From Xanthomonas arboricola (lineage in GTDB: Bacteria > Pseudomonadota > Gammaproteobacteria > Xanthomonadales > Xanthomonadaceae), in NCBI RefSeq assembly GCF_002940665.1, contig NZ_MIGY01000003.1, positions 911,573 through 975,572 on the forward strand: DNA of 64,000 bases, in the 5' to 3' direction. Position numbers and translations under genes: made by a program. Of the stretch, positions 1-64,000 are shown piece after piece (the first letter of the stretch is position 1; every line of letters begins with the position of its first letter). The notes beneath the pieces are model-generated. The model ran no database searches and was not told the origin of the DNA. It saw nothing but the letters and a program-made list of their open reading frames with translations.

Positions 1-20
1 CTGATAACGACCCACGCGCG

Positions 21-560
21 ATGCCCACCATCATCACCCATGCCGCGGTGCCGCTGGCGCTCTGGTGCGCCAGTGAACGCGGCCGCGTATCGCCGCGCCT
101 GCTCGGTGCCGGCATCGTCGCGGCGATGCTGCCGGATGCCGACGTGCTGGCGTTCGCGTTGCATGTTCCGTATGCGGATGCGTTCGGCCATCGCGGTGCC
201 AGCCACTCGTTGCTGTTCGCCGGGCTGAGCGCGCTGCTGGGTGGGGTTGCGCATCGCCTGTTGCGTGCGGACGCGCTGCAGGCAGCCGCATTCCTGTTCG
301 TCTGCACCGCATCGCATCCGCTGCTGGATGCGATGACCTCCGGCGGACTGGGCGTTGCGCTGAGCTGGCCCTGGAGCGAGGCGCGCTGGTTCGCGCCGTG
401 GCGGCCGATCCGCGTGTCGCCCTTGGCCAACGGTTTCTTCAATGCGCGCGGCCTTGCCACGCTGCTCTCCGAGTTGCGTTGGGTCTGGCTACCGCTCACC
501 GTCGCGGTGCTGGGATGGACATGCATCCAGCGCGCGGCACCACAGGATCACCCGTCATGA
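21..560 (+). CDS. DUF457-family membrane protein (YdjM-like, metal-dependent hydrolase type)
   Basis: A 179-residue, mostly hydrophobic protein with about four to five membrane segments. It contains the family-type histidine/aspartate pattern: PDADVLAF near residue 39, a GHRGASHS motif near 56 and TASHPLLDAM near 96. These are typical of the DUF457 / LexA-regulated YdjM group of inner-membrane proteins often annotated as metal-dependent hydrolases; the substrate is not known. The stop codon overlaps the ATG of the downstream FAD oxidase (ATGA), which suggests translational coupling. The start lies only 20 bases inside the window, so an upstream start cannot be excluded. Confidence 0.8.
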   Translation: MPTIITHAAVPLALWCASERGRVSPRLLGAGIVAAMLPDADVLAFALHVPYADAFGHRGASHSLLFAGLSALLGGVAHRLLRADALQAAAFLFVCTASHPLLDAMTSGGLGVALSWPWSEARWFAPWRPIRVSPLANGFFNARGLATLLSELRWVWLPLTVAVLGWTCIQRAAPQDHPS

Positions 561-1942
561 CCGATGTGCTTCCCACTGCCCTGGCCGCGTTGCTGGCCGC
601 GCGGCTTGGCCCCGATGGCTGGTTGACCGGCGGCGACGCGCGGCGCCGCTATGGCGAGGACGATTCGCGCCGCTGGGCATTGCCCGCCGCCGTCGCCTTG
701 CCGGGCGATACCGAGGATGTGGTGGCGATCGTGCAGGCCTGCCGCGCACATGGCGTGCCGATCGTGGCGCGCGGCGCCGGCACCGGCACCACGGGTGCGG
801 CGGTACCGTTTTCCGGCGGCGTGGTGGTGTCGATGGCACGCATGCATCGCATCCTTGCGCTGCGTCCGGCCGATCGCTGCGCCATCGTGCAACCGGGCCT
901 GCTCAACGGCCACTTGCAGCAGGCCTTGCAGCCGCATGGCCTGTTCTGGCCGCCGGATCCGTCCAGCGCGGACATCTGCAGCATCGGCGGCAATCTGGCC
1001 ACCAATGCCGGCGGCCCGCGCGCGGTGAAATACGGCGCCACCCGCGACAACGTGCTCGGCCTGGTCGCTGTGACCGGCACCGGCGAGGTGATCCGCTGCG
1101 GCGGCGCGTATACGAAGAATTCCACCGGCTACGACCTGACGCATCTGCTGGTCGGCAGCGAAGGCACCCTGGCGATCATCGTCGAAGCGACCTTGAAGCT
1201 GACGCCGCGCGCGGTCGCGCAAGCCGGCGTGCGCGCGCTGTATCGCGATGCGGCCAGCGCCGCGGCGGCGGTGTCGCGCATCATGGCGCAACCGACCACG
1301 CCGACGATGCTGGAATTCATGGATGCCAGTGCGATCGCATTACTGCGCCGCAACGGCAGCGATGTGCCCGAGGCCGGCGCGATGCTGCTGATCGAAGCCG
1401 ATGGCGATCACGACACCCTGCCCTACGCATTGCAGGCCTTGCACGATGCCGCCGATGGCGAGGGCGTGGTGAGCCTGGACGTGGCCGCCGATGGCAGCGC
1501 GCGCGACAGGTTGTGGGCCGCGCGGCGTGCGCTGTCGCCGGCATTGCGCACGATCAAGCCGGGCAAGATCAACGAGGACGTGGTGGTGCCGGTCTCGCGC
1601 ATCCCCGAACTGGTGGCCGGCGTGGAAGCGCTTGCGGCCGAATTCGCGTTGCCGATCGTGGCCTTCGGCCATGCCGGCAACGGCAACCTGCACGTCAACA
1701 TCATGTACGACCCTGCCGATGCCGACGAAGACGCGCGCGCACATGCCGCATTGCCGCGTCTGTTCGCACTGGTGCTGTCGCTGGAAGGCACGCTCTCCGG
1801 CGAGCATGGCATCGGCGTGGCCAAGCGCGCGTTCATGACGCAGGCTTTCAGCGCACCGACACTGGCCGCAATGCGCGCGATCAAGGCTGCGCTGGATCCG
1901 GACGGAATCTTGAATCCTGGCAAGGTGCTGCCGGACGCGTGA
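557..1942 (+). CDS. FAD-linked oxidase, GlcD / D-lactate dehydrogenase family
   Basis: A 461-residue flavoprotein of the FAD_binding_4 plus FAD-oxidase C architecture, as in glycolate oxidase GlcD, D-lactate dehydrogenase and D-2-hydroxyglutarate dehydrogenase. The N-terminal FAD-binding half carries ARGAGTGTTG and NLATNAGGPRAVKYG. The C-terminal half carries the metal/substrate-binding GHAGNGNLHVNI and the family signature SGEHGIGVAKR. It probably oxidises a D-2-hydroxyacid at the membrane; sequence alone does not say which one. The ATG at 557 overlaps the stop of the preceding gene, and I prefer it to a longer in-frame reading because homologues begin with a short N-terminus before the FAD domain. 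Confidence 0.85.
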   Translation: MTDVLPTALAALLAARLGPDGWLTGGDARRRYGEDDSRRWALPAAVALPGDTEDVVAIVQACRAHGVPIVARGAGTGTTGAAVPFSGGVVVSMARMHRILALRPADRCAIVQPGLLNGHLQQALQPHGLFWPPDPSSADICSIGGNLATNAGGPRAVKYGATRDNVLGLVAVTGTGEVIRCGGAYTKNSTGYDLTHLLVGSEGTLAIIVEATLKLTPRAVAQAGVRALYRDAASAAAAVSRIMAQPTTPTMLEFMDASAIALLRRNGSDVPEAGAMLLIEADGDHDTLPYALQALHDAADGEGVVSLDVAADGSARDRLWAARRALSPALRTIKPGKINEDVVVPVSRIPELVAGVEALAAEFALPIVAFGHAGNGNLHVNIMYDPADADEDARAHAALPRLFALVLSLEGTLSGEHGIGVAKRAFMTQAFSAPTLAAMRAIKAALDPDGILNPGKVLPDA

Positions 1943-2059
1943 GCCACGGCATGCCAGCCCGACCATGTCAGCGCAGACGCTGCGACGGCCGTGCACTCGC
2001 GCACGAGCGAATGGCCTGGCGAACTGGCAGCAGACGGGCGTCACCGCCAGGCGCCACGA

Positions 2060-2695
2060 CTAGCCGTTTACGGGCGCCGCGTTGCACAACGCCGGCAGCA
2101 GCACGCCATCGATCATGCGCACCAGAAACGCCAAGTCGAACGGCTTGCGCTGGATCAGCGCGCGATATGCAGCCATCGACGGCACCACCTGCGCGGCGCA
2201 CTCGATATCGGCGTGTGCGGACAGTTCGCCACGCGCGCGCGCGCGCTGCATCAGCACGCGATTGGCCACCACCCACGGCTCGACGATGGCGGTGTTGCCC
2301 GCGTCGGCCAACTCCGGGTGCTGCGCCAGCACCGCCGCCAGCCCGGCCATCAGCTGCAGCGTGCGCTGAGCCTCCGTGGTCGAGCGCGGCTTGAACATGG
2401 CCAGCAGGTCGCCGCGCAGCGTCCCGGTATCCGGCAGCGCGTCAGGATCGACCTGGCCGCGCTTGGCGTGCGCAACCGCATCCACCACCAGATCGGCCTT
2501 GGATTTCCAGCGCCGGTAGACCGTGGCCTTGCCGGCCTTGGCGCGCTGGGCCACCAGATCCATCGTCATGCCCTCGTAGCCGCGCTCGGCCAGCACCTCG
2601 ATCGCCGCCTCGAGAATGACGGCGTCGCGGGCGGGATCACGCCTGCGGCCGCGCACCGGCGCGGGCGCAGGGGCCTGCAGTTCAGTGTCCGACAT
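2060..2695 (-). CDS. TetR/AcrR-family transcriptional regulator
   Basis: A 211-residue regulator. The N-terminal TetR helix-turn-helix runs from about residue 25 to 70 (VLAERGYEGMTMDLVAQRAKAGKATVYRRW), followed by a helical ligand-binding domain that matches the TetR_C_11-like form. It is transcribed divergently from the aldo/keto reductase at 2801, the usual arrangement for a repressor and its target. A 12-bp perfect palindrome lies between them. The start at 2695 (MSDTELQ) was chosen over an upstream in-frame ATG because the extra 30 residues are not family-like and would run through the putative operator. Confidence 0.88.
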   Translation of the reverse strand: MSDTELQAPAPAPVRGRRRDPARDAVILEAAIEVLAERGYEGMTMDLVAQRAKAGKATVYRRWKSKADLVVDAVAHAKRGQVDPDALPDTGTLRGDLLAMFKPRSTTEAQRTLQLMAGLAAVLAQHPELADAGNTAIVEPWVVANRVLMQRARARGELSAHADIECAAQVVPSMAAYRALIQRKPFDLAFLVRMIDGVLLPALCNAAPVNG

Positions 2696-2730
2696 CGTTG
2701 CCTCTTGAATGAATAAATACGATACCAAAT

Positions 2731-2742
2731 AGTTCCGGAACT
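2731..2742. promoter_or_regulatory. Candidate TetR operator: perfect 12-bp palindrome
   Basis: AGTTCCGGAACT is a perfect inverted repeat in the 105-bp gap between the divergent TetR regulator and aldo/keto reductase, 35 bp upstream of the regulator start. TetR-family repressors commonly bind such palindromes to control themselves and a divergent gene. Assignment to this regulator is inferred from position only. Confidence 0.5.
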
Positions 2743-2800
2743 TGCAATTCTCGTTTATGCATGCGTTCATACCGTCCATCGCCACCGACCGGACTTACCA

Positions 2801-3841
2801 ATGCGCTACAACAGATTGGGCACGACAGGATTGTTTGTTTCCGAGTTGAGCCTGGGCTCGATGACCTTCGGCATTCCGGAGGCCAAGTATGCGGCCGCCG
2901 GTGGCCTGAACCAGGACCAGGTGGACGCGCTGGTGCGTCGGGCATTCGACGCCGGCATCAACCTGATCGATACCGCAAACGTCTATTCCAACGGCCAATC
3001 CGAGCAGATGATCGGTCACGCGCTGCAGCGTCACGGTATCGCACGGCACGAGGTTGTCCTGGCAACGAAGGCGGCGCATGCCACCGGCGCCGGGCCGAAC
3101 GACGCGGGCACCTCGCGCCATCACCTGATGCATCAGGTCAAGCAAAGCCTCAGGCGCCTCGGCACCGATCACATCGACCTGTACCAGTTGCATGGCTGGG
3201 ACCCGGCCACGCCGATCGAAGAATCCCTGCGTGCGCTCGACGATCTGGTGCGACAGGGGCATGTGCGGTACGTCGGCGTCTCGAACTGGGCGGCCTGGCA
3301 GACCGCCAGGGCGGTGGGGGTGTCCGAACGCCTCAACCTGACCCGCCCGCACGCCTATCAAGGGTATTACTCGCTGCCCGGGCGCGATGCCGAGCGCGAA
3401 CTGCTGCCGATGCTTGCCGCCGAGCAGATGGCGCTACTGGTGTTCAGCCCGCTGGCGGGCGGCTACCTCACCGGCAAGTACCGCCAGGACCGGCAAGAGG
3501 GGCGTCGCGCCACCGTCCCCTTCCCGCCGGTGGATGAACCCAGGAGCGAGGGCTTGCTGACGGTGATGGACGACGTGGCCAAGACGCATGGCACCACGCT
3601 CGAAGCGGTCGCGCTGGCCTGGCTCCGGCAACAGCCGGCGGTCACCAGCATCGTGCTGGGCGTGACCTCCGTGCAGCAGCTGGACGCCAACCTGCTGGCC
3701 AGCGACGTGGTGCTGAGTGCGGACGCATTGACCGCCCTCGACCACGCAAGCGCGCTTGCGCCGGAATATCCCGGCTGGATGATCGCCAACGGCAACGTAG
3801 CGCGCGAAGCGCTGATGACCAACGGCACGCTGACCATCTAG
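2801..3841 (+). CDS. Aldo/keto reductase
   Basis: A 346-residue NADPH-dependent aldo/keto reductase with a TIM-barrel fold. The catalytic tetrad can be read: Asp and Tyr in DTANVYSNG (about residues 52-60), Lys in LATKAA (about 85-90) and His in YQLHGWD (about 128). It resembles the YajO/Gpr/Tas-like bacterial subgroup, which reduces aldehydes and ketones. It is divergent from a TetR regulator and probably under its control, suggesting induction by a reactive carbonyl or xenobiotic; the substrate is unknown. Confidence 0.88.
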
Positions 3842-3874
3842 AGCATGTCGCGCCACTTGAGCGGCGTACGCTCT

Positions 3875-3918
3875 CCCTCAGCGGCGCAGGCATTGCACCG
3901 CTGACACGCCGCTCAGGG
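3875..3918 (+). terminator. Possible hairpin terminator after the aldo/keto reductase
   Basis: CCCTCAGCGGCG (3875-3886) pairs with CGCCGCTCAGGG (3907-3918), 11 of 12 positions, with a 20-nt loop, 34 bp after the reductase stop. There is no T-run, so intrinsic termination is doubtful. Confidence 0.3.
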
Positions 3919-4119
3919 AAACATCCTGTCCACACCGATACCGAGTGACGCGCTTATTCATGCCAGCTACCGGAGCGATCGCAGTGTGTGGCGCAGCTTG
4001 GCTCGGCGCATGCACGCCACGCGCACGCAGCTGCAGTGCTGAACATTCGCTGCCAACGTCCCTGCACATCACCCGCCGGGACCTGTGCCGCCCTTCGCCT
4101 CCGACCGACGAAACCACCG

Positions 4120-5265
4120 ATGTTCCATCTTCTATTTGCGCTCCCGTCGTTCTACGTCATCGGCAGATTCCTGTGGCCGCTCCCGTGGCCACTGGCGTGG
4201 AAACTGGCTGCAGCCGTGGTCGTGCTACTCGCCTCGCAATATCACCTGTATTGCCGGTTTTCTTCCGGCAGCGTGTTTTCGCCGGAGATGCCGCGTAGCC
4301 TGGTGATCTTCTTCAACTGGGCATTTTCCGCGATCCTGCTGCTGGCGTTGCTGCAGATCGTGCTCGATCTGGTCGCGCTGGTCGGTTGGCTGCTGCGCCA
4401 TCCGGTCACGGTACCGGCGGGCCTGCGCTATGCGATCGGCCTTGGCGCATGCATTATGGCGGCGGTGGGCGTGCACCAGGCGATCCGCGTGCCGCCGGTC
4501 AAACAGGTCGAGATCCGGATCAGCAACCTGCCGCCGCAGTTCGAGGGCTACACGATCCTGCAGTTGACCGACCTGCATGTCAGCCGGCTGTTCGATGCGT
4601 CTTGGGCGCAGGACGTGGTGACACGCAGCAACCGCCTGCAGACCGATCTGATCGTGGTCACCGGCGATGTCATCGACGGCAGCATCGAACACCGGCGCCA
4701 GGATGTGGAGCCGCTGCGCGCGCTGCACGCACGCGACGGGGTCTACTTCATTCCCGGTAATCACGAATACTTCTTCGACGCCACTGCGTGGACGCGCTAC
4801 CTGGCCACGCTGGGCATGACGCCGCTGGAAAACAGCCATACGGCTCTGCGACGCGGCGATGCCGCGCTGGTCATCGCCGGGGTCACCGATCTGTCCGCGC
4901 CCGAGGTCGGCCTGCCGCCACCGGACCTGCGTGCCGCCCTGCACGGCGTGCCGCCGCAAACGCCTATCGTGCTGCTGGACCATCAACCCAGGCAGGCGCG
5001 TCAGGCAGCGGCGCAAGGCGTGGACGTGCAACTGTCCGGCCACACCCACGGCGGCCTGATCCTGGGCGTGGACCGGTTGTTCGCGCTGGCCAACGCAGGC
5101 TTCGTATCGGGGCTGTACGACGTTGCGGGCATGCAGCTGTACGTCAACAACGGCACCGCGCTGTGGCCAGGACTGGCGCTGCGGCTGGGACGCCCATCGG
5201 AACTGACACGGATCACGCTTCGCCGCGCGCCGGACCAACGCACCCACGCTGCATCAAGCAAGTAG
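4120..5265 (+). CDS. Membrane-anchored metallophosphoesterase (YkuE-like)
   Basis: A 381-residue protein with about three to four hydrophobic segments in the first 130 residues, followed by a calcineurin-like phosphoesterase domain. Metal-binding motifs appear in order: LQLTDLHVS (D, H), TGDVIDG (GD), PGNHEYF (GNH), LLDHQP and LSGHTHGG (GHTH). Related membrane phosphoesterases act on lipid-linked or periplasmic phosphoesters; the substrate here is unknown. The ATG at 4120 begins the hydrophobic N-terminus; a longer in-frame reading from 3988 has a hydrophilic lead that looks non-coding. It converges on kdpE. Confidence 0.85.
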   Translation: MFHLLFALPSFYVIGRFLWPLPWPLAWKLAAAVVVLLASQYHLYCRFSSGSVFSPEMPRSLVIFFNWAFSAILLLALLQIVLDLVALVGWLLRHPVTVPAGLRYAIGLGACIMAAVGVHQAIRVPPVKQVEIRISNLPPQFEGYTILQLTDLHVSRLFDASWAQDVVTRSNRLQTDLIVVTGDVIDGSIEHRRQDVEPLRALHARDGVYFIPGNHEYFFDATAWTRYLATLGMTPLENSHTALRRGDAALVIAGVTDLSAPEVGLPPPDLRAALHGVPPQTPIVLLDHQPRQARQAAAQGVDVQLSGHTHGGLILGVDRLFALANAGFVSGLYDVAGMQLYVNNGTALWPGLALRLGRPSELTRITLRRAPDQRTHAASSK

Positions 5266-5376
5266 CAGCGGGTGTGGCTACCGCCTCGATCGGGTTGCAT
5301 CCGCGCGGCGGCAGATGCAGGCGGTCCACGCACGCATCAGCGCGCGCCGACTCCTGCACGCCAACCGCGCCTGCAC

Positions 5377-6093
5377 TCAGCGCGCCACCCCGATAAAGCG
5401 CAAACCCACGCCCGGTTCCGTAACGATGTAATGCGGGTCGGCGGCATCGTCGTGCAGTTTCTGGCGCAGCTTGCCGACCAGGATGCGCAGGTAATGGGTG
5501 TCTTCCTCGTGGGTGGGGCCCCACACCTCGCGCAGCAATTGCGGCTGGGTGACCACGCGGCCGGCGTGCTTGAGCAACAGCGCGAGCAAGGCGTATTCCT
5601 TGCGGCTCAAGGTCACCGCCTCGCCATCGAGCGTGACCTCGCGCAGGCCCAGGTGGATATGCAGGCGGCCGTCGTCGAACACGCTCTCTTCCACCGTGCT
5701 GCCGGCGCCGGCCTGGCGCAGCAGCGCGCGGATGCGCGCCATCAGTTCCTGCACGCCGAACGGCTTGGTGACGTAGTCGTTGGCGCCGGCATCGAGCGCG
5801 GCGACCTTTTCGGTTTCGCCGGCGCGCACGGTGAGCATGATCACCGGCACGTTGGACCACTGGCGGATCTCGCCCAGCACCTCGTGGCCGTCGCGATCGG
5901 GCAGGCCGATGTCCAGCACCACCAGGTCGGCGCCCTGCCCGGCCAGCGTGGCCAGGCCTTCCTCGGCAGTGCCGGCCTGCAGCACGCGATAGCCCTGCGC
6001 ACGCAGGCTGATGTCGAGAAAGCGGCGGATCTGCGGCTCGTCGTCGACGATCAGCACGCGGGCAGGCGGGATGGCAGTGGGGTCAGTCGGCAT
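5377..6093 (-). CDS. kdpE: KdpE response regulator
   Basis: A 238-residue OmpR-type response regulator. The receiver domain spans about residues 14-125, with acidic residues in IVDDE, the phosphoacceptor Asp in VVLDIGLPDRDG and Lys in VTKPF. A winged-helix DNA-binding domain follows (about 140-235; SRKEYALLALL, YLRILVGKLRQKL). The start codon lies inside the 3' end of kdpD (11-bp overlap), so the pair is translationally coupled. It activates the kdpFABC pump genes at low potassium. The start at 6093 (MPTDPTA) is preferred to an earlier in-frame ATG that would lengthen the overlap. Confidence 0.93.
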   Translation of the reverse strand: MPTDPTAIPPARVLIVDDEPQIRRFLDISLRAQGYRVLQAGTAEEGLATLAGQGADLVVLDIGLPDRDGHEVLGEIRQWSNVPVIMLTVRAGETEKVAALDAGANDYVTKPFGVQELMARIRALLRQAGAGSTVEESVFDDGRLHIHLGLREVTLDGEAVTLSRKEYALLALLLKHAGRVVTQPQLLREVWGPTHEEDTHYLRILVGKLRQKLHDDAADPHYIVTEPGVGLRFIGVAR

Positions 6094-8743
6094 CGGGGCG
6101 AGGTGGCGCGGCGGGAACCAGCAGCGGCAGCGTAATGCGGATCGTGGTGCCGTGACCATCGGCGCCGGCCAGTGCCTCCACGCTGCCGCCATGGGCGCCG
6201 ATCATGCCCTGGCAGATGGTCAGGCCCAGCCCGGTGCCGTGACGGCCGCGGTCGCCACGCTCCACGCTGTAGAACATGTCGAAAATGCGCGCGCGCTCGT
6301 CCTCGGGAATGCCGGGGCCCTGGTCGCCGATATCGATCTGCAGGGCGCCGGCCTGCAGCCGCGCCTGCACGGTCACCGCAACTCCTGGTGGCGAAAATTT
6401 CGCCGCATTCTCCAGCACGTTGAAGATGGCCTGTTCCACCAGTGCCGGGTGCACCCAGATCGCCGGCAGGTCGGCGGCCAGATCCAGTTGCAGGCGCACC
6501 GCCGGCTGGTAGCGCTGCAACCGCCGCGTGGCCGAGCCGATCAACTCGTCCACGCCGATCCAGTCCCGCTTCAAGGTCAGCCCGGTGTGGCCGAGCCGGG
6601 TCATGTCGAGCAGGTTCTGGATGTAGCGATCCAGCCGTTCGCCTTCGAGCTGGATGGTGTCGAGCAGGCTGTGGCGGTCCTGTGCGTCCATCGCATCGCC
6701 GTAGCTGGCCAGGCTGCTGGCCGAGCCGATCATCGAGGCCAGCGGCGAGCGCAGATCGTGCGAGACCGACGACAGCAAGGCCGAGCGCAGGCGCTCGGTT
6801 TCGCCACTGACGCGCGCGCCTTCCAGATCGGCGACCAGGCGCGTGCGCAGCGCTGCCTGGCCGATGTCTTCCACCATCGCTTCGGCCAGCCGACGCTCCT
6901 CCAGACCGGGCCGCTGCACGCTCTGGCGAAAGCGCAGCGCCGCCACCCCCAGGCTGCCGCGTTCGTGCCGCACCGGCAGGCACCACCACTGCGCGCCGGC
7001 CAGCGTATCGGTGAAGCGGCCGGCCGGCTGAGCGTGGCGCTGGGTCCAGTCCGCCGCGCTGCGATCGAGTGCGCCGAAGCTGGCCGGCGCATCGCTTTCG
7101 CGTTGCTCCAGGCGCAACCAGGCCTCGGCATCCAGTGCCGTGGCCAGGGCGCGACGGCCGGCTTCCAGCACCTGCCCCAGATCGGCGGAAGTGCTGAGCT
7201 CGCGGGCCAGCGTCTGCAGTGCGTTGGCATGCGCATTGGCGGCGCGCAAGGCCAGCACCTGGCTGCGCAGGCGCGAGGCCAGACGGCCGGCGACCAGCGC
7301 GGCGATCAGGAACAGGCACACCGTCACCACGCCCTGACGCGCGCTGATGTGCAGGGTGAAGCGAGGTTCGATGAAGAAGAAGTTGTAGGCGACAAAGCTC
7401 AGCAGCGCGGCGATCACCGCGGCGGCCATGCGCGTGCGCGAGGCCACCAGCACCACCGCGACAATGAACACCATCGACAGATCGTCGATGTCGGTCCAGC
7501 GCTGGATCACCCACGCCACCGCGACCGCGGCCGCGGCGGCGATCGCCGCGAAGGCCAGGTCGTCGCGCTGCAACCACTGGCGCGGATTGCGCCAACGCTG
7601 GCGTGCGCGTGCACGCGCATCGGCGGAGCTGACGATGACCAGTTCGTAATGCGCGCCGCGCTGCAGCAGTTGCTGGGTCAGCGTGCGGTTGAACATGCGC
7701 GCCAGCGGGCGTTCGCGCGTGCGCCCCAGCACCAGCGTGGACACGCCGTTTTGCGCAGCGAAATCCAGCAATGCCTCGGCGACGTTGGCGCCGTGCAGCA
7801 GCGCGGTATCGCCCCCCAGGCGGCGTGCCAGTGCGAACGCGCGGTCGATCTCCAGCTGCCAGGCGGCGTCGGCCACGGTGCGCGTCTGCACGGTGACCAC
7901 CGTCCATGGGGCATCGCGTCGTTCGGACAACCGCCGCGCCACCCGCACCAGATAATCCGAGCTGCCACGGCCATCGATGGCCACCACCACGCGGCGACGC
8001 AAGGCGGCGGTGCCGGGCAAACCGCGTGCGGCCTGGGTGTCGCGCAGGTCGCTGTCGACGCGGTCGGCCGCGGTCTGCATCGCCAGCTCGCGCAGCGCGG
8101 TGAGGTTGGAAGGCGAAAAGAACGCCTGCAAGGCCTGTGTCGCCTGCTCGGGCAGATACACCTTGCCCTGCTGCAGGCGCTCGATCAGCTCGCGCGGCGG
8201 CAGGTCCACCAGCACGATGTCGCGCAGACGGTCGAACACCGCATCGGGCACGGTTTCGGACACGCGCACGCCGGTGATGCGCAGCACGATGTCATTGAGG
8301 CTTTCCAGGTGCTGGATGTTGACCGTGGTGTAGACATCGATGCCGGCATCGAGCAGTTCCACGATGTCCTGCCAGCGCCGTTCGTGCCGGCTGCCCGGCA
8401 CGTTGCGATGGGCCAGCTCGTCGATCAGCGCCAGCTTCGGCTTGCGCGCCAGCAACGCGTCCAGGTCGAGTTCTTCCAGCTCCCGGCCCTGGTAGTTGAT
8501 GCGGGTGCGTGGCAGCAGCGGCAGGCCATCCAGCAGTGCCGCGGTTTCGCTACGGCCATGGGTTTCCACCACCCCTGCCACCACGTCCATGCCCTGGCGC
8601 AGGCGCTCGCGCGCCCGCGACAGCATGGCGTAGGTCTTGCCCACCCCGGGCGCTGCGCCCAGAAACACGGTCAGGCGCCCGCCATGTTCGCGCTGCAGTT
8701 CGCCGATCAGCGCGTCGGCTTGTTGGGTGCGGGCGTCAATCAT
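6083..8743 (-). CDS. kdpD: KdpD potassium-sensing histidine kinase
   Basis: A complete 886-residue KdpD; the E. coli protein has 894. In order: N-terminal KdpD domain with Walker A (FLGAAPGVGKTYAML, about 29-43) and Walker B (ALIDELAHRN); a universal-stress-protein-like domain (about 245-370, with LVLGRTRERP); four membrane segments (about 395-490); a GAF-like region; then the kinase core with H-box VSHDLRSPLASM, N-box VLENAAKFSPPG and G-boxes DQGPGIPEDE and GTGLGLTICQG. It senses potassium and turgor and phosphorylates KdpE. It lies 61 bp downstream of kdpC, across a GGGATTGGGG-type simple repeat. Confidence 0.95.
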   Translation of the reverse strand: MIDARTQQADALIGELQREHGGRLTVFLGAAPGVGKTYAMLSRARERLRQGMDVVAGVVETHGRSETAALLDGLPLLPRTRINYQGRELEELDLDALLARKPKLALIDELAHRNVPGSRHERRWQDIVELLDAGIDVYTTVNIQHLESLNDIVLRITGVRVSETVPDAVFDRLRDIVLVDLPPRELIERLQQGKVYLPEQATQALQAFFSPSNLTALRELAMQTAADRVDSDLRDTQAARGLPGTAALRRRVVVAIDGRGSSDYLVRVARRLSERRDAPWTVVTVQTRTVADAAWQLEIDRAFALARRLGGDTALLHGANVAEALLDFAAQNGVSTLVLGRTRERPLARMFNRTLTQQLLQRGAHYELVIVSSADARARARQRWRNPRQWLQRDDLAFAAIAAAAAVAVAWVIQRWTDIDDLSMVFIVAVVLVASRTRMAAAVIAALLSFVAYNFFFIEPRFTLHISARQGVVTVCLFLIAALVAGRLASRLRSQVLALRAANAHANALQTLARELSTSADLGQVLEAGRRALATALDAEAWLRLEQRESDAPASFGALDRSAADWTQRHAQPAGRFTDTLAGAQWWCLPVRHERGSLGVAALRFRQSVQRPGLEERRLAEAMVEDIGQAALRTRLVADLEGARVSGETERLRSALLSSVSHDLRSPLASMIGSASSLASYGDAMDAQDRHSLLDTIQLEGERLDRYIQNLLDMTRLGHTGLTLKRDWIGVDELIGSATRRLQRYQPAVRLQLDLAADLPAIWVHPALVEQAIFNVLENAAKFSPPGVAVTVQARLQAGALQIDIGDQGPGIPEDERARIFDMFYSVERGDRGRHGTGLGLTICQGMIGAHGGSVEALAGADGHGTTIRITLPLLVPAAPPRPDAD

Positions 8744-8746
8744 GGA

Positions 8747-8853
8747 GGCCGGGATTGGGGGGGCGGGATTGGGGATTGGTGCAGCCTACCGCGAGCTGAC
8801 AGCTCTAGTGCTGTTGCTTTGACCCATTCCCGATTCCCGACTCCCCATTCCCC
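8747..8853. repeat. GGGATTGGGG-type simple repeat tract around the kdpC stop
   Basis: Copies of GGGATTGGGG lie on the + strand at about 8750-8780. The complementary form (CCCATTCCCGATTCCC-like) lies at about 8822-8852, so the two tracts form an imperfect inverted repeat. The second tract encodes the last residues of KdpC. Similar G/A-rich octamer tracts are widespread in Xanthomonas intergenic DNA. Confidence 0.55.
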
Positions 8854-9458
8854 GCGCGATCCAGCGCCAGGTTCAGTGCTAGCACATTCACCCGCGGCTG
8901 CCCGAGCAGGCCGAACTGTGGCTGTTCGGTGGCGGCCTGTACCAGCGCGGCCACGCGTTGTTCCGGCCAGCCGCGCGCGGCGGCGACCCGGCGCACCTGG
9001 ACCTGGGCGCCGGCCGGGCTCAGGTGCGGATCCAGGCCACTGCCGGATTGGGTGATCAGCTCGGCGGGGACCACCTCCGGTGCGATGCCGTCGCGTGCAG
9101 CCACCTCGGCGCGCGTGGCGGCGATGCGGCTCTGCAGGTCGGGATTGGAACGCGCCTGGTTGCTGCCGGCCGCCGCGGTCGGGTCGTACTTGGCCGCCGA
9201 GGGGCGTGGCTGGAAATAGCGCGCGTCGGCAAATGGCTGCGCCACCAGGGCCGATCCCACCACACGCGCGTCGTCGCGCAGCAACGAGCCGTGCGCCTGC
9301 TCGGGGAACAGCGCGCCGGTGATGCCGGTGGCGACCAGCGAATAGCTCAGGCCCAGGCCCAGCAGGATGAACAATGCCAACATCACCGCCCCGCGCAGGG
9401 CGCCGTCGTCACGCAACGGCTGCGCCGTGGACGTACCGGTTTTCGAAGAAATCGTCAT
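8805..9458 (-). CDS. kdpC: KdpC, potassium-transporting ATPase subunit C
   Basis: A 217-residue single-span subunit. The N-terminal membrane helix (about residues 23-47, LRGAVMLALFILLGLG) is followed by a periplasmic domain with conserved PRPSAAKYDPTAAAGSN and SGSGLDPHLSP. KdpC assists potassium binding and stabilises the KdpA-KdpB complex. The gene starts 3 bp after the kdpB stop. The family sequence normally ends near LNLALDR; here about 15 further residues (GNGESGIGNGSKQQH) are encoded by the GGGAAT-type repeat, so the C-terminus looks extended by repeat invasion. Confidence 0.94.
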   Translation of the reverse strand: MTISSKTGTSTAQPLRDDGALRGAVMLALFILLGLGLSYSLVATGITGALFPEQAHGSLLRDDARVVGSALVAQPFADARYFQPRPSAAKYDPTAAAGSNQARSNPDLQSRIAATRAEVAARDGIAPEVVPAELITQSGSGLDPHLSPAGAQVQVRRVAAARGWPEQRVAALVQAATEQPQFGLLGQPRVNVLALNLALDRAGNGESGIGNGSKQQH

Positions 9459-9461
9459 GAC

Positions 9462-11510
<2,049 letters not shown>

Positions 11511-11521
11511 TGCTCAAACTC

Positions 11522-13333
11522 TCAGGACGCCGCCAGGGCGAGGTGTTCAGCGATAGGACCCAGCACCAGTGCCGGCATGAACTGCAGCACAGTGAGCACC
11601 AGCACGATCGCCATCAGGGTCAGCGCGAAGGTTGGCGTTTCGACCTGCAGGCTGCCGGCCGATTCCGGCGCGCGCCGCTTTACCGCCATGCGCGCAGCCA
11701 CCATCAGCGGCAGGATCAGCGCGGGATAGCGGCCCAGTGCCAGCACCGCCGAGCAACTCAGGTTCCACCAGTACGTCGCATCGCCCAGGCCTTCGAAACC
11801 CGACCCGTTGTTGGCAAAGGCCGAGGTGTACTCGTAGAACACCTGGCTGATGCCATGGAAGCCGGGGTTGGAATTGGCGGTAAATGCCGGCACCGCCAGC
11901 GCCACTGCGGTGAAGCCCAGCACCACCAATGGCTGCAGCAGGATCAGCAGCGCAAGCAACTGCACCTCGCGCGCTTCGATCTTGCGGCCGAACAACTCCG
12001 GCGTGCGCCCGGTCATCAAACCGGCCAGGAACACGCTCAGCAGCAGATACACCACGAACTGCTGCAGGCCGCAGCCGATGCCGCCCCAGATCGCGTTGAT
12101 CAGCATGTCCACCAGCGTGACCAGGCCGCTCAACGGCGCCAGCGAATCGTGCATCGCATTGACCGAGCCGTTGGAGGTCTGCGTGGTCAAGGCCGCCCAC
12201 AACGCAGACGCATCCGCGCCGACACGCACCTCCTTGCCTTCCATCAAGGCAGCCGAGCTGGCGCTGGCCGAATGCGCTTCGGACCACAGCAGCAGCGCGG
12301 TGGATGCGACCGACATCGTCAGCATGGTGCCGAATACCAGCGCGGTGAGACGCTTGCGCCCGGTCAGATAGCCGACCATGAACACCACGCTCATCGGCAA
12401 CAGCACCAGCGCCAAGGTCTCCAGCAGGTTGCTCAGCGGCGTGGGATTTTCCAGCGCCACCGAACTGTTGGGGCCGTACCAGCCGCCACCGTTGGTGCCG
12501 AGCTGCTTGACCGCGACCATCGCTGCCACCGGTCCGACCGGAATGGTCTGCTTGGGCATGCCGGCGCTGCTGTCCAGCGGTGCGGCGGTGGCCGCACCCT
12601 GCAAAGTGGAGGGCACGCCCTGCCAGCCGAGCAGCACGGCCCACAGCAGGCATAGCGGCAGCAACACACGCACGCTGGCGCGGATCACATCCGCCCAGTA
12701 ATTGCCGACGTCTGCCTCCGGCAATGCCTCCAATCCGGCAGCCGACTGCTGCCGCCCCAGGCGCGGCATGACCTCCGGCTCCTCCAGCCCAGCCACCCGT
12801 GGCTTGGCGCTGGCCGTCGCATTGGATGCCGGCAAGGCGTCGGACACAGTTGCAACGGCTCGCCCACCGAACAATGCGCGCAAGGTCGCCACCGCCAATG
12901 CCAGACCCATCATCGGCGTCACCACCTGCAGGCCGACGATGCCGGTCATCTGCGCCAGGTACGACAACTGCGCCTGGCCCGAGTAGTGCTGCTGATTGGT
13001 GTTGGTGACGAACGACACCATGGTGTGTAGCGCGGTGTCCCAGCGCATGTTCGGAATGGCGTCCGGGTTGAACGGCAGCCACCCCTGGGTCATGAACACT
13101 GCCCAGGTCAGCAGGCCGACAACCAGGTTGCTGAGCAGGAATGCCACCGCATACCCACGCCACGACATCCCCTGCTGCGGGCGGGTGCCGAGCAACGCAT
13201 ACAACGGCCGTTCGATCCAGCCGAACAGCACGTCGCCACGCATCGGGGCGCCGCGCATCACCGCTGCCAGATAGCGGCCCAGGGGCCAGGCCAGCACGAT
13301 GGCCAGCGCGTAGACAAGGAGAGTTTCAATCAT
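11522..13333 (-). CDS. kdpA: KdpA, potassium-binding channel subunit
   Basis: A 603-residue polytopic subunit carrying the four selectivity-filter segments of the KdpA/KtrB/TrkH superfamily: VTNTNQQHYSG (about 109-119), GTNGGGW, QTSNGSVNAM and ANNGSGFEG. It is longer than typical KdpA proteins of about 560 residues. The excess is a hydrophilic, Ala/Pro/Glu-rich insert at about residues 157-208, just before the conserved GNYWADVIRAS, and therefore in a loop between membrane segments. It is 15 bp downstream of kdpF. Confidence 0.95.
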   Translation of the reverse strand: MIETLLVYALAIVLAWPLGRYLAAVMRGAPMRGDVLFGWIERPLYALLGTRPQQGMSWRGYAVAFLLSNLVVGLLTWAVFMTQGWLPFNPDAIPNMRWDTALHTMVSFVTNTNQQHYSGQAQLSYLAQMTGIVGLQVVTPMMGLALAVATLRALFGGRAVATVSDALPASNATASAKPRVAGLEEPEVMPRLGRQQSAAGLEALPEADVGNYWADVIRASVRVLLPLCLLWAVLLGWQGVPSTLQGAATAAPLDSSAGMPKQTIPVGPVAAMVAVKQLGTNGGGWYGPNSSVALENPTPLSNLLETLALVLLPMSVVFMVGYLTGRKRLTALVFGTMLTMSVASTALLLWSEAHSASASSAALMEGKEVRVGADASALWAALTTQTSNGSVNAMHDSLAPLSGLVTLVDMLINAIWGGIGCGLQQFVVYLLLSVFLAGLMTGRTPELFGRKIEAREVQLLALLILLQPLVVLGFTAVALAVPAFTANSNPGFHGISQVFYEYTSAFANNGSGFEGLGDATYWWNLSCSAVLALGRYPALILPLMVAARMAVKRRAPESAGSLQVETPTFALTLMAIVLVLTVLQFMPALVLGPIAEHLALAAS

Positions 13334-13348
13334 TGGAGCGCACTCGCA

Positions 13349-13441
13349 TCAGAAGTCTTCGGGGCGCAGGACCACGTACAGCAGGTACGCGGCGGCAACG
13401 AGTACGGCCACGCCGCACAACAGGGACAACCAGGCAGGCAT
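13349..13441 (-). CDS. kdpF: KdpF, small stabilising subunit
   Basis: A 30-residue single membrane helix (MPAWLSLLCGVAVLVAAAYL then LYVVLRPEDF) directly upstream of kdpA. Size, position and the terminal LRPEDF match KdpF, the lipid-like stabiliser of the KdpABC complex (29 residues in E. coli). The ATG at 13441 gives the expected length; longer in-frame readings have no hydrophobic lead. Confidence 0.9.
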   Translation of the reverse strand: MPAWLSLLCGVAVLVAAAYLLYVVLRPEDF

Positions 13442-13637
13442 GTCGGCTACTCCCCGAGACGCGCGCAACGCGGCGCGATGGATGCGAGATGCGACGGCGC
13501 ATGCAGCGTCTGCAGGCCGACAAGGCAAAGCGCTGCCGCACCGCGCGCGCAGCGGCGATGGAGCAGACAGGTCAAGGGATGCATCGGAATCGTCCACGGC
13601 GGAACCGCTCCGCCAACCCGCGCAGTGTCTTCCCGGG

Positions 13638-13691
13638 CTGCGTAAAGTCGCTATGGACCTGCAACAGCCGCCGCGTAAATTCCGCATAAAT
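13638..13691 (-). promoter_or_regulatory. Candidate KdpE-binding direct repeats upstream of kdpF
   Basis: On the + strand, CCGCGTAAAT (13671-13680) and CCGCATAAAT (13682-13691) are near-identical direct repeats with an 11-bp period. A weaker copy, CTGCGTAAAG, lies 33 bp (three helical turns) away at 13638-13647. Tandem direct repeats spaced by one helical turn are the usual binding pattern of OmpR/KdpE-type dimers. They lie about 200-250 bp upstream of the kdpF ATG. Assignment to KdpE is inferred from position. Confidence 0.4.
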
Positions 13692-13830
13692 GCTGCGTGG
13701 CGACGGTCTGCAGTCACGTCTCCACGCTATGCAGTCGTTTCCGGGCAACTTCGGCCTCTAGTCCCAACTCAGGACGACCAGGTTTTGAGTCAGGGCGTTA
13801 TGAGGTTGGAGCAGAGCCTCGTTGGTCGAG

Positions 13831-13938
13831 GGCGCGGTGCCCTCACCACTTCCGGGACACGCCGTGCATCCGTCCATGGAAGCCCCTTGGCGGCATCCAT
13901 GCCGCCAAGGGTCCCGCAACCGGCAAGGTCACCGCACC
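13831..13938 (-). repeat. Nested stem-loop repeat, copy 1 (reverse orientation)
   Basis: The outer arms 13831-13858 and 13911-13938 pair at about 21 of 28 positions. They enclose a perfect 12-bp hairpin (CCTTGGCGGCAT at 13885-13896, CC loop, ATGCCGCCAAGG at 13899-13910). It is the left-hand member of a larger composite unit ending near 14,185. Confidence 0.75.
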
Positions 13939-14065
13939 AGGACGTTTTTAGGTTGCTTCATCGAAAGCCTGCTTACTGCTCGGCTCGTCTTGGGCAACTG
14001 ATTGGGCATGCTGCAGACACTGCATGCCACGCCCTGCTCGCCCGTGCACACCGACCATCTGGACT

Positions 14066-14173
14066 GGTCCTTGCCCGCTCACCGTCGCGGGACCTTACGC
14101 GGCATGGATGCCGCGTAAGCGCCTACACGGACGTACTTGCGGCGTGTCTTGCGAGGGTGGGCGGGCAAGGGCC
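14066..14173 (+). repeat. Nested stem-loop repeat, copy 2
   Basis: The 5' arm begins GGTCCTTGCCCGCTCACC and the 3' arm ends GGTGGGCGGGCAAGGGCC. An inner perfect hairpin CTTACGCGGCAT / ATGCCGCGTAAG lies at 14094-14119. Between the inner hairpin and the 3' arm is the family-specific segment containing GGACGTACTTGCGGCGTGTC. Confidence 0.8.
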
Positions 14174-14264
14174 CTGCAGCAAACTCACAGCGTCGAGGGC
14201 GCGGCGAAGACACCGCACCTGTTGCCGGCTGTTTTGAAAACCATGCACACCGACCATCTGGATT

Positions 14265-14372
14265 GGTCCTTGCCCGCCCACCGTCGCGGGACCTTACGCG
14301 GCATGGATGCCGCGTAAGAGCCTACAAGGACGTACTTGCGGCGTGTCCTGCGATGGTGGGCGGGCAAGGACC
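14265..14372 (+). repeat. Nested stem-loop repeat, copy 3
   Basis: The outermost 18 bp of the two arms are perfectly complementary (GGTCCTTGCCCGCCCACC and GGTGGGCGGGCAAGGACC). The inner CTTACGCGGCAT hairpin is conserved. The unit is followed by the conserved tail GCAGATCAGCCGCTCTACAA at about 14386-14405. It is preceded at 14192-14219 by a left-end remnant (GTCGAGGGCGCGG joined directly to ACACCGCACC) whose hairpin is missing. Confidence 0.8.
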
Positions 14373-14647
14373 CTGCAGCGGAGCCGCAGATCAGCCGCTC
14401 TACAACTGATCTAGCCGCGCGACCTCATCCCTAATACACAAGGACACAAAAACAACCGGGATTCCGAGTCGCAGCCTCGCTTACCAGATGCCGTCGAAAC
14501 CTGGCGAGGCGAGCACACAGCGCCCTCCCCGCTCGCGGAACAGCCCGTGACTCCGCACCTGGAGGCTCCCACGTGTCCACACCTGTCGACGGAGCGCTCA
14601 CCGCCGCTGCACTAACGTACCGGAGTCATCCATCAGAGTCTTTGCAC

Positions 14648-14986
14648 ATGCCTGTCAGCTACTCGATCAGCCTGCCCGACCCCAAGCTCGCCCGCGGCGG
14701 CGATGCGAGCGTGAGCTTCAGTGCCCATGGTGCCGAGGCTTTTGCCGAACAGTTGCAGGCCGCCTTGCGCGATCCGGCCTGGTTCGATCGCTGGCGCCAG
14801 CTGCAGGCCGACCCGGATGCGGTGGACCCCAGCCTGGGCGTGACCGATCCATCGGCCACGGTTACCGGCAAGCAGGGCGATCTGCGTGTGGACCTGGTCG
14901 CCACCACCAGCATCCCCGGCGACCTGCTCAAGCAGCGCATGCAGGCCCTGGCCGGGCACCACTGGGAACTGCGCGACGTACGTTGA
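14648..14986 (+). CDS. Conserved hypothetical protein, 112 residues
   Basis: A small soluble protein without signal peptide or membrane segment. It begins MPVSYSISLPDPKLARGGDA, contains an amphipathic helix (AEAFAEQLQAALRDPAWFDRW, about 31-51) and ends in a basic HHWELRDVR. Normal codon use and third-position GC support it as real. I do not recognise a domain. The ATG at 14648 was chosen; an in-frame ATG 75 bp upstream gives a less protein-like lead. It converges on the EamA transporter. Confidence 0.6.
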   Translation: MPVSYSISLPDPKLARGGDASVSFSAHGAEAFAEQLQAALRDPAWFDRWRQLQADPDAVDPSLGVTDPSATVTGKQGDLRVDLVATTSIPGDLLKQRMQALAGHHWELRDVR

Positions 14987-15027
14987 GTTCTACTGCCGCC
15001 GTGTGCGCTGCGCGGCGGCAACGTCGC

Positions 15028-15954
15028 TCAGGCCGGTGCGCTGTCTGCCACACGCCGCGGCCAGCGCCATTTCAGATTCACGGCGAGCGTGCCCACCACG
15101 ATCAGCGCCAGGCCCAGCCACTGCACCGGCACCAATGCGTGGCCGTAGAGCAGATAGTCCAGCAGTAGCGTCACCAGTGGATACACGAACGCCAGCACCG
15201 CAATCGTGGCCACATGCAGATGGCGATAGGACGAATAGAACAGCACATAGACGATGCCGCTGTGGATCACGCCCAGGCCCGCCAGCCACAGCCAGTGCAG
15301 GCCCGAATGCAACGCCGCACTGCTGGAAAACCCGGCCAGCAGGAACGTGCCGACCCAGCACTGCACCGTCACCACCGCCAGCGGCCGCTCACGGCTGATA
15401 CGGCGCGACATCAGCAGCGACGCACCGCATAGCAATGCCGCCAGCAGCGTGAGTGCAATGCCGATCAGATAGCCACGGTCGGCCGCCTGCCACAACCGCG
15501 CCGGGTTTGCCGAGCAGGCCACGCCGACGAATGCCAGCAACGTCCAGCCCAGATCGGCACGCCGCGTGCGCTCGCCCTGCAACAACGCGGCCAGCAGCAG
15601 CATCACGAACGGAAACACGTGGTAGACCATGGTCGCCACGCCGATCGACGAGCGCGCCATGCCGGCGAACAACGCCACCCAATTCAACACCAGCAGCACA
15701 CCGCTGATGATGGCATCGCGCAACAGCGCACGCTCGCGCCATAGCCCTCGTAGCTGTCCACCAACCAAGCCACATACGGTAAGAAACAGCGCCCCGAACA
15801 GGCAGCGATAGAACACCGCCGTCACCGGATCCTGCCCGCTTTCGTGGACGAACACGCCGACCGAACCGATCAGCACTTCGGCAACCAGCAGTTGCCAGAC
15901 CGCCCGTCGCCCAGCGCCGGCCGATGCTGCATGCACGGATAGGGGAGTGCTCAT
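15028..15954 (-). CDS. EamA/DMT-superfamily transporter
   Basis: A 308-residue protein with ten hydrophobic segments in two EamA repeats (about 20-145 and 160-290), the drug/metabolite-transporter fold. Landmarks include VAEVLIGSVGVFVHES in the first helix and FVYPLVTLLLDYLL in the ninth. Such proteins usually export small metabolites or amino acids. Its ATG overlaps the stop of the PhzF gene (ATGA), so the two are co-translated and may modify and export the same compound; that link is inferred. Confidence 0.85.
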   Translation of the reverse strand: MSTPLSVHAASAGAGRRAVWQLLVAEVLIGSVGVFVHESGQDPVTAVFYRCLFGALFLTVCGLVGGQLRGLWRERALLRDAIISGVLLVLNWVALFAGMARSSIGVATMVYHVFPFVMLLLAALLQGERTRRADLGWTLLAFVGVACSANPARLWQAADRGYLIGIALTLLAALLCGASLLMSRRISRERPLAVVTVQCWVGTFLLAGFSSSAALHSGLHWLWLAGLGVIHSGIVYVLFYSSYRHLHVATIAVLAFVYPLVTLLLDYLLYGHALVPVQWLGLALIVVGTLAVNLKWRWPRRVADSAPA

Positions 15955-16754
15955 AGCGCAATGGTTCCCTGCAGATACTGGACGGCGCTGCCACGCACGT
16001 AGACATGCTGCGGCTCGACCCGGCACTGCAGTTCGCCGCCACGCGCGGAGGCCTGCAGCGCGGTGAGCTGCGTCTTGCCCAGCCGCTGCGCCCACAGCGG
16101 CGCAAGCGCGGCATGAATCGATCCGGTGACCGGATCTTCGCTACCGCCGTTGCAGGGCCAGAAATAGCGGGAGACAAAATCATGCTCAAGGCCTGGTGCG
16201 GTGATCGCCACATCGCGCGGCGCCAGCGCCAGCATCCGGCCCAGATCCGGCGTCACCGCACGCACCTGTGCTTGGTCGGCGTAGACAGCGATATACGCCT
16301 GCGCATTCGCATAGACAGCTTGGGGCGCGATCGATAACGACTCAGACAACGCGTGCGGCACCATCTGCACCAGGGACGGCAACTGGTTGGGGAAGCGCAG
16401 CTCGAAGCTGCGCTCGTCCACCCTGGCAACGGCGATCTCACCGACAGCCGGCGCACGCAAGCGCAGCGGAAATGCCGCGTGCTGGTACGTCGCGATCACG
16501 AATGCGCTGGCCAAGGTCGCATGCCCGCAGAAGCCGACCTCCTTCATTGGAGAAAACCAGCGGATGTCGAACACGCCGCTGTCGTCGCGAACGAAGAAGG
16601 CGGTCTCCGAAAGATTGTGTTCGCTGGCGATGGCCTGCATCACCGGCTCCGGCAGCCAGGCCTGCAACGGCACCACGGCTGCCGGATTGCCCTTGAAACG
16701 CACCGTGGTGAACGCATCGACGATAAACACGGGAAGCAGCACGGCCAACCTCAC
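15951..16754 (-). CDS. PhzF-family isomerase
   Basis: About 267 residues of the PhzF / diaminopimelate-epimerase-like fold. The N-terminal half has VDAFTTVRFKGNPAAVV and the catalytic-type NLSETAFF with its conserved Glu. FSPMKEVGFCGHATLASAFV follows, and RYFWPCNGGSEDPVTGSIHA is near the C-terminus. No ATG lies close to the conserved start; GTG at 16754 is the best candidate, with nearby TTG or GTG codons possible. It forms an operon with the EamA transporter and is divergent from a MocR regulator. The substrate is unknown. Confidence 0.82.
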   Translation of the reverse strand: MRLAVLLPVFIVDAFTTVRFKGNPAAVVPLQAWLPEPVMQAIASEHNLSETAFFVRDDSGVFDIRWFSPMKEVGFCGHATLASAFVIATYQHAAFPLRLRAPAVGEIAVARVDERSFELRFPNQLPSLVQMVPHALSESLSIAPQAVYANAQAYIAVYADQAQVRAVTPDLGRMLALAPRDVAITAPGLEHDFVSRYFWPCNGGSEDPVTGSIHAALAPLWAQRLGKTQLTALQASARGGELQCRVEPQHVYVRGSAVQYLQGTIAL

Positions 16755-16812
16755 AGAAGGAATCCATACCTGGCGTACTCGCCGGGCACGCCCAGTCTGC
16801 AACGTGCTACAC

Positions 16813-16856
16813 GACCATGACAGATTCAGATACGCTGCAAATAGACCAATACAGAT
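16813..16856. promoter_or_regulatory. Candidate MocR operator: direct repeats
   Basis: GACCATGACAGAT (16813-16825) and GACCAATACAGAT (16844-16856) are direct repeats matching at 11 of 13 positions, with starts 31 bp apart (about three helical turns). They lie in the 117-bp gap between the divergent phzF-like and MocR genes. GabR/MocR dimers are known to bind widely spaced direct repeats, so this is a good operator candidate. It ends 15 bp before the MocR ATG. Confidence 0.5.
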
Positions 16857-16871
16857 GGAAGGCACCCGCCA

Positions 16872-18281
16872 ATGCTCCTGTACGAATCGCTGGCCACGCA
16901 GCTGCGGCAGCAGATCGAAGGCGGCACCTTGCGTGCCGGCGAGCGCCTGCCCTCGATCCGGCAACTGGCCGCCAACCATGGCATCAGCACTGCCACCGCC
17001 GTGCAGGCCTGCGTGCAACTGGAACGCGAGGGGCGCGTACAAGCGCGCCCGCGCTCGGGCTACTTCGTGCGCAGTACGACGCCTGCATTGCCGGCCGCAG
17101 CACCCGTCACACGTCGGCGCAAGCCGGGCATGGTCGACAACCCGGCCTTGCAGCGCGTGCTCGACACCTTGGCGCGTACCGACCTGGTGCCACTGCACAC
17201 TGCCACCCCCGCGCCTGCGCTATTGCCCACCGCACAACTGGCCGCGGCCCTGTCGCGGCAGCTGCGTCGCCAGCGCTCGGCGGCGTTGGATTACGCACCG
17301 CCGCAAGGCCACGCCGCACTGCGCCGGCAGATCGCACAACGTTATGCACACTGCGCAACCACCGTCGACGCGGAAGAAGTGGTGATCACCGCCGGCGCGA
17401 TGGAAGCGATCAGCCTGGCGCTGCGCACGCTCACCGCGCCAGGCGATGTGGTGCTGGTGGAAACGCCCACGTATCACGGCATCCTGCAGGCGGTGGCGGC
17501 ACTGCGCCTGAAAGTGCTGGAAGTACCCAACCTTCCCGGCCAGGGTATCGATGTCGCGCGTCTGGATACGCTGCTGCAGCGCACGCCGGTGCGTGCGGCA
17601 GTGCTGATTCCCAACTTCAACAATCCAAGCGGCAGCCTCACGCCCGACAGCGCCAAGCGCGCATTGCTCGACAGCTGCGCACGCCATGGCACCGTGGTGA
17701 TCGAGGACGATATCTATGGCGAACTGGATTGGTCGGGGCAACGTCCACGTCCGCTGCGCCACTTCGATACCCATGCCAACGTGATCACCTGCGGCTCGTT
17801 CTCCAAGGTGCTCTCGCCCGGCCTGCGGGTGGGGTGGTTGCTGGGTGGCGACTGGACCGACGCCCTGGTGCGCGCCAAGTACTTTTCCACCGTCGGCAGC
17901 GCCAGCCTGCCGCAACTGGCACTGGCCGACTACCTGGCGCAACACGATCTGGAACGGCATCTGCGCAAGCTGCGCCGCACCCTGGCCGACAACGGGCAGC
18001 GGCTGCGCGATGCCATCGTGCGGCATTGGCCGGAAGGCACGCGCGTGGGCGACCCGGCAGGTGGGTTATCGCTATGGCTGCAGTTGCCCGACGGCGGTAG
18101 CGGCCAGGCCGTGTTCGAGGCCGCGCTGGCAGAACGCATCGGCACCTCGCCCGGTCATCTGTACTCCAGCCGTGGCGACTACGCAGATCACCTGCGGCTG
18201 ACCTGCGGCCAGCCATGGAGCGACACGCTGGAGCGCGCGATGCGCCGATTGGGCAAGCTTGCGGCGCAGGTGGTGCGTTAG
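16872..18281 (+). CDS. MocR-type (GntR/aminotransferase) regulator
   Basis: A 469-residue two-domain regulator. The GntR winged helix covers about residues 1-70 (LRAGERLPSIRQLAANHGIS, VQARPRSGYFVR). A fold-type I aminotransferase-like domain runs from about 100 to the end, with the PLP-lysine region GSFSKVLSPGLRVGWL and the IPNFNNPSG and EDDIYGELDW segments. MocR proteins sense PLP adducts or amino compounds and control a neighbouring gene. It is divergent from the PhzF-EamA pair, which is its likely target. Confidence 0.88.
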   Translation: MLLYESLATQLRQQIEGGTLRAGERLPSIRQLAANHGISTATAVQACVQLEREGRVQARPRSGYFVRSTTPALPAAAPVTRRRKPGMVDNPALQRVLDTLARTDLVPLHTATPAPALLPTAQLAAALSRQLRRQRSAALDYAPPQGHAALRRQIAQRYAHCATTVDAEEVVITAGAMEAISLALRTLTAPGDVVLVETPTYHGILQAVAALRLKVLEVPNLPGQGIDVARLDTLLQRTPVRAAVLIPNFNNPSGSLTPDSAKRALLDSCARHGTVVIEDDIYGELDWSGQRPRPLRHFDTHANVITCGSFSKVLSPGLRVGWLLGGDWTDALVRAKYFSTVGSASLPQLALADYLAQHDLERHLRKLRRTLADNGQRLRDAIVRHWPEGTRVGDPAGGLSLWLQLPDGGSGQAVFEAALAERIGTSPGHLYSSRGDYADHLRLTCGQPWSDTLERAMRRLGKLAAQVVR

Positions 18282-18342
18282 TTTCGTTGCAGGCATCAAC
18301 TTCGTGTTGCCAATTGCGCCTGCTGGACAAGGGGAACGGCGC

Positions 18343-19059
18343 CTACATCGCAGCGGCCCTGGCATCCCACTGCCGCCGATCGACACCGCGGATCAGCAGC
18401 CACAGACAGAACGTCGTTTCGCCCACCAGAACCGGCAGCAGAACCCCGGGATTGATCAGCCGTGCGAACGCAGGCGCCAGCAGTTCGGCGAGCGAAGCCA
18501 CCAGATAACTGATCCCGGCCAGCAACATCAATCCACCCACGAACCTGGGGAAATAGCGCGATCGCCAGATCAGCGTGCCGCTGACCAGGCAGGCGGCGCC
18601 GAAGAAGAGCAAAGCGATGTTGAAACCGAGGTCATGGCCCAGCAATGCCAGCGCGACCAGCGAAAGGGCCTGATCAGGGTCGGCCGCCGAAGAGCCGCCG
18701 GACGCCAGGGGCAGTACCATCAGCTGGAACAGTTTGCTGACCGCCTCTACCGAAAGCGACGCAAGGTTCAATAACACAAACAACAGCGCCAGGCCTCTTC
18801 CAGCAGGCCGCAGCAGCATGTATTCGATCCACAGCTGCACCACCGCAAGCAGCGGCACCACCAGATTTGCGGCCAGCCCCAGCGTCCACAGCTGCGCATG
18901 CTGCACGATGGCGTGGATCGTGGCCCGGGCATCGCCCGGCACGATCAAGGAGTTCGCCACGTAGCCTTCAGCCAGACCGCCGAGAACGATGACGGCGAGA
19001 TAGAGCGCGCCTGCAACTCGCGCATAGAACTGCGGGCGAGCCTGAATGTCGTACGCCAT
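18343..19059 (-). CDS. DUF4386-family membrane protein
   Basis: A 238-residue protein with about seven membrane segments, beginning YARVAGALYLAVIVLGGLAE as in DUF4386 proteins. The function is not established for the family. It is the last gene of a four-gene unit that starts with the ArsR-like regulator at 20116, and it starts 44 bp after the preceding gene. The start MAYDIQARPQF at 19059 is the typical family N-terminus; an upstream ATG adds 16 basic residues. Confidence 0.78.
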   Translation of the reverse strand: MAYDIQARPQFYARVAGALYLAVIVLGGLAEGYVANSLIVPGDARATIHAIVQHAQLWTLGLAANLVVPLLAVVQLWIEYMLLRPAGRGLALLFVLLNLASLSVEAVSKLFQLMVLPLASGGSSAADPDQALSLVALALLGHDLGFNIALLFFGAACLVSGTLIWRSRYFPRFVGGLMLLAGISYLVASLAELLAPAFARLINPGVLLPVLVGETTFCLWLLIRGVDRRQWDARAAAM

Positions 19060-19103
19060 GGAATGTCCCGTCTTTTTGCGTTGTGGGCGAGGCAGGACGG
19101 CAG

Positions 19104-19565
19104 TCACCGCCAGCGGTCACCGGGCATACGGATGAACATCGACGCGACGTAGCGCCACGGGATCACGATCGGAAAGACCACGACCAACAGGCAGGCCGAC
19201 AACGTGGACCACGTGCCGGCATCCATCCGATCAAGCAGCAACCGAGGCGTGGCGACCATACCCAGCCAGATCAGCTTCCATGCAATCTCGAACAGCAGCA
19301 GCGGCAGCAGCTTCAGCGGATAGCGAAGCCCGAGCAATGCCAGCAACCCCATCGCTCCCAGCATGCACTGCACCACACCCTCCATCAGTTCCCAGCTGCC
19401 GTGTCGCAGCACAATGTCTGGCCAGACCTGTACGCCCAGACCAACCACGAGCAACAGATAGCCGGCGCGCAGGCCGTACAACCGCCAAAGCGGCACGGTG
19501 TCCGGCACGCACCCGGGCGTGGTGGAGACGGAGGCGCCGCTGGCGACGGTCGCGGTCGCCGTCAT
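19104..19565 (-). CDS. Small hydrophobic membrane protein, 153 residues
   Basis: Four hydrophobic helices are visible (about 30-48, 64-82, 86-104, 122-142). The loops are short and I recognise no catalytic motif or named family. Its ATG overlaps the stop of the 71-residue gene upstream (19562-19565), so the two are co-translated. Position in the ArsR-DUF4386 unit suggests a membrane partner; the function is unknown. Confidence 0.7.
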   Translation of the reverse strand: MTATATVASGASVSTTPGCVPDTVPLWRLYGLRAGYLLLVVGLGVQVWPDIVLRHGSWELMEGVVQCMLGAMGLLALLGLRYPLKLLPLLLFEIAWKLIWLGMVATPRLLLDRMDAGTWSTLSACLLVVVFPIVIPWRYVASMFIRMPGDRWR

Positions 19566-19777
19566 TCGACGTCCTTGAGAATTCTTTCGATACCCTCCAG
19601 GCGGATGCGCATGTCGTTCAACGCAGTCTGCGTTTTCTCGGCCAGCTCGCGGTAGGCCTGATTGTGATCGAGTTGCGCCTTGGCCTGTCGGATCGCGGCG
19701 AAGTAGCGCATCCCGAAAACCAGCAGGATCGTGCTCAGCGGCAGGCAGATCGTCAAAAGATACAAATGCTCCGACAA
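19562..19777 (-). CDS. Small membrane protein with coiled coil, 71 residues
   Basis: One N-terminal membrane helix (about residues 5-25) is followed by a charged amphipathic, coiled-coil-like stretch (about 27-70, AIRQAKAQLDHNQAYRELAE then KTQTALNDMRIRLEGIERIL). No family is recognised. It lies 9 bp after the ArsR-like regulator stop and overlaps the next gene by 4 bp, strong evidence of an operon. It could be a membrane-tethered assembly partner of the neighbouring membrane proteins. Confidence 0.7.
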   Translation of the reverse strand: MSEHLYLLTICLPLSTILLVFGMRYFAAIRQAKAQLDHNQAYRELAEKTQTALNDMRIRLEGIERILKDVE

Positions 19778-19786
19778 GGCCGTCTC

Positions 19787-20116
19787 CTATTTTTCTGTCT
19801 TGTCGGTCAGCGACATCGCCGCTTCCGCAATGACCGAAGGTGAAAGTTCCAAGCGAAAGGCGCTGACCTCGAAGTAGTTGAGCGCTTTTCCGTCCTGTGA
19901 CAACTCAAGTTGACTGGTCACCAGACCCGCAGCTTCGAGCTTGTTCAAATGCAGATGCAACAACGGACGACTGATCCCGATCTCGCGCGCCAGACTGCTG
20001 ATGTAGTTGCGGCCACCGGTTTCCAGCGCCGCGACGATCCTGAGTCGATGCGGATTATCCAGCGCCGAAAGAATCTCCAGCAATCGATCCCCTGTCGTTT
20101 GCCCCCCCCTTTTCAT
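19787..20116 (-). CDS. ArsR-like winged-helix regulator
   Basis: A 109-residue helix-turn-helix protein. LLEILSALDNPHRLRIVAAL (about 12-31), ISSLAREIGISRPLLHLHLN and a wing around GLVTSQLELSQDGKALNYF give the ArsR/HTH_20 winged-helix fold. No metal-binding Cys cluster of the ELCVCDL kind is present, so it is probably not a classical metal sensor. It heads a unit of three membrane proteins and likely autoregulates it. The ATG at 20116 is preferred; longer readings lack HTH-family similarity. Confidence 0.82.
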   Translation of the reverse strand: MKRGGQTTGDRLLEILSALDNPHRLRIVAALETGGRNYISSLAREIGISRPLLHLHLNKLEAAGLVTSQLELSQDGKALNYFEVSAFRLELSPSVIAEAAMSLTDKTEK

Positions 20117-20299
20117 GCGTAAGAAATATCTGACAGGTGGCGGCGTGTCAAGCGCTGCGGACAAACGTTGCACAAGCGCATTGCTGGAGTGTGGGTCGGC
20201 AACCGGCGTTATCAGGCCATTGCGGCAAGCAGGCACAGTCTGCGCACCATCGGCGCGCGTCTTGTAGCGCCCGCGCCGCACACGCACCCGGCCGGACCA

Positions 20300-21130
20300 T
20301 CAACCACGCAACGCCGCAGCATGGTGCGCGATATGTTCGCCGATAAAACTGGCAATGAAGTAATAGCTATGGTCGTAACCGGGCTGCATCCGCACCGTGA
20401 CCGGATAACCGGCAGCCTTGGCAGCCTCTTCGAAGAGCGCGGTTTTCAGCTGGCTTTCGAGAAATTCGTCGCCATCGCCCTGATCGACCAACAGCGGCAG
20501 GCGCTCCTGTGCCTGGGCGATCAACGCAGTGGCGTCGTACGCTTGCCACGCTGCGCGATCGGGCCCCAGATACTGGCCGAACGCCTTCTCGCCCCACGGC
20601 ACCTGGCTTGGCGCGACGATGGGCGAGAATGCCGACACGCTGCGATAGCGGCCCGGATTCTTCAAGGCGATGGTCAAGGCGCCATGGCCGCCCATCGAAT
20701 GGCCGCTGATCGCACGCGCGCCGGTGGTGGCGACGTGCGCTTCGATCAATGCCGGCAATTCGTTCACCACATAGTCGTACATGCGGTAGTGCGCCGCCCA
20801 TGGCTGCTCGGTGGCATCGACATAGAAGCCGGCGCCTTTACCGATGTCATAGCCGTCCGCGTCGGCCACATCGTCGCCACGCGGGCTGGTGTCGGGCGCG
20901 ACGAGGATCACGCCATGCTCGGCCGCGTAGCGCTGCGCGCCGGCCTTGCCGATGAAATTCTGTTCGGTGCAGGTCAGCCCGCTCAGCCAATACAGCACCG
21001 GCAACGGACCATCGGCGGCCTGCGGTGGCAGATAGACGCCGACCTGCATGCTGCAGTTCAAGCTCTGCGACTGATGCCGGTAGACGTCTTGCCAGCCGCC
21101 GAAGCAGGCGTGGTGTTCGATACGTTCCAT
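20300..21130 (-). CDS. fghA: S-formylglutathione hydrolase
   Basis: A 276-residue esterase-D-family alpha/beta hydrolase. The nucleophile Ser lies in GHSMGGHGA (about residue 148), with [20 protein letters not shown] and the catalytic His in [11 protein letters not shown]. It hydrolyses S-formylglutathione to formate and glutathione, the last step of glutathione-dependent formaldehyde oxidation. It is the distal gene of the frmR-frmA-gfa-fghA operon, 58 bp after gfa. Confidence 0.93.
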
Positions 21131-21188
21131 GAGATTCCTTCGGTAGAAACCTGCGGCCGGCAGGCATGCCGGCCGCAGGATGGGGCGA

Positions 21189-21767
21189 TCAGTGCAGCAA
21201 GCCCTTCTTGCGTGCCACATTGGCAGCCAGTGCATCCATCAATCCCGGCGACAGGCAGTCGTACGGGGTCAGGCCGAGCTCATTGAGGCGCGCGCGTATG
21301 CCATCCATGTCGTCCGGCGACGTGCCGGTTTCGATGATGGAGGACACGAACGCCGCAAAGCCCGGCGGCGACCAGCCTGGCTGCTGCGACAACTCGGTAT
21401 GGATGAAGTCCAGACCGTAAAACGCGTGATCCTTGTTTTCGATGCGACCGAACATATGCACGCCGCAGCCGGTGCACGCGTGCCGCTGGATCGCCGCGCT
21501 TTCGTCGACGATCCTGAGCTTCTCCGCATGCGCGGTCACCGTGACCTTGTCGCGTGGCACCACTGCAATCACCGAAAACGTTGCGCCTTCCGGCTTCCAG
21601 CATTTACTGCAGCCGCAGGCGTGGTTGTGCGCGGTCTGCGCACCCACCTCCACGGTGACCTTTTCGCTGGCGCAGTGGCATTCAAGGGTTCCGCCTTGAA
21701 AACCTTCTGCACCGCCACGCGCTATACCGCTGTCTACCGAAGGATGAATCGAGACGCTGGTCATCAT
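21189..21767 (-). CDS. gfa: S-(hydroxymethyl)glutathione synthase (Gfa)
   Basis: A 192-residue glutathione-dependent formaldehyde-activating enzyme. The zinc ligands of the GFA/CENP-V fold are visible: CHCAS (about 30-34), CGCSKCW (about 51-57) and HACTGCGVH (about 96-104). In characterised relatives it promotes condensation of formaldehyde with glutathione ahead of the dehydrogenase. It sits between frmA and fghA, giving a complete three-enzyme route in one operon. Two adjacent ATGs are possible at 21767 and 21764. Confidence 0.92.
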
Positions 21768-21832
21768 GCCCCTCCCGGAGTATCGGGTACCACGTGCGCG
21801 GAAGCGGCCGCGCGCCGATCCTGGCCGTACGG

Positions 21833-23005
<1,173 letters not shown>

Positions 23006-23281
23006 TCATTTGAGATAGGACCGGACCAGCCCGAGCAGCTCCTGCACCCGCTCGGCGCGCTGCGCATCGGAGGCGGCGGCATGACCGAAGTCTTCGCGGA
23101 TATGCGCTTCGAGCACCTGCGACATCAGCCCATTGACGGCACCCCGGATCGCGGCGATCTGCTGCAGCACAGGCGCACAGTCTGCGCCCGCCTCCAGCGC
23201 GCGCTCGAGCGCGTCGCATTGCCCGCGCAGGCGTCGCACGCGCGCTAGCGCCCGCTTTTTTTCCTGCGGCGAATGCGGCAT
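23006..23281 (-). CDS. frmR: FrmR, formaldehyde-responsive repressor (RcnR/CsoR family)
   Basis: A 91-residue all-helical DUF156 repressor beginning MPHSPQEKKRALARVRRLRG. The residues used by E. coli FrmR for formaldehyde cross-linking are present: Pro2 and Cys35, with His60 also conserved; position 64 is Asp where E. coli has Glu. It heads the frmA-gfa-fghA operon. Directly upstream is a site matching the RcnR/FrmR operator form, so autorepression relieved by formaldehyde is the likely control. Confidence 0.93.
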   Translation of the reverse strand: MPHSPQEKKRALARVRRLRGQCDALERALEAGADCAPVLQQIAAIRGAVNGLMSQVLEAHIREDFGHAAASDAQRAERVQELLGLVRSYLK

Positions 23282-23296
23282 GACGGCTCCGGCCAG

Positions 23297-23313
23297 ATAC
23301 TGGGGGGCAGTAT
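23297..23313. promoter_or_regulatory. FrmR/RcnR-type operator, TACT-G6-N-AGTA
   Basis: ATACTGGGGGGCAGTAT fits exactly the TACT-G6-N-AGTA form known for RcnR-type repressors (TACT 23298-23301, six G, C, AGTA 23309-23312). It lies 15 bp upstream of the frmR ATG. The A/T-flanked inverted repeat around a G-tract is diagnostic for this repressor family. Confidence 0.85.
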
Positions 23314-23553
23314 ATGGATTCGCCCGAAAAAATCCATGCCCGTGAGCATGTCGGCGCAAAGAGGCTGCTGACGGTTGTGGCCTGGATCGGAGTCCAGCTG
23401 CGACACCACCACGCCAGCCATGGCGTTGAAGGTCCATCCAGGCGTCTGCAGCTCCTCGCCCCATGCTGCTGCACGGCGGCGGATTCGGCCCGCCGGCCGC
23501 CGCCGCACTGCAGCACGCCATTGGCGGGCATGTGCAGGCGCAACACGCGCCCG

Positions 23554-26500
23554 TCAGCTGTCGTCGCTGTCCAGACGCATGCTCTGCGATACCGGCAGCT
23601 CGATGGTGCAGCGCACGCCGTCCGGCCCCAGCGCGTAGGTCGTCTCGGCCTGCAGCTGGTACGGCAACGCGCGTTCGATCAGCTCGCGCCCATAGCCGGA
23701 GCCTTGCGCCGCTTCGCCAGGCGCCGGCATATGCACACCGGTCTCGCTCCACTCGATATGCAGGCGGGTGCCCTTGGCGGTACCCAGCAGGCGCCAGCGC
23801 ACCCGCAACTGGCCGCCGGCCTGCGCAAGCGCGCCGTACTTGTTGGCGTTGGTCGCCAGCTCATGCAGGGCCAACGCAAAGGTCTGCACGGTGCTGGAGC
23901 GCAGACGCACGCCGGCGGGGCCGTCCAGTGTCACGCGGTCGCCTTGGCCTTGCGCATCGATCGCGCCCATGGCCGACAGCTCGACCTGGATCAGTTCATC
24001 GAACAGAATGCGATCGCCCTCGTTCAGGCGCGACAGCAGGCCCTGCACGCGCGCCAGGGCATCCAGGCGATCGTTGTAGATCAGCGCCAGCTCGGCGATG
24101 GTCTTGCTGCTGCGCTGCGTGCGATTGAAGACCACACGCACCACACCCATCAGATTACGCGTGCGGTGCTGCAACTCGGCCAGCAACACCTGCTGGCGAT
24201 CTTCCCACTGCCGTCGTCGGGTCACGTCCTGGCCGATCTTGAGATAGCCCAGCGGCTCGGCGCTGCCATTGCGCAGCGGCCGCGTTGCGCCTTCGATGAA
24301 GACGTGCCGGCCATCCTTGCACCGATGCCAGCGCACATTCGGCGCGCCGCCTGTGTAATGCGCCTGCTCGATCTCGCGCTGCGGCACGCCGGTCAGGCGA
24401 TCTTCGGCAACGAAGGTCATCGCGATGTGTTGGCCGATCGCCTCTTCCGCGGTCCAGCCGAACACCGCCTCCGCACCCGGCGGCCAGGTCTGGATGTGTC
24501 CGCGCGTATCGGTGGTAAAGATTGCGTAGTCGAGCGCGCTCTCCAGGATCACCCGGTAGCGCTCCTCGCTTTCGAGCAGCGCGCCCTGTGCACGCGCACG
24601 CTCCAGCGCCGCCCAGGTGCGCTCGGCGGTTTCCTCTGCCAGACGGATCTCGGCGGCATTCCAGTTGCGTGCGCTGCGTTGATTGACCACGAAGGTCGCC
24701 ACCAGCTGGCCGCCCCTGATCAGCGGCACTACGATCAGCGCAGCGATCTGGTTGCCCAGATAGGCCGCGCGCTGATCGTCGGGCAATGCAGGATCGGTGG
24801 CGGCATCGCGCACCACCCAGGTCTGCGCGTCGAGCAGCCAGGGCATCGGCCAGTCGGTCAACGCGAAACGACGTGCATGACTGGTTTCATCGGGCTGATG
24901 CCAGTCGCGCTCGACCACGTACTGCTGCGCCCTGGCATCCACCTCGACGTAGTAGGCGCGGCCGGCGGCCAGATGCTCGCCCAGCACGCGCGCGGCCTCG
25001 CCCTGGATCGCAGCCGGATCGGACAGCGGCCGCAGCGCGTCGGAGAGTTTCAGCAGGAAGGCATTGCGGTCCTGCACCTCGCGCAGCGCCGCTTCTGTGA
25101 GCTTGCGGTCGGTGATGTCGAGCACGAACTCGAAGCCGGTGCCGTCGGGCAAGCGCTTGGACGCAAACAGGGCCCAGCGCCGGGTTCCGTCCTTGCACAG
25201 GTATTGGCGCTCATACGGTGTGGCGCTGCCCTTGGTCCTGAGTTCCTCGAACGCCCGCTCGCACAGGTCCCTGGCTTCGGGTGGGGTTAGCGCCTGCCAG
25301 GAGAGCGTGCCCGCTTCCACGTCGGCACGGCTGTAGCCGCTCATTTTCAGGAAGGTGTCGTTGGCATCGGTGAGGCGGCCGCCCATGTCGAAGTAGGTCG
25401 CACCGACGGTTTCGATCGTCAATGCGGTGCGGAAGCGTTCTTCGCTGGCACGCAGCCGCGCGTCGGCGCGTTTCTTGTCGGAGATGTCGCGGAAATACAC
25501 CGACATGCCGCCATCGTTGGTGGGATAGATGCTGATATCCACCCAGTACCCCAATGCCGGCGACAAGGCTTCCAGTCTCACCACCTGGCGTGTCTGTGCC
25601 GCGCGCACATGCGCCTGATACGGAAGCGACCCGATCGAGTCGGGAAACTGCTCCCACAGCAGGTTTCCCAGCAGTTGGTCGCGCGAACGCCCCCACAGCA
25701 GCTCGGCTTTCTGGTTGATGTAGGTGAAGCGCCCCTGCGCGTCGACGCCATAGAAGGCGTCGGAAATACTTTCGAGGATGTCGCGATTGCGCTCGGCAAG
25801 CACGCCCACTTCCGTCTGCACCTGGCGCTGCACCGTGACGTCCTGCACCACCGCAACGCCACCGGTCACACCATCCTCTTCGCGCAGCGCCACCGCGGTG
25901 ATGCGCAACCAGCGCTGCGCAGTGTCACGGGGATCGAGGAAATCCACCGGCATGGTCGCATCTTCGCCACGCAGCGCACGGGCGCAGGGAAACTCCTCGA
26001 TCGCAACCGCCCGCCCCTGCTGGTCGACCCCGGCCCACGGTTGCTCCTGCAATGACTCGCGCGAGGGCACCCGCTCTGCCAGCTGCTCACGCAGTTGTGG
26101 ATTACGGTAGGTGAAGCGGCCTTGCGTATCGAACAGGCCGATTCCGATCGGAACCTGATCGAGCACATAGGTCAGCCGCGCCTCGCTTTCGCGTAGATGT
26201 TCCTCGGCCCGCTTGCGCGCGGTAACGTCGGCGCCGGCACCGAACCACTCGGTGATGCGCCCGTCCGCATCCAGTGCCGGTACCGCCTTGGTCGCCATCC
26301 ACGCAATGCTGCCATCGGCGCGTCGCACCCGGTGCTCGAACACGATCGCGCTGCGCGCGCGGATCCCTGCATCGATCCTGCTCCGCACCAGCGACTGATC
26401 CTCTGCAGGGATGTAATCCATGATCCAGGAACGGCTGGTCGCCATCGCATCGGCAGTGCGTGCGCCGGCGGTCAGCTGGTGCATCTCGTCCCAGTCGGCG

Positions 26501-27171
26501 CTCATGCGGTAATGCACCTCGGAACTTGCCGCCGACAGCGCGGCCAGCCGCGACTCGCTCATGCGCAAGGCCAGCTCGCCGCGATGGCGCTCGATGTAGT
26601 CGGCAGCCGTCCATGCGAGCAGTTCGAGCAATCTGAGTTCGTGCTCCGCAGGCCGATACGGCACCGTGAATTGGGTCCCGAGCAATCCCAGCAGGCCACC
26701 GGCACGATTGAACAATGGAGTGAACTGGGCAGCACGGATGCCGCTGCACAGCGCGGCCTCGTAATCGGGCGTTCCCTTCAACGGGGTGAAGGTTTCGATG
26801 TCCTCGATCACCAACTGCCGGCGTTCGCGCCGCACGGTGTCGCAGGTCGCCTGGAAGCCGTCCTTCAGGAACTGCTGGACGAATGCGCTGCGTTCGTCAT
26901 GTCCGCGATAGACACGCAGCTCCATCTCGCTGTTGTGTGCACTGACCAGTTGCACGCAGCCGCAGTCGGTACGCGCGAAGGCACAGGCAAGCGCGGTGAT
27001 CTCCTGCAGCGCGATGCGCGCATCGGCCTGTGCCGCCAGGCTCACCTGTAGTGCATGCAGGCGACGCATGCCGGAAAGCTCGTCCCGCAGCGCCGCGTTG
27101 TCCTGCATGGTGTCGTCGGGCACGGCACTCATCGTGGCCGGCTCTTGCCTGCGCGCATCGTCGTCGATCAT
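23554..27171 (-). CDS. Multi-PAS/GAF sensor kinase of the HWE/HisKA_2 type
   Basis: About 1205 residues, cytoplasmic, with no obvious membrane segment. An N-terminal GAF domain (about 40-180) is followed by several PAS/PAC units (ITEWFGAGADVTARKRAEEH; YVLDQVPIGIGLFDTQGRF; VFGWTAEEAIGQH), a second GAF (about 690-850), and a C-terminal kinase core. That core has the phospho-His in LLAELQHRTRNLMGVVRVVF, N-box LHELATNANKYGAL and G-box GSGYGRELIERAL, the HWE/HisKA_2 type rather than HisKA. No response regulator gene adjoins it. The start is uncertain: ATGs at 27201, 27171 and 27132 are all possible. Confidence 0.85.
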   Translation of the reverse strand: MIDDDARRQEPATMSAVPDDTMQDNAALRDELSGMRRLHALQVSLAAQADARIALQEITALACAFARTDCGCVQLVSAHNSEMELRVYRGHDERSAFVQQFLKDGFQATCDTVRRERRQLVIEDIETFTPLKGTPDYEAALCSGIRAAQFTPLFNRAGGLLGLLGTQFTVPYRPAEHELRLLELLAWTAADYIERHRGELALRMSESRLAALSAASSEVHYRMSADWDEMHQLTAGARTADAMATSRSWIMDYIPAEDQSLVRSRIDAGIRARSAIVFEHRVRRADGSIAWMATKAVPALDADGRITEWFGAGADVTARKRAEEHLRESEARLTYVLDQVPIGIGLFDTQGRFTYRNPQLREQLAERVPSRESLQEQPWAGVDQQGRAVAIEEFPCARALRGEDATMPVDFLDPRDTAQRWLRITAVALREEDGVTGGVAVVQDVTVQRQVQTEVGVLAERNRDILESISDAFYGVDAQGRFTYINQKAELLWGRSRDQLLGNLLWEQFPDSIGSLPYQAHVRAAQTRQVVRLEALSPALGYWVDISIYPTNDGGMSVYFRDISDKKRADARLRASEERFRTALTIETVGATYFDMGGRLTDANDTFLKMSGYSRADVEAGTLSWQALTPPEARDLCERAFEELRTKGSATPYERQYLCKDGTRRWALFASKRLPDGTGFEFVLDITDRKLTEAALREVQDRNAFLLKLSDALRPLSDPAAIQGEAARVLGEHLAAGRAYYVEVDARAQQYVVERDWHQPDETSHARRFALTDWPMPWLLDAQTWVVRDAATDPALPDDQRAAYLGNQIAALIVVPLIRGGQLVATFVVNQRSARNWNAAEIRLAEETAERTWAALERARAQGALLESEERYRVILESALDYAIFTTDTRGHIQTWPPGAEAVFGWTAEEAIGQHIAMTFVAEDRLTGVPQREIEQAHYTGGAPNVRWHRCKDGRHVFIEGATRPLRNGSAEPLGYLKIGQDVTRRRQWEDRQQVLLAELQHRTRNLMGVVRVVFNRTQRSSKTIAELALIYNDRLDALARVQGLLSRLNEGDRILFDELIQVELSAMGAIDAQGQGDRVTLDGPAGVRLRSSTVQTFALALHELATNANKYGALAQAGGQLRVRWRLLGTAKGTRLHIEWSETGVHMPAPGEAAQGSGYGRELIERALPYQLQAETTYALGPDGVRCTIELPVSQSMRLDSDDS

Positions 27172-27493
27172 TCGTACCGGGTGAGCCCACACAGTGGGCA
27201 ATCGATGGCGAAGAGCTTGTCAGTAGCGTGCTCGACACTGCCGAGTGTCGTGGAGTGCCTGGCGTACGGATAGGACCCGGCTGAAGCATCACGGAGGGAA
27301 ATCGCTTCAGTCGGCCTCGCGACTGCCTGGCGATTGTCAGAGAACCCAGGTAGAGGCCGCCAAGCGCGGCCAGCGTCCGCTTCGTCCGGATCCAGCAATG
27401 CATCGTGCAGGGCGACCGCCGCTCCTGCGCAACTCACTCCAGCTGCAGCTCGCCGCCAGCAGCTGGAACCGACGGGCGGCGTGATCAGCACGA
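27172..27493. other. Gap upstream of the sensor kinase
   Basis: No gene is seen in 322 bp. Two short perfect hairpins are present: GCCCAC/GTGGGC at 27185-27199 and CGACACT-GCCG-AGTGTCG at 27233-27250. The second is followed by no T-run. Either could be an operator or a structured 5' leader for the kinase. Confidence 0.35.
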
Positions 27494-28051
27494 TCAGCCA
27501 TGCCGCGGCGGTGGCGCAAAACCCTCGGCCTCCAGGCATTGCGACAGTGCTGGCGGTGGCGGGCCGAGGGGCGGCGCGTCAGGCGCAGGCAACGCGATGC
27601 CTTGCGCGGTGGCACAGGCCTGCAACGCGGCGTCGAAGTCGGGATCGTGGAGCGGCGGACCATGTGGTTCGCCAGACCCGTGCGGGCGATCGGGTGCCGG
27701 GCCGTCGCGCCAGGGTCCGCCGGGCATCGGCGTTGGCCAGCTCACGCCTTTGCTGGCCAGACAGCGCTCAAACGCACTGTGGTCCATGCCCTGCGTGGGC
27801 GCATCGGGATGCGGCGTGGCCGCAGCTGGCGGGGGCAATGCCACTCCCTGCTCTTGAGCACAGGCCTGCATCGCGGCCAGATCGCTCGCACTCGGTGGCG
27901 GTGGTGGTGGCGGACCACGCTGTGCCTGTGGTGGCGCGGGCGGCGGCGGTGGCCCGCCGGAAGGCGCGCCGCAGAAACTGGCGCAGCCACCCAGGCCGAG
28001 CACTGCGAGCAATGCACTGATGGCAACGGCTGTGGTGCGTGTCTGGACCAT
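27494..28051 (-). CDS. Proline-rich lipoprotein with Cys-containing repeats
   Basis: A 185-residue predicted lipoprotein: signal peptide MVQTRTTAVAISALLAVLGL ending in a GGC lipobox (Cys22). A Pro/Gly-rich low-complexity body contains four related repeats, each centred on one Cys and ending in Pro: AMQACAQEQGVALPPP, AFERCLASKGVSWPTP, ALQACATAQGIALPAP and LSQCLEAEGFAPPP. No enzyme domain is seen. It is probably an envelope protein; the four Cys could form disulfides or bind metal. The lipoprotein start at 28051 is clearly better than the upstream ATG at 28159. Confidence 0.75.
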   Translation of the reverse strand: MVQTRTTAVAISALLAVLGLGGCASFCGAPSGGPPPPPAPPQAQRGPPPPPPPSASDLAAMQACAQEQGVALPPPAAATPHPDAPTQGMDHSAFERCLASKGVSWPTPMPGGPWRDGPAPDRPHGSGEPHGPPLHDPDFDAALQACATAQGIALPAPDAPPLGPPPPALSQCLEAEGFAPPPRHG

Positions 28052-28293
28052 CGTCGATCTCCCTGGCTGGATGGCGCATGCGCGTACCGCACGCACATGG
28101 CAATGGCGGGCGATACCCGCTTGGTCAGGGAGAGCGTTGCATCGTGATATGTCGTGCATTTGCCGCTGCGCGCCGATCGCTGGCGTGCGCCGTCATGCAG
28201 CGTGCAAGACCTGGGACCACGCCAGCACCGTGCTGTATCCAACACGCCGGGGCTTTGTCAGAGCGGTACCCGGCCAAGCCAGGGGCTAACACA

Positions 28294-29307
28294 TCAATTT
28301 TCGACGACCGCCTGGGCCACGTCTGTGGCGACGTCCGCCGCATCTGCCGGCAACGACGCCAGCACCGCATTGCGAAAGCGCGCGGCGAATGCGGCATCGT
28401 TGGCCTGGTAGAACGCCCGCGCGTTGGCCGACAGCTGATCCAGCTGCGCCTGCGGCAAGGCCAGCGCGGTTTCCACCGCCTGCGCAATGCCGGCCGCATC
28501 CACGTAGTAATACGACGCCAGACGCCGCTGGCGCACCTCGGCCACCGGAATCAGCACGCCGTGCTCGGGCGTGACCAATTCGTTCATCGGCTCACCGTCG
28601 GTGGCCAGGGTCACCGCGCCCACGCTCAGCGCTTCCATCAGGTAATGCCCGAAGCCTTCGGCCTCGGATGGGCATAGATGGAACAGGTGCGCATTTTGCA
28701 GGCGGCGCAGTTCGGCGTCGTCGAGATAACGGACGCGGTGGTCGATGTTCGGCGCCACCACCGGCTTGCCGGCCGTGCGCGGATTCTGCACCACCGTCAG
28801 CAGCGGCCATTCCGGATGCCGCTGCCAGGTCTCCAGCAGCACGCGGGTGCCCTTGGCGGTACTGCGCCCGGCCAGATGGAAGAACGCACGCTGACGCACG
28901 ACCTGTGCGTCGTAGCGATCCGGGCTGGTGAAGCCGATGAACCGCGTGGTGCAGCCCAGACTGCGGAAAATCCGCTCCGCGTGATGGGTCTTGCACAGCA
29001 CCGCGTCGAACTGCGGCAGCCGCGGCAGCCACTTGGGCAGCAACCATTCCGGATTGGGCACCAGCAGGTTGGTCTGGCCCAGCGGCAGGCAGCGCGCATA
29101 CACGCGCTCGGAAAAGATCTGCACCGGCACCCGCCCGAACAGCGCGCGACTGGCCCACAGACGGGCTTCGCGTGCGGTGTCGTGCAGCCGCTGACTGGTG
29201 AAGCCCACTTCCTGCACCGGTACGCCGCCGGCACGCAGCGTCTGCGCCATCAGCACCATGTCCCGGGTCAGGCCCACGCCGTTGTCGCGGCTGATCACCC
29301 GCATCAT
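28294..29307 (-). CDS. Glycosyltransferase, GT4-like
   Basis: About 337 residues with a GT-B fold. The C-terminal donor-binding domain has LFHLCPSEAEGFGHYLMEAL (about 230-250), the E-x7-E type motif of GT4 enzymes, followed by GAVTLATDGEPMNELV. An acceptor-domain segment WLPRLPQFDAVLCKTHHAERI is also visible. Donor and acceptor sugars are unknown, and no polysaccharide cluster surrounds it. The ATG pair at 29307/29304 is preferred (AAGGCG about 9 nt upstream); a longer reading from 29394 adds 29 residues of doubtful quality. It is divergent from the response regulator. Confidence 0.78.
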   Translation of the reverse strand: MMRVISRDNGVGLTRDMVLMAQTLRAGGVPVQEVGFTSQRLHDTAREARLWASRALFGRVPVQIFSERVYARCLPLGQTNLLVPNPEWLLPKWLPRLPQFDAVLCKTHHAERIFRSLGCTTRFIGFTSPDRYDAQVVRQRAFFHLAGRSTAKGTRVLLETWQRHPEWPLLTVVQNPRTAGKPVVAPNIDHRVRYLDDAELRRLQNAHLFHLCPSEAEGFGHYLMEALSVGAVTLATDGEPMNELVTPEHGVLIPVAEVRQRRLASYYYVDAAGIAQAVETALALPQAQLDQLSANARAFYQANDAAFAARFRNAVLASLPADAADVATDVAQAVVEN

Positions 29308-29522
29308 CGGAAACGCCTTGTCATGCGTACACTCGCCATTGCTACGGCACAGTGTCGATGGCCCGGTTTCCTGCGCGATGTCCCGTTCTGTCATGTTGCG
29401 TCACACGTGTGCCAAAGGTTGACAAATTCAATCATTATGATGCGTGCTCCAGCCCTGCAACTGCGAGCACCATGTACCCGGTCGCCACCACCCTGCGCGG
29501 GCCAAGCGCCGCGCCACCGACG

Positions 29523-30251
29523 ATGATCTCCATGGACATGCAACAACCCTGCGTTCTTGTGGTCGACGACGACCCGGACCTGCGCAAGCTGATCGGCGAG
29601 TTCCTCAGCGCCCACGGCTACCAGGTGGACGTTGCCGAAAACGTGGCGGAGATGCGCAAGAGCATCGCCCAGCGCCGCCCGGACCTCATCGTACTCGACG
29701 TGATGATGCCTGGAGAAGACGGCCTGAGCGCGGCGCGGGCGCTGGCCAGCGAGCGCGGTTCACCTGCGGTCATCATGCTCAGCGCGCTGGGCAACGACAC
29801 CGACCGCATCATCGGCCTGGAAGTGGGCGCCGACGATTACCTGGCCAAACCCTGCAATCCGCGCGAATTGCTGGCGCGGGTACGCGCCTTGCTGCGCCGC
29901 AGCCAGGCCAGCAGCGAGCAGGCCGACCACCGTGGCAATGTCTACGAGTTCGCCGGTTGGCGGCTGGACGTGGTGCGGCGCGACCTGCGTGACCCCACCG
30001 GCATCTTCATCAACCTGTCCGACGGTGAGTTCGCGCTGCTGCGTACCTTCGTCGAGCATCCGCAGCGGGTGCTCAGCCGCGACCAGTTGCTGGACTACGC
30101 CCGTGGCCGCGATACCGACGTCTATGACCGCGCCATCGACAGCCAGATCAGCCGCCTGCGCCGCAAGATCAACGAGCGCGTGCATACCGAGTTGATCCGC
30201 ACCGTGCGCAACGAGGGCTACATGCTGCTGCCGGGCGTTTCGCGTCTGTGA
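29523..30251 (+). CDS. OmpR-family response regulator
   Basis: About 242 residues. Receiver domain (about 8-125): acidic VVDDDPDL, phosphoacceptor Asp in IVLDVMMPGEDG, Thr/Ser in IMLSALGND and Lys in YLAKPCNPRE. Winged-helix domain (about 140-235): LSDGEFALLRTFVEHPQRVL and IDSQISRLRRKIN. It is most like OmpR/AruR-type regulators. Several in-frame ATGs (29523, 29532, 29538) precede the receiver; I chose the first of the cluster. It overlaps the kinase GTG by 4 bp. Confidence 0.9.
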   Translation: MISMDMQQPCVLVVDDDPDLRKLIGEFLSAHGYQVDVAENVAEMRKSIAQRRPDLIVLDVMMPGEDGLSAARALASERGSPAVIMLSALGNDTDRIIGLEVGADDYLAKPCNPRELLARVRALLRRSQASSEQADHRGNVYEFAGWRLDVVRRDLRDPTGIFINLSDGEFALLRTFVEHPQRVLSRDQLLDYARGRDTDVYDRAIDSQISRLRRKINERVHTELIRTVRNEGYMLLPGVSRL

Positions 30252-31771
30252 GCAAACCGGCACGTCGCGGGCTGTCCATCTTTGCCCGTACCTTCGTGCT
30301 GCTGGCGGTGGCACTGCTCACTGCCCAGGCGGTCGGCATCGCCCTGCTGGTGATGCGCACTCCGGTCTACGAGCCGCCGGTGCATCCGCCGGAGGTGGTG
30401 GCGCTGCTGTCCACGCGCATGCCGGCCGGCACCCAGACCCTGACGGTGCACGAATCGGCCCAGGCCCCGCTGCCGCCGGCAGGCCAGGTGCGCGACGGGT
30501 TTGCCGAAATGCTGCTGGCCCATTGGCTGGATGTCCCCGAGCAGCGCGTGCGCTTCTACCGCAGCGCCGACGATCGTCAGGGCCCGCGCATCGGCATGTC
30601 CCCACCGCCGCGCATGCCCGGCCAATCGCAGGCATTCGGGGCCGATGATGGCGATGCCAGTTACGCCGACAATCGCCACGAGGCCTTGCAGCGCTCGCCG
30701 CCGGCGCCAGGCGACTGGCCGCACGAGCGCCCCCCCGGTGCCCCGCCGTTCGGCAATGGACTGCGTCCGGACGACAGCCCCGGCGCCTGGGAAAGCGAGC
30801 GCCTGACCCCGGGCGTGCCCTTGCTGGACGGCTTCACCGCCGCGCTGCAACAGCCCGATGGCCGCTGGCGCACGGTCGAATCGCCACCGCGGCGGCTGTC
30901 GGCCGAGTTCAAGACCCATGTGGTGCTGCTGTTCCTGGCCGGCCTGCTGGCCAACGTGCCGCTGGCGTGGTGGTTCTCGCGTGCGTTGTCGGCGCCGATC
31001 AAGCGCTTTGCCGAAGCCGCCGACCGGCTGGGCCGCAACCCGGATGCTGCCGCATTGCAACGCAGCGGCCCGCCGGAGATCGTGCGCGCGGCCGATTCGT
31101 TCAATGCGATGCAGGCCCGCCTGAACCGCCTGATCAACGAACGCACCCACATGGTGGCGGCGATCGCGCACGACCTGCGCACGCCGCTGGCGCGCCTGTC
31201 GTTCCGCCTGGACGGCCTGCAGCCGCCGTTGCGCGACAAGGCGCTGGCCGACATCGACGAGATGAAGGCGATGATTTCCGCCGCGCTGGATTTTATCCAG
31301 AACGATCGCCACCGCGGCAAACGCGCGCCGCTAGATCTGCGCCTGCTGGTGGAAAGCGTGGTCGACAACGCCACCGACATCGGCGCCGATGCCGAACTGC
31401 TGCCCGGCCCGGCGATCACCCTGGATGGCGACCCGCTGGCCTTGCGGCGCGCAGTGATGAACCTGCTGGAGAACGCGCTGAAATACGGCAAGCGCGCGCG
31501 CCTGCAACTGCAGCGCGACGGCGAAGAGGGCGTGCTGTGGATCGACGACGACGGCCCCGGCATCGACCCGACCCAGCGCGAACAGCTGCTGTTGCCGTTC
31601 GTGCGCGGCGAGTCCTCGCGCAATCGCGACACCGGCGGCATCGGGCTGGGCTTGTCGGTGGCGCACAGCATCGTGCTGGCGCATGGCGGCGACCTGCGCC
31701 TGGACAACCGTGCAACAGGTGGCGGCCTGCGGGTGACGGTGCGCCTGCCGTGCATGCCGGAGCGGCGCTAG
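30248..31771 (+). CDS. EnvZ-type sensor histidine kinase
   Basis: A 507-residue membrane kinase beginning with GTG inside the stop region of the response regulator. There is a first membrane helix (about 12-36), then an unusually long Pro/Gly-rich periplasmic region (about 37-220; RMPGQSQAF, APGDWPHERPPGAPPFG), a second helix (about 225-245), HAMP (about 246-297), then H-box AAIAHDLRTPLARLSF, N-box MNLLENALKYGKRA and G-boxes DDDGPGIDP and GIGLGLSVAHS. With the preceding regulator it forms a complete two-component system; the signal is unknown. Confidence 0.9.
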   Translation: MSKPARRGLSIFARTFVLLAVALLTAQAVGIALLVMRTPVYEPPVHPPEVVALLSTRMPAGTQTLTVHESAQAPLPPAGQVRDGFAEMLLAHWLDVPEQRVRFYRSADDRQGPRIGMSPPPRMPGQSQAFGADDGDASYADNRHEALQRSPPAPGDWPHERPPGAPPFGNGLRPDDSPGAWESERLTPGVPLLDGFTAALQQPDGRWRTVESPPRRLSAEFKTHVVLLFLAGLLANVPLAWWFSRALSAPIKRFAEAADRLGRNPDAAALQRSGPPEIVRAADSFNAMQARLNRLINERTHMVAAIAHDLRTPLARLSFRLDGLQPPLRDKALADIDEMKAMISAALDFIQNDRHRGKRAPLDLRLLVESVVDNATDIGADAELLPGPAITLDGDPLALRRAVMNLLENALKYGKRARLQLQRDGEEGVLWIDDDGPGIDPTQREQLLLPFVRGESSRNRDTGGIGLGLSVAHSIVLAHGGDLRLDNRATGGGLRVTVRLPCMPERR

Positions 31772-31906
31772 GGCCGGGTTGGAGTACGTTCTCTCGCCCG
31801 CAAGCTCGGGGGTGCCGGCCGGCGCGTATCCGAGAATTCACGCCTGCACACGACGATCCGCGCGATCGATCAGCCGCGCGCGACCACTGCTGCGATCAGC
31901 AAGCGC

Positions 31907-33271
31907 TCAGTACGCAAACTCGCGGAACACGCGATCGATGTCGCCCTTCCATGCACCGTGATACAGCGCCAGCTTGCGCTCGGCAGCAGTCACGCCGCTC
32001 TCGGCGATCTCGGCGATCACATCCACAAAGCCGGTTTCGTCCTGACCATCGGCATTCAGGCGCGCACGCCGACGCAGGCCCTCGCGGGCGATCTTGACCG
32101 CTTCCACCGCCAAATCGCGCACCGTGCCATTGCGGAACGGCAGGCCGAGCGCATGCTTGGGCACGCCGTCGCGCAGCGCGTGGCGCTCGGTGGTGCTGAA
32201 ATCCTTGACCAGATCCCAGGCCGCATCCAGCGCGGTGTCGTCGTACAGCAACCCCACCCAGAACGCCGACAGCGCGCACAGGCGGTCCCACGGGCCGGCG
32301 TCGGCGCCGCGCATTTCCAGATACTTCTTCAGGCGCACTTCCGGGAATGCGGTGGTCATGTGATCCGACCAGTCGCGCAGCGTCGGCAACGCGCCCGGCA
32401 ATGCCGGCAACCTGCCCTGCATGAAATCGCGGAAGCTCTGCCCGCTGGCATCGACGTAGACGCCGTCGCGGTAGGAGAAATACATCGGCACATCGAGCAG
32501 GTAATCGACATAGCGTTCGTAGCCGAAGCCGTCCTCGAACACGAAGTCCAGCATGCCGGTGCGGTCGGCGTCGGTATCGGTCCAGATGTGCGAGCGGTAG
32601 CTGAGGTAGCCGTTCGGCTTGCCTTCGGTGAACGGCGAATCGGCGAACAACGCGGTGGCGATCGGCTGCAACGCCAGCGACACGCGGAACTTCTTCACCA
32701 TGTCCGCTTCGGTGGCGTAATCCAGGTTGACCTGCACCGTGCAGGTGCGGGTCATCATGTCCAGGCCGAGCGAGCCGACCTTGGGCATGTAGTTCTTCAT
32801 GATCTGGTAGCGGCCCTTGGGCATCCACGGCATTTCATCGCGGCGCCACTTGGACTGGAAGCCCATGCCCAGGAACCCCAGCTGCAACTCACCGGCCACC
32901 TGCGCCACTTCGTCCAGATGGGTGCCGGTTTCCACGCAGGTGTGATGCAGGGTTTCCACCGCCGCACCCGACAGTTCCAGCTGGCCGGCCGGCTCCAGCG
33001 TCACCGAGGCGCCGTCGCGCAGCAGCGCGATGGTGTGGCCGTTTTCCTGCACCGGCTCCCAGCCGAAGCGCGTCAACCCGGTCAGCAGCGCCTGGATGCC
33101 GCGCTCGCCTTCGAACGTGGGCGCGCGCAGGTCGTCGAGCTGGAAGCCGAACTTTTCGTGCTCGGTGCCGATCCGCCAGTCAGCGCTGGGCTTCTCGCCG
33201 GAGGCCAGCACCTGGACCAGCTCCGCGCGTTCGGTGATCGGCGTTTCGGCAACGTGGCTGGGACTCGACAA
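31907..33271 (-). CDS. gshA: Glutamate-cysteine ligase, GCS2 (plant/proteobacterial) type
   Basis: About 454 residues of the proteobacterial/plant-type ligase that makes gamma-glutamylcysteine, the first step of glutathione synthesis. Family landmarks: [13 protein letters not shown] (about 33-45), [50 protein letters not shown] and the C-terminal [20 protein letters not shown]. The start is a TTG ([18 protein letters not shown], read as Met), which matches the family N-terminus. An in-frame ATG at 33355 would add 28 residues, but a -10-like TATAGT on this strand (33338-33343) lies inside that extension. Confidence 0.9.
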
Positions 33272-33599
33272 GGGCAGGCTCGCAAAAAAATTTAGGGGAA
33301 CGATGTGGGGGTCCTCCCCTGCCACCGCAAGGCCCGCACTATAACCGCAGGGCATGGAAAGAATTGCTGCCATCGGCCGGGTCTGACATTTCCATCCATG
33401 CGCACGGCGTGGCCGAGGCAGGCAGCAAGCGCTGGCGTGACCGCGGCACCCGGGGCCGGGCGTGACGGAGGGCACCGCAGGCCGCAACCGTCCAGGCTGA
33501 AACTGGCCCCCCGCAACTTCCCGCACGCGCGGATCCACGGCGTTTGATCGTCCGCAGCCGCGCAGCCGCGCAGCCGCGATCCTGTAGCATCGCCCGGCC
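33272..33599. other. Divergent gshA / AraC intergenic region
   Basis: No gene is seen in 328 bp. It contains a minus-strand TATAGT (33338-33343) as a possible gshA -10 element. Near 33553-33578 there is a short tandem tract of three GCAGCCGC-type units just upstream of the AraC gene. An A/T-rich stretch (33283-33294) separates the possible promoter from the gshA start. Confidence 0.35.
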
Positions 33600-34436
33600 A
33601 TGACCGTTGCGCCCACACCCACCGACGCCCTGCTCGCGCAGATGGCCAGCCTGCTGCATTGCGAGCGCGCCGAAGGGTTTGCCTGCGTGAGTGCGCGGCG
33701 CGAACACGGGGCGCGCTCGGTGGATCTGACCCAGGCGCAGTTCGCGATGGTGCTGCAGGGCCGCAAGCAGGTGCGCAGCGCGACCCAATCGCTGCAGTTC
33801 GTGCCGGGCGATCTGTTCCTGGTGACGCGCCGTTGCCGCATCGATGTGATCAACACGCCCGACCCGCAGACCGGGCTCTACCTGAGCGTGGTGGTCCCCC
33901 TCTGCGAAGAGGCGCTGGCCGCTGCACGCGCATTGTGGAACGAGCCGCTGCCCGAGGCCGGCGCCGACATCGCGCAACTGCCGGCGATCGATTTCGCGCT
34001 GACACTGCGGCAATGGCGCGATGCGCTGCAGCACGGCCTGTATACCGAAGCACGCCTGGCGCTGGCCGCACTGGTCGTCACCCTCTGCCGCCGCGGCCAC
34101 GGCGGCCTGTTGCTGCCGCCGGCGCCAAGCGTTGCCGAGCAGGTGCGTACGCTGATCACCGCGCAACCGCAGCGGGCGTGGCGCTCGCGCGATATCGAAG
34201 ACAGTCTTGGCATCAGCGGCGCCACCTTGCGCCGGCATCTGGCTGCCGAACACCGCTCGCTGCGCGAACTGATCACCGACGCGCGGCTGGCGCACGCCAT
34301 GGCCTTGCTCTACAGCACACGCTGGCCGCTCAAGACCGTGGCCGCGCGGGCCGGCTATCGCTCTACCCGCAGCTTCAGTCAGCGCTTCCAGCAGCGCTAC
34401 GGGCTGGATCCGGCCAGCATCGGCAATAGCCGCTAG
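33600..34436 (+). CDS. AraC-family regulator
   Basis: A 278-residue regulator. The N-terminal AraC_N-like cupin region (about 15-150, with [20 protein letters not shown]) is followed by the C-terminal double HTH (about 180-275): [20 protein letters not shown] and [20 protein letters not shown]. The target is not evident. It ends 104 bp before the MBL-fold gene on the same strand, which it may control. Confidence 0.86.
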
Positions 34437-34540
34437 ATCGCCGACGCGAGCGCTTCGCGCAGCGCAATGAGCGAATCGCGCAGGTCGCAGCGGCCAGCAT
34501 GGCGACACCGCGGCGCTTGCCGCCTGTCCTGGAGTTGCTC

Positions 34541-35518
34541 ATGCCTGTTTTTTCCGCCCTGCGTTCGCTGGCGCCGCTGTTGCTCGCCGCAAGCGCCACG
34601 CTGGCGCACGCCGCTGCGCCCGCATCCACCCACGCACAGGTCCCCGGCTTCTACCTGCAGCGCATCGGCACGCTGCGCGTCACCGCCTTGTTCGACGGCA
34701 GCGTGGCGTTGACGCGGCAACAGCTGTCCAACGTGGCCCCGGCAGAGCGCGACCGCCTGCTCGCGCAGGGCTACGTGCCCGAAGACGGCAAGGGGCTGCA
34801 GACGGCAGTCAACGCCTATCTGATCCAGGACGGCAGCCACCTCAGCCTGGTCGATACCGGCACCGCGCAGTGCCTGGGGCCCGGCCTGGGTCAGGTGCTG
34901 AGTAACCTGCGCGCCGCCGGTTACGACCCCGCCCAGGTCGACGATGTGCTGCTCACCCACGCGCATCCGGACCACCTGTGCGGGCTGCTCGATGCACAGG
35001 GCAGGCCGGCCTTTCCCGACGCCACGGTGTGGCTGTCCGAGGCCGATGCCGCGTACTGGCTGGATCCGGCCTCGGAGGCCGGTGCCGCGCCGACGCTGCA
35101 GTTCGCCTTCCCACTGGCACGCGCAGCGGTGGCGCCGTATCAGGCCCAGGGTCGGCTGCGCCGCTTCCAGCCCGGCATCAGCGCATTGCCGGCCGGCATC
35201 ACCGCGCTGGACAGCCAGGGCCACACGCCCGGCCACGTCTCCTATCGCTTCGACGGTGGCGCCGGCAACACCGTGCTGGTGTGGGGCGATGTGCTGCATT
35301 ACCACGCGGTGCAGTTTGCCCGGCCGGACGCCTCGTTCGAGGCCGACAGCGACCGCAGCAAGGCGATCGCCTCACGGCGTCGTCTGCTGGCGCAGGCCGC
35401 CGACGGCCGCTGGTGGGTGGCCGGTGCGCATCTGCCGTTCCCGGGCCTGGGTCATGTACGCCGCGAGGGCAAGGCGTTCGCCTGGGTGCCGACCGAGTTC
35501 GGCGCGGTGCCGCAATGA
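34541..35518 (+). CDS. Exported MBL-fold metallohydrolase
   Basis: A 325-residue protein. The signal peptide MPVFSALRSLAPLLLAASAT (cleavage near AHAA) precedes a metallo-beta-lactamase fold with LVDTGTAQCLGPGLG, the metal motif LLTHAHPDHLCG (HxHxDH), SQGHTPGHVSYRF and WGDVLHYHA. It is likely a periplasmic zinc hydrolase of the quorum-quenching/GumP-like group; the substrate is unknown. GGAG about 10 nt upstream supports the start at 34541 over a longer reading from 34499. Confidence 0.87.
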   Translation: MPVFSALRSLAPLLLAASATLAHAAAPASTHAQVPGFYLQRIGTLRVTALFDGSVALTRQQLSNVAPAERDRLLAQGYVPEDGKGLQTAVNAYLIQDGSHLSLVDTGTAQCLGPGLGQVLSNLRAAGYDPAQVDDVLLTHAHPDHLCGLLDAQGRPAFPDATVWLSEADAAYWLDPASEAGAAPTLQFAFPLARAAVAPYQAQGRLRRFQPGISALPAGITALDSQGHTPGHVSYRFDGGAGNTVLVWGDVLHYHAVQFARPDASFEADSDRSKAIASRRRLLAQAADGRWWVAGAHLPFPGLGHVRREGKAFAWVPTEFGAVPQ

Positions 35519-35523
35519 AAAAA

Positions 35524-35545
35524 ACGGCGAGCCCTGGCTCGCCGT
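35524..35545 (-). terminator. Intrinsic terminator of engB
   Basis: A perfect 10-bp stem, ACGGCGAGCC / GGCTCGCCGT, with a 2-nt loop. On the minus strand it is followed by a run of seven T. It lies 46 bp after the engB stop and 5 bp after the stop of the convergent MBL gene. Confidence 0.85.
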
Positions 35546-35591
35546 CCTGATGCTCTGAAGGCCAGGCGTCATGCGCCAGGCCCGGCCCGGC

Positions 35592-36215
35592 TCACTCCGC
35601 GGCAGGCGCCGCGACGTCCAGGCCCAGCCAGCCGCCGACGATGCCGCGCAACTCGTCCACGCCCTGGCGCGACTCGCCGGAGTAGGTCTGCACGGTCACG
35701 CTGTCGCCGAAGCGCGAGGTCACTTCCTTCTTGACCTTCTGCAACGTCTGCATCTGCTGGCCACGGCCGAGCTTGTCGGCCTTGGTCAGCAAACCGTGCG
35801 CGGGCAGGCCGCGCTCGGCCGCATAGCCGAGCATCTGCAGGTCGTAATCCTTGAGCGGATGGCGGATGTCCATCACCACCACCAGCCCGCGCAGGGCTTC
35901 GCGGGTGCGGAAATAGCGGTCGATGAAGGCCTGCCAGTGCGCCTGCAGGTCCTGCGGCACCTTGGCGTAGCCGTAACCGGGCAGATCCACCAGATAGCGC
36001 TCGGGCTGGATCTGGAAGAACACCAGCTGCTGGGTGCGGCCGGGGGTCTTGGACACGCGCGCCAGTGCGTTCTGGCGGGTCAGCGCGTTGAGCGCGCTGG
36101 ATTTTCCGGCGTTGGAGCGGCCGGCGAAGGCGACCTCGTAGCCGCCATCGTCGGGCAATTGCCGGGCGTTGTGGGCGGACAGGTGGTAGCGGGCTTGTTC
36201 GATAAGGAGCGACAT
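35592..36215 (-). CDS. engB: Ribosome-biogenesis GTPase EngB/YsxC
   Basis: A 207-residue TrmE-Era-EngA-EngB-Septin-family GTPase. G1 GRSNAGKSSALN (about 33-44), switch region TPGRTQQ, G3 DLPGYG, G4 TKADKL and G5-like SGESRQG are all present. It is required for large ribosomal subunit assembly. The start MSLLIEQARYHLSAHN at 36215 is the usual EngB N-terminus. It is divergent from cytochrome c4, a conserved arrangement in many gammaproteobacteria. Confidence 0.94.
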   Translation of the reverse strand: MSLLIEQARYHLSAHNARQLPDDGGYEVAFAGRSNAGKSSALNALTRQNALARVSKTPGRTQQLVFFQIQPERYLVDLPGYGYAKVPQDLQAHWQAFIDRYFRTREALRGLVVVMDIRHPLKDYDLQMLGYAAERGLPAHGLLTKADKLGRGQQMQTLQKVKKEVTSRFGDSVTVQTYSGESRQGVDELRGIVGGWLGLDVAAPAAE

Positions 36216-36359
36216 CTCCCTAGGATCGCACGTTCGGGGCCTGACGGTTTTGCTGCACTGTTCGTTGACCCTGGCGCAAAGGCGTGTCGATAATCGAAGC
36301 ACGCCTGCCACAGCCAGCACCCAACGCGCGCGGGCCGGGTCCATACGGAGCTTTAGCTG

Positions 36360-37157
36360 ATGCGCCATGCTCGTGTGCTAGTCCTCGCCGCCCTCGCCGT
36401 GCCGGTCATCGCCGCCGTGGCGTTTGCGCAGTCGGCGGTCACGCCGATCCCCGATCCGCCGCCGGTGCGCATTGCCCCGCTGGAGGTGGACCTGTCCAAG
36501 ACCACCTGGGGCGATGCCAAGGCCGGCCAGACCAAGGCCGCCGCCTGCGCGGCCTGCCATGGCCCGGACGGCAATCCGGCGGTGGCCATGTACCCGCGCA
36601 TCGCCGGCCAGACCGAGCGCTACGTGGCGCACCAGGTCGCCTTGATCGCCAGCGGCGAGCGCAATACCGGCATGTCGGCGGTGATGGTGCCGTTCGTCAA
36701 GGACCTCACCGCGCAGGACATGCGCGACCTGGGCGCCTACTTCGCCACGCAGAAAGCCGCTGCCGGGGTGGCCGACGATGCGGTGGTCAACGAGGGGCCG
36801 TACCAGGGCCTGAAGTTCTACCAAGTCGGCGAGAAGCTCTACCGCAGCGGCGATGTCGCGCGCGGCGTGCCGGCCTGCATGGCCTGCCATGGGCCGTCCG
36901 GCAGCGGCAATCCGGGCCCGGCGTATCCGCGCCTGGGCGGCCAGCATGCCGAGTACGTGGCGCGGCGCCTGAAGGAATACCAGGCCGGCACCACCCAGGA
37001 GCGCAACCCGGCGCTGTTCAATATCATGGCGCAGGTGGCGCACCCGCTGACCGAGCAGGAGATCCAGGCGCTGGCCAGCTATCTGCAGGGTCTGCACGAC
37101 CGCGCCGACGATGCCGCCGCCGCGCAACTGCCCGCAGCAACGCCCGCACGCTCATGA
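36360..37157 (+). CDS. Cytochrome c4, di-heme
   Basis: A 265-residue periplasmic c-type cytochrome. The signal peptide ends near AVAFAQS (about residue 24). Two homologous heme domains follow, each with one CXXCH: CAACHG (about 62-67) and CMACHG (about 178-183), with distal Met ligands in NTGMSAVM and in the second domain. It transfers electrons to terminal oxidases. Downstream are two thiol-disulfide lipoproteins in the same direction, an arrangement also seen elsewhere (cycA-dsbA). Confidence 0.92.
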   Translation: MRHARVLVLAALAVPVIAAVAFAQSAVTPIPDPPPVRIAPLEVDLSKTTWGDAKAGQTKAAACAACHGPDGNPAVAMYPRIAGQTERYVAHQVALIASGERNTGMSAVMVPFVKDLTAQDMRDLGAYFATQKAAAGVADDAVVNEGPYQGLKFYQVGEKLYRSGDVARGVPACMACHGPSGSGNPGPAYPRLGGQHAEYVARRLKEYQAGTTQERNPALFNIMAQVAHPLTEQEIQALASYLQGLHDRADDAAAAQLPAATPARS

Positions 37158-37186
37158 GCTGACCGCCGCAACCGCCACAGCGTGTC

Positions 37187-37214
37187 ACGACGCCGGTCCC
37201 GCGACCGGCGTCGT
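37187..37214 (+). terminator. Hairpin after cytochrome c4
   Basis: ACGACGCCGGTC (37187-37198) pairs perfectly with GACCGGCGTCGT (37203-37214) around a 4-nt CCGC loop. Only a short T-run (CGTTTC) follows. It may attenuate read-through into the first dsbA-like gene. Confidence 0.6.
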
Positions 37215-37253
37215 CGTTTCCCGCCCTCCCCCTTCCCACCCCACGGAGCCTGC

Positions 37254-37904
37254 ATGAATCTGCTTTCCCGCCTGTCCCTGCTGTTGTTGCTGTTGATGCC
37301 GCTGGCGGCCTGTGCCGCCGACAAGAACGCCCCGCCGGTCGAAGGCGACGACTACATCGTCATCGACGGCGGCCAGCCGTACGCGCCGCTGGCCGGCAAG
37401 GTGGAAGTGGTCGAGGTGTTCGGCTACACCTGTCCGCACTGCGCGCACTTCGAGCCAACCCTGGAGGCCTGGGTGGCCAAGCAGCCGTCGTATGTGCGCT
37501 TCACCCCGGTGCCGGCGGCCTTCGGCGGGTTCTGGGATGCCTTCGCGCGTGCCTACTTCGCCGCCGACATCCTGGGCGTGGCCAAGCGCAGCCATCGCGC
37601 CATGTTCGAGGCGATCCACGAAAAGCAGACCGTGCCGACCCAGAACGTCGCCCCGGAGGAACTGGCCGCCTTCTATGCCGGCTACGGCGTGCCGCAGCAG
37701 CGCTTCATCGAGACCTACAAGAGCCAGGCGGTCGATGCCAGGCTCGATGCCGCGCGCGAGTTCGCCAAGCGCAGCAAGCTGCCCGGCACCCCGGCGATCA
37801 TCGTCAACGGACGCTATCTGATCGGCGCGCGCAACTACCCGGACATGCTGCGCGTGGCCGACTACCTGATCGCCCGCGAACACGCTGCGCCTGCCAAGCG
37901 CTGA
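37254..37904 (+). CDS. DsbA-family thiol-disulfide oxidoreductase, lipoprotein form (CPHC)
   Basis: A 216-residue predicted lipoprotein: signal MNLLSRLSLLLLLLMPLAAC with the lipobox Cys at residue 20. It has a DsbA thioredoxin fold with active site FGYTCPHCAHFEP (about 57-69) and cis-Pro loop GTPAIIVNG (about 178-186). CPHC is the classical DsbA dithiol, so it probably introduces disulfides in periplasmic proteins. The paralogue follows 91 bp downstream. The start at 37254 is supported by GGAG a few bases upstream. Confidence 0.92.
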   Translation: MNLLSRLSLLLLLLMPLAACAADKNAPPVEGDDYIVIDGGQPYAPLAGKVEVVEVFGYTCPHCAHFEPTLEAWVAKQPSYVRFTPVPAAFGGFWDAFARAYFAADILGVAKRSHRAMFEAIHEKQTVPTQNVAPEELAAFYAGYGVPQQRFIETYKSQAVDARLDAAREFAKRSKLPGTPAIIVNGRYLIGARNYPDMLRVADYLIAREHAAPAKR

Positions 37905-37995
37905 ACCGCGTAACCGCCACCGACGGCCGCCCGTGGCATCATGCGCCCCGCGGCCGTCCGGCCCTTTCCTCGCCCCACGCTGGAGATCCAATCCG

Positions 37996-38811
37996 ATGAA
38001 GACCCGCTTCGCCCTGACGCTGATGGCGCTGCTGCCGATCCTGGTCGCCTGCAAGGCCCAGGACGGCTCGTCCGATACCGCACCTGCCGCCACCACGCCG
38101 GCTGCCGAAACGGCGCCTGCTCCGGCCGCTGCCACGCCGGCCGCCGACCCCGCCGCACCGCCTGCAGTTGGCGAGAGCGCCAGCACCCCGCCGGCCGCCG
38201 CCCCCAGCGCCGCACCGCGCGCGCCGAACGGCCCCGAACCGGTCGCCGGCACCGACTATCTGGATATCGAAGGCGGCCAGCCGTACCAGCAGGCCGCCGG
38301 CAAGATCGAAGTGGCCGAGGTCTTCGGCTATGTCTGCCCCGCCTGCAACGCGTTCCAGCCGCTGATCGGGCCGTGGAAGGCCGGCTTGCCGTCGGACGTG
38401 CACTTTGTCTACGTGCCGGCGATGTTCGGCGGCCCGTGGGACGACTACGGCCGTGCGTTCTACGCCGCCGAAACCCTGGGTGTGCAGGAAAAGACCCACG
38501 AAGCGCTGTACAAGGCCATCCACACCGAGCAGACCCTCAAGGGTGAGCGCGGCAAGGATTCGGTGCAGGACATCGCCGCGTTCTACGCCAAGTACGGCGT
38601 GGACCAGAAGACCTTCATCGACACCATGAGCAGCTTCGGCGTGTCGGCCAAGACCAACCGCGCCAAGCAGTTCGCCACCCGCAGCAAGCTCACCGGCACC
38701 CCGTCGCTGATCGTCAACGGCAAGTACCTGGTCAAGGGCCAGAGCTTCCCGGACATGCTGCGCATCGCCGATCACCTGATTGCGCGCGAACGCGCCACGC
38801 TGGCCAAGTGA
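37996..38811 (+). CDS. DsbA-family thiol-disulfide oxidoreductase, lipoprotein form (CPAC)
   Basis: A 271-residue paralogue of the preceding gene. Lipoprotein signal MKTRFALTLMALLPILVAC (Cys19) is followed by an Ala/Pro/Thr-rich linker of about 70 residues and a DsbA fold with active site FGYVCPACNAF and cis-Pro loop GTPSLIVNG. The CPAC dithiol and the long flexible tether distinguish it from its neighbour. It may reach substrates further from the anchoring membrane or work at a different redox potential; that is inference. Confidence 0.92.
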   Translation: MKTRFALTLMALLPILVACKAQDGSSDTAPAATTPAAETAPAPAAATPAADPAAPPAVGESASTPPAAAPSAAPRAPNGPEPVAGTDYLDIEGGQPYQQAAGKIEVAEVFGYVCPACNAFQPLIGPWKAGLPSDVHFVYVPAMFGGPWDDYGRAFYAAETLGVQEKTHEALYKAIHTEQTLKGERGKDSVQDIAAFYAKYGVDQKTFIDTMSSFGVSAKTNRAKQFATRSKLTGTPSLIVNGKYLVKGQSFPDMLRIADHLIARERATLAK

Positions 38812-38830
38812 TCCTGTCGATCGCAGCCCT

Positions 38831-39598
38831 GTGAACGCTTCGGATTCGCGCACCCTGCGGGTGCTGACCGCCAACATCCAGGCCGGCTCCAGCACCCGCC
38901 GTTACAGCGATTACGTCACGCGCAGCTGGTCGCATGCGTTGCCGCTGGGCAGCAAGCGCACCAGCCTGGACAGCATCGCCAAACTGGCCGGCGAGCGCGA
39001 TATCGTCGGCCTGCAGGAAGCCGATCCGGGCAGCCTGCGCTCGGGTTTCACCAACCAGACCCACTACTTGGCCGAGCGCGCCGGCTTCCATTACTGGAGC
39101 CACCAACCCAACCGCCGCATGGGCGGTGTCGCCTCCAGCGCCAACGGCTTGCTCAGCAAGCTGGAACCGCTGGAAGTGCAGGACCACGCCCTGCCCGGCC
39201 GGATCGGCGGGCGCGGCATCCTGCTGGCCAAGTTCGGGCAGGGTCGCAAAGGCCTGGCGGTCGCAGTGGCGCATCTGTCGTTGGGCGCCAACTCGCGCAT
39301 GGCGCAACTGGCCTTCATCGCCGAGTTGTTGTCCGAGCATCCCAACGCGATGTTGATGGGCGATTTCAACTGCATGGCCGACCGGCCGGAAATGCAGGCG
39401 CTGTACCGGCACACGCGATTGCAACCGCCGAGCTGCGAAGTGCATACGTTTCCCAGCTGGCGTCCGGATCGGGCGATCGACCATATCCTGGTCAGCGACA
39501 GCTTGAAGATCGAACATATCGAAGCGATTCCCGCAGCGTTCTCCGACCATCTTGCGGTCGGCATGGATATCCGCGTACCGCTGCCCCTGCTGCGCTAG
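38831..39598 (+). CDS. Endonuclease/exonuclease/phosphatase-family hydrolase
   Basis: A 255-residue EEP-superfamily protein starting at a GTG (VNASDSRTLRVLTANIQ, read as Met). Motifs: TANIQAG, metal-binding GLQEAD, catalytic-region VAHLSLG, GDFNCMADRPE and terminal AAFSDHLAVGMDI. The fold covers DNases, lipid and sphingolipid phosphodiesterases and phosphatases; the substrate is not predictable. The start follows the second dsbA-like gene by 19 bp, so the two are probably co-transcribed. Confidence 0.84.
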   Translation: MNASDSRTLRVLTANIQAGSSTRRYSDYVTRSWSHALPLGSKRTSLDSIAKLAGERDIVGLQEADPGSLRSGFTNQTHYLAERAGFHYWSHQPNRRMGGVASSANGLLSKLEPLEVQDHALPGRIGGRGILLAKFGQGRKGLAVAVAHLSLGANSRMAQLAFIAELLSEHPNAMLMGDFNCMADRPEMQALYRHTRLQPPSCEVHTFPSWRPDRAIDHILVSDSLKIEHIEAIPAAFSDHLAVGMDIRVPLPLLR

Positions 39599-39659
39599 CA
39601 AGCACGCAACGTGGCCATGGGTTCGCACTGGCGGACTCGACCGATGACACCCCCTCGAC

Positions 39660-39689
39660 ACCGCCTGTGCGATAACGCAGGCGGTTTTT
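39660..39689 (+). terminator. Intrinsic terminator before betT
   Basis: ACCGCCTG / CAGGCGGT, an 8-bp stem with a 10-nt loop, is followed by five T. It lies 61 bp after the EEP hydrolase stop, separating that transcript from betT. Confidence 0.85.
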
Positions 39690-39734
39690 CGTTGGGAGCA
39701 CCGCACGTGATACGCGTCATATGAGTGTGTCGGC

Positions 39735-41714
39735 ATGAGTGCGGTAGAGCCGCAGCGGTTGCCGGTGCGCACCCTGCGGCCGGTGTTCGTGCTGGCGGCG
39801 ACCGTGGTCTGTACGTTTGCGTTGTTGGTGGCGTTGTTTCCGCTCGAGGCGGGCCGCGTGCTGCTGGGCGCGCAGACCTGGGCATCGCGCAATGTCGGCT
39901 GGTACTACCTGCTGGCGATGACGGTGTATCTGGTGTTCGTGCTCGGCGTGGCCTTGTCCAGCTACGGCAACATCAAGCTCGGCGCCGATCACGACGAGCC
40001 GGAATTCAGCTATCTCTCCTGGGCCGGCATGTTGTTCGCCGCGGGTATCAGCATCACGCTGTTCTTCTTCTGCGTCTCCGAACCGCTCACCCATTATCTG
40101 CAACCGCCGCAGGGCGGAACCGGCAGCGGCGAGGCCTCTGCGCGTCAGGCGATGCAGTTGCTGTTCCTGCATTGGGGACTGCATGGCTGGGGCGTGTTCG
40201 CGCTGGCAGCGATGGCGCTGGCGTATTTCGCATTCCGCCACAACCTGCCGCTGGCCTTGCGCTCGGCGCTGTATCCGCTGATCGGCAAGCGCATCAACGG
40301 GCCGATCGGCTACACCGTGGATGCGCTGGGCATCGTGGCCACCGTGTTCGGCCTGGGCGCGGACATGGGCTTTGGCGTACTGCACCTCAATGCCGGCCTG
40401 AGCACCTTGATGGATGTGCCGCACACCCACTGGGTGCAGGTCGCGCTGATCGTGGCGATGATGGGCGCGGCGATCGTGGTGGCGGTGTCCGGCGTTGAAA
40501 AAGGCGTGCGCTGGATGTCGGACATCAACATGCTGCTGGCGATCGCGCTGCTGCTGTTCATGCTGTTGGCCGGCCCCACGCAGTATCTGCTCAACGCGTT
40601 GATCCAGAATCTGGGCGACTACCTGGGCAGTGTGGTCAACAAGAGTTTCGATGTGTACGCCTACGGCGGCCGCGGCGACTGGCTCGGCAATTGGACGGTG
40701 TTCTACTGGGCGTGGTGGATCGGCTGGGCACCGTTCGTAGGCCTGTTCATCGCCCGCATTTCGCGCGGCCGCACCATTCGCGAGTTCGTGCTCGGCGTGT
40801 TGCTGATCCCACTCGGCTTCACCCTGGCGTGGCTGTCGATCTTCGGCAACAGCGCGCTGGACCAGTTGCTGCATCACGGCCAGGGCGCGCTGGCGCAGCA
40901 GGCCATCGATGCGCCGCAGACGGTGCTGTATTCGCTCCTGCAGAACTACCCGTGGAGCCGCACGGTGATCACGGTGACGGTGGCGATCAGCTTCGTGTTC
41001 TTCGTGACCTCTGCCGATTCCGGTACGGTGGTGCTGTCCACGCTGTCCTCGCACGGCGGCGAACCGCACGACGACGGCCCGCGCTGGTTGCGCGTGTTCT
41101 GGGGTGTGCTCACTGCGGTGGTGACCGGCGGCCTGTTGCTGGCCGGCAGCATGGATGCGCTGAAATCGGCCGTGGTGCTGGCCTCGCTGCCGTTCTCGGC
41201 AGTGCTGCTGCTGATGGCCTGGGGCTTGTCGCGCGCGCTCAGCGAAGAGTCGCAACGCAAGCGTGCGCAGCTCTACAGCCCCAGCCCGCTGATCGGACAA
41301 TCGCGGCATCACCGCGGCTGGCGTCAGCGCCTGGGCCAGGCGATGCATTTCCCGGCGCGCGATGAGGTGTATCGCTTCATGCACGACCAAGTGCGCCCGG
41401 CGATCGAAGCGGTCACCGCGCAACTGCAGGAAGAGGGCTGGCAGGTCAGCAGCCGGCTCGACGACGGCGACATGGACATCAGCGTCGATCACGGCGAGCA
41501 GCAGGGCTTCCGCTACCAGGTGGTGATGCGCGGTTACCTGACGCCGTCCTTCGCCGCGCAACGCCTGCGTAACCAACGCTATTACCGCGCCGAAGTGTAT
41601 CTGTACGAAGGCAGCCAGGATTACGACCTGGTCGGTTACAGCCGCGAGCAGATCATCAACGACATCATCGATCAATACGAGCGTCACCTGCAGTTCCTGC
41701 ATCTCACGCGCTGA
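39735..41714 (+). CDS. betT: BetT, choline transporter of the BCCT family
   Basis: A 659-residue BCCT carrier with 12 membrane segments. The family signature lies in [20 protein letters not shown] (about 320-339), with the Trp-rich choline/betaine site. A C-terminal hydrophilic tail of about 140 residues (from about 520) fits the osmosensing tail of BetT proteins. It imports choline as the precursor of glycine betaine. It is the first gene of betT-betB-betA, 40 bp before betB. Confidence 0.92.
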
Positions 41715-41754
41715 GGTGCCGCCGCTGCCGCGTGCGCCCCACAGGAGGTTTGTC

Positions 41755-43227
41755 ATGCCACGTTTTCCCGACCAGTTGCTGTACATCGGCGGCCGTTATG
41801 TTCCCGCCCGCGGCGGCCACACCTTCGAGGTGGTCAATCCCGCCACCGGCGAGGTGCTGGCCAATGTGCACAACGCCGGTGCCGACGATCTGGATGCCGC
41901 GGTCGACAGCGCCAAGGCCGGCCAGCAGCAATGGGCGGCACTGACCACGGTGGAGCGCTCGCGCATCCTGTTGCGTGCAGTGGCGCTGCTGCGCGACCGC
42001 AACGACGCGCTGGCCGAGCTGGAAACGCTCAACACCGGCAAGCCGCTGAGCGAAACCCGCAGCGTGGACATCGTCACCGGCGCGGACGTGCTGGAGTATT
42101 ACGCCGGCGTGGCGCAGGCGCTGCAGGGCGCACAGCTGCCGTTGCGCGAAGGCAGCTTCTTCTACACCCGGCACGAGCCGCTTGGCGTGGTCGGCGCGAT
42201 CGGCGCGTGGAATTACCCGATCCAGATCGCGCTGTGGAAGGCCGCGCCCGCGCTGGCGGCCGGCAATGCAATGATCTTCAAGCCCAGCGAGGTGACACCG
42301 CTGACCGCACTCAAGCTGGCCGAACTCTTCACCGAGGCCGGCCTGCCCGATGGCGTGTTCAACGTGCTGCCCGGCGATGGCGCCAGCGTGGGCACCGCGC
42401 TCACCGAACACCCGCAGATCGAGAAGATCAGCTTCACCGGCGGCACCGCGACCGGGCGCAAGGTGATGGCGAGTGCCTCGAGTTCGTCGCTGAAAGACGT
42501 CACCATGGAACTGGGCGGCAAGTCGCCCTTGATCGTCTGCGCGGACGCCGACCTGGATCTGGCCGCCGACATCGCCATGATGGCCAACTTCTACAGCTCC
42601 GGGCAGGTATGCACCAACGGCACGCGCGTGTTCGTGCCGCGCGCGCTGCGCAACGCCTTCGAAGCGCGGCTGCTGGCACGCGTGCAACGCATCCAGATCG
42701 GCGACCCGCTGGACGCGCGCACCACCTTCGGCCCGATGGTCAGCGCCGCGCACATGCAGCGCGTGTTGGACTACATCGAACAGGGCAAGGCCGAGGGTGC
42801 ACGTCTGCTGTGCGGCGGCCAACGTCTGCGCGACGGCGCGCTGGCACAAGGCTGCTACATCGCACCGACCATCTTCAGCGACTGCACCGATGTGATGACC
42901 ATCGTGCGCGAGGAGATCTTCGGACCGGTGCTGAGCCTGCTCGCCTACGACGACGAAGACGAAGCGATCGCACGCGCCAATGCCACCACCTACGGCCTGG
43001 CCGCGGGCGTGGTGACGCCGGACCTGGCACGCGCGCATCGCCTGATCCATCGCCTGCAGGCGGGCATCTGCTGGATCAACACCTGGGGCGAGTCGCCGGC
43101 ACCGATGCCGGTGGGCGGCTACAAGCAATCCGGCGTGGGCCGCGAGAACGGCCTGGCCACACTGCAGGCCTACACCCGCACCAAATCCATCCAGGTCGAA
43201 CTGGAGCGCTACGCGTCGGTGTTTTGA
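41755..43227 (+). CDS. betB: BetB, betaine aldehyde dehydrogenase
   Basis: A 490-residue aldehyde dehydrogenase. The catalytic Glu lies in [13 protein letters not shown] (about 250-262), the catalytic Cys in [15 protein letters not shown] (about 279-293), and the NAD-binding motif is [30 protein letters not shown] is typical of BetB. It oxidises betaine aldehyde to glycine betaine. AGGAGG lies 7-12 nt upstream of the ATG. betA follows after 154 bp. Confidence 0.94.
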
Positions 43228-43381
43228 ACGCTGACGCCACACGGCAGGCTGTCCCCGGCAGCACCGGCGAGATGCGCGCTCCGCAGCCTGCGGATCGTGC
43301 CGTTTCGCACAGAGACGCCCGCCCACTGCGCAATCGCTTTTGAAAGCCGCTTCACACCGGCACCGCAACAAGGAGAACCTC

Positions 43382-45052
43382 ATGCAACGCGAGTACGACT
43401 ACATCATCATCGGCGCCGGCTCGGCAGGTAACGTGCTGGCCGCGCGCCTGACCGAAGATCCGGGCGTCAGCGTGTTGCTGCTGGAAGCGGGCGGGCCGGA
43501 TTATCGGCTGGACTTCCGCACCCAGATGCCGGCTGCATTGGCGTTTCCGTTGCAGGGCCGTCGCTACAACTGGGCCTACGAGACCGAGCCGGAGCCGCAT
43601 ATGGACAACCGGCGCATGGAGTGCGGGCGCGGCAAGGGATTGGGCGGCTCGTCCCTGATCAATGGCATGTGCTACATCCGCGGCAATGCCCTGGATTTCG
43701 ACCATTGGGCCAAGCGGCCAGGCCTGGAAGACTGGAGCTACCGCGATGTGTTGCCGTACTTCCGCAAGGCCGAGACGCGCGACATCGGCGCCAACGCTTA
43801 TCACGGCGGCGAAGGCCCGGTCAGCGTCGCCACGCCGAAGAACGACAACAACGTGCTGTTCCATGCCATGGTCGATGCCGGTGTGCAGGCCGGTTACCCG
43901 CGCACCGACGATCTCAATGGCCATCAGCAGGAAGGTTTCGGGCCGATGGATCGCACGGTGACGCCGCAAGGACGTCGCGCAAGCACCGCGCGCGGCTACC
44001 TGGACATGGCGCGTCCGCGCGATGGCCTGCACATCGTCACCCATGCCACCACCGACCGCATCCTGTTTGCCGGCAAGCGCGCGATCGGCGTGCATTACCT
44101 GGTCGGCAACAGCAGCGAAGGCATCGACGTGCATGCACGCCGCGAAGTGCTGGTGTGTGCTGGCGCGATTGCCTCGCCGCAGCTGCTGCAACGCTCGGGT
44201 GTCGGCGCGCCCGATCTATTACGCGCGCTCGACGTGCAACTGGTGCACGACCTGCCCGGCGTCGGCCAGAACCTGCAGGACCACCTGGAGGTCTACATCC
44301 AGTACGCCTGCACCAAACCGGTATCGTTGCATCCGGCATTGCAATGGTGGAATCAGCCGGCCATCGGTGCGGAGTGGCTGTTTGCCGGCACCGGCACCGG
44401 GGCGAGCAACCAGTTCGAGGCCGGCGGTTTCATCCGCACGCGCGACGAGTTCGACTGGCCCAATATCCAGTATCACTTCCTGCCGGTGGCGATCAATTAC
44501 AACGGCAGCAATGCGGTGAAGGAACACGGCTTCCAGGCGCATGTGGGCTCGATGCGCACCCCCAGCCGCGGGCGCGTGCATGCCAAGTCGCGCGACCCGC
44601 GCCAGCATCCGTCGATCCTGTTCAACTACCAATCCACCGATCAGGACTGGCAGGAATTTCGCGATGCGATCCGCATCACCCGCGAGATCATCGCCCAGCC
44701 CGCACTGGACGCTTACCGCGGCCGTGAAATCAGCCCGAGCGCGGACTGTAAGACCGATGCCGAGCTGGACGCGTTCGTACGCGCGCGCGCAGAGACGGCG
44801 TATCACCCGTCCTGCTCCTGCGCGATGGGCACAGATGACATGGCGGTGGTCGACGGACAGGGCCGCGTACACGGCATGGACGGCCTGCGGGTGATCGATG
44901 CCTCGATCATGCCGCGCATCATCACCGGCAACCTCAACGCCACCACCATCATGATCGCCGAGAAGATCGCCGACCGCATGCGTGGCCGCACGCCACTGCC
45001 GCGCAGCACGGTGGACTACTACGTGGCCGGCGATGCGCCTGTGCGCGGGTGA
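43382..45052 (+). CDS. betA: BetA, choline dehydrogenase
   Basis: A 556-residue GMC-family flavoprotein. FAD-binding [19 protein letters not shown] is at the N-terminus, GMC signature 1 is near [19 protein letters not shown], signature 2 lies around [15 protein letters not shown], and the catalytic-His region is [13 protein letters not shown]. It oxidises choline to betaine aldehyde at the membrane. AAGGAG lies just upstream of the ATG. No betI repressor gene is present near the operon. Confidence 0.94.
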
Positions 45053-45238
45053 TGCTAGAAAACGCGGTGCGCCGCCTTGGGTCAAGTGCGCGGTGCCCTC
45101 ACCGCACCAGAGAGTTTGCAGGTTGTTTATTGAAAGCCTGTCTTCTGATCTCGTTGCGTTGCGAAGCTGATCGGATGCGCCATTACCGAACAACGCACGT
45201 CATGCATTGCTTGCAACCATGCACCGACCATCTTCGAT

Positions 45239-45346
45239 GGTCCTTGCCCGCTCACCGTCGCGGGACCTTACGCGGCATGGATGCCGCGTAAGAGCCTACA
45301 CGGACGTACTTGCGGCGTGTCCCGCGAGGGTGGGCGGGCAAGGGCC
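45239..45346 (+). repeat. Nested stem-loop repeat, copy 4
   Basis: GGTCCTTGCCCGCTCACC at the 5' end, GGTGGGCGGGCAAGGGCC-like 3' arm and the inner CTTACGCGGCAT / ATGCCGCGTAAG hairpin. The conserved tail CAGATCAACCGCTCTG follows. Confidence 0.8.
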
Positions 45347-45472
45347 CTGCAGCGAAGTTACAGATCAACCGCTCTGTAATTGATCTATCCGCACTCTCCA
45401 AGCACTTCAAGACAACCGAGATTTAGAGTCGTAGCGCCGTTTAGATGCGATCAAAAGCTTGGTTAGTCGAGC

Positions 45473-45580
45473 GCGCGGTGCCCTCACCGCTCGCGGGACA
45501 CGCCGCAAGTACGTCCTTGTAGGCTCGGTGGCGGCATCCATGCCGCCACACGGTCCCGCAATCGGCGAGGACACCGCACC
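45473..45580 (-). repeat. Nested stem-loop repeat, copy 5 (reverse orientation)
   Basis: Outer arms from GCGCGGTGCCCTCACC to GGACACCGCACC; inner perfect hairpin TGGCGGCAT-CC-ATGCCGCCA. The strand asymmetry is clear from CGCCGCAAGTACGTCC, the complement of GGACGTACTTGCGGCG in the forward copies. Confidence 0.8.
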
Positions 45581-45710
45581 AGAGAGTTTGCAGGTTGTTG
45601 TTGAAAGCCTGTCTTCTGATCTCATTGCGCTGCGGAGCTGATCGGATGCGCATTACCGAACAACGCACGTCCTGCATTGCTTGCAACCATGCACACCGAC
45701 CAGCTCGACT

Positions 45711-45817
45711 GGTCCTTACCCGCCCACCGTCGCGGGACCTTACGCGGCATGGATGCCGCGTAGAGCCTACACGGACGTACTTGCGGCGTGTCCCGCGACG
45801 GTGGGCGGGTAAGGGCC
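45711..45817 (+). repeat. Nested stem-loop repeat, copy 6
   Basis: Same structure as copy 4, with a T/A pair change kept complementary in the arms (GGTCCTTACCCGCC and GGCGGGTAAGGGCC, i.e. CCTTACCC with GGGTAAGG). This compensatory change supports selection or a mechanistic constraint for pairing. The tail reaches 45861, ten bases from the receptor stop. Confidence 0.8.
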
Positions 45818-45870
45818 CTGCAGCAAATCCGCAGATCAGCCGCTCTCCGCTCTACAACTGACACGACGGA

Positions 45871-48750
45871 CTAAAACTTCAAGTCGACCCGCGCATACCA
45901 GAAGCGCCCACCGGGGATGTCGTAAGTGGAGGCGTCGTAGCCATTGAGGGAGCACGACAGGCAGAGCGGCGGGTCCTTGTCGAAGACGTTGTTCAAGCCG
46001 GCCGTGAGCTGCAGCCCCTTGAGCCAATCGACGCGATAGCCCAGCTGTGCATCGTGGTAGGTGATCGCCTCCAGGCGATTGGACCCCACTACAGGATCGG
46101 AACACACCGCAAATCCCACTGCATCGCCGCATTGTTCGGTGAGTTTGGAAATGTGGCGCGCGGTCCACGATGCGGTCCAATTACCCAGCGACCAGTCCAG
46201 TACTGCGTTGCTGGTCCATTCGGGGATCGCGCTGTCCACCACTTCGATGCCCGGCCCCTGCGGCTGACGCTGCCCTGCTGCACCGAGTGCCTCGTAGCGG
46301 CCCACGAAGGTGTTCTGCCAGGACACCTTGAAACGGCCAAACGCCGTCTCCGGCAAGGTCCAGAACAGGTCCACATCCCAACCGTCGGTCTTGATCGAAC
46401 CCAGATTGGTCAGCCGATTGTTGAACGCATTGATGCCGCCGGTGGAGGCGCGGCCGATGCCGTTGCAATACAGCGCGTCCAGGGTGTCCACACATAGATC
46501 CAGCTGGGTTTGCGCATTGATCGCCTGGATCGCGCCATCCACATGATGACGGTAGAACGTCATTTCCAGATCGAGGCGGTCGGACCAGCTGGCATTGCTG
46601 GCAAAGCCCGGGCTGAACACGAAGCCGGCACTGAAGCTGCGCGAACGTTCCGGATCCAGTTGCTCGTTGCCGCCAGTGGTGACCGAGATCTGCTGGTTGG
46701 CCTGTTGATAGCCGGCCGGCACACCGAGCGCCGCGCAGTTCGCGGCGCTGCCGCGCGGCGCGGTACCGCCTAGCCCGATCGAGCATGGATCGGACAACTG
46801 CAGATCGGCGCGCGCCGCCGAACCGAACAGCTCGCCGATGGTTGGCGCACGGAAGCCTTCTGCATAACTGGTGCGCAGCACCAGCTCATCGGTGACCTGC
46901 CAACGCAGGCCGTACTTTGGCGTGAACTCGCCGCCGAAGGTGGAGTAATCCGAGTAGCGGCCGGCGATATTCAAGTCGAGTTTGTCGCCCAACGACGCGT
47001 TGGCGAAGATCGGGATATTGAGTTCGAGATAGGCCTCGTTGACGTCGTAGCTGCCTGACGTCGGCAACGACGGCACACCGTTGTAGCGCCCCGCCACGGT
47101 GAGCGGATCGGGTTGGTAGGCACCTTCGTATTTGCGGTATTCGTAGCCGGTGGCGAACGACACCGCACCACCGGGCAGCTGGAACAGCTCGCTGCTCAGA
47201 TTGGCGGTGAACAGGCTCAACTCGTTCTGGCTGCGGTCGCGCACCACCGGCTGGATCCAGCGCAACATCTCCGGCGTGATGCTGCCGGCGCCGCTGAAGA
47301 TATCCAGTGGCACGCAGCCGGCCACCGCCGCGCATGCGGCCGGATCGCCCAGGCCAAGGTTGATGTTGTAGAGGTTGTAGCTGCCGTAGTTGGTCTGTTC
47401 GGCCTCGTTCTTGCTGTACATGCCGTTGATGTCCCAGAACCAGGTGCGCGCCGCACCTTCGAAGGTGCCCACCAGACCGGTGCCGAAGTACTGCGTGTCG
47501 ACCTGTTGCTCGAAACGGCGCGCCCCGCCTTCCACCGGTCGGCGGCCGATCTGGATCAGGTTGGTGGCCGAGTTCAACTCGAAGCCGAACGGATTGAACG
47601 GATTGAGCGCGGAAATCACGATGTTGTCGGCAAGCGGATTGCCGGTGCCGGCATCGGGGCCGAGAAAGATCGGCTCGGGCGCCGCCTGGTTGGTCGACTC
47701 GCGCCGGTTGCCCAGCGCCTTGACGTACCACTGCACGTCGTCGTTGAAGTAATAGCGAAACTGCGCGAATACGCCCTTGCGCTCGGATGGCGTCAGCAAC
47801 AGGTTCTGTTCTGCAAAGTTGTAGCGGTCCGCGGTGCCGAAACAGTGGTAGTCGTCGCTGCGCGTACAGCCGGCGCTGCCATCGTATCGCGGCGTGCCGA
47901 CGCCGGCGTTGGGCGTGAGGTTCTGGCGCACGCCGGTATTGGGGTCGACGAACTGGAAGCGGCCATCCGGCGTTGCCGAGCTGGCGAAGGTCAACCCGGT
48001 GCCCGGGATCGGAAAGCGGGCCTGCGCGCGGTCGCGTGCGTAGATCGGATCCTGCTTGACGTAGCTGGCGCCCAGAAACAGGCTGAAATCCTCGCCACTG
48101 GTGCCCCAGGCCAGGTCCATGCCCTGGTTGGCGCCGTCGCCCTTGCCGTACTGCCCGTAATTGAGCGTGACCTGCGCACCGTCGAAGCTGCGCCGGGTGA
48201 TGATGTTGACCACGCCGGCGATCGCATCCGAGCCGTACAACGACGAGGCACCATCTTCGAGCACCTCGATGCGCTCCACGATGGCCAACGGAATGGTGTT
48301 GAGATCGGTCGAGGAGCCTACCCCGGAGGCCGAGGATTCGTTGACCCAGCGGATGCCATCGACCAGGACCAGCACGCGTTTGGAGCCGAGATGGCGCAGA
48401 TCCACCTGCGCCGAGCCGGCGCCCACGCCGCCGCCATCGGGCGGAAAGCCGAAGTTGCCGGATGAGTTGAACTTGGCGTTGAGCGCCGAACCCGACGCGG
48501 TGAGTTCCTGCAGCACCTCGCCGATCGAGGTCAGGCCGGTGCGTTCGATGTCGGCGCGGTTGAGCGTCTGGATCGGCACCTGGCCCTGCAATTCTGCGGT
48601 CTTGATGCGGGTGCCGGTGACCTGCACGCTGTCGAGCGTGCGCGTACTCGGGGCCGCCTCGGGCTGTTGCGCCCAGGCGAATGCGGGAATCAGACACAAC
48701 GACAACTGCACGGCCAGGCATGACCGAGGGGAGCCAATTAGACGCTTCAT
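45871..48750 (-). CDS. TonB-dependent outer-membrane receptor
   Basis: A 959-residue receptor. The signal peptide ends near AFAWAQ (about residue 29). A TonB-box-like region is followed by the plug domain (about 45-175: [62 protein letters not shown]) and a 22-stranded beta-barrel ending in an aromatic, [10 protein letters not shown]. The ligand is unknown; the type is common among Xanthomonas receptors of the btuB/cirA-like class. GAGAGAAAGG lies just before the ATG. It is divergent from slt across a perfect palindrome. Confidence 0.92.
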
Positions 48751-48905
48751 CCTTTCTCTCTCCAGAAGGATTTCCAAGTGTCCGCACGCCCCCGTGCCCT
48801 GCGGCCCGCCGCAACTTTTAAACGAAACCTTAACGCGCCGCAAGCCGACCGTTCCGCAGCGAGAAGCAGGTCGCACTACCTGCGCGTCTGCTGCTTTGGC
48901 GCGCG

Positions 48906-48939
48906 CCGGCGATGTGCATATGCACATGCACATCGCTGG
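48906..48939. promoter_or_regulatory. Palindrome between the receptor and slt
   Basis: ATGTGCATATGCACAT (48912-48927) is a perfect 16-bp palindrome. It is embedded in a wider inverted repeat (48906-48919 against 48926-48939, 13 of 14 positions). It lies about 160 bp upstream of the receptor ATG and 87 bp upstream of slt. It could be an operator for one or both genes; the binding protein is unknown. Confidence 0.5.
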
Positions 48940-49025
48940 CGCACGTCGCTGCCGACAGCGCCGGCAGGCATCGATCCTGCGGGTATTCACTCCGGCACGC
49001 AGGCGCGCTTGGGTATCATCGCGCA

Positions 49026-50999
49026 ATGACTTATGCCCCCCGTCTTGCCATTGTTTTCGTCGGCCTGCTGTGCCTTGGCAGCACCACGCTGCATGCCCAA
49101 AACCCCGACCCGCAACTGGCCGCCATGCGCGATGCCATCGCTGCCGCAGAGCGCGGCCAGTCCGATGCCGGTCAACTCGGTGCCCTGAGCCGTCACCCGC
49201 TCTATGGCTGGCTGGAATTTGCCACGCTCAAGCGCAACATCGACAACGTCTCCAACTCGCAGGCGCAGGGATTTCTGCAGCGCTATGCAGGCCAACCGGT
49301 GGCCGAAAGCTTTCGCAGCACCTGGTTGCCGGCGGTGGCGCGTCGCCAGGACTGGACCACCTTGCTGGCCAACTGGAAGCCCACCGACAACGTCGGCCTG
49401 CGCTGCGCGCAGCTGACCGCGCGGCAGGCAACCGGCAAGCTGGATGCCCAGTGGAGCCGCGATGCGTTGACGTTATGGCGCACCGGCAAGGGCCTGCCCG
49501 ATGCCTGCGATCCGGTGGTCGCCGGGCTGGAGTCGCGCGGCGAGCTCACTCCGGCGCTGCGCTGGGAGCGTGTGGAGGCAGCCGCCGATGCACAACTGCC
49601 TGCGGTGATGCGTACCGCCGCACGCGGTCTGCCGGCAGCCGATCTGGCCCTGGCCACCGACTACGCCGCGTTTCTGGACAAGGCACATCCACGTGCATTG
49701 AGCTGGCCCCAGACCGAGCGCAGCCGTCGCATCGCGGTCGATGGCCTGGCCAAGCTGGCCAAGAACGATTCGGACGCAGCCGAGCAGCAGTTGCCGCAGC
49801 TGGCCACCGCGCTCGGCTTCAGCGAGGCGCAGCGCGGCCAGGTGCTGTACCAGGTCGCGCTGTGGACGGTGGCGTCGTACCTGCCTGATTCGGCGCGTCG
49901 CCTCAATGCAGTGCCCGATGCCTCGTACGACGAGCGCCTGCACGAATGGCGTGCGCGCGAAGCGATGTCGCGGGGTGACTGGCCGGCGGCATTGGCGGCG
50001 ATCCGCAAGATGCCCGCCACCCAGCGCAGCGATTCGCGCTGGCAATATTTCGAAGCGCGCCTGGCCGAGAAGACCGGCGCTGGCGCTGCCGCACAGCCGC
50101 TGTATCGCGCCGCCGCGCAATCGCCGACCTTCCACGGCTTCCTGGCCGCCGATCGTCTGCAGCAGGCTTATCGGCTGTGCCCGTGGGAGCCCAGGGACAA
50201 CCCGCAGGCCAAGGCCGCCGTCGCGCGTGATCCTGCGCTGGTCCGCGCAATCGCCTTGTTCCAGATCGACCGCCCCGGTTGGGCGGTGGCCGAGTGGAAC
50301 GATGCCGCGAGCCGCTTCGACGACACCCAGCGCCGCCTGGCGGTGCAGGTGGCCGGCGAAAACGGCTGGTTCGATCGCGCAGTGTTCGCGCTCGGCAAGC
50401 AGCCGGACGAACAACGCCTGTATGCGTTGCGCTTTCCGCTGCATCACGACGACAGCATTCGCCGCGAAGCAGCCAAGAACGCGATCGACCCGGCCTGGGT
50501 GGCAGCGGAGATCCGTGCCGAAAGCATCTTCAATCCGCGCGCGCGCTCGCCTGCCAACGCGATGGGCCTGATGCAGGTATTGCCGGGTACCGGCGCGGCC
50601 GTGGCCAAGGGTATCGCCCTGCCCGGTTACGCGGGCGCCAACAGCCTGTACGAGCCGGACACCAACATTGCCATCGGCACCGCCTACCTGCGCCAGTTGC
50701 TCAATACCTACGGCCTGCCCTACCTCACCATCGCCGCCTACAATGCCGGCCCGGGGCCGACCGGGCGCTGGCAATCGCAACGGCCCAACTTCGAGCCGGA
50801 CTTCTGGATCGAGACCATCAGCTACAAGGAAACCCGCGAGTACGTCGCGCGCGTGCTGGCATTCAGCGTCATCTACGACTGGCGGCTCAACGGCGACATG
50901 CTGCCGCTCAGCGATCGGCTGATGGGCAAGCTGGTGGACAAGCGCTTGAAGCCGGTGTGCACGCCAGGCCAGGCGACCGATAACGCGGCGCAGGACTGA
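49026..50999 (+). CDS. slt: Soluble lytic murein transglycosylase
   Basis: A 657-residue periplasmic protein. The signal peptide ends near LHAQ (about 21). A long helical superhelix follows (about 25-450), then an SLT domain (about 480-610) with the catalytic Glu in [30 protein letters not shown] and the AYNAGPGPT motif. It cleaves peptidoglycan glycan strands to 1,6-anhydro-muropeptides. These products connect to the amino-sugar recycling and nag functions further along, although only functionally. Confidence 0.93.
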
Positions 51000-51009
51000 A
51001 CTCCCAGTC

Positions 51010-51029
51010 AGCCGCCGAGCATGGCGGCT
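51010..51029 (+). terminator. Possible hairpin after slt
   Basis: AGCCGCC / GGCGGCT, a 7-bp stem with a 6-nt loop, 11 bp after the stop. It has no T-run, so termination is uncertain. Confidence 0.35.
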
Positions 51030-51236
51030 GGATGAGGTGATCGTGCTTGCGCGGTTGCGGGTGGTTGTCTCGGCCTGGGGCGCAAGCTAGGCCATGCCGC
51101 TCGGATACTTGCCTTTCGTTACGCTCCTAAGCTTCGGGCTTTGAGGCTTCAGACTCACAGGCTCCGAGGCTCTGGGGCCAACCAAGCTTTCCCGTCATTG
51201 CGTTGTTCCGGTGCATCGAAGGCTCGGGTCGGCGAG

Positions 51237-51345
51237 GGCGCGGTGCCCTCACCGCTTGCGGGACACGCCGTGAATCCGTCCGTGGAGGCTCGGTGGCGGC
51301 ATCCATGCCGCCACACGGTCCCGCAACCGGCAAGGACACCGCACC
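51237..51345 (-). repeat. Nested stem-loop repeat, copy 7 (reverse orientation)
   Basis: Outer arms pair at about 23 of 28 positions (GGCGCGGTGCCCTCACCGCT at one end, CAAGGACACCGCACC at the other). The inner perfect hairpin TGGCGGCAT-CC-ATGCCGCCA is at about 51294-51313. Confidence 0.8.
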
Positions 51346-51533
51346 AGAAAGTTGGTCGGCTGCTTTTTTGAAAGCGTGTTGCCCGACCTGCTCTGGGCAG
51401 ATGAGAGACTAGTGGCTTGCTTGCTGAAAGCCTGCCTGCTGCTTAGGTTGCGACGAGAGGCTGGCCGGACACACCGTGATCCGAACAATGCACGTCCTGC
51501 CCTGTTTGCACGTGCACACCGACCATCTCGACC

Positions 51534-51641
51534 GGTCCTTGCCCGCCCACTGTCGCGGGACCTTACGCGGCATGGATGCCGCGTAAGAGCCTACATGGAC
51601 GTACTTGCGGCGCGTCCTGCGATGGTGGGCGGGCAAGGGCC
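51534..51641 (+). repeat. Nested stem-loop repeat, copy 8
   Basis: GGTCCTTGCCCGCCCACT arm pairs with GATGGTGGGCGGGCAAGGGC; the inner CTTACGCGGCAT / ATGCCGCGTAAG hairpin is conserved. A degenerate 3' half-copy follows at about 51668-51702. Confidence 0.8.
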
Positions 51642-51766
51642 CTGCAGCAAAGCCGTCCACTGTGCCTTGCGGCAAGTCCCGCGATGGTTGGCGGGCAAGG
51701 GCTCTATCGCCAAGCCGCAGATCAGTCGCTCTACGACGCACGCACCGTATCGGGCATCATGTCGCG

Positions 51767-52999
51767 ATGAAGATCTATCTTGTTGGCGGCGCAGTCCGCG
51801 ATGCCCTGCTTGGCCAGCCCGCTGGCGACCGCGACTGGGTGGTGGTCGGTGCCGATCAGGCGCAGATGGAACACCTGGGCTTCAAACCAGTGGGAAAGGA
51901 TTTCCCGGTGTTCCTGCACCCGCGCAGCGGCGAGGAATATGCGTTGGCGCGTACCGAGCGCAAGTCCGGGCGCGGCTATCGCGGCTTCGTGGTGGATGCC
52001 GATCCTTCGGTGACGCTGGAAGAGGATCTGCTGCGTCGCGACTTCACCATCAATGCGATCGCACGCGACGAGGACACCGGCGAGTTGTTCGATCCGTATG
52101 GCGGCGCGCGCGATCTGCAGGCGCGCGTGCTGCGGCACGTGGGGCCGGCCTTTGTCGAAGATCCCGTGCGCGTGTTGCGCGCTGCCCGCTTCATGGCGCG
52201 GCTGGCACCGCTGGGTTTCACTGTCGCGCCAGAGACCGCAGCACTGATGCGCGAGATGGCCGCCAGCGGCGAACTGGACAGCCTGGTCCCAGAACGCGTG
52301 TGGCAGGAATTACGCCGCGTGCTGGAGAGTGCGCAGCCATCGGCATTTTTGCGCACGCTGCACGACACCGATGCGTTGCGCGTCATCCTGCCCGAGATCG
52401 ATGCACTGTATGGCGTGCCGCAACGTGCCGAGTTTCATCCGGAGGTGGATACCGGCATTCACCAGGAAATGGTCAGCGACATGGCCGCGCGACTGGCGCC
52501 CGGCGACGCGCTGGTGGGCTTTGCCGCATTGACCCACGACCTGGGCAAGGCACTCACACCAGCGGAAGAATGGCCGCGCCACATCATGCACGAACAGCGC
52601 GGCGTTGCCCCGCTGCAGGCAGTATGCGAGCGGCTCAAGGTGCCACAGGATTATCGCCAGCTCGCCATCACCGCCTGCCGCGAGCACTTGAATGTACATC
52701 GCCTGGCCGAACTGCGCGACCGCACCGTGCATGAGCTGCTGGTGCGCTGCGACGCGTTTCGCCGCCCCGAGCGCATCGCGCAACTCGCGCTGGTCTGCGA
52801 AGCCGACAAGCGTGGCCGGCTGGGCAGCGAAGACGCCGCGTATCCACAGGGCGAACAACTCAAACGCCTGCATGCCGCTGCGCTGGCCATCAATGCGCGC
52901 GACCTGGCTGCAGAAGGCTTGCAAGGCCCGCAGATCGGCGAGGCCTTGGCGAAGGCGCGGATTGCGGCGATTGCGGCCGCAAGAAAGCCCGGCACGTAG
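51767..52999 (+). CDS. cca: Multifunctional CCA-adding tRNA nucleotidyltransferase
   Basis: A 410-residue class II enzyme; the E. coli enzyme has 412. The nucleotidyltransferase head has [16 protein letters not shown], the metal-binding GDRDWVVVG and [10 protein letters not shown], then [15 protein letters not shown]-terminal HD domain (about 225-330, with [10 protein letters not shown]) gives the phosphatase/phosphodiesterase activities of the gammaproteobacterial form. It repairs and completes tRNA 3' ends. Its promoter must lie in or next to the repeat remnant upstream. Confidence 0.95.
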
Positions 53000-53167
53000 C
53001 CGATGCATCGCGCATACCGTTGTCGAAACGCGACAGGGATGTAGCCGTGCCAAGCAAAGCGTTGCCGCTCAGATCCGGACTAGCGAAAGATCCCGGGTCG
53101 AAATTGCAACCGCGAGTCGCCGCCATTGCAACAAGGCGGCTGCCCGAAAGCAGCCGCCCGGCCGACG

Positions 53168-55831
53168 TCACAGCTTGAAATTCAAGCTCAGCATGAAGGA
53201 GCGGCCGTTCTTGTAGATGTAGTACGGCTGGTTCTTGTTGCCGATATAGCTGAAGTAGGTTTCGTCCAGCAGATTGGTGGCTTCCAGCGCCACGCGCAGC
53301 CGCTCGGTGGCCTGGTAGCCGAACGAGGCATCGACCTGGGTGAATGCATCGGTCATCTGCTGGCCGTTGAGGCGGCCGATCTGGGTGAAGTATTCCGAGC
53401 GCCAGCCCAGATTCACCCGCGCACTCCATTTGCCCTGCTCGTAATACGGGCTGATGTTGTAGGCGTTGCGCGAGTTGTACGGCAGGCTGTAATCGCCGTC
53501 GGTCTTGGAATCGGAATAGGTGTAGTTGGCCACCACGCCGAACCCGTTGCCGAAGTTGTGCTGCAGGTTGAGCGCAACGCCGCGCACCTTGGCATCGCCA
53601 GCGTTGGTCGGCACGGAGGTCTGATAGGTGCTCGAGCCGCCGGTGGCGTTGTTGAAGAACACCCGGTCTTCCACGGTGGTCAGGATGTAGTTGGATATAT
53701 CGCGCGAGAAGAACTCGCCGCTGAGCAGGCTGCTGTCAGAGAAGTACCACTCCAGCGATGCGCCCAGGTTGGTGGACTCGTACGGACTCAATCCAGGATT
53801 GCCCGTGGACGCAGTGAGCGTGGTGTCGTCGGTGGCCACGTACGGGGTCATGTTGGTGTAGCGCGGCCGTGCGATCACTTTGGAGGCAGCGAAGCGCAGC
53901 ATCAGATCATCGCGCAGGTCGTAGGCGATGTTGAAGGACGGCAACCACTTGCCATAGCTGTTGAGGAAGTTGACCGGCGTATAGCCGCCACCTGGCGCAT
54001 AGCTGAAACCATCAGTGGAATCGCGGGTGTGCACGTAACGCACGCCAACGTTGCCGCGATAGCGCTCGCCGGAAAAGTTGCCCTGCAGGAACCAGGCGCG
54101 GTTCTGTTCTTCGATGCTGTAGTTGCCGGCGTAGCTGATCGGCAAGCCGTCATCGCCTTCCAGGCCACCGATGTACTGGCTGATGGCGCCGCTGTTGATG
54201 GTCGACCAGCGCTGCATGTCGGCGCTGGTCGACAAGCCGTCCAGATAGCCCGACGGCGTGGTGCCCGGCGAGAATGCGGCCAGCGTGCTGCCGTCGTTCG
54301 GGGTCCAGGTGCGGCTGTAGGAGGACTGCCCGGTGGCGTGATTGGTCAGCTTGATGCCGGTGAGGATCTGGGTGAACGGCCCCCACTCCACCGCATGGTC
54401 GAAGTCCAGCTGCAGGTAGCGTTCCTTGTCGTACTGCGGGCTGTGGCTGGCCGAGGCGTTATTGAGTTGCATCGCCGTCGCGTTGGTGGGGTCGGTGCTG
54501 TAGTCCATCGCGGTGCGGCGCCCGTCGATGTTGTAGCTGTAACCGGCGAGGTTGCGGAACTGGATGCCGTAGATACGCTCGGCACCGCCCTGTGAACTGG
54601 TGTAGCCCACCTGGCTGGACGCATTCCAGCCATCGCCATGCCAGTCGGCGCGTAGATGGATGCTGCCGGTGCTGACCTCGCTGTTGCGCAGGTAGCCGTC
54701 CAGGTAGGTGTTGGACTGGTCGCCGAACGTACCCGAGGTCGCCACGCCATTCTCGAAGCCCAGCGCCTGCGCATCGCCTGGGGTGGAACCCCAGTAGCCG
54801 TAGCGGCTCTGGTTGTAGTTGTCGAAACTTTCCTTGACGTACAAGCCGGTCAGATTGAGCTCGAAATCGGCATCCGGCTTCCACTGCAACGCCGCGCTGA
54901 CGCCATCGCGCTTGCGCGTCTGCTGGAACAACGCGGTGTTGATCGAGGTTGGAAACACGCCGGTGTTGTTGCCGACCACAGCCGCCGGAAACCCTGCGCC
55001 TTGCACATTGTCGTAGCCGAAGATTTCCACACCATCGCGGCGCAGCACGCGCTGCGAATGCATCACTGAGGTAAGTACACCGAGCGTTTCATCCTGGTTC
55101 TTCCAGCTGTACAACGCCGAGGCATTCGGCTTGCCCTCCTCGGAACGATCGTTATAGCCGTAGCTCAGCGTGCCGGTCAGGGTGTTGCGCTCAAGGTCCA
55201 GCGGCTTGCGCGTGTGCACGATCACGGTGCCGCCGATGGAGCCCTCGTCGATGCGTGCCTCCGGTGTCTTGTAGACCTCCATCAGGCCGACCACTTCCGG
55301 CGCCAGCGTGCTGTAGTTGAACGAGCGGCTGTCCGGGTCGTTGGGATCACCGCCCCAGCTGGTGGAGGCAATGGTCTGGCCGTTGAGCAGCACGCGGTTG
55401 AGTGCCGGGTCGGTGCCGAGGATGCTGACCTTTTCGCCTTCGCCGAACTGGCGGTCCACGGTGATGCCGGACAGGCGCGACAGCGACTCGGCAACGTTGG
55501 TGTCTGGGAATTTGCCGATGTCTTCGGCGCTGATCGCATCGACGATCGCATCGGCATTGCGCTTGACGTTGAGTGCCTTGCCGAGGCTGGCCTGATAGCC
55601 GACGACCTTGACCTCGTCCAGCGTGGATACCGAGGGATTGGTTTGCGCGGGCGCCTGTTCCTGCGGGGCTGCAGCCTGCTCCTGCGCACCCGCAGGCAAC
55701 GCGGCAATACCTGCCAGGGCGGCGCCACCGATCAACAGACTGCGGACTGCAGTACTCAGCGGCGTGCGATGCAGCGGATGCGCATGACAGAACACATGAC
55801 GGGAGAATTCGAACACACGGGAAGACGGCAT
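53168..55831 (-). CDS. TonB-dependent receptor, carbohydrate-type (TIGR01782-like)
   Basis: An 887-residue receptor. The N-terminus has an extended signal region (hydrophobic core SLLIGGAALAGIAALPAGA, about 32-50), then a TonB-box-like DEVKVVGYQASLGKAL. The plug has DAISAEDIGKFPDTNVAESL, LNRVLLNGQTIAS and IDEGSIGGTVIVHTR. The barrel ends FMLSLNFKL. The DAISAEDIGKFPDxNVAESL motif is typical of the Xanthomonas/Caulobacter receptor family used for sugars. The position beside the nag operon suggests chitooligosaccharide or GlcNAc-containing substrates. Confidence 0.93.
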   Translation of the reverse strand: MPSSRVFEFSRHVFCHAHPLHRTPLSTAVRSLLIGGAALAGIAALPAGAQEQAAAPQEQAPAQTNPSVSTLDEVKVVGYQASLGKALNVKRNADAIVDAISAEDIGKFPDTNVAESLSRLSGITVDRQFGEGEKVSILGTDPALNRVLLNGQTIASTSWGGDPNDPDSRSFNYSTLAPEVVGLMEVYKTPEARIDEGSIGGTVIVHTRKPLDLERNTLTGTLSYGYNDRSEEGKPNASALYSWKNQDETLGVLTSVMHSQRVLRRDGVEIFGYDNVQGAGFPAAVVGNNTGVFPTSINTALFQQTRKRDGVSAALQWKPDADFELNLTGLYVKESFDNYNQSRYGYWGSTPGDAQALGFENGVATSGTFGDQSNTYLDGYLRNSEVSTGSIHLRADWHGDGWNASSQVGYTSSQGGAERIYGIQFRNLAGYSYNIDGRRTAMDYSTDPTNATAMQLNNASASHSPQYDKERYLQLDFDHAVEWGPFTQILTGIKLTNHATGQSSYSRTWTPNDGSTLAAFSPGTTPSGYLDGLSTSADMQRWSTINSGAISQYIGGLEGDDGLPISYAGNYSIEEQNRAWFLQGNFSGERYRGNVGVRYVHTRDSTDGFSYAPGGGYTPVNFLNSYGKWLPSFNIAYDLRDDLMLRFAASKVIARPRYTNMTPYVATDDTTLTASTGNPGLSPYESTNLGASLEWYFSDSSLLSGEFFSRDISNYILTTVEDRVFFNNATGGSSTYQTSVPTNAGDAKVRGVALNLQHNFGNGFGVVANYTYSDSKTDGDYSLPYNSRNAYNISPYYEQGKWSARVNLGWRSEYFTQIGRLNGQQMTDAFTQVDASFGYQATERLRVALEATNLLDETYFSYIGNKNQPYYIYKNGRSFMLSLNFKL

Positions 55832-56447
55832 TGCGTAGACCTCTTGACGGATGTCAGGTGGCAACCATGTGGTTGCACGACAACGCGCGATGCGCGTGAC
55901 ATGCCCGCACTCCGTCCCCTGTGCCGGATGCGAGCAGCGTCCCGCACCGCCGTAGTGGCATGCGGGTCAGCGCCAGTCCGACCAGCAGCCGGACGACAAC
56001 GCTTTCAAGAATTCAGAAGTGGCTCCTGCTCGCTGACAACGTTATCAGCGAAGGTGCCTTTCGCAGCCGGGGCTGTCAACTCGCTGCCACAAATGCCCAA
56101 TTTCATGCCTGAAACCGCACCGACGATGCAGATATTGGAATGACAGCGTGATCGCGTTCGCATTCATTTGATTCGATGAGCAGACCACTGCGCGTAGCGG
56201 CCTGATGCCACAAGGCTGCGCAGCCGGATGTTGCGATGCAGGGTGTGTTGAAGGCGGCGATGTGGTGCATGCGTGCGTTTTATTGGTGCGCAGGCAGTAT
56301 TCGCGCAATGCACCTCGCCCTGCGAACGCGGCACTCCATGGCTAAGTAAGTCGTGGCCACCAACTCAGTTCCATACAGCTGAAGGTGCACAGACACCGGC
56401 CGTTCGTCACAATGTTTACCGGATGCACCAGCCCCCGTACAGGGCGA
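55832..56447. other. Receptor upstream region
   Basis: No gene is seen between the receptor start and the protease stop (616 bp). It contains two LacI-type operator-like sites at 55995-56006 and 56034-56047. The remainder shows nothing I can name. Confidence 0.5.
55995..56047 (-). promoter_or_regulatory. Pair of LacI-type operator-like sites upstream of the receptor
   Basis: TGACAACGTTATCA (56034-56047) is an inverted repeat with one mismatched pair, centred on CG (AACGTT), typical of LacI-family operators. GACAACGCTTTC (55995-56006) is a weaker copy 40 bp away. A LacI-family regulator (NagR) is encoded in the adjacent nag operon, so NagR control of the receptor is likely but inferred. Confidence 0.55.
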
Positions 56448-57827
56448 TCACTTCGAACGGACGCAGGCCTGCGTCCGCAGCCACTGTGCAGCCGCGTCGA
56501 TCATATCGACCTGCGAGTCAAGCAGGACATCCGGTTGCAGCCGGCCATCATTGCGATGCCCGTTGCGATCCTGCGTGTAGCTGGCGGCAATCGCAAGAAC
56601 ACCGCCGCCAGGCAGTTCCACCGAGCGATTGCCGGTGGTCTGGCCGGCGCTTGGCTGACCGAAGCTGCGCGTGTTCGCACGGCCACGGAAAGAGATCGCA
56701 ACCATCTCGCCCGCACTCGCCGTCTTCGGGCCGATCAAAACGGCAACCGGGCGATCTGTTTGCAGGCCGTCGGGCGAGCTAGTCAAGCGCGGCGTAGACC
56801 GTGCCCGCCATGGCAATTGCTTGCCGGCTACATCGACAAAGCTGCCGAGCGCTGCATTGCCCAGTAGTGCATGCAGCCCGTTGATCATTGGCCACATCGT
56901 GCCACCGGTGTTGTGGCGTAAATCGACAAGCCAGCCACAACTGGCCTGTGCGGCAGCTTGATCAAGCGCCCTCGCGAGCGATGTCTCGTAAGCACTGCTG
57001 ACTTCTCTGGAGGATGTCATCAGGCCCGGGACGTCGATATAGGCAATCCCGGATGCCAACAGGCGTGTTTGCATGGCAGGCAGCTCGCGTTGTGCAACGG
57101 CTTCCACGTTACGTCGCCCGGAAGGACGCATCAGGAAACTATGACCGTCATCGAGCTGGGCGACCAATGCATCGATGGCGACATAGGCGTCCACTTCGCG
57201 CATGTTTACAGCCTGCGCACGCAGCTGCGGCTCACGCGTGGTCCAGTTGATACGGGCGCTGTGCAGCGCGTGCTCCCGGATCGCGGGGATGGCGACATCC
57301 AGGATCGCGCTGGCCGATGCCGCATCGGCCAGCGGTTGGACAGTCAGGCGCAACTGGCTGACATCCAGCATTCCATCGCCTCGCAGCACCACACCAATGA
57401 ACACCTTCTGCGTATCCATAGGTACCTGCAGCGCAATGGAACGGCTTGCATGCGTCGTGCCGCTGACCGGATCGGTTTGCGAGCTTTCAAAGGCCAGGCG
57501 TTTGCCATGCGCATCATCGGCGCGCATCCATAGCGTGGCGCCCTGCGATGCGTTGGAGGTTGCCAATACCCCGGACAACAGCAACGACTGCCCGCGCAAA
57601 GACACAGCGTCCAGTTGTGCGGAGGCAGCACCGAACGGTGCAGTGCGCGCGGCAATTGCGGTCAGACGCAATTGCGCCCCTTCACTGGACTGCACGTCGC
57701 CTTGCACCGCAGTCAGTTGGTAATCAGCTCCACCGGCAGCCGCGTACCAGCTTGGAATCGCTGCCATCGCATGCACACTGCACAACAGACTCAGCACCAG
57801 CCACCATCGCATCCGTGCGTGTCTCAT
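56448..57827 (-). CDS. S41-like (C-terminal processing) peptidase, exported
   Basis: A 459-residue protein. The signal peptide ends near VHAMA (about 22). There is a beta-rich N-terminal region (about 25-165) and a C-terminal TSPc/S41 domain with IAYIDVPGL, WLVDLRHNTGGTMWPMI, IGPKTASAGEMVAISF (nucleophile Ser in TASAGE) and QPSAGQTTGN. No PDZ domain is visible. It is predicted to be a periplasmic serine protease; the target is unknown. It lies between the nag operon and the receptor, same strand, with 219 bp to nagA. Confidence 0.83.
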   Translation of the reverse strand: MRHARMRWWLVLSLLCSVHAMAAIPSWYAAAGGADYQLTAVQGDVQSSEGAQLRLTAIAARTAPFGAASAQLDAVSLRGQSLLLSGVLATSNASQGATLWMRADDAHGKRLAFESSQTDPVSGTTHASRSIALQVPMDTQKVFIGVVLRGDGMLDVSQLRLTVQPLADAASASAILDVAIPAIREHALHSARINWTTREPQLRAQAVNMREVDAYVAIDALVAQLDDGHSFLMRPSGRRNVEAVAQRELPAMQTRLLASGIAYIDVPGLMTSSREVSSAYETSLARALDQAAAQASCGWLVDLRHNTGGTMWPMINGLHALLGNAALGSFVDVAGKQLPWRARSTPRLTSSPDGLQTDRPVAVLIGPKTASAGEMVAISFRGRANTRSFGQPSAGQTTGNRSVELPGGGVLAIAASYTQDRNGHRNDGRLQPDVLLDSQVDMIDAAAQWLRTQACVRSK

Positions 57828-58046
57828 CCGTTACTCATCGCAACCTGAGGTCAGACGCAACTTTAGCAGCCATTGCCTGCGCTGTAAGGCCGTATGCGAT
57901 CTGCGACGCCAACCCACAGGAAATGGCGACTAGCGGCAATGTGGCTATAGATCGCGCGCGACAACCGCGGTGGTCGGACAGCACATCCCGCGCCGCGCGG
58001 TTATCGATCCCGCTTGGCGCGAGCGTATTCGGCCTGACCGCTACGC

Positions 58047-59201
58047 CTACTCGCGCTGCCCGGCGACCCAGGTGGCAAGTACCTGCACGTCGGCATCCAC
58101 CAGCACCAGATCGGCCTGATAGCCGGGTGCAATGCGGCCCAGGCGCTGGCCCAGACCGATGCATTGCGCCGGATAGGTGGACGCCATGCGCGCGGCTTCG
58201 GCCAGATCCACGCCCAGCCACTGCACGCTGTTGCGCACGGCCGTGGCCATGTCCAGCGCCGAGCCCGCCAACGCGCCATCGGCATTGCGTACCACGCCGT
58301 CCGCGGCGGTGATGGTTTCACCATACAGGTCGAAACTGGGGCTGTCGGCACCGACCATCGGCATGGCGTCGGTGACCAGCAACAGCTTGCCGCGCGGTTT
58401 GGCGGCCAGCGCCATGCGCAGGCTGGCCGGGTGCACGTGCACGCCATCGACGATGATGCCGCACCACACATCGGGGTCTTCCAATGCGGCGCCCACCGCG
58501 CCGGGCTCGCGCCCGGCAAGTTGCGACATCGCGTTGTACAGATGGGTGAAACCGCTGACGCCGGCGGCAATGCCGTCGCGTGCCTGCTCGTAGGTCGCTG
58601 CGGTGTGGCCGGCAAACACGATCGCGCCACCGGCGACGAAGGCGCGGATATCGTCCAGCGGCACCCGCTCGGGTGCGAGCGTGATCAGGGTGACGCCGTT
58701 GTCCAGCGACGTATCGACGGCAATCTCGTGCGCGTCGGGCAGGCGGAACTTGTGCGCGTCGTGCGTGCCCTTGCGGGCAGGGCTCAGGTACGGGCCTTCC
58801 AGATGGATGCCGAGCACGCCGGGCACGCCTTGTGCGATTGCCTGGCGCGTGGCCTCGATCGCCTCGGCCATGACCTCGGCGGTGTCGCTGATCAGCGTCG
58901 GCAACAGGCCGGTGGTGCCGTAGCGGCGATGTGCGGCCGCGATCGTGGCCAGGGCATGGGGGTCGCGCGCGTTGTTGAACAACACGCCGCCACCACCGTT
59001 GACCTGGATGTCGATGAAGCCGGGCAGCAGGGTGGCGCCGTCCAGATCCACGCGCGTCTGCGCCTGCGCAACGCGCGCATCGTCGGCCGCCACCACCGCC
59101 TGGATCTGCGTGCCGGCCAGCAGGACGACCAGCCCATCCTGCAGGCCATCGTCGGTGAGCACGCGTGCATTGCACAACGCCTGAATCGGGGAAGCATCCA
59201 T
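58047..59201 (-). CDS. nagA: N-acetylglucosamine-6-phosphate deacetylase
   Basis: A 384-residue amidohydrolase. LLPGFIDIQVNGGGGVLFNN, HLEGPYLSPARKGTHD (metal Glu), FAGHTAATYEQ, THLYNAMSQL, DGVHVHP and catalytic Asp in LLLVTDAMP follow NagA order. It converts GlcNAc-6-phosphate to glucosamine-6-phosphate and acetate. It starts 2 bp after the deaminase stop, so the two are co-translated. Confidence 0.94.
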   Translation of the reverse strand: MDASPIQALCNARVLTDDGLQDGLVVLLAGTQIQAVVAADDARVAQAQTRVDLDGATLLPGFIDIQVNGGGGVLFNNARDPHALATIAAAHRRYGTTGLLPTLISDTAEVMAEAIEATRQAIAQGVPGVLGIHLEGPYLSPARKGTHDAHKFRLPDAHEIAVDTSLDNGVTLITLAPERVPLDDIRAFVAGGAIVFAGHTAATYEQARDGIAAGVSGFTHLYNAMSQLAGREPGAVGAALEDPDVWCGIIVDGVHVHPASLRMALAAKPRGKLLLVTDAMPMVGADSPSFDLYGETITAADGVVRNADGALAGSALDMATAVRNSVQWLGVDLAEAARMASTYPAQCIGLGQRLGRIAPGYQADLVLVDADVQVLATWVAGQRE

Positions 59202-59203
59202 GT

Positions 59204-60232
59204 TCAAACGGTTTCCGTGACCTTGTTCAAATGCGGCGGCAGATCGGGATTGTTGCCACGTTGCAGGGCCAGCGCGTTGATCGCGCGGTAGAAGCTCTGC
59301 ACGGTCAACAGCGGCGCGCTGGCCGGATGCGCCGCATCCACGAGCGGCAAGTCGCCGTCGGGCGCGGCCAGCCATACCTGCGCGCCACGCGCGCGGAATT
59401 CGGCGGCGAGCGCACGCGTGCCGGCACCGGTTTCGTCGGGCTGGGCGAACACCAGCACCGGGAAGCCCGGCCCCACCAGCGCCATCGGGCCGTGCTTGAC
59501 CTCGGCCGAGCTATACGCCTCGGCATGCAGGCCGCAGGTTTCCTTGAACTTCAGCGCCGCTTCCTGCGCCGCGCCCAGGCCCAGGCCGCGACCGAGCACG
59601 AACAGGTTGTGTGCGGGCACCAGGCCGGCAGTGAGCGCGGACCAGTCGGCCTGCCAGGCGTCGCGCAATTGCTGCGGCAATGCCTCCACCGCCGCGAGCA
59701 GGGCCGGATCGTTCTTCCACACCGCGCCCAGGTGCAGCAGCGCAGCCAGCGAGGCGAGATAACTCTTGGTGGCAGCGATGCTTTTTTCCGGGCCTGCGCC
59801 CAGCGCAATCACCACCTCGGCCAGCTGGGCCAGCGGCGAATCCTCGACGTTGACCAGGGCGACCACGCGCGCGCCGGCCGCCTTGGCGGCCTCGGCATTG
59901 CGCAACAGGTCCGGGCTCTTGCCCGATTGCGAGATCACGATGTACAGCGCGCCGCGCAACTGCAGCGGCGATGCATAGACCGAACCCACCGATGGCGATG
60001 CCGAGGCAGTGACGATGCCGAGCTGGGTTTCGAACAGATACTTGGCGTAGGTCGCTGCGTGATCGGAACTGCCGCGTGCGCAGGTCACCACGAACGGCGG
60101 CGGCGTGTCGCGCAGCGACTGCGCGAGTGCGGCGACAGTGCCGGCGTTACGGGCGAACTGCGCGGCGACCACGTCGGCGGTCTGCGCCGCCTCGCGGAAC
60201 ATCAAGGTCTCGGTTTCGGTGGGAAGGCTCAT
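59204..60232 (-). CDS. nagB-II: Glucosamine-6-phosphate deaminase, SIS type (NagB-II)
   Basis: A 342-residue protein with two SIS domains (about 35-165 and 195-330): CARGSSDHAATYAKYLFE, VISQSGKSPDLLRNAEAAKA, GPEKSIAATKSYLA and LGRGLGLGAAQEAALKFKE. It lacks the glutaminase domain of GlmS, which marks it as the alternative deaminase used with NagA. It yields fructose-6-phosphate and ammonia. It is 5 bp from nagR and 2 bp from nagA. Confidence 0.92.
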   Translation of the reverse strand: MSLPTETETLMFREAAQTADVVAAQFARNAGTVAALAQSLRDTPPPFVVTCARGSSDHAATYAKYLFETQLGIVTASASPSVGSVYASPLQLRGALYIVISQSGKSPDLLRNAEAAKAAGARVVALVNVEDSPLAQLAEVVIALGAGPEKSIAATKSYLASLAALLHLGAVWKNDPALLAAVEALPQQLRDAWQADWSALTAGLVPAHNLFVLGRGLGLGAAQEAALKFKETCGLHAEAYSSAEVKHGPMALVGPGFPVLVFAQPDETGAGTRALAAEFRARGAQVWLAAPDGDLPLVDAAHPASAPLLTVQSFYRAINALALQRGNNPDLPPHLNKVTETV

Positions 60233-60237
60233 CGGGC

Positions 60238-61305
60238 TCAGGCGGATTCGGGGGGGAAGGATTTGGCGGACGGCGTCTGCGCCGGTGCAGTGGAACCGCG
60301 CACCACCAACTGCGGCACGAAGCCGCGGTTCTGCAATTGCGCGGGCTGGTCGTCGTAGGCATCGCTGCGCAACTGGCTGATCAACAGGCGTGCGGCATGC
60401 CGCGCGATGTCGTCGGTGGCCTGCTTGGCGGTGGTCAGCGCCGGCCAGGACTGGCGCGAGAACGGGCTGTCCTCGAAACCGGCGATCGACAGTTGATACG
60501 GCACGTTCATGCCGGTGGACTTGGCCGCCGCCAGCACGCCCGCGGCGATTTCATCGTTGCTGCCGAAGATCGCGGTGGGCGGCTCGCGCAATGACAGCAA
60601 CCGGCGCGCGCCACGGAAGCCGTCGTCGAAGGTGTAATCGCCCGGGATCACCAGGTGCTTGTCCAGGGTGATGCCGTAGTCCTTCAATGCGGCCTCGTAA
60701 CCGGCGTAGCGTTCGCCGCTGGAGCGGTGCTGCGGGCCGCCCCACAGGAACCCGATGCGTTGATGGCCCAACTGGACCAGATGCTCGGTGATCTCGTAGG
60801 CGGCAGCGCGGTCGTCGATATGGACGCAGGGGCCATCGCCCGGATCGTCAGTGGCGGCGATGATGCGCACGCTCTTGATGCCGCGTGCGGCCAGGCCGGC
60901 CATCAGCTCGGGGCGCTCGGACATCGGTGCGGTCAGCACCACGCCGGCCAGCCGCGAGCGCTGCACCCATTCGGCCAGTTCTTCGGCCAGCAATGGCGAG
61001 GTGGAATCGCAGGGATGGATCTGCAGCCCGAAGCCGGTTTCGCGGCAGGCGGCCAGCACGCCGTTCTGGATGCCGATGATGTGATAAGGATTGGGATTGT
61101 CGTAGACCAGACCGATCACGAACGGCGTGCCGCTGCGCAGATTGCGCGCGGACGGATCGGGTTCGTAGTCGAGATCGGCGATGGCGCGCAACACACGCGC
61201 GCGCGTGGCCTGCATCACCGACGGTTCGTTGTTGATCACGCGCGACACGGTCTTCAACGAGACCTTGGCGCGCTCGGCGACATCTTTGATGGTGGGCCTG
61301 CGCAT
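60238..61305 (-). CDS. nagR: LacI-family regulator NagR
   Basis: A 355-residue LacI/GalR regulator: N-terminal HTH MRRPTIKDVAERAKVSLKTV followed by SRVINNEP, and a periplasmic-binding-like effector domain (about 60-340: FVIGLVYDNPNPYHIIGIQN, VLTAPMSERPELMAGL, IFGSNDEIAAGVLAA). It lies inside the nag operon between the transporter and the deaminase, matching NagR of Xanthomonas. The start at 61305 has AAGG 8 nt upstream; ATGs at 61335 and 61332 would add nine to ten residues. Confidence 0.92.
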   Translation of the reverse strand: MRRPTIKDVAERAKVSLKTVSRVINNEPSVMQATRARVLRAIADLDYEPDPSARNLRSGTPFVIGLVYDNPNPYHIIGIQNGVLAACRETGFGLQIHPCDSTSPLLAEELAEWVQRSRLAGVVLTAPMSERPELMAGLAARGIKSVRIIAATDDPGDGPCVHIDDRAAAYEITEHLVQLGHQRIGFLWGGPQHRSSGERYAGYEAALKDYGITLDKHLVIPGDYTFDDGFRGARRLLSLREPPTAIFGSNDEIAAGVLAAAKSTGMNVPYQLSIAGFEDSPFSRQSWPALTTAKQATDDIARHAARLLISQLRSDAYDDQPAQLQNRGFVPQLVVRGSTAPAQTPSAKSFPPESA

Positions 61306-61345
61306 GGGTGTGCCTTGTTCGTCGGAACGCATCATGCTGCCTGGT

Positions 61346-62623
61346 TCACTTGGCCTGGGCCGGCAGGCCCACGCGGTGACCACGCAGCGAATAGAACAGG
61401 ATGTACAGATAGCACGGCACCATCAACGCAGCGAACACGGCCTGGAAGTCGTGGTGCTGTTTGAGAATGGCGAACAGCTGCGGAATGATCGCGCCGCCGG
61501 CAATGCCCATGACCAGCAATGCCGAACCGATCTCGGTGAAGCGGCCAAGCCCGCGAATGGCCAGCGGAAAGATCGCCGGCCACATCATCGCGTTGGCAAA
61601 ACCGAGCGCGGCCACGAAGCCCACCGACACATAGCCGTGGGTCAGCAGCGCGCCCAGCGAGAACAGCACGCCCAGCAGCGCCGACACGCTCAGGTACCGC
61701 GCTTGCGAGATCACGCCCGGAATCAACGCCAGGCCGACGATGTAGCCAACCAGCATCGCGCCCAGCGTGTAGGAGGTGAAGATCTTGGTGCTGTCCAACG
61801 GCAGATTGAAGCCGCGGCCGTAGGTGCCGATCGCATCGCCGGCCATCACTTCCACGCCCACGTAGACGAACAGGCACAACACGCCCAGCCACAGGTGCGG
61901 GAACTGGAAGATGCTGGACTTCTGCACGCCAACCGCACTGCCGGGCGTGGCATTGGCCTCGGAGGCCCGCAGCTCCGGCAGCGGCGAGAACAGCACACCG
62001 ATCGCCAGCAACAGCAGCACGCCGGACATCACCAGATACGGTGCGTGGATCTTGGCGGCAAAGGCCGTGAGCAACTGCTGCTTGGTCGCCGCATCGGCGC
62101 TGGCCACCTGCGCGGACAGATCGCCGATGCCGTGCAACACCAGCGAGCCGATCAGGATCGGCGCCAGGATGCCAGCGATCTTGTTGCAGATGCCCATCAG
62201 CGCGATCCGCCGCGCCGCGCTCTCGATCGGCCCGAGGATGCTGATGTACGGGTTGATCGCGGTCTGCAGCAGCGCCAGGCCGCTGCCGATCACGAACAGG
62301 CCGCCCAAGGCGCCCGGATACCAGCGCTGGGTGGCGAACTGGCCGAATCCGGCCGCGCCCACCGCCATCACCACCAGGCTCAGCGCCAGCCCCTTCTTCA
62401 TGCCGGTGCGCTTGAGGATCCACGACGCCGGCAGCGCCAGGAAGAAGTACGACAGGTAGAACACCATCAGCACCAGGAAGGCGTTGACCTCGTTGAGGTC
62501 GAACGCCAGCCGCACGAAGGTGATCAGCGGCCCGTTGATCCAGGTGAAGAAGCCGATGATGAAGAACAGCACGCCGACGATGGCGATCGAGACAACGGGA
62601 TTTGCGGGCCTGGCGGTAGTCAT
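61346..62623 (-). CDS. nagP: NagP, N-acetylglucosamine MFS transporter
   Basis: A 425-residue sugar permease of the FucP/NagP group with 12 membrane segments. FFIIGFFTWINGPLITFVRL (about 19-38) and LLQTAINPYISILGP (about 118-132) are typical of the FucP-type family. It imports N-acetylglucosamine across the inner membrane; a separate kinase must phosphorylate it and is not in this window. It is 46 bp from nagQ. Confidence 0.92.
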   Translation of the reverse strand: MTTARPANPVVSIAIVGVLFFIIGFFTWINGPLITFVRLAFDLNEVNAFLVLMVFYLSYFFLALPASWILKRTGMKKGLALSLVVMAVGAAGFGQFATQRWYPGALGGLFVIGSGLALLQTAINPYISILGPIESAARRIALMGICNKIAGILAPILIGSLVLHGIGDLSAQVASADAATKQQLLTAFAAKIHAPYLVMSGVLLLLAIGVLFSPLPELRASEANATPGSAVGVQKSSIFQFPHLWLGVLCLFVYVGVEVMAGDAIGTYGRGFNLPLDSTKIFTSYTLGAMLVGYIVGLALIPGVISQARYLSVSALLGVLFSLGALLTHGYVSVGFVAALGFANAMMWPAIFPLAIRGLGRFTEIGSALLVMGIAGGAIIPQLFAILKQHHDFQAVFAALMVPCYLYILFYSLRGHRVGLPAQAK

Positions 62624-62669
62624 GGATCGGCTGGCTCTTGAGTTGTCGGTTGGGGGGCGCCGCGCTGGA

Positions 62670-63437
62670 TCAGCGACGCAGTTCGGCGACGAAATCGTAG
62701 AAATCGTTGTGGCAATAGGTGTCGGTCAATTCGATCGCGCTGCCGTCACGCGCATAGCCCACGCGCACCACATGCAGGATCGCCTCGCCGGTCTTCATGC
62801 GCAGGTGTTCGGCCAGCCGCGCTGGCAGATTGATCGCGCGGAAGTACTGCAGCGCGCGCACCACCGGGGTGCCCTGCGTGTCCAGGTAGCTGTAGAGCGA
62901 ATCGCCGATCTGCTGCGGGTCGGCAACGATGCGCTGCGGCAACACCGCATGCTCGTAGGCCATGACCCGGTCGTCGGCGCTGCGCAGGCGGGTCAGCGAG
63001 GCCACAGCCGCATCCGGCGACAGGCCCAGCCGCAGGATCTCTTCGCCATGCGCCGGACGCAGCCGCCGCTCCAGCCAGCGCGTGCCGGGCTCGTAGCCCT
63101 TGATGCGCAGCGTCTCGCTGAAACTGGTCAGGCCGCTGAGCTGGTGCTGGATCTGCGTGGTGACGAAGGTGCCGGCGCCCTGCCGGCGCGAGACCAAACC
63201 CTGTTCGACCAGCACGTCCACGGCCTGGCGCAGCGTCACCCGCGAGATCTGCAGCCGCTCGCACAGCTGGCGCTCGGCCGGCAGCGCCTCGCCGGCCTTC
63301 CACTGCGCGCCGCGGATCTGCTCGTCCAGCTTGCTCGCCAGTTGCAGATACAGCGGCGTCGGCGCGGAGGCGTCCAGCGTCAGCGCGTCCATCCGGGGGT
63401 CGGTGTCCGTCCTGGCTTCGGTTTTCGGTTTGGCCAT
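62670..63437 (-). CDS. nagQ: GntR-family regulator NagQ
   Basis: A 255-residue GntR/HutC-type regulator. N-terminal winged helix (about 32-95): ALPAERQLCERLQISRVTLR and LVSRRQGAGTFV. UTRA effector domain (about 110-250): MAYEHAVLPQRI and IELTDTYCHNDFYDF. It heads the nag operon. GGAGGACAGG just upstream supports ATG 63437 over a longer reading. A near-palindromic site lies about 33 bp upstream. Confidence 0.92.
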   Translation of the reverse strand: MAKPKTEARTDTDPRMDALTLDASAPTPLYLQLASKLDEQIRGAQWKAGEALPAERQLCERLQISRVTLRQAVDVLVEQGLVSRRQGAGTFVTTQIQHQLSGLTSFSETLRIKGYEPGTRWLERRLRPAHGEEILRLGLSPDAAVASLTRLRSADDRVMAYEHAVLPQRIVADPQQIGDSLYSYLDTQGTPVVRALQYFRAINLPARLAEHLRMKTGEAILHVVRVGYARDGSAIELTDTYCHNDFYDFVAELRR

Positions 63438-63469
63438 TGCCTGTCCTCCGGACCGACTTGGATTCGTTA

Positions 63470-63485
63470 GGTCCAATATAGTACC
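63470..63485. promoter_or_regulatory. Candidate NagQ operator upstream of nagQ
   Basis: GGTCCAATATAGTACC is a near-palindrome (half-sites GGTCCAAT and GGTACTAT, 6 of 8 identical), 33 bp upstream of the nagQ ATG. GntR/HutC regulators such as NagQ/YvoA bind GGT(C/A)-N-ACC-like palindromes, so autoregulation of the nag operon here is likely. Confidence 0.6.
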
Positions 63486-63652
63486 AATTTGCCCGCAGCG
63501 CATTAGCGGCTGTGGATCGTCGGGAGCGGTGACAAGCCTGGCTGACGCAGGCGTCCACCGCGCTGGTCAAGGGCGGGATGCATGCCGATGACCAGGCCGG
63601 TGCGGCACCGTCCGCGCGCCGGGGCTGCGTCACCGATTGCCGGGTCGGGCAA

Positions 63653-64000
63653 TCACAGCCGCAGATACCAGCGCCGCCGATCCATCCACCAGCCCACGCA
63701 CCAACACAGCAGCGTGTAGCTCATCGCGCACAGCAGCGACCCGAGCGGGCCCGGCGCGATGGTCTGGAACACGCGGATGCCGGCCCAGGCGTACAGGTCC
63801 AGCCCGGAGCTGCCGGCCGGAATCAGCCGCAGCACCACCACGAACAGTTCGGAGAACAGGTAGATCGCCAGCGGGTTGCGCCCCAGCACGGTGAAGAAGC
63901 CGCTGCCGCCGCTCCAGCCGCGCAACTCCAGCAGGTAGACCAGGACGCCCAGCGCCAGCAGATCCAGGCCCACCGTGCAGGCGACGAACGACCCGCTCCA
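63653..64000 (-). CDS. nagX: C-terminal part of a NagX-like (DUF5009/COG4299) membrane protein, cut by the window edge
   Basis: The last 115 residues of a gene whose start lies beyond 64,000. Hydrophobic helices and LGRNPLAIYLFSELFVVVLR, with the terminal CWCVGWWMDRRRWYLRL, match the C-terminus of heparan-alpha-glucosaminide N-acetyltransferase-like / acyltransferase-3-like NagX proteins. The reading frame stays open to the window edge. Location directly beyond nagQ, same strand, fits the nag cluster. Confidence 0.8.
   Translation of the reverse strand, partial: WSGSFVACTVGLDLLALGVLVYLLELRGWSGGSGFFTVLGRNPLAIYLFSELFVVVLRLIPAGSSGLDLYAWAGIRVFQTIAPGPLGSLLCAMSYTLLCWCVGWWMDRRRWYLRL

What the first reader, a model, noticed from the sequence alone, without database searches (positions are those of the whole stretch)
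13831..51641. A dispersed intergenic repeat that folds as a stem around a second stem
At least eight copies of a unit of about 110 bp sit in three intergenic blocks (13.8-14.4, 45.1-45.9, 51.2-51.7 kb). Each has outer arms of 18-28 bp with strong complementarity (perfect over the outermost 18 bp in copy 3) and a perfect 10-12 bp inner hairpin beside a conserved asymmetric segment (GGACGTACTTGCGGCG). Copies occur in both orientations. Copy 6 keeps pairing through a compensatory change (CCTTACCC with GGGTAAGG). This conservation of fold points to function or to a mobility mechanism (REPIN- or MITE-like), or to a structured RNA. No transposase is encoded nearby.
Basis: seen in the sequence. Interest (0 to 1): 0.72.

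Follow-up and report, generated by a model that had tools for sequence, protein, structure and literature searches.

The report
Scattered paired RsmA-type RNA hairpins
A 108-base folding element is scattered through this Xanthomonas-like genome; its two loops carry the motif that the global RNA-binding regulator RsmA/CsrA recognises, so it may be a dispersed set of RsmA landing sites, which has not yet been shown by experiment.

Summary
The eight window copies belong to at least 165. They fold as a three-way junction: a long outer stem and two short hairpins; the "asymmetric segment" is the second hairpin. In 99 matches, 86 from other genera, 98.4% of pair cells pair and 38 of 41 pairs change on both sides. 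Outer stems differ between genera yet pair. The two hexaloops stay fixed, C-ANGGAN-G, in both loops of 92 of 99 and 136 of 150 copies: the CsrA/RsmA motif. Stem mismatches favour G·T over A·C (133:11; 372:68). Relatives are patchy in Gammaproteobacteria (72 of 369 genomes). The closest family, Rfam TwoAYGGAY, was already predicted to bind CsrA (PMC4333381); window copies score below its threshold. In Xanthomonas they form divergent B–A pairs between genes, mostly beyond gene 3' ends. Most likely: a dispersing RNA element that binds RsmA when transcribed. Binding and expression are untested. Orientation to genes shows no sense bias (23:23), the placement bias fails to repeat in a second genome, and selfish DNA remains a rival. 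No link to a Y1/RAYT gene was found in the own genome.

The parts
13832..13938 (-). copy 1, type B three-way-junction element
   Evidence: 104.0 bits with R1
14066..14173 (+). copy 2, type A element
   Evidence: 119.9 bits
14192..14219 (.). probable remnant of a type B element without its hairpins, upstream of copy 3
   Evidence: seen by eye in the sequence: GTCGAGGGCGCGGCG...ACACCGCACC; not matched by the script
14265..14372 (+). copy 3, type A element, 28-pair outer stem
   Evidence: z -13.95
45085..45116 (.). deletion scar: type B element lost between two CACCGC direct repeats, upstream of copy 4
   Evidence: sequence
45239..45346 (+). copy 4, type A element
   Evidence: 126.5 bits
45473..45580 (-). 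copy 5, type B element
45711..45817 (+). copy 6, type A element with the compensatory CCTTACCC/GGGTAAGG change
   Evidence: its minimum-energy inner fold differs
51233..51655 (+). composite unit B(-)-spacer-A(+), the stretch that recurs at other loci
   Evidence: dispersed matches mostly start at query 613-641 and end at 1049-1056 of window:50600-52300 (some run further)
51238..51345 (-). copy 7, type B element
51534..51641 (+). copy 8, type A element
51667..51705 (+). partial 3' half of a further type A element
   Evidence: seen in sequence; D2 family

Best explanation
The element is a structured RNA unit of about 108 nt: a long outer stem that can take almost any sequence, holding two short hairpins side by side, each with the hexaloop C-ANGGAN-G. 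That is the recognition hairpin of the RsmA/CsrA dimer, so one element should offer one dimer two sites. It is a high-copy, Xanthomonas-specific branch of the same architecture as Rfam TwoAYGGAY RNA. It spreads in the genome as divergent B(-)-spacer-A(+) units that settle between genes, in the own genome mostly beyond gene 3' ends. When read-through transcription passes the right strand, the RNA binds RsmA, so the many copies together act as dispersed RsmA sites (sponge, 3'-UTR mark, or both). Shown here: copy number, fold, covariation, loop invariance, strand asymmetry, placement, unit structure. Inferred: RsmA binding, transcription, any effect on RsmA, and the mechanism of spread.
For: Loops: CANGGANG in loop 1 of 96 of 99, loop 2 of 95 of 99, both in 92 of 99 (A5; 13 rows are from same-genus genomes, 86 from other genera); in the own genome 145, 141 and 136 of 150. 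The N positions vary in loop 2 while A, G, G, A stay. Structure: A5 98.4% of cells paired, covariation score 0.933 against 0.197 in shuffles and at most 0.157 with slid partners (the alignment is fitted to the model, which helps the first figure); 36 of 41 pairs with double changes in a MAFFT alignment of 24 sequences from 17 genomes. Strand: G·T 133 vs A·C 11 and 372 vs 68. PMC3937308 (passages) gives ACARGGAUG as the RsmA consensus. TwoAYGGAY, the same junction, was predicted to bind CsrA (PMC4333381, passages). The own genome has a csrA gene. 67 of 72 element-bearing genomes have csrA against 246 of 297 others (Fisher p 0.03). Placement in own genome: 44 of 81 clusters between convergent genes against 31 of 249 background pairs, 2 of 81 between divergent genes against 41 of 249.
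Against: No binding or transcription data. Single-orientation clusters in tandem gene contexts show no sense bias: own 4:9, G065 18:9, G103 1:5, pooled 23:23. The 3'-side preference does not repeat in G065 (7 of 44 divergent, 10 of 44 convergent; p 0.81 and 0.38), and 5 of 20 G103 clusters are divergent. Five of 72 element-bearing genomes gave no csrA match: four are 67-88% complete, but G312 is 98% complete with 9 element matches. A published Xcc sRNA-seq reports 612 candidates of which only two small groups are homologous to each other (PMC7694677, passages), which does not look like many expressed repeat copies in that condition; whether that strain holds the element was not checked. GGA motifs alone do not prove binding: some Xanthomonas GGA leaders were not bound by RsmA (PMC3937308), and RsmU still bound RsmA after its GGA motifs were changed (PMC7694677). 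No sigma-70-like promoter or terminator-like site was found in the two window blocks scanned, of three. Single-sequence folding of c6 does not give the junction.
Confidence: 0.6

Rival explanations
1. Selfish mobile DNA. The paired hairpins are recognised as single-stranded DNA by an unknown mobilising enzyme acting in trans (REPIN/MITE-like); the RsmA-like loops are that enzyme's recognition letters and any RsmA binding is incidental.
For: High copy number, patchy distribution (30 of 119 family genomes, 15 of 54 genera; at most 32 candidates scored per genome), composite units repeated at unrelated loci, presence/absence variation at one site (both types 12, A only 7, B only 2, none 9 of 30 loci, three of the nine with both flanks seen), no sense bias to neighbouring genes. 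G·T is also more stable than A·C in single-stranded DNA (general knowledge).
Against: No linked transposase of the Y1 kind; the two PF01797 genes are 15.8 and 23.7 kb from the nearest listed copy. No exact match of the core pattern in viral contigs, no plasmid match with copy c3. Chance identity of both loops with the CsrA consensus is hard to explain. The outer stem is free in sequence, unlike known terminal recognition ends.
Confidence: 0.25
2. A bidirectional 3'-end structure: the divergent hairpins between convergent genes stop transcription or protect mRNA 3' ends, with no RsmA role.
For: In the own genome 44 of 81 clusters are convergent and 28 of 35 tandem clusters lie nearer the upstream gene's 3' end than the downstream start (medians 131 and 289 bases); 53 of 81 clusters hold both orientations.
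Against: No T-run terminator in the two scanned blocks; placement bias absent in G065; does not explain the fixed loops or the conserved junction.
Confidence: 0.12
3. Ordinary non-functional repeats spread by segmental duplication only.
For: Some neighbouring copies are tandem duplicates (A-A period near 184-199).
Against: At least 165 copies in 81 clusters, relatives in 64 of 272 genera, compensated stems.
Confidence: 0.03

Closest known systems
TwoAYGGAY RNA, Rfam RF01731 (Weinberg et al. 2010, PMC2864571; CsrA-binding prediction in PMC4333381)
   Same: Same three-way junction: outer stem and two hairpins with ANGGAN loops closed by C-G. Relatives of our element in G065 (L141, 45.6 bits) and G463 (L185, 44.0 bits) exceed its gathering score of 43 in a permissive scan, though the fast-filter scan did not list them. 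Our model R2 matches 6 of 12 TwoAYGGAY loci at E below 1e-4. TwoAYGGAY hits are also multi-copy and occur in divergent -/+ pairs in G275, G385 and G478.
   Different: No TwoAYGGAY match in the window at the gathering threshold or in 44900-51900 at E up to 1, and none in the own genome (strict filters, 7 candidates scored). Hairpin 2 is short with a conserved 5-base bulge instead of about 15 pairs. Only 5 of the 23 TwoAYGGAY-positive genomes are among the 72 found with our model.
CsrB/CsrC/RsmX/Y/Z-type RsmA sponge RNAs
   Same: Works alike in design: several GGA-loop hairpins on one RNA (general knowledge; PMC3937308 passages).
   Different: Not one or a few dedicated genes but a large dispersed family without a recognised promoter; no Rfam match to those families in the window.
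RsmU, the RsmA-binding sRNA from the comEA 3'-UTR of X. campestris (PMC7694677)
   Same: Downstream of a gene, GGA motifs, RsmA target.
   Different: Single locus, 117 nt, with a terminator. The 138-aa HHH_3 (comEA-like) gene of the own genome at C1:252254 has no listed element hit near it (nearest 256570).
REP/REPIN of Xanthomonas (PMC2817692, passages)
   Same: Dispersed extragenic palindromes, also in alternating orientation.
   Different: Those are about 22-base GTAG-headed palindromes tied to RAYT genes; ours is about 108 bases with a branched fold, and no such REP is in the window.

Membership tests
TwoAYGGAY (RF01731) | Score at or above the Rfam gathering threshold (43 bits) | tested here: not met
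   window; own genome, 0 matches, 7 candidates scored. Relatives L141 and L185 reach 45.6 and 44.0 bits in the permissive scan but were not listed by the fast-filter scan.
TwoAYGGAY (RF01731) | Three-way junction: variable outer stem plus two hairpins | tested here: met
TwoAYGGAY (RF01731) | AYGGAY in both terminal loops | tested here: inconclusive
   loop 1 of own copies nearly always AYGGAY (143 of 150: T/T 137, T/C 5, C/T 1); loop 2 has AYGGAY in 88 of 150, otherwise ANGGAN or degenerate
CsrA/RsmA-binding RNA | CANGGANG hexaloop hairpins, at least two per RNA | tested here: met
   both loops in 92 of 99 and 136 of 150
CsrA/RsmA-binding RNA | Physical binding and titration of CsrA/RsmA | not testable with these tools
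   Needs gel shift or pull-down
CsrA/RsmA-binding RNA | Transcribed on the CANGGANG strand | not testable with these tools
   No expression data held; the PMC7694677 passages seen do not show it
REP/REPIN | GTAG/GTGG-headed palindrome of about 20-40 bases | tested here: not met
   0 matches in the window with up to 3 mismatches to a pattern covering the Xanthomonas REPs in the table of PMC2817692
REP/REPIN | RAYT/Y1 transposase flanked by copies | tested here: not met
   two PF01797 genes in the own genome; nearest listed copies 15.8 and 23.7 kb away; no R1 hit in L123 or L124
MITE | Terminal inverted repeats with target-site duplication at clean insertion junctions | tested here: inconclusive
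   Unit ends cluster but are ragged; three sites without copies and with both flanks seen but junctions not resolved

The most novel reading that the evidence does not exclude
Xanthomonas, for which a 2014 paper reports no RsmB-type RNAs (one comEA 3'-UTR sponge, RsmU, was reported in 2020), may set its free RsmA level largely through a self-spreading element: over 150 intergenic copies, each a ready-made two-site RsmA clamp, so that transcriptional read-through across the genome is summed into RsmA titration. The divergent pairing would give one sense clamp whichever neighbouring gene reads through. Similar high-copy families would have spread repeatedly across Gammaproteobacteria.
Probability: 0.27. 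Interest if true: 0.87.

Novelty: new variant of a known kind. Interest (0 to 1): 0.68.

Why it matters
PMC3937308 (2014, passages read) states that rsmB homologs had not been identified in Xanthomonas and suggests an undiscovered mechanism; PMC7694677 (2020, sections read) added RsmU. If these repeats bind RsmA, the genome carries hundreds of unannotated RsmA sites, and an open question becomes testable by gel shift and by re-reading existing RNA-seq and RsmA pull-down data with multi-mapping reads kept. It would also give the catalogued but uncharacterised TwoAYGGAY family a broader context: a patchy, often high-copy, pair-wise dispersed architecture in Gammaproteobacteria, most of whose carriers found here (67 of 72 genomes) gave no match to the Rfam model under the same kind of scan.

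Tried and rejected
REPIN/RAYT linkage: not supported; only PF01797 and only the own genome were tested. Identity with RsmU: rejected. Spread by phage or plasmid: the core pattern gave 0 stretches in viral contigs by exact match and copy c3 gave no plasmid match; only one sequence was tried on plasmids. Own promoters or terminators: none found in 44950-45950 and 51000-51800; the first block was not scanned. Sense-strand bias to neighbouring genes: tested in three genomes, not found. csrA co-occurrence: only weakly informative because csrA is in 313 of 369 genomes. Target-site duplications: unit ends are ragged. Scars of precise B loss: matched upstream of 3 of 45 A copies that lack a B partner. 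Literature: the listings showed no paper on this Xanthomonas repeat or on a dispersed CsrA-site repeat; the library holds open-licence papers only, and I judged by title, abstract start and the passages named.

The 165 include truncated and diverged copies. In one search three opposite-strand hits were dropped from 73. Gene contexts rest on my own codon-usage gene caller, not on an annotation; 3 of 81 own clusters overlap a weakly called ORF, as do 1 of 44 in G065 and 4 of 20 in G103. Genome scans scored only 32, 10, 7 and 9 candidates per genome with strict filters, so absences there are soft.
Full report
WHAT IS THERE. They come in two outer-stem types, A (c2, c3, c4, c6, c8) and B (c1, c5, c7). 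Folding each as RNA gives z-scores from -6.5 to -13.95 with 0 of 200 shuffles as good. On single sequences hairpin 2 is weak and c6 folds differently inside, so the junction rests on covariation.

HOW MANY. A covariance model from the eight copies (R1) gave 150 matches in the own genome, which is the listing cap. In 77 stretches fetched around them plus the window I keep 165 copies, 103 type A and 62 type B by nearest stem, in 81 clusters.

FOLD AND COVARIATION. A second model (R2) was built from 24 sequences of 17 genomes; 36 of its 41 pairs carry compensatory changes. On 99 matches over 81 loci searched (A5; 13 rows from same-genus genomes, 94 distinct rows) 98.4% of cells pair, 38 of 41 pairs have changes on both sides, and the covariation score is 0.933 against 0.197 in shuffles and 0.129-0.157 when partners are slid. 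The alignment was fitted to the model, which favours the paired fraction. The outer stem is unrelated in sequence between genera. The A and B stems of the window are found (up to 5 substitutions in 26) in 12 of 12 Xanthomonas loci and 0 of 9 loci of other genera, 21 chosen of the 117 loci, which also supports the window being Xanthomonas.

WHAT IS FIXED. The invariant letters in the two loops spell C-A-N-G-G-A-N-G twice. Both loops carry it in 92 of 99 (A5) and 136 of 150 (A2) copies, and the N positions vary. This is the CsrA/RsmA hairpin consensus (the form CANGGANG recalled from Schubert et al. 2007; PMC3937308, passages, gives ACARGGAUG with GGA most conserved). Mismatches in stems are G·T 133 to A·C 11 in A5 and 372 to 68 in A2 (binomial p below 1e-26, with the caveat that copies are related and the model mildly prefers G·U). 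A strand-neutral constraint would give equal numbers, so the CANGGANG strand is the one that acts as a single strand, as RNA or as ssDNA.

ARRANGEMENT. Within clusters the unit is B(-)-spacer-A(+), with spacers mostly near 52, 130 or 180-200 bases; 53 of 81 clusters hold both orientations. Composite units align between unrelated loci with ragged ends just outside B and A; dispersed matches to the 51-kb locus mostly cover window 51212-51240 to 51648-51655. Divergent pairs also occur in G103 (5 of 5 two-copy clusters) and among TwoAYGGAY hits of G275, G385 and G478, with 152-170 bases between the arms in four pairs and 134 in a fifth.

PLACEMENT. By my own gene caller, 44 of 81 own-genome clusters lie between convergent genes, 35 between tandem genes, 2 between divergent genes (one is window block 1); background pairs are 31, 177 and 41 of 249. 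In tandem gaps 28 of 35 sit nearer the upstream gene's end. This bias does not repeat in G065 (10 convergent, 27 tandem, 7 divergent of 44) nor in G103 (3, 10 and 5 of 20, two open). Single-orientation clusters in tandem gaps are sense:antisense 4:9, 18:9 and 1:5, pooled 23:23. So placement argues against a simple 'sense 3'-UTR' rule.

TURNOVER. At the 51-kb locus, 30 fetched loci of the genus (own included; 31 genomes searched) carry both types in 12, A only in 7 (one cut by a contig end), B only in 2 and none in 9, of which three show both flanks. Window 45085-45116 is a B element lost between short direct repeats, a form matched at 3 of 45 A copies without a B partner; 14192-14219 looks similar by eye.

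DISTRIBUTION. R1: 30 of 119 genomes of the family, 15 of 54 genera. R2: 72 of 369 genomes of the class, 64 of 272 genera; 31 of 398 genomes of the phylum, each positive in the same class, the number of searched genomes outside the class not being given. These scans scored few candidates per genome. G065 gave 62 matches and G103 35, two of these 97 partial and weak. csrA (PF02599) is in 67 of 72 element-bearing and 246 of 297 other genomes; of the five without, G312 is 98% complete.

KNOWN RELATIVES. Rfam has nothing at threshold in the window and no TwoAYGGAY in 44900-51900 at E up to 1. TwoAYGGAY (RF01731) exceeds its gathering score in relatives L141 and L185 in a permissive scan, but the fast-filter scan did not list these two. 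The family shows the same junction, and R2 matches 6 of 12 TwoAYGGAY loci at E below 1e-4. In the class scan RF01731 finds 23 of 369 genomes, 15 over threshold, own genome none, with 5 shared with our 72. PMC2864571 (one table row seen) lists TwoAYGGAY as a probable RNA of gut, Gammaproteobacteria and Clostridiales; PMC4333381 (passages) predicts that it binds CsrA. The idea of CsrA binding for this architecture is therefore not new; the Xanthomonas branch, its copy number, pairing, placement, strand asymmetry and stem freedom are what is added here.

MECHANISM. Shown: a strand-specific folded element with two RsmA-type loops, many copies, spread as units. Inferred: that the RNA is made, that RsmA binds it, and that the sum of copies matters. 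The published Xcc small-RNA screen (PMC7694677; abstract, sections 2.4 and Discussion, and passages) does not, in what I saw, name these repeats or show large homologous groups, which is evidence against strong accumulation in that condition. The mobilising mechanism is unknown: no linked Y1 transposase was found in the own genome.

VERDICT. A real, unusually well-supported structured element, best filed as a new, very abundant variant of the TwoAYGGAY kind, with a testable proposal for RsmA control in Xanthomonas.

Noticed in passing
L060 (C1 near 808 kb), L097, L100, L108 of the own genome: A third stem subtype forms regular alternating A-B arrays with gaps near 78 and 185 bases, unlike the rest of the genome.
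   Followed up: partly
L319, L321, L323 and places (G275, G385, G478): Rfam TwoAYGGAY itself is multi-copy and occurs in divergent -/+ pairs with 134-170 bases between them in some genomes.
   Followed up: partly
window 13334-14641: Block 1 lies in a divergent gap between a gene that looks like kdpA (11522-13333, by eye, no family search) and a 114-aa ORF; it is one of only two divergent sites among 81.
   Followed up: no
window 37759-37898 and 38669-38808: A 140-nt direct repeat, 76% identical, lying within two neighbouring called genes (37254-37904, 37996-38811), probably paralogues.
   Followed up: no
G312: A 98% complete genome with 9 element matches but no csrA match; either a gap in the draft or a case against the CsrA reading.
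   Followed up: no
   Followed up: no
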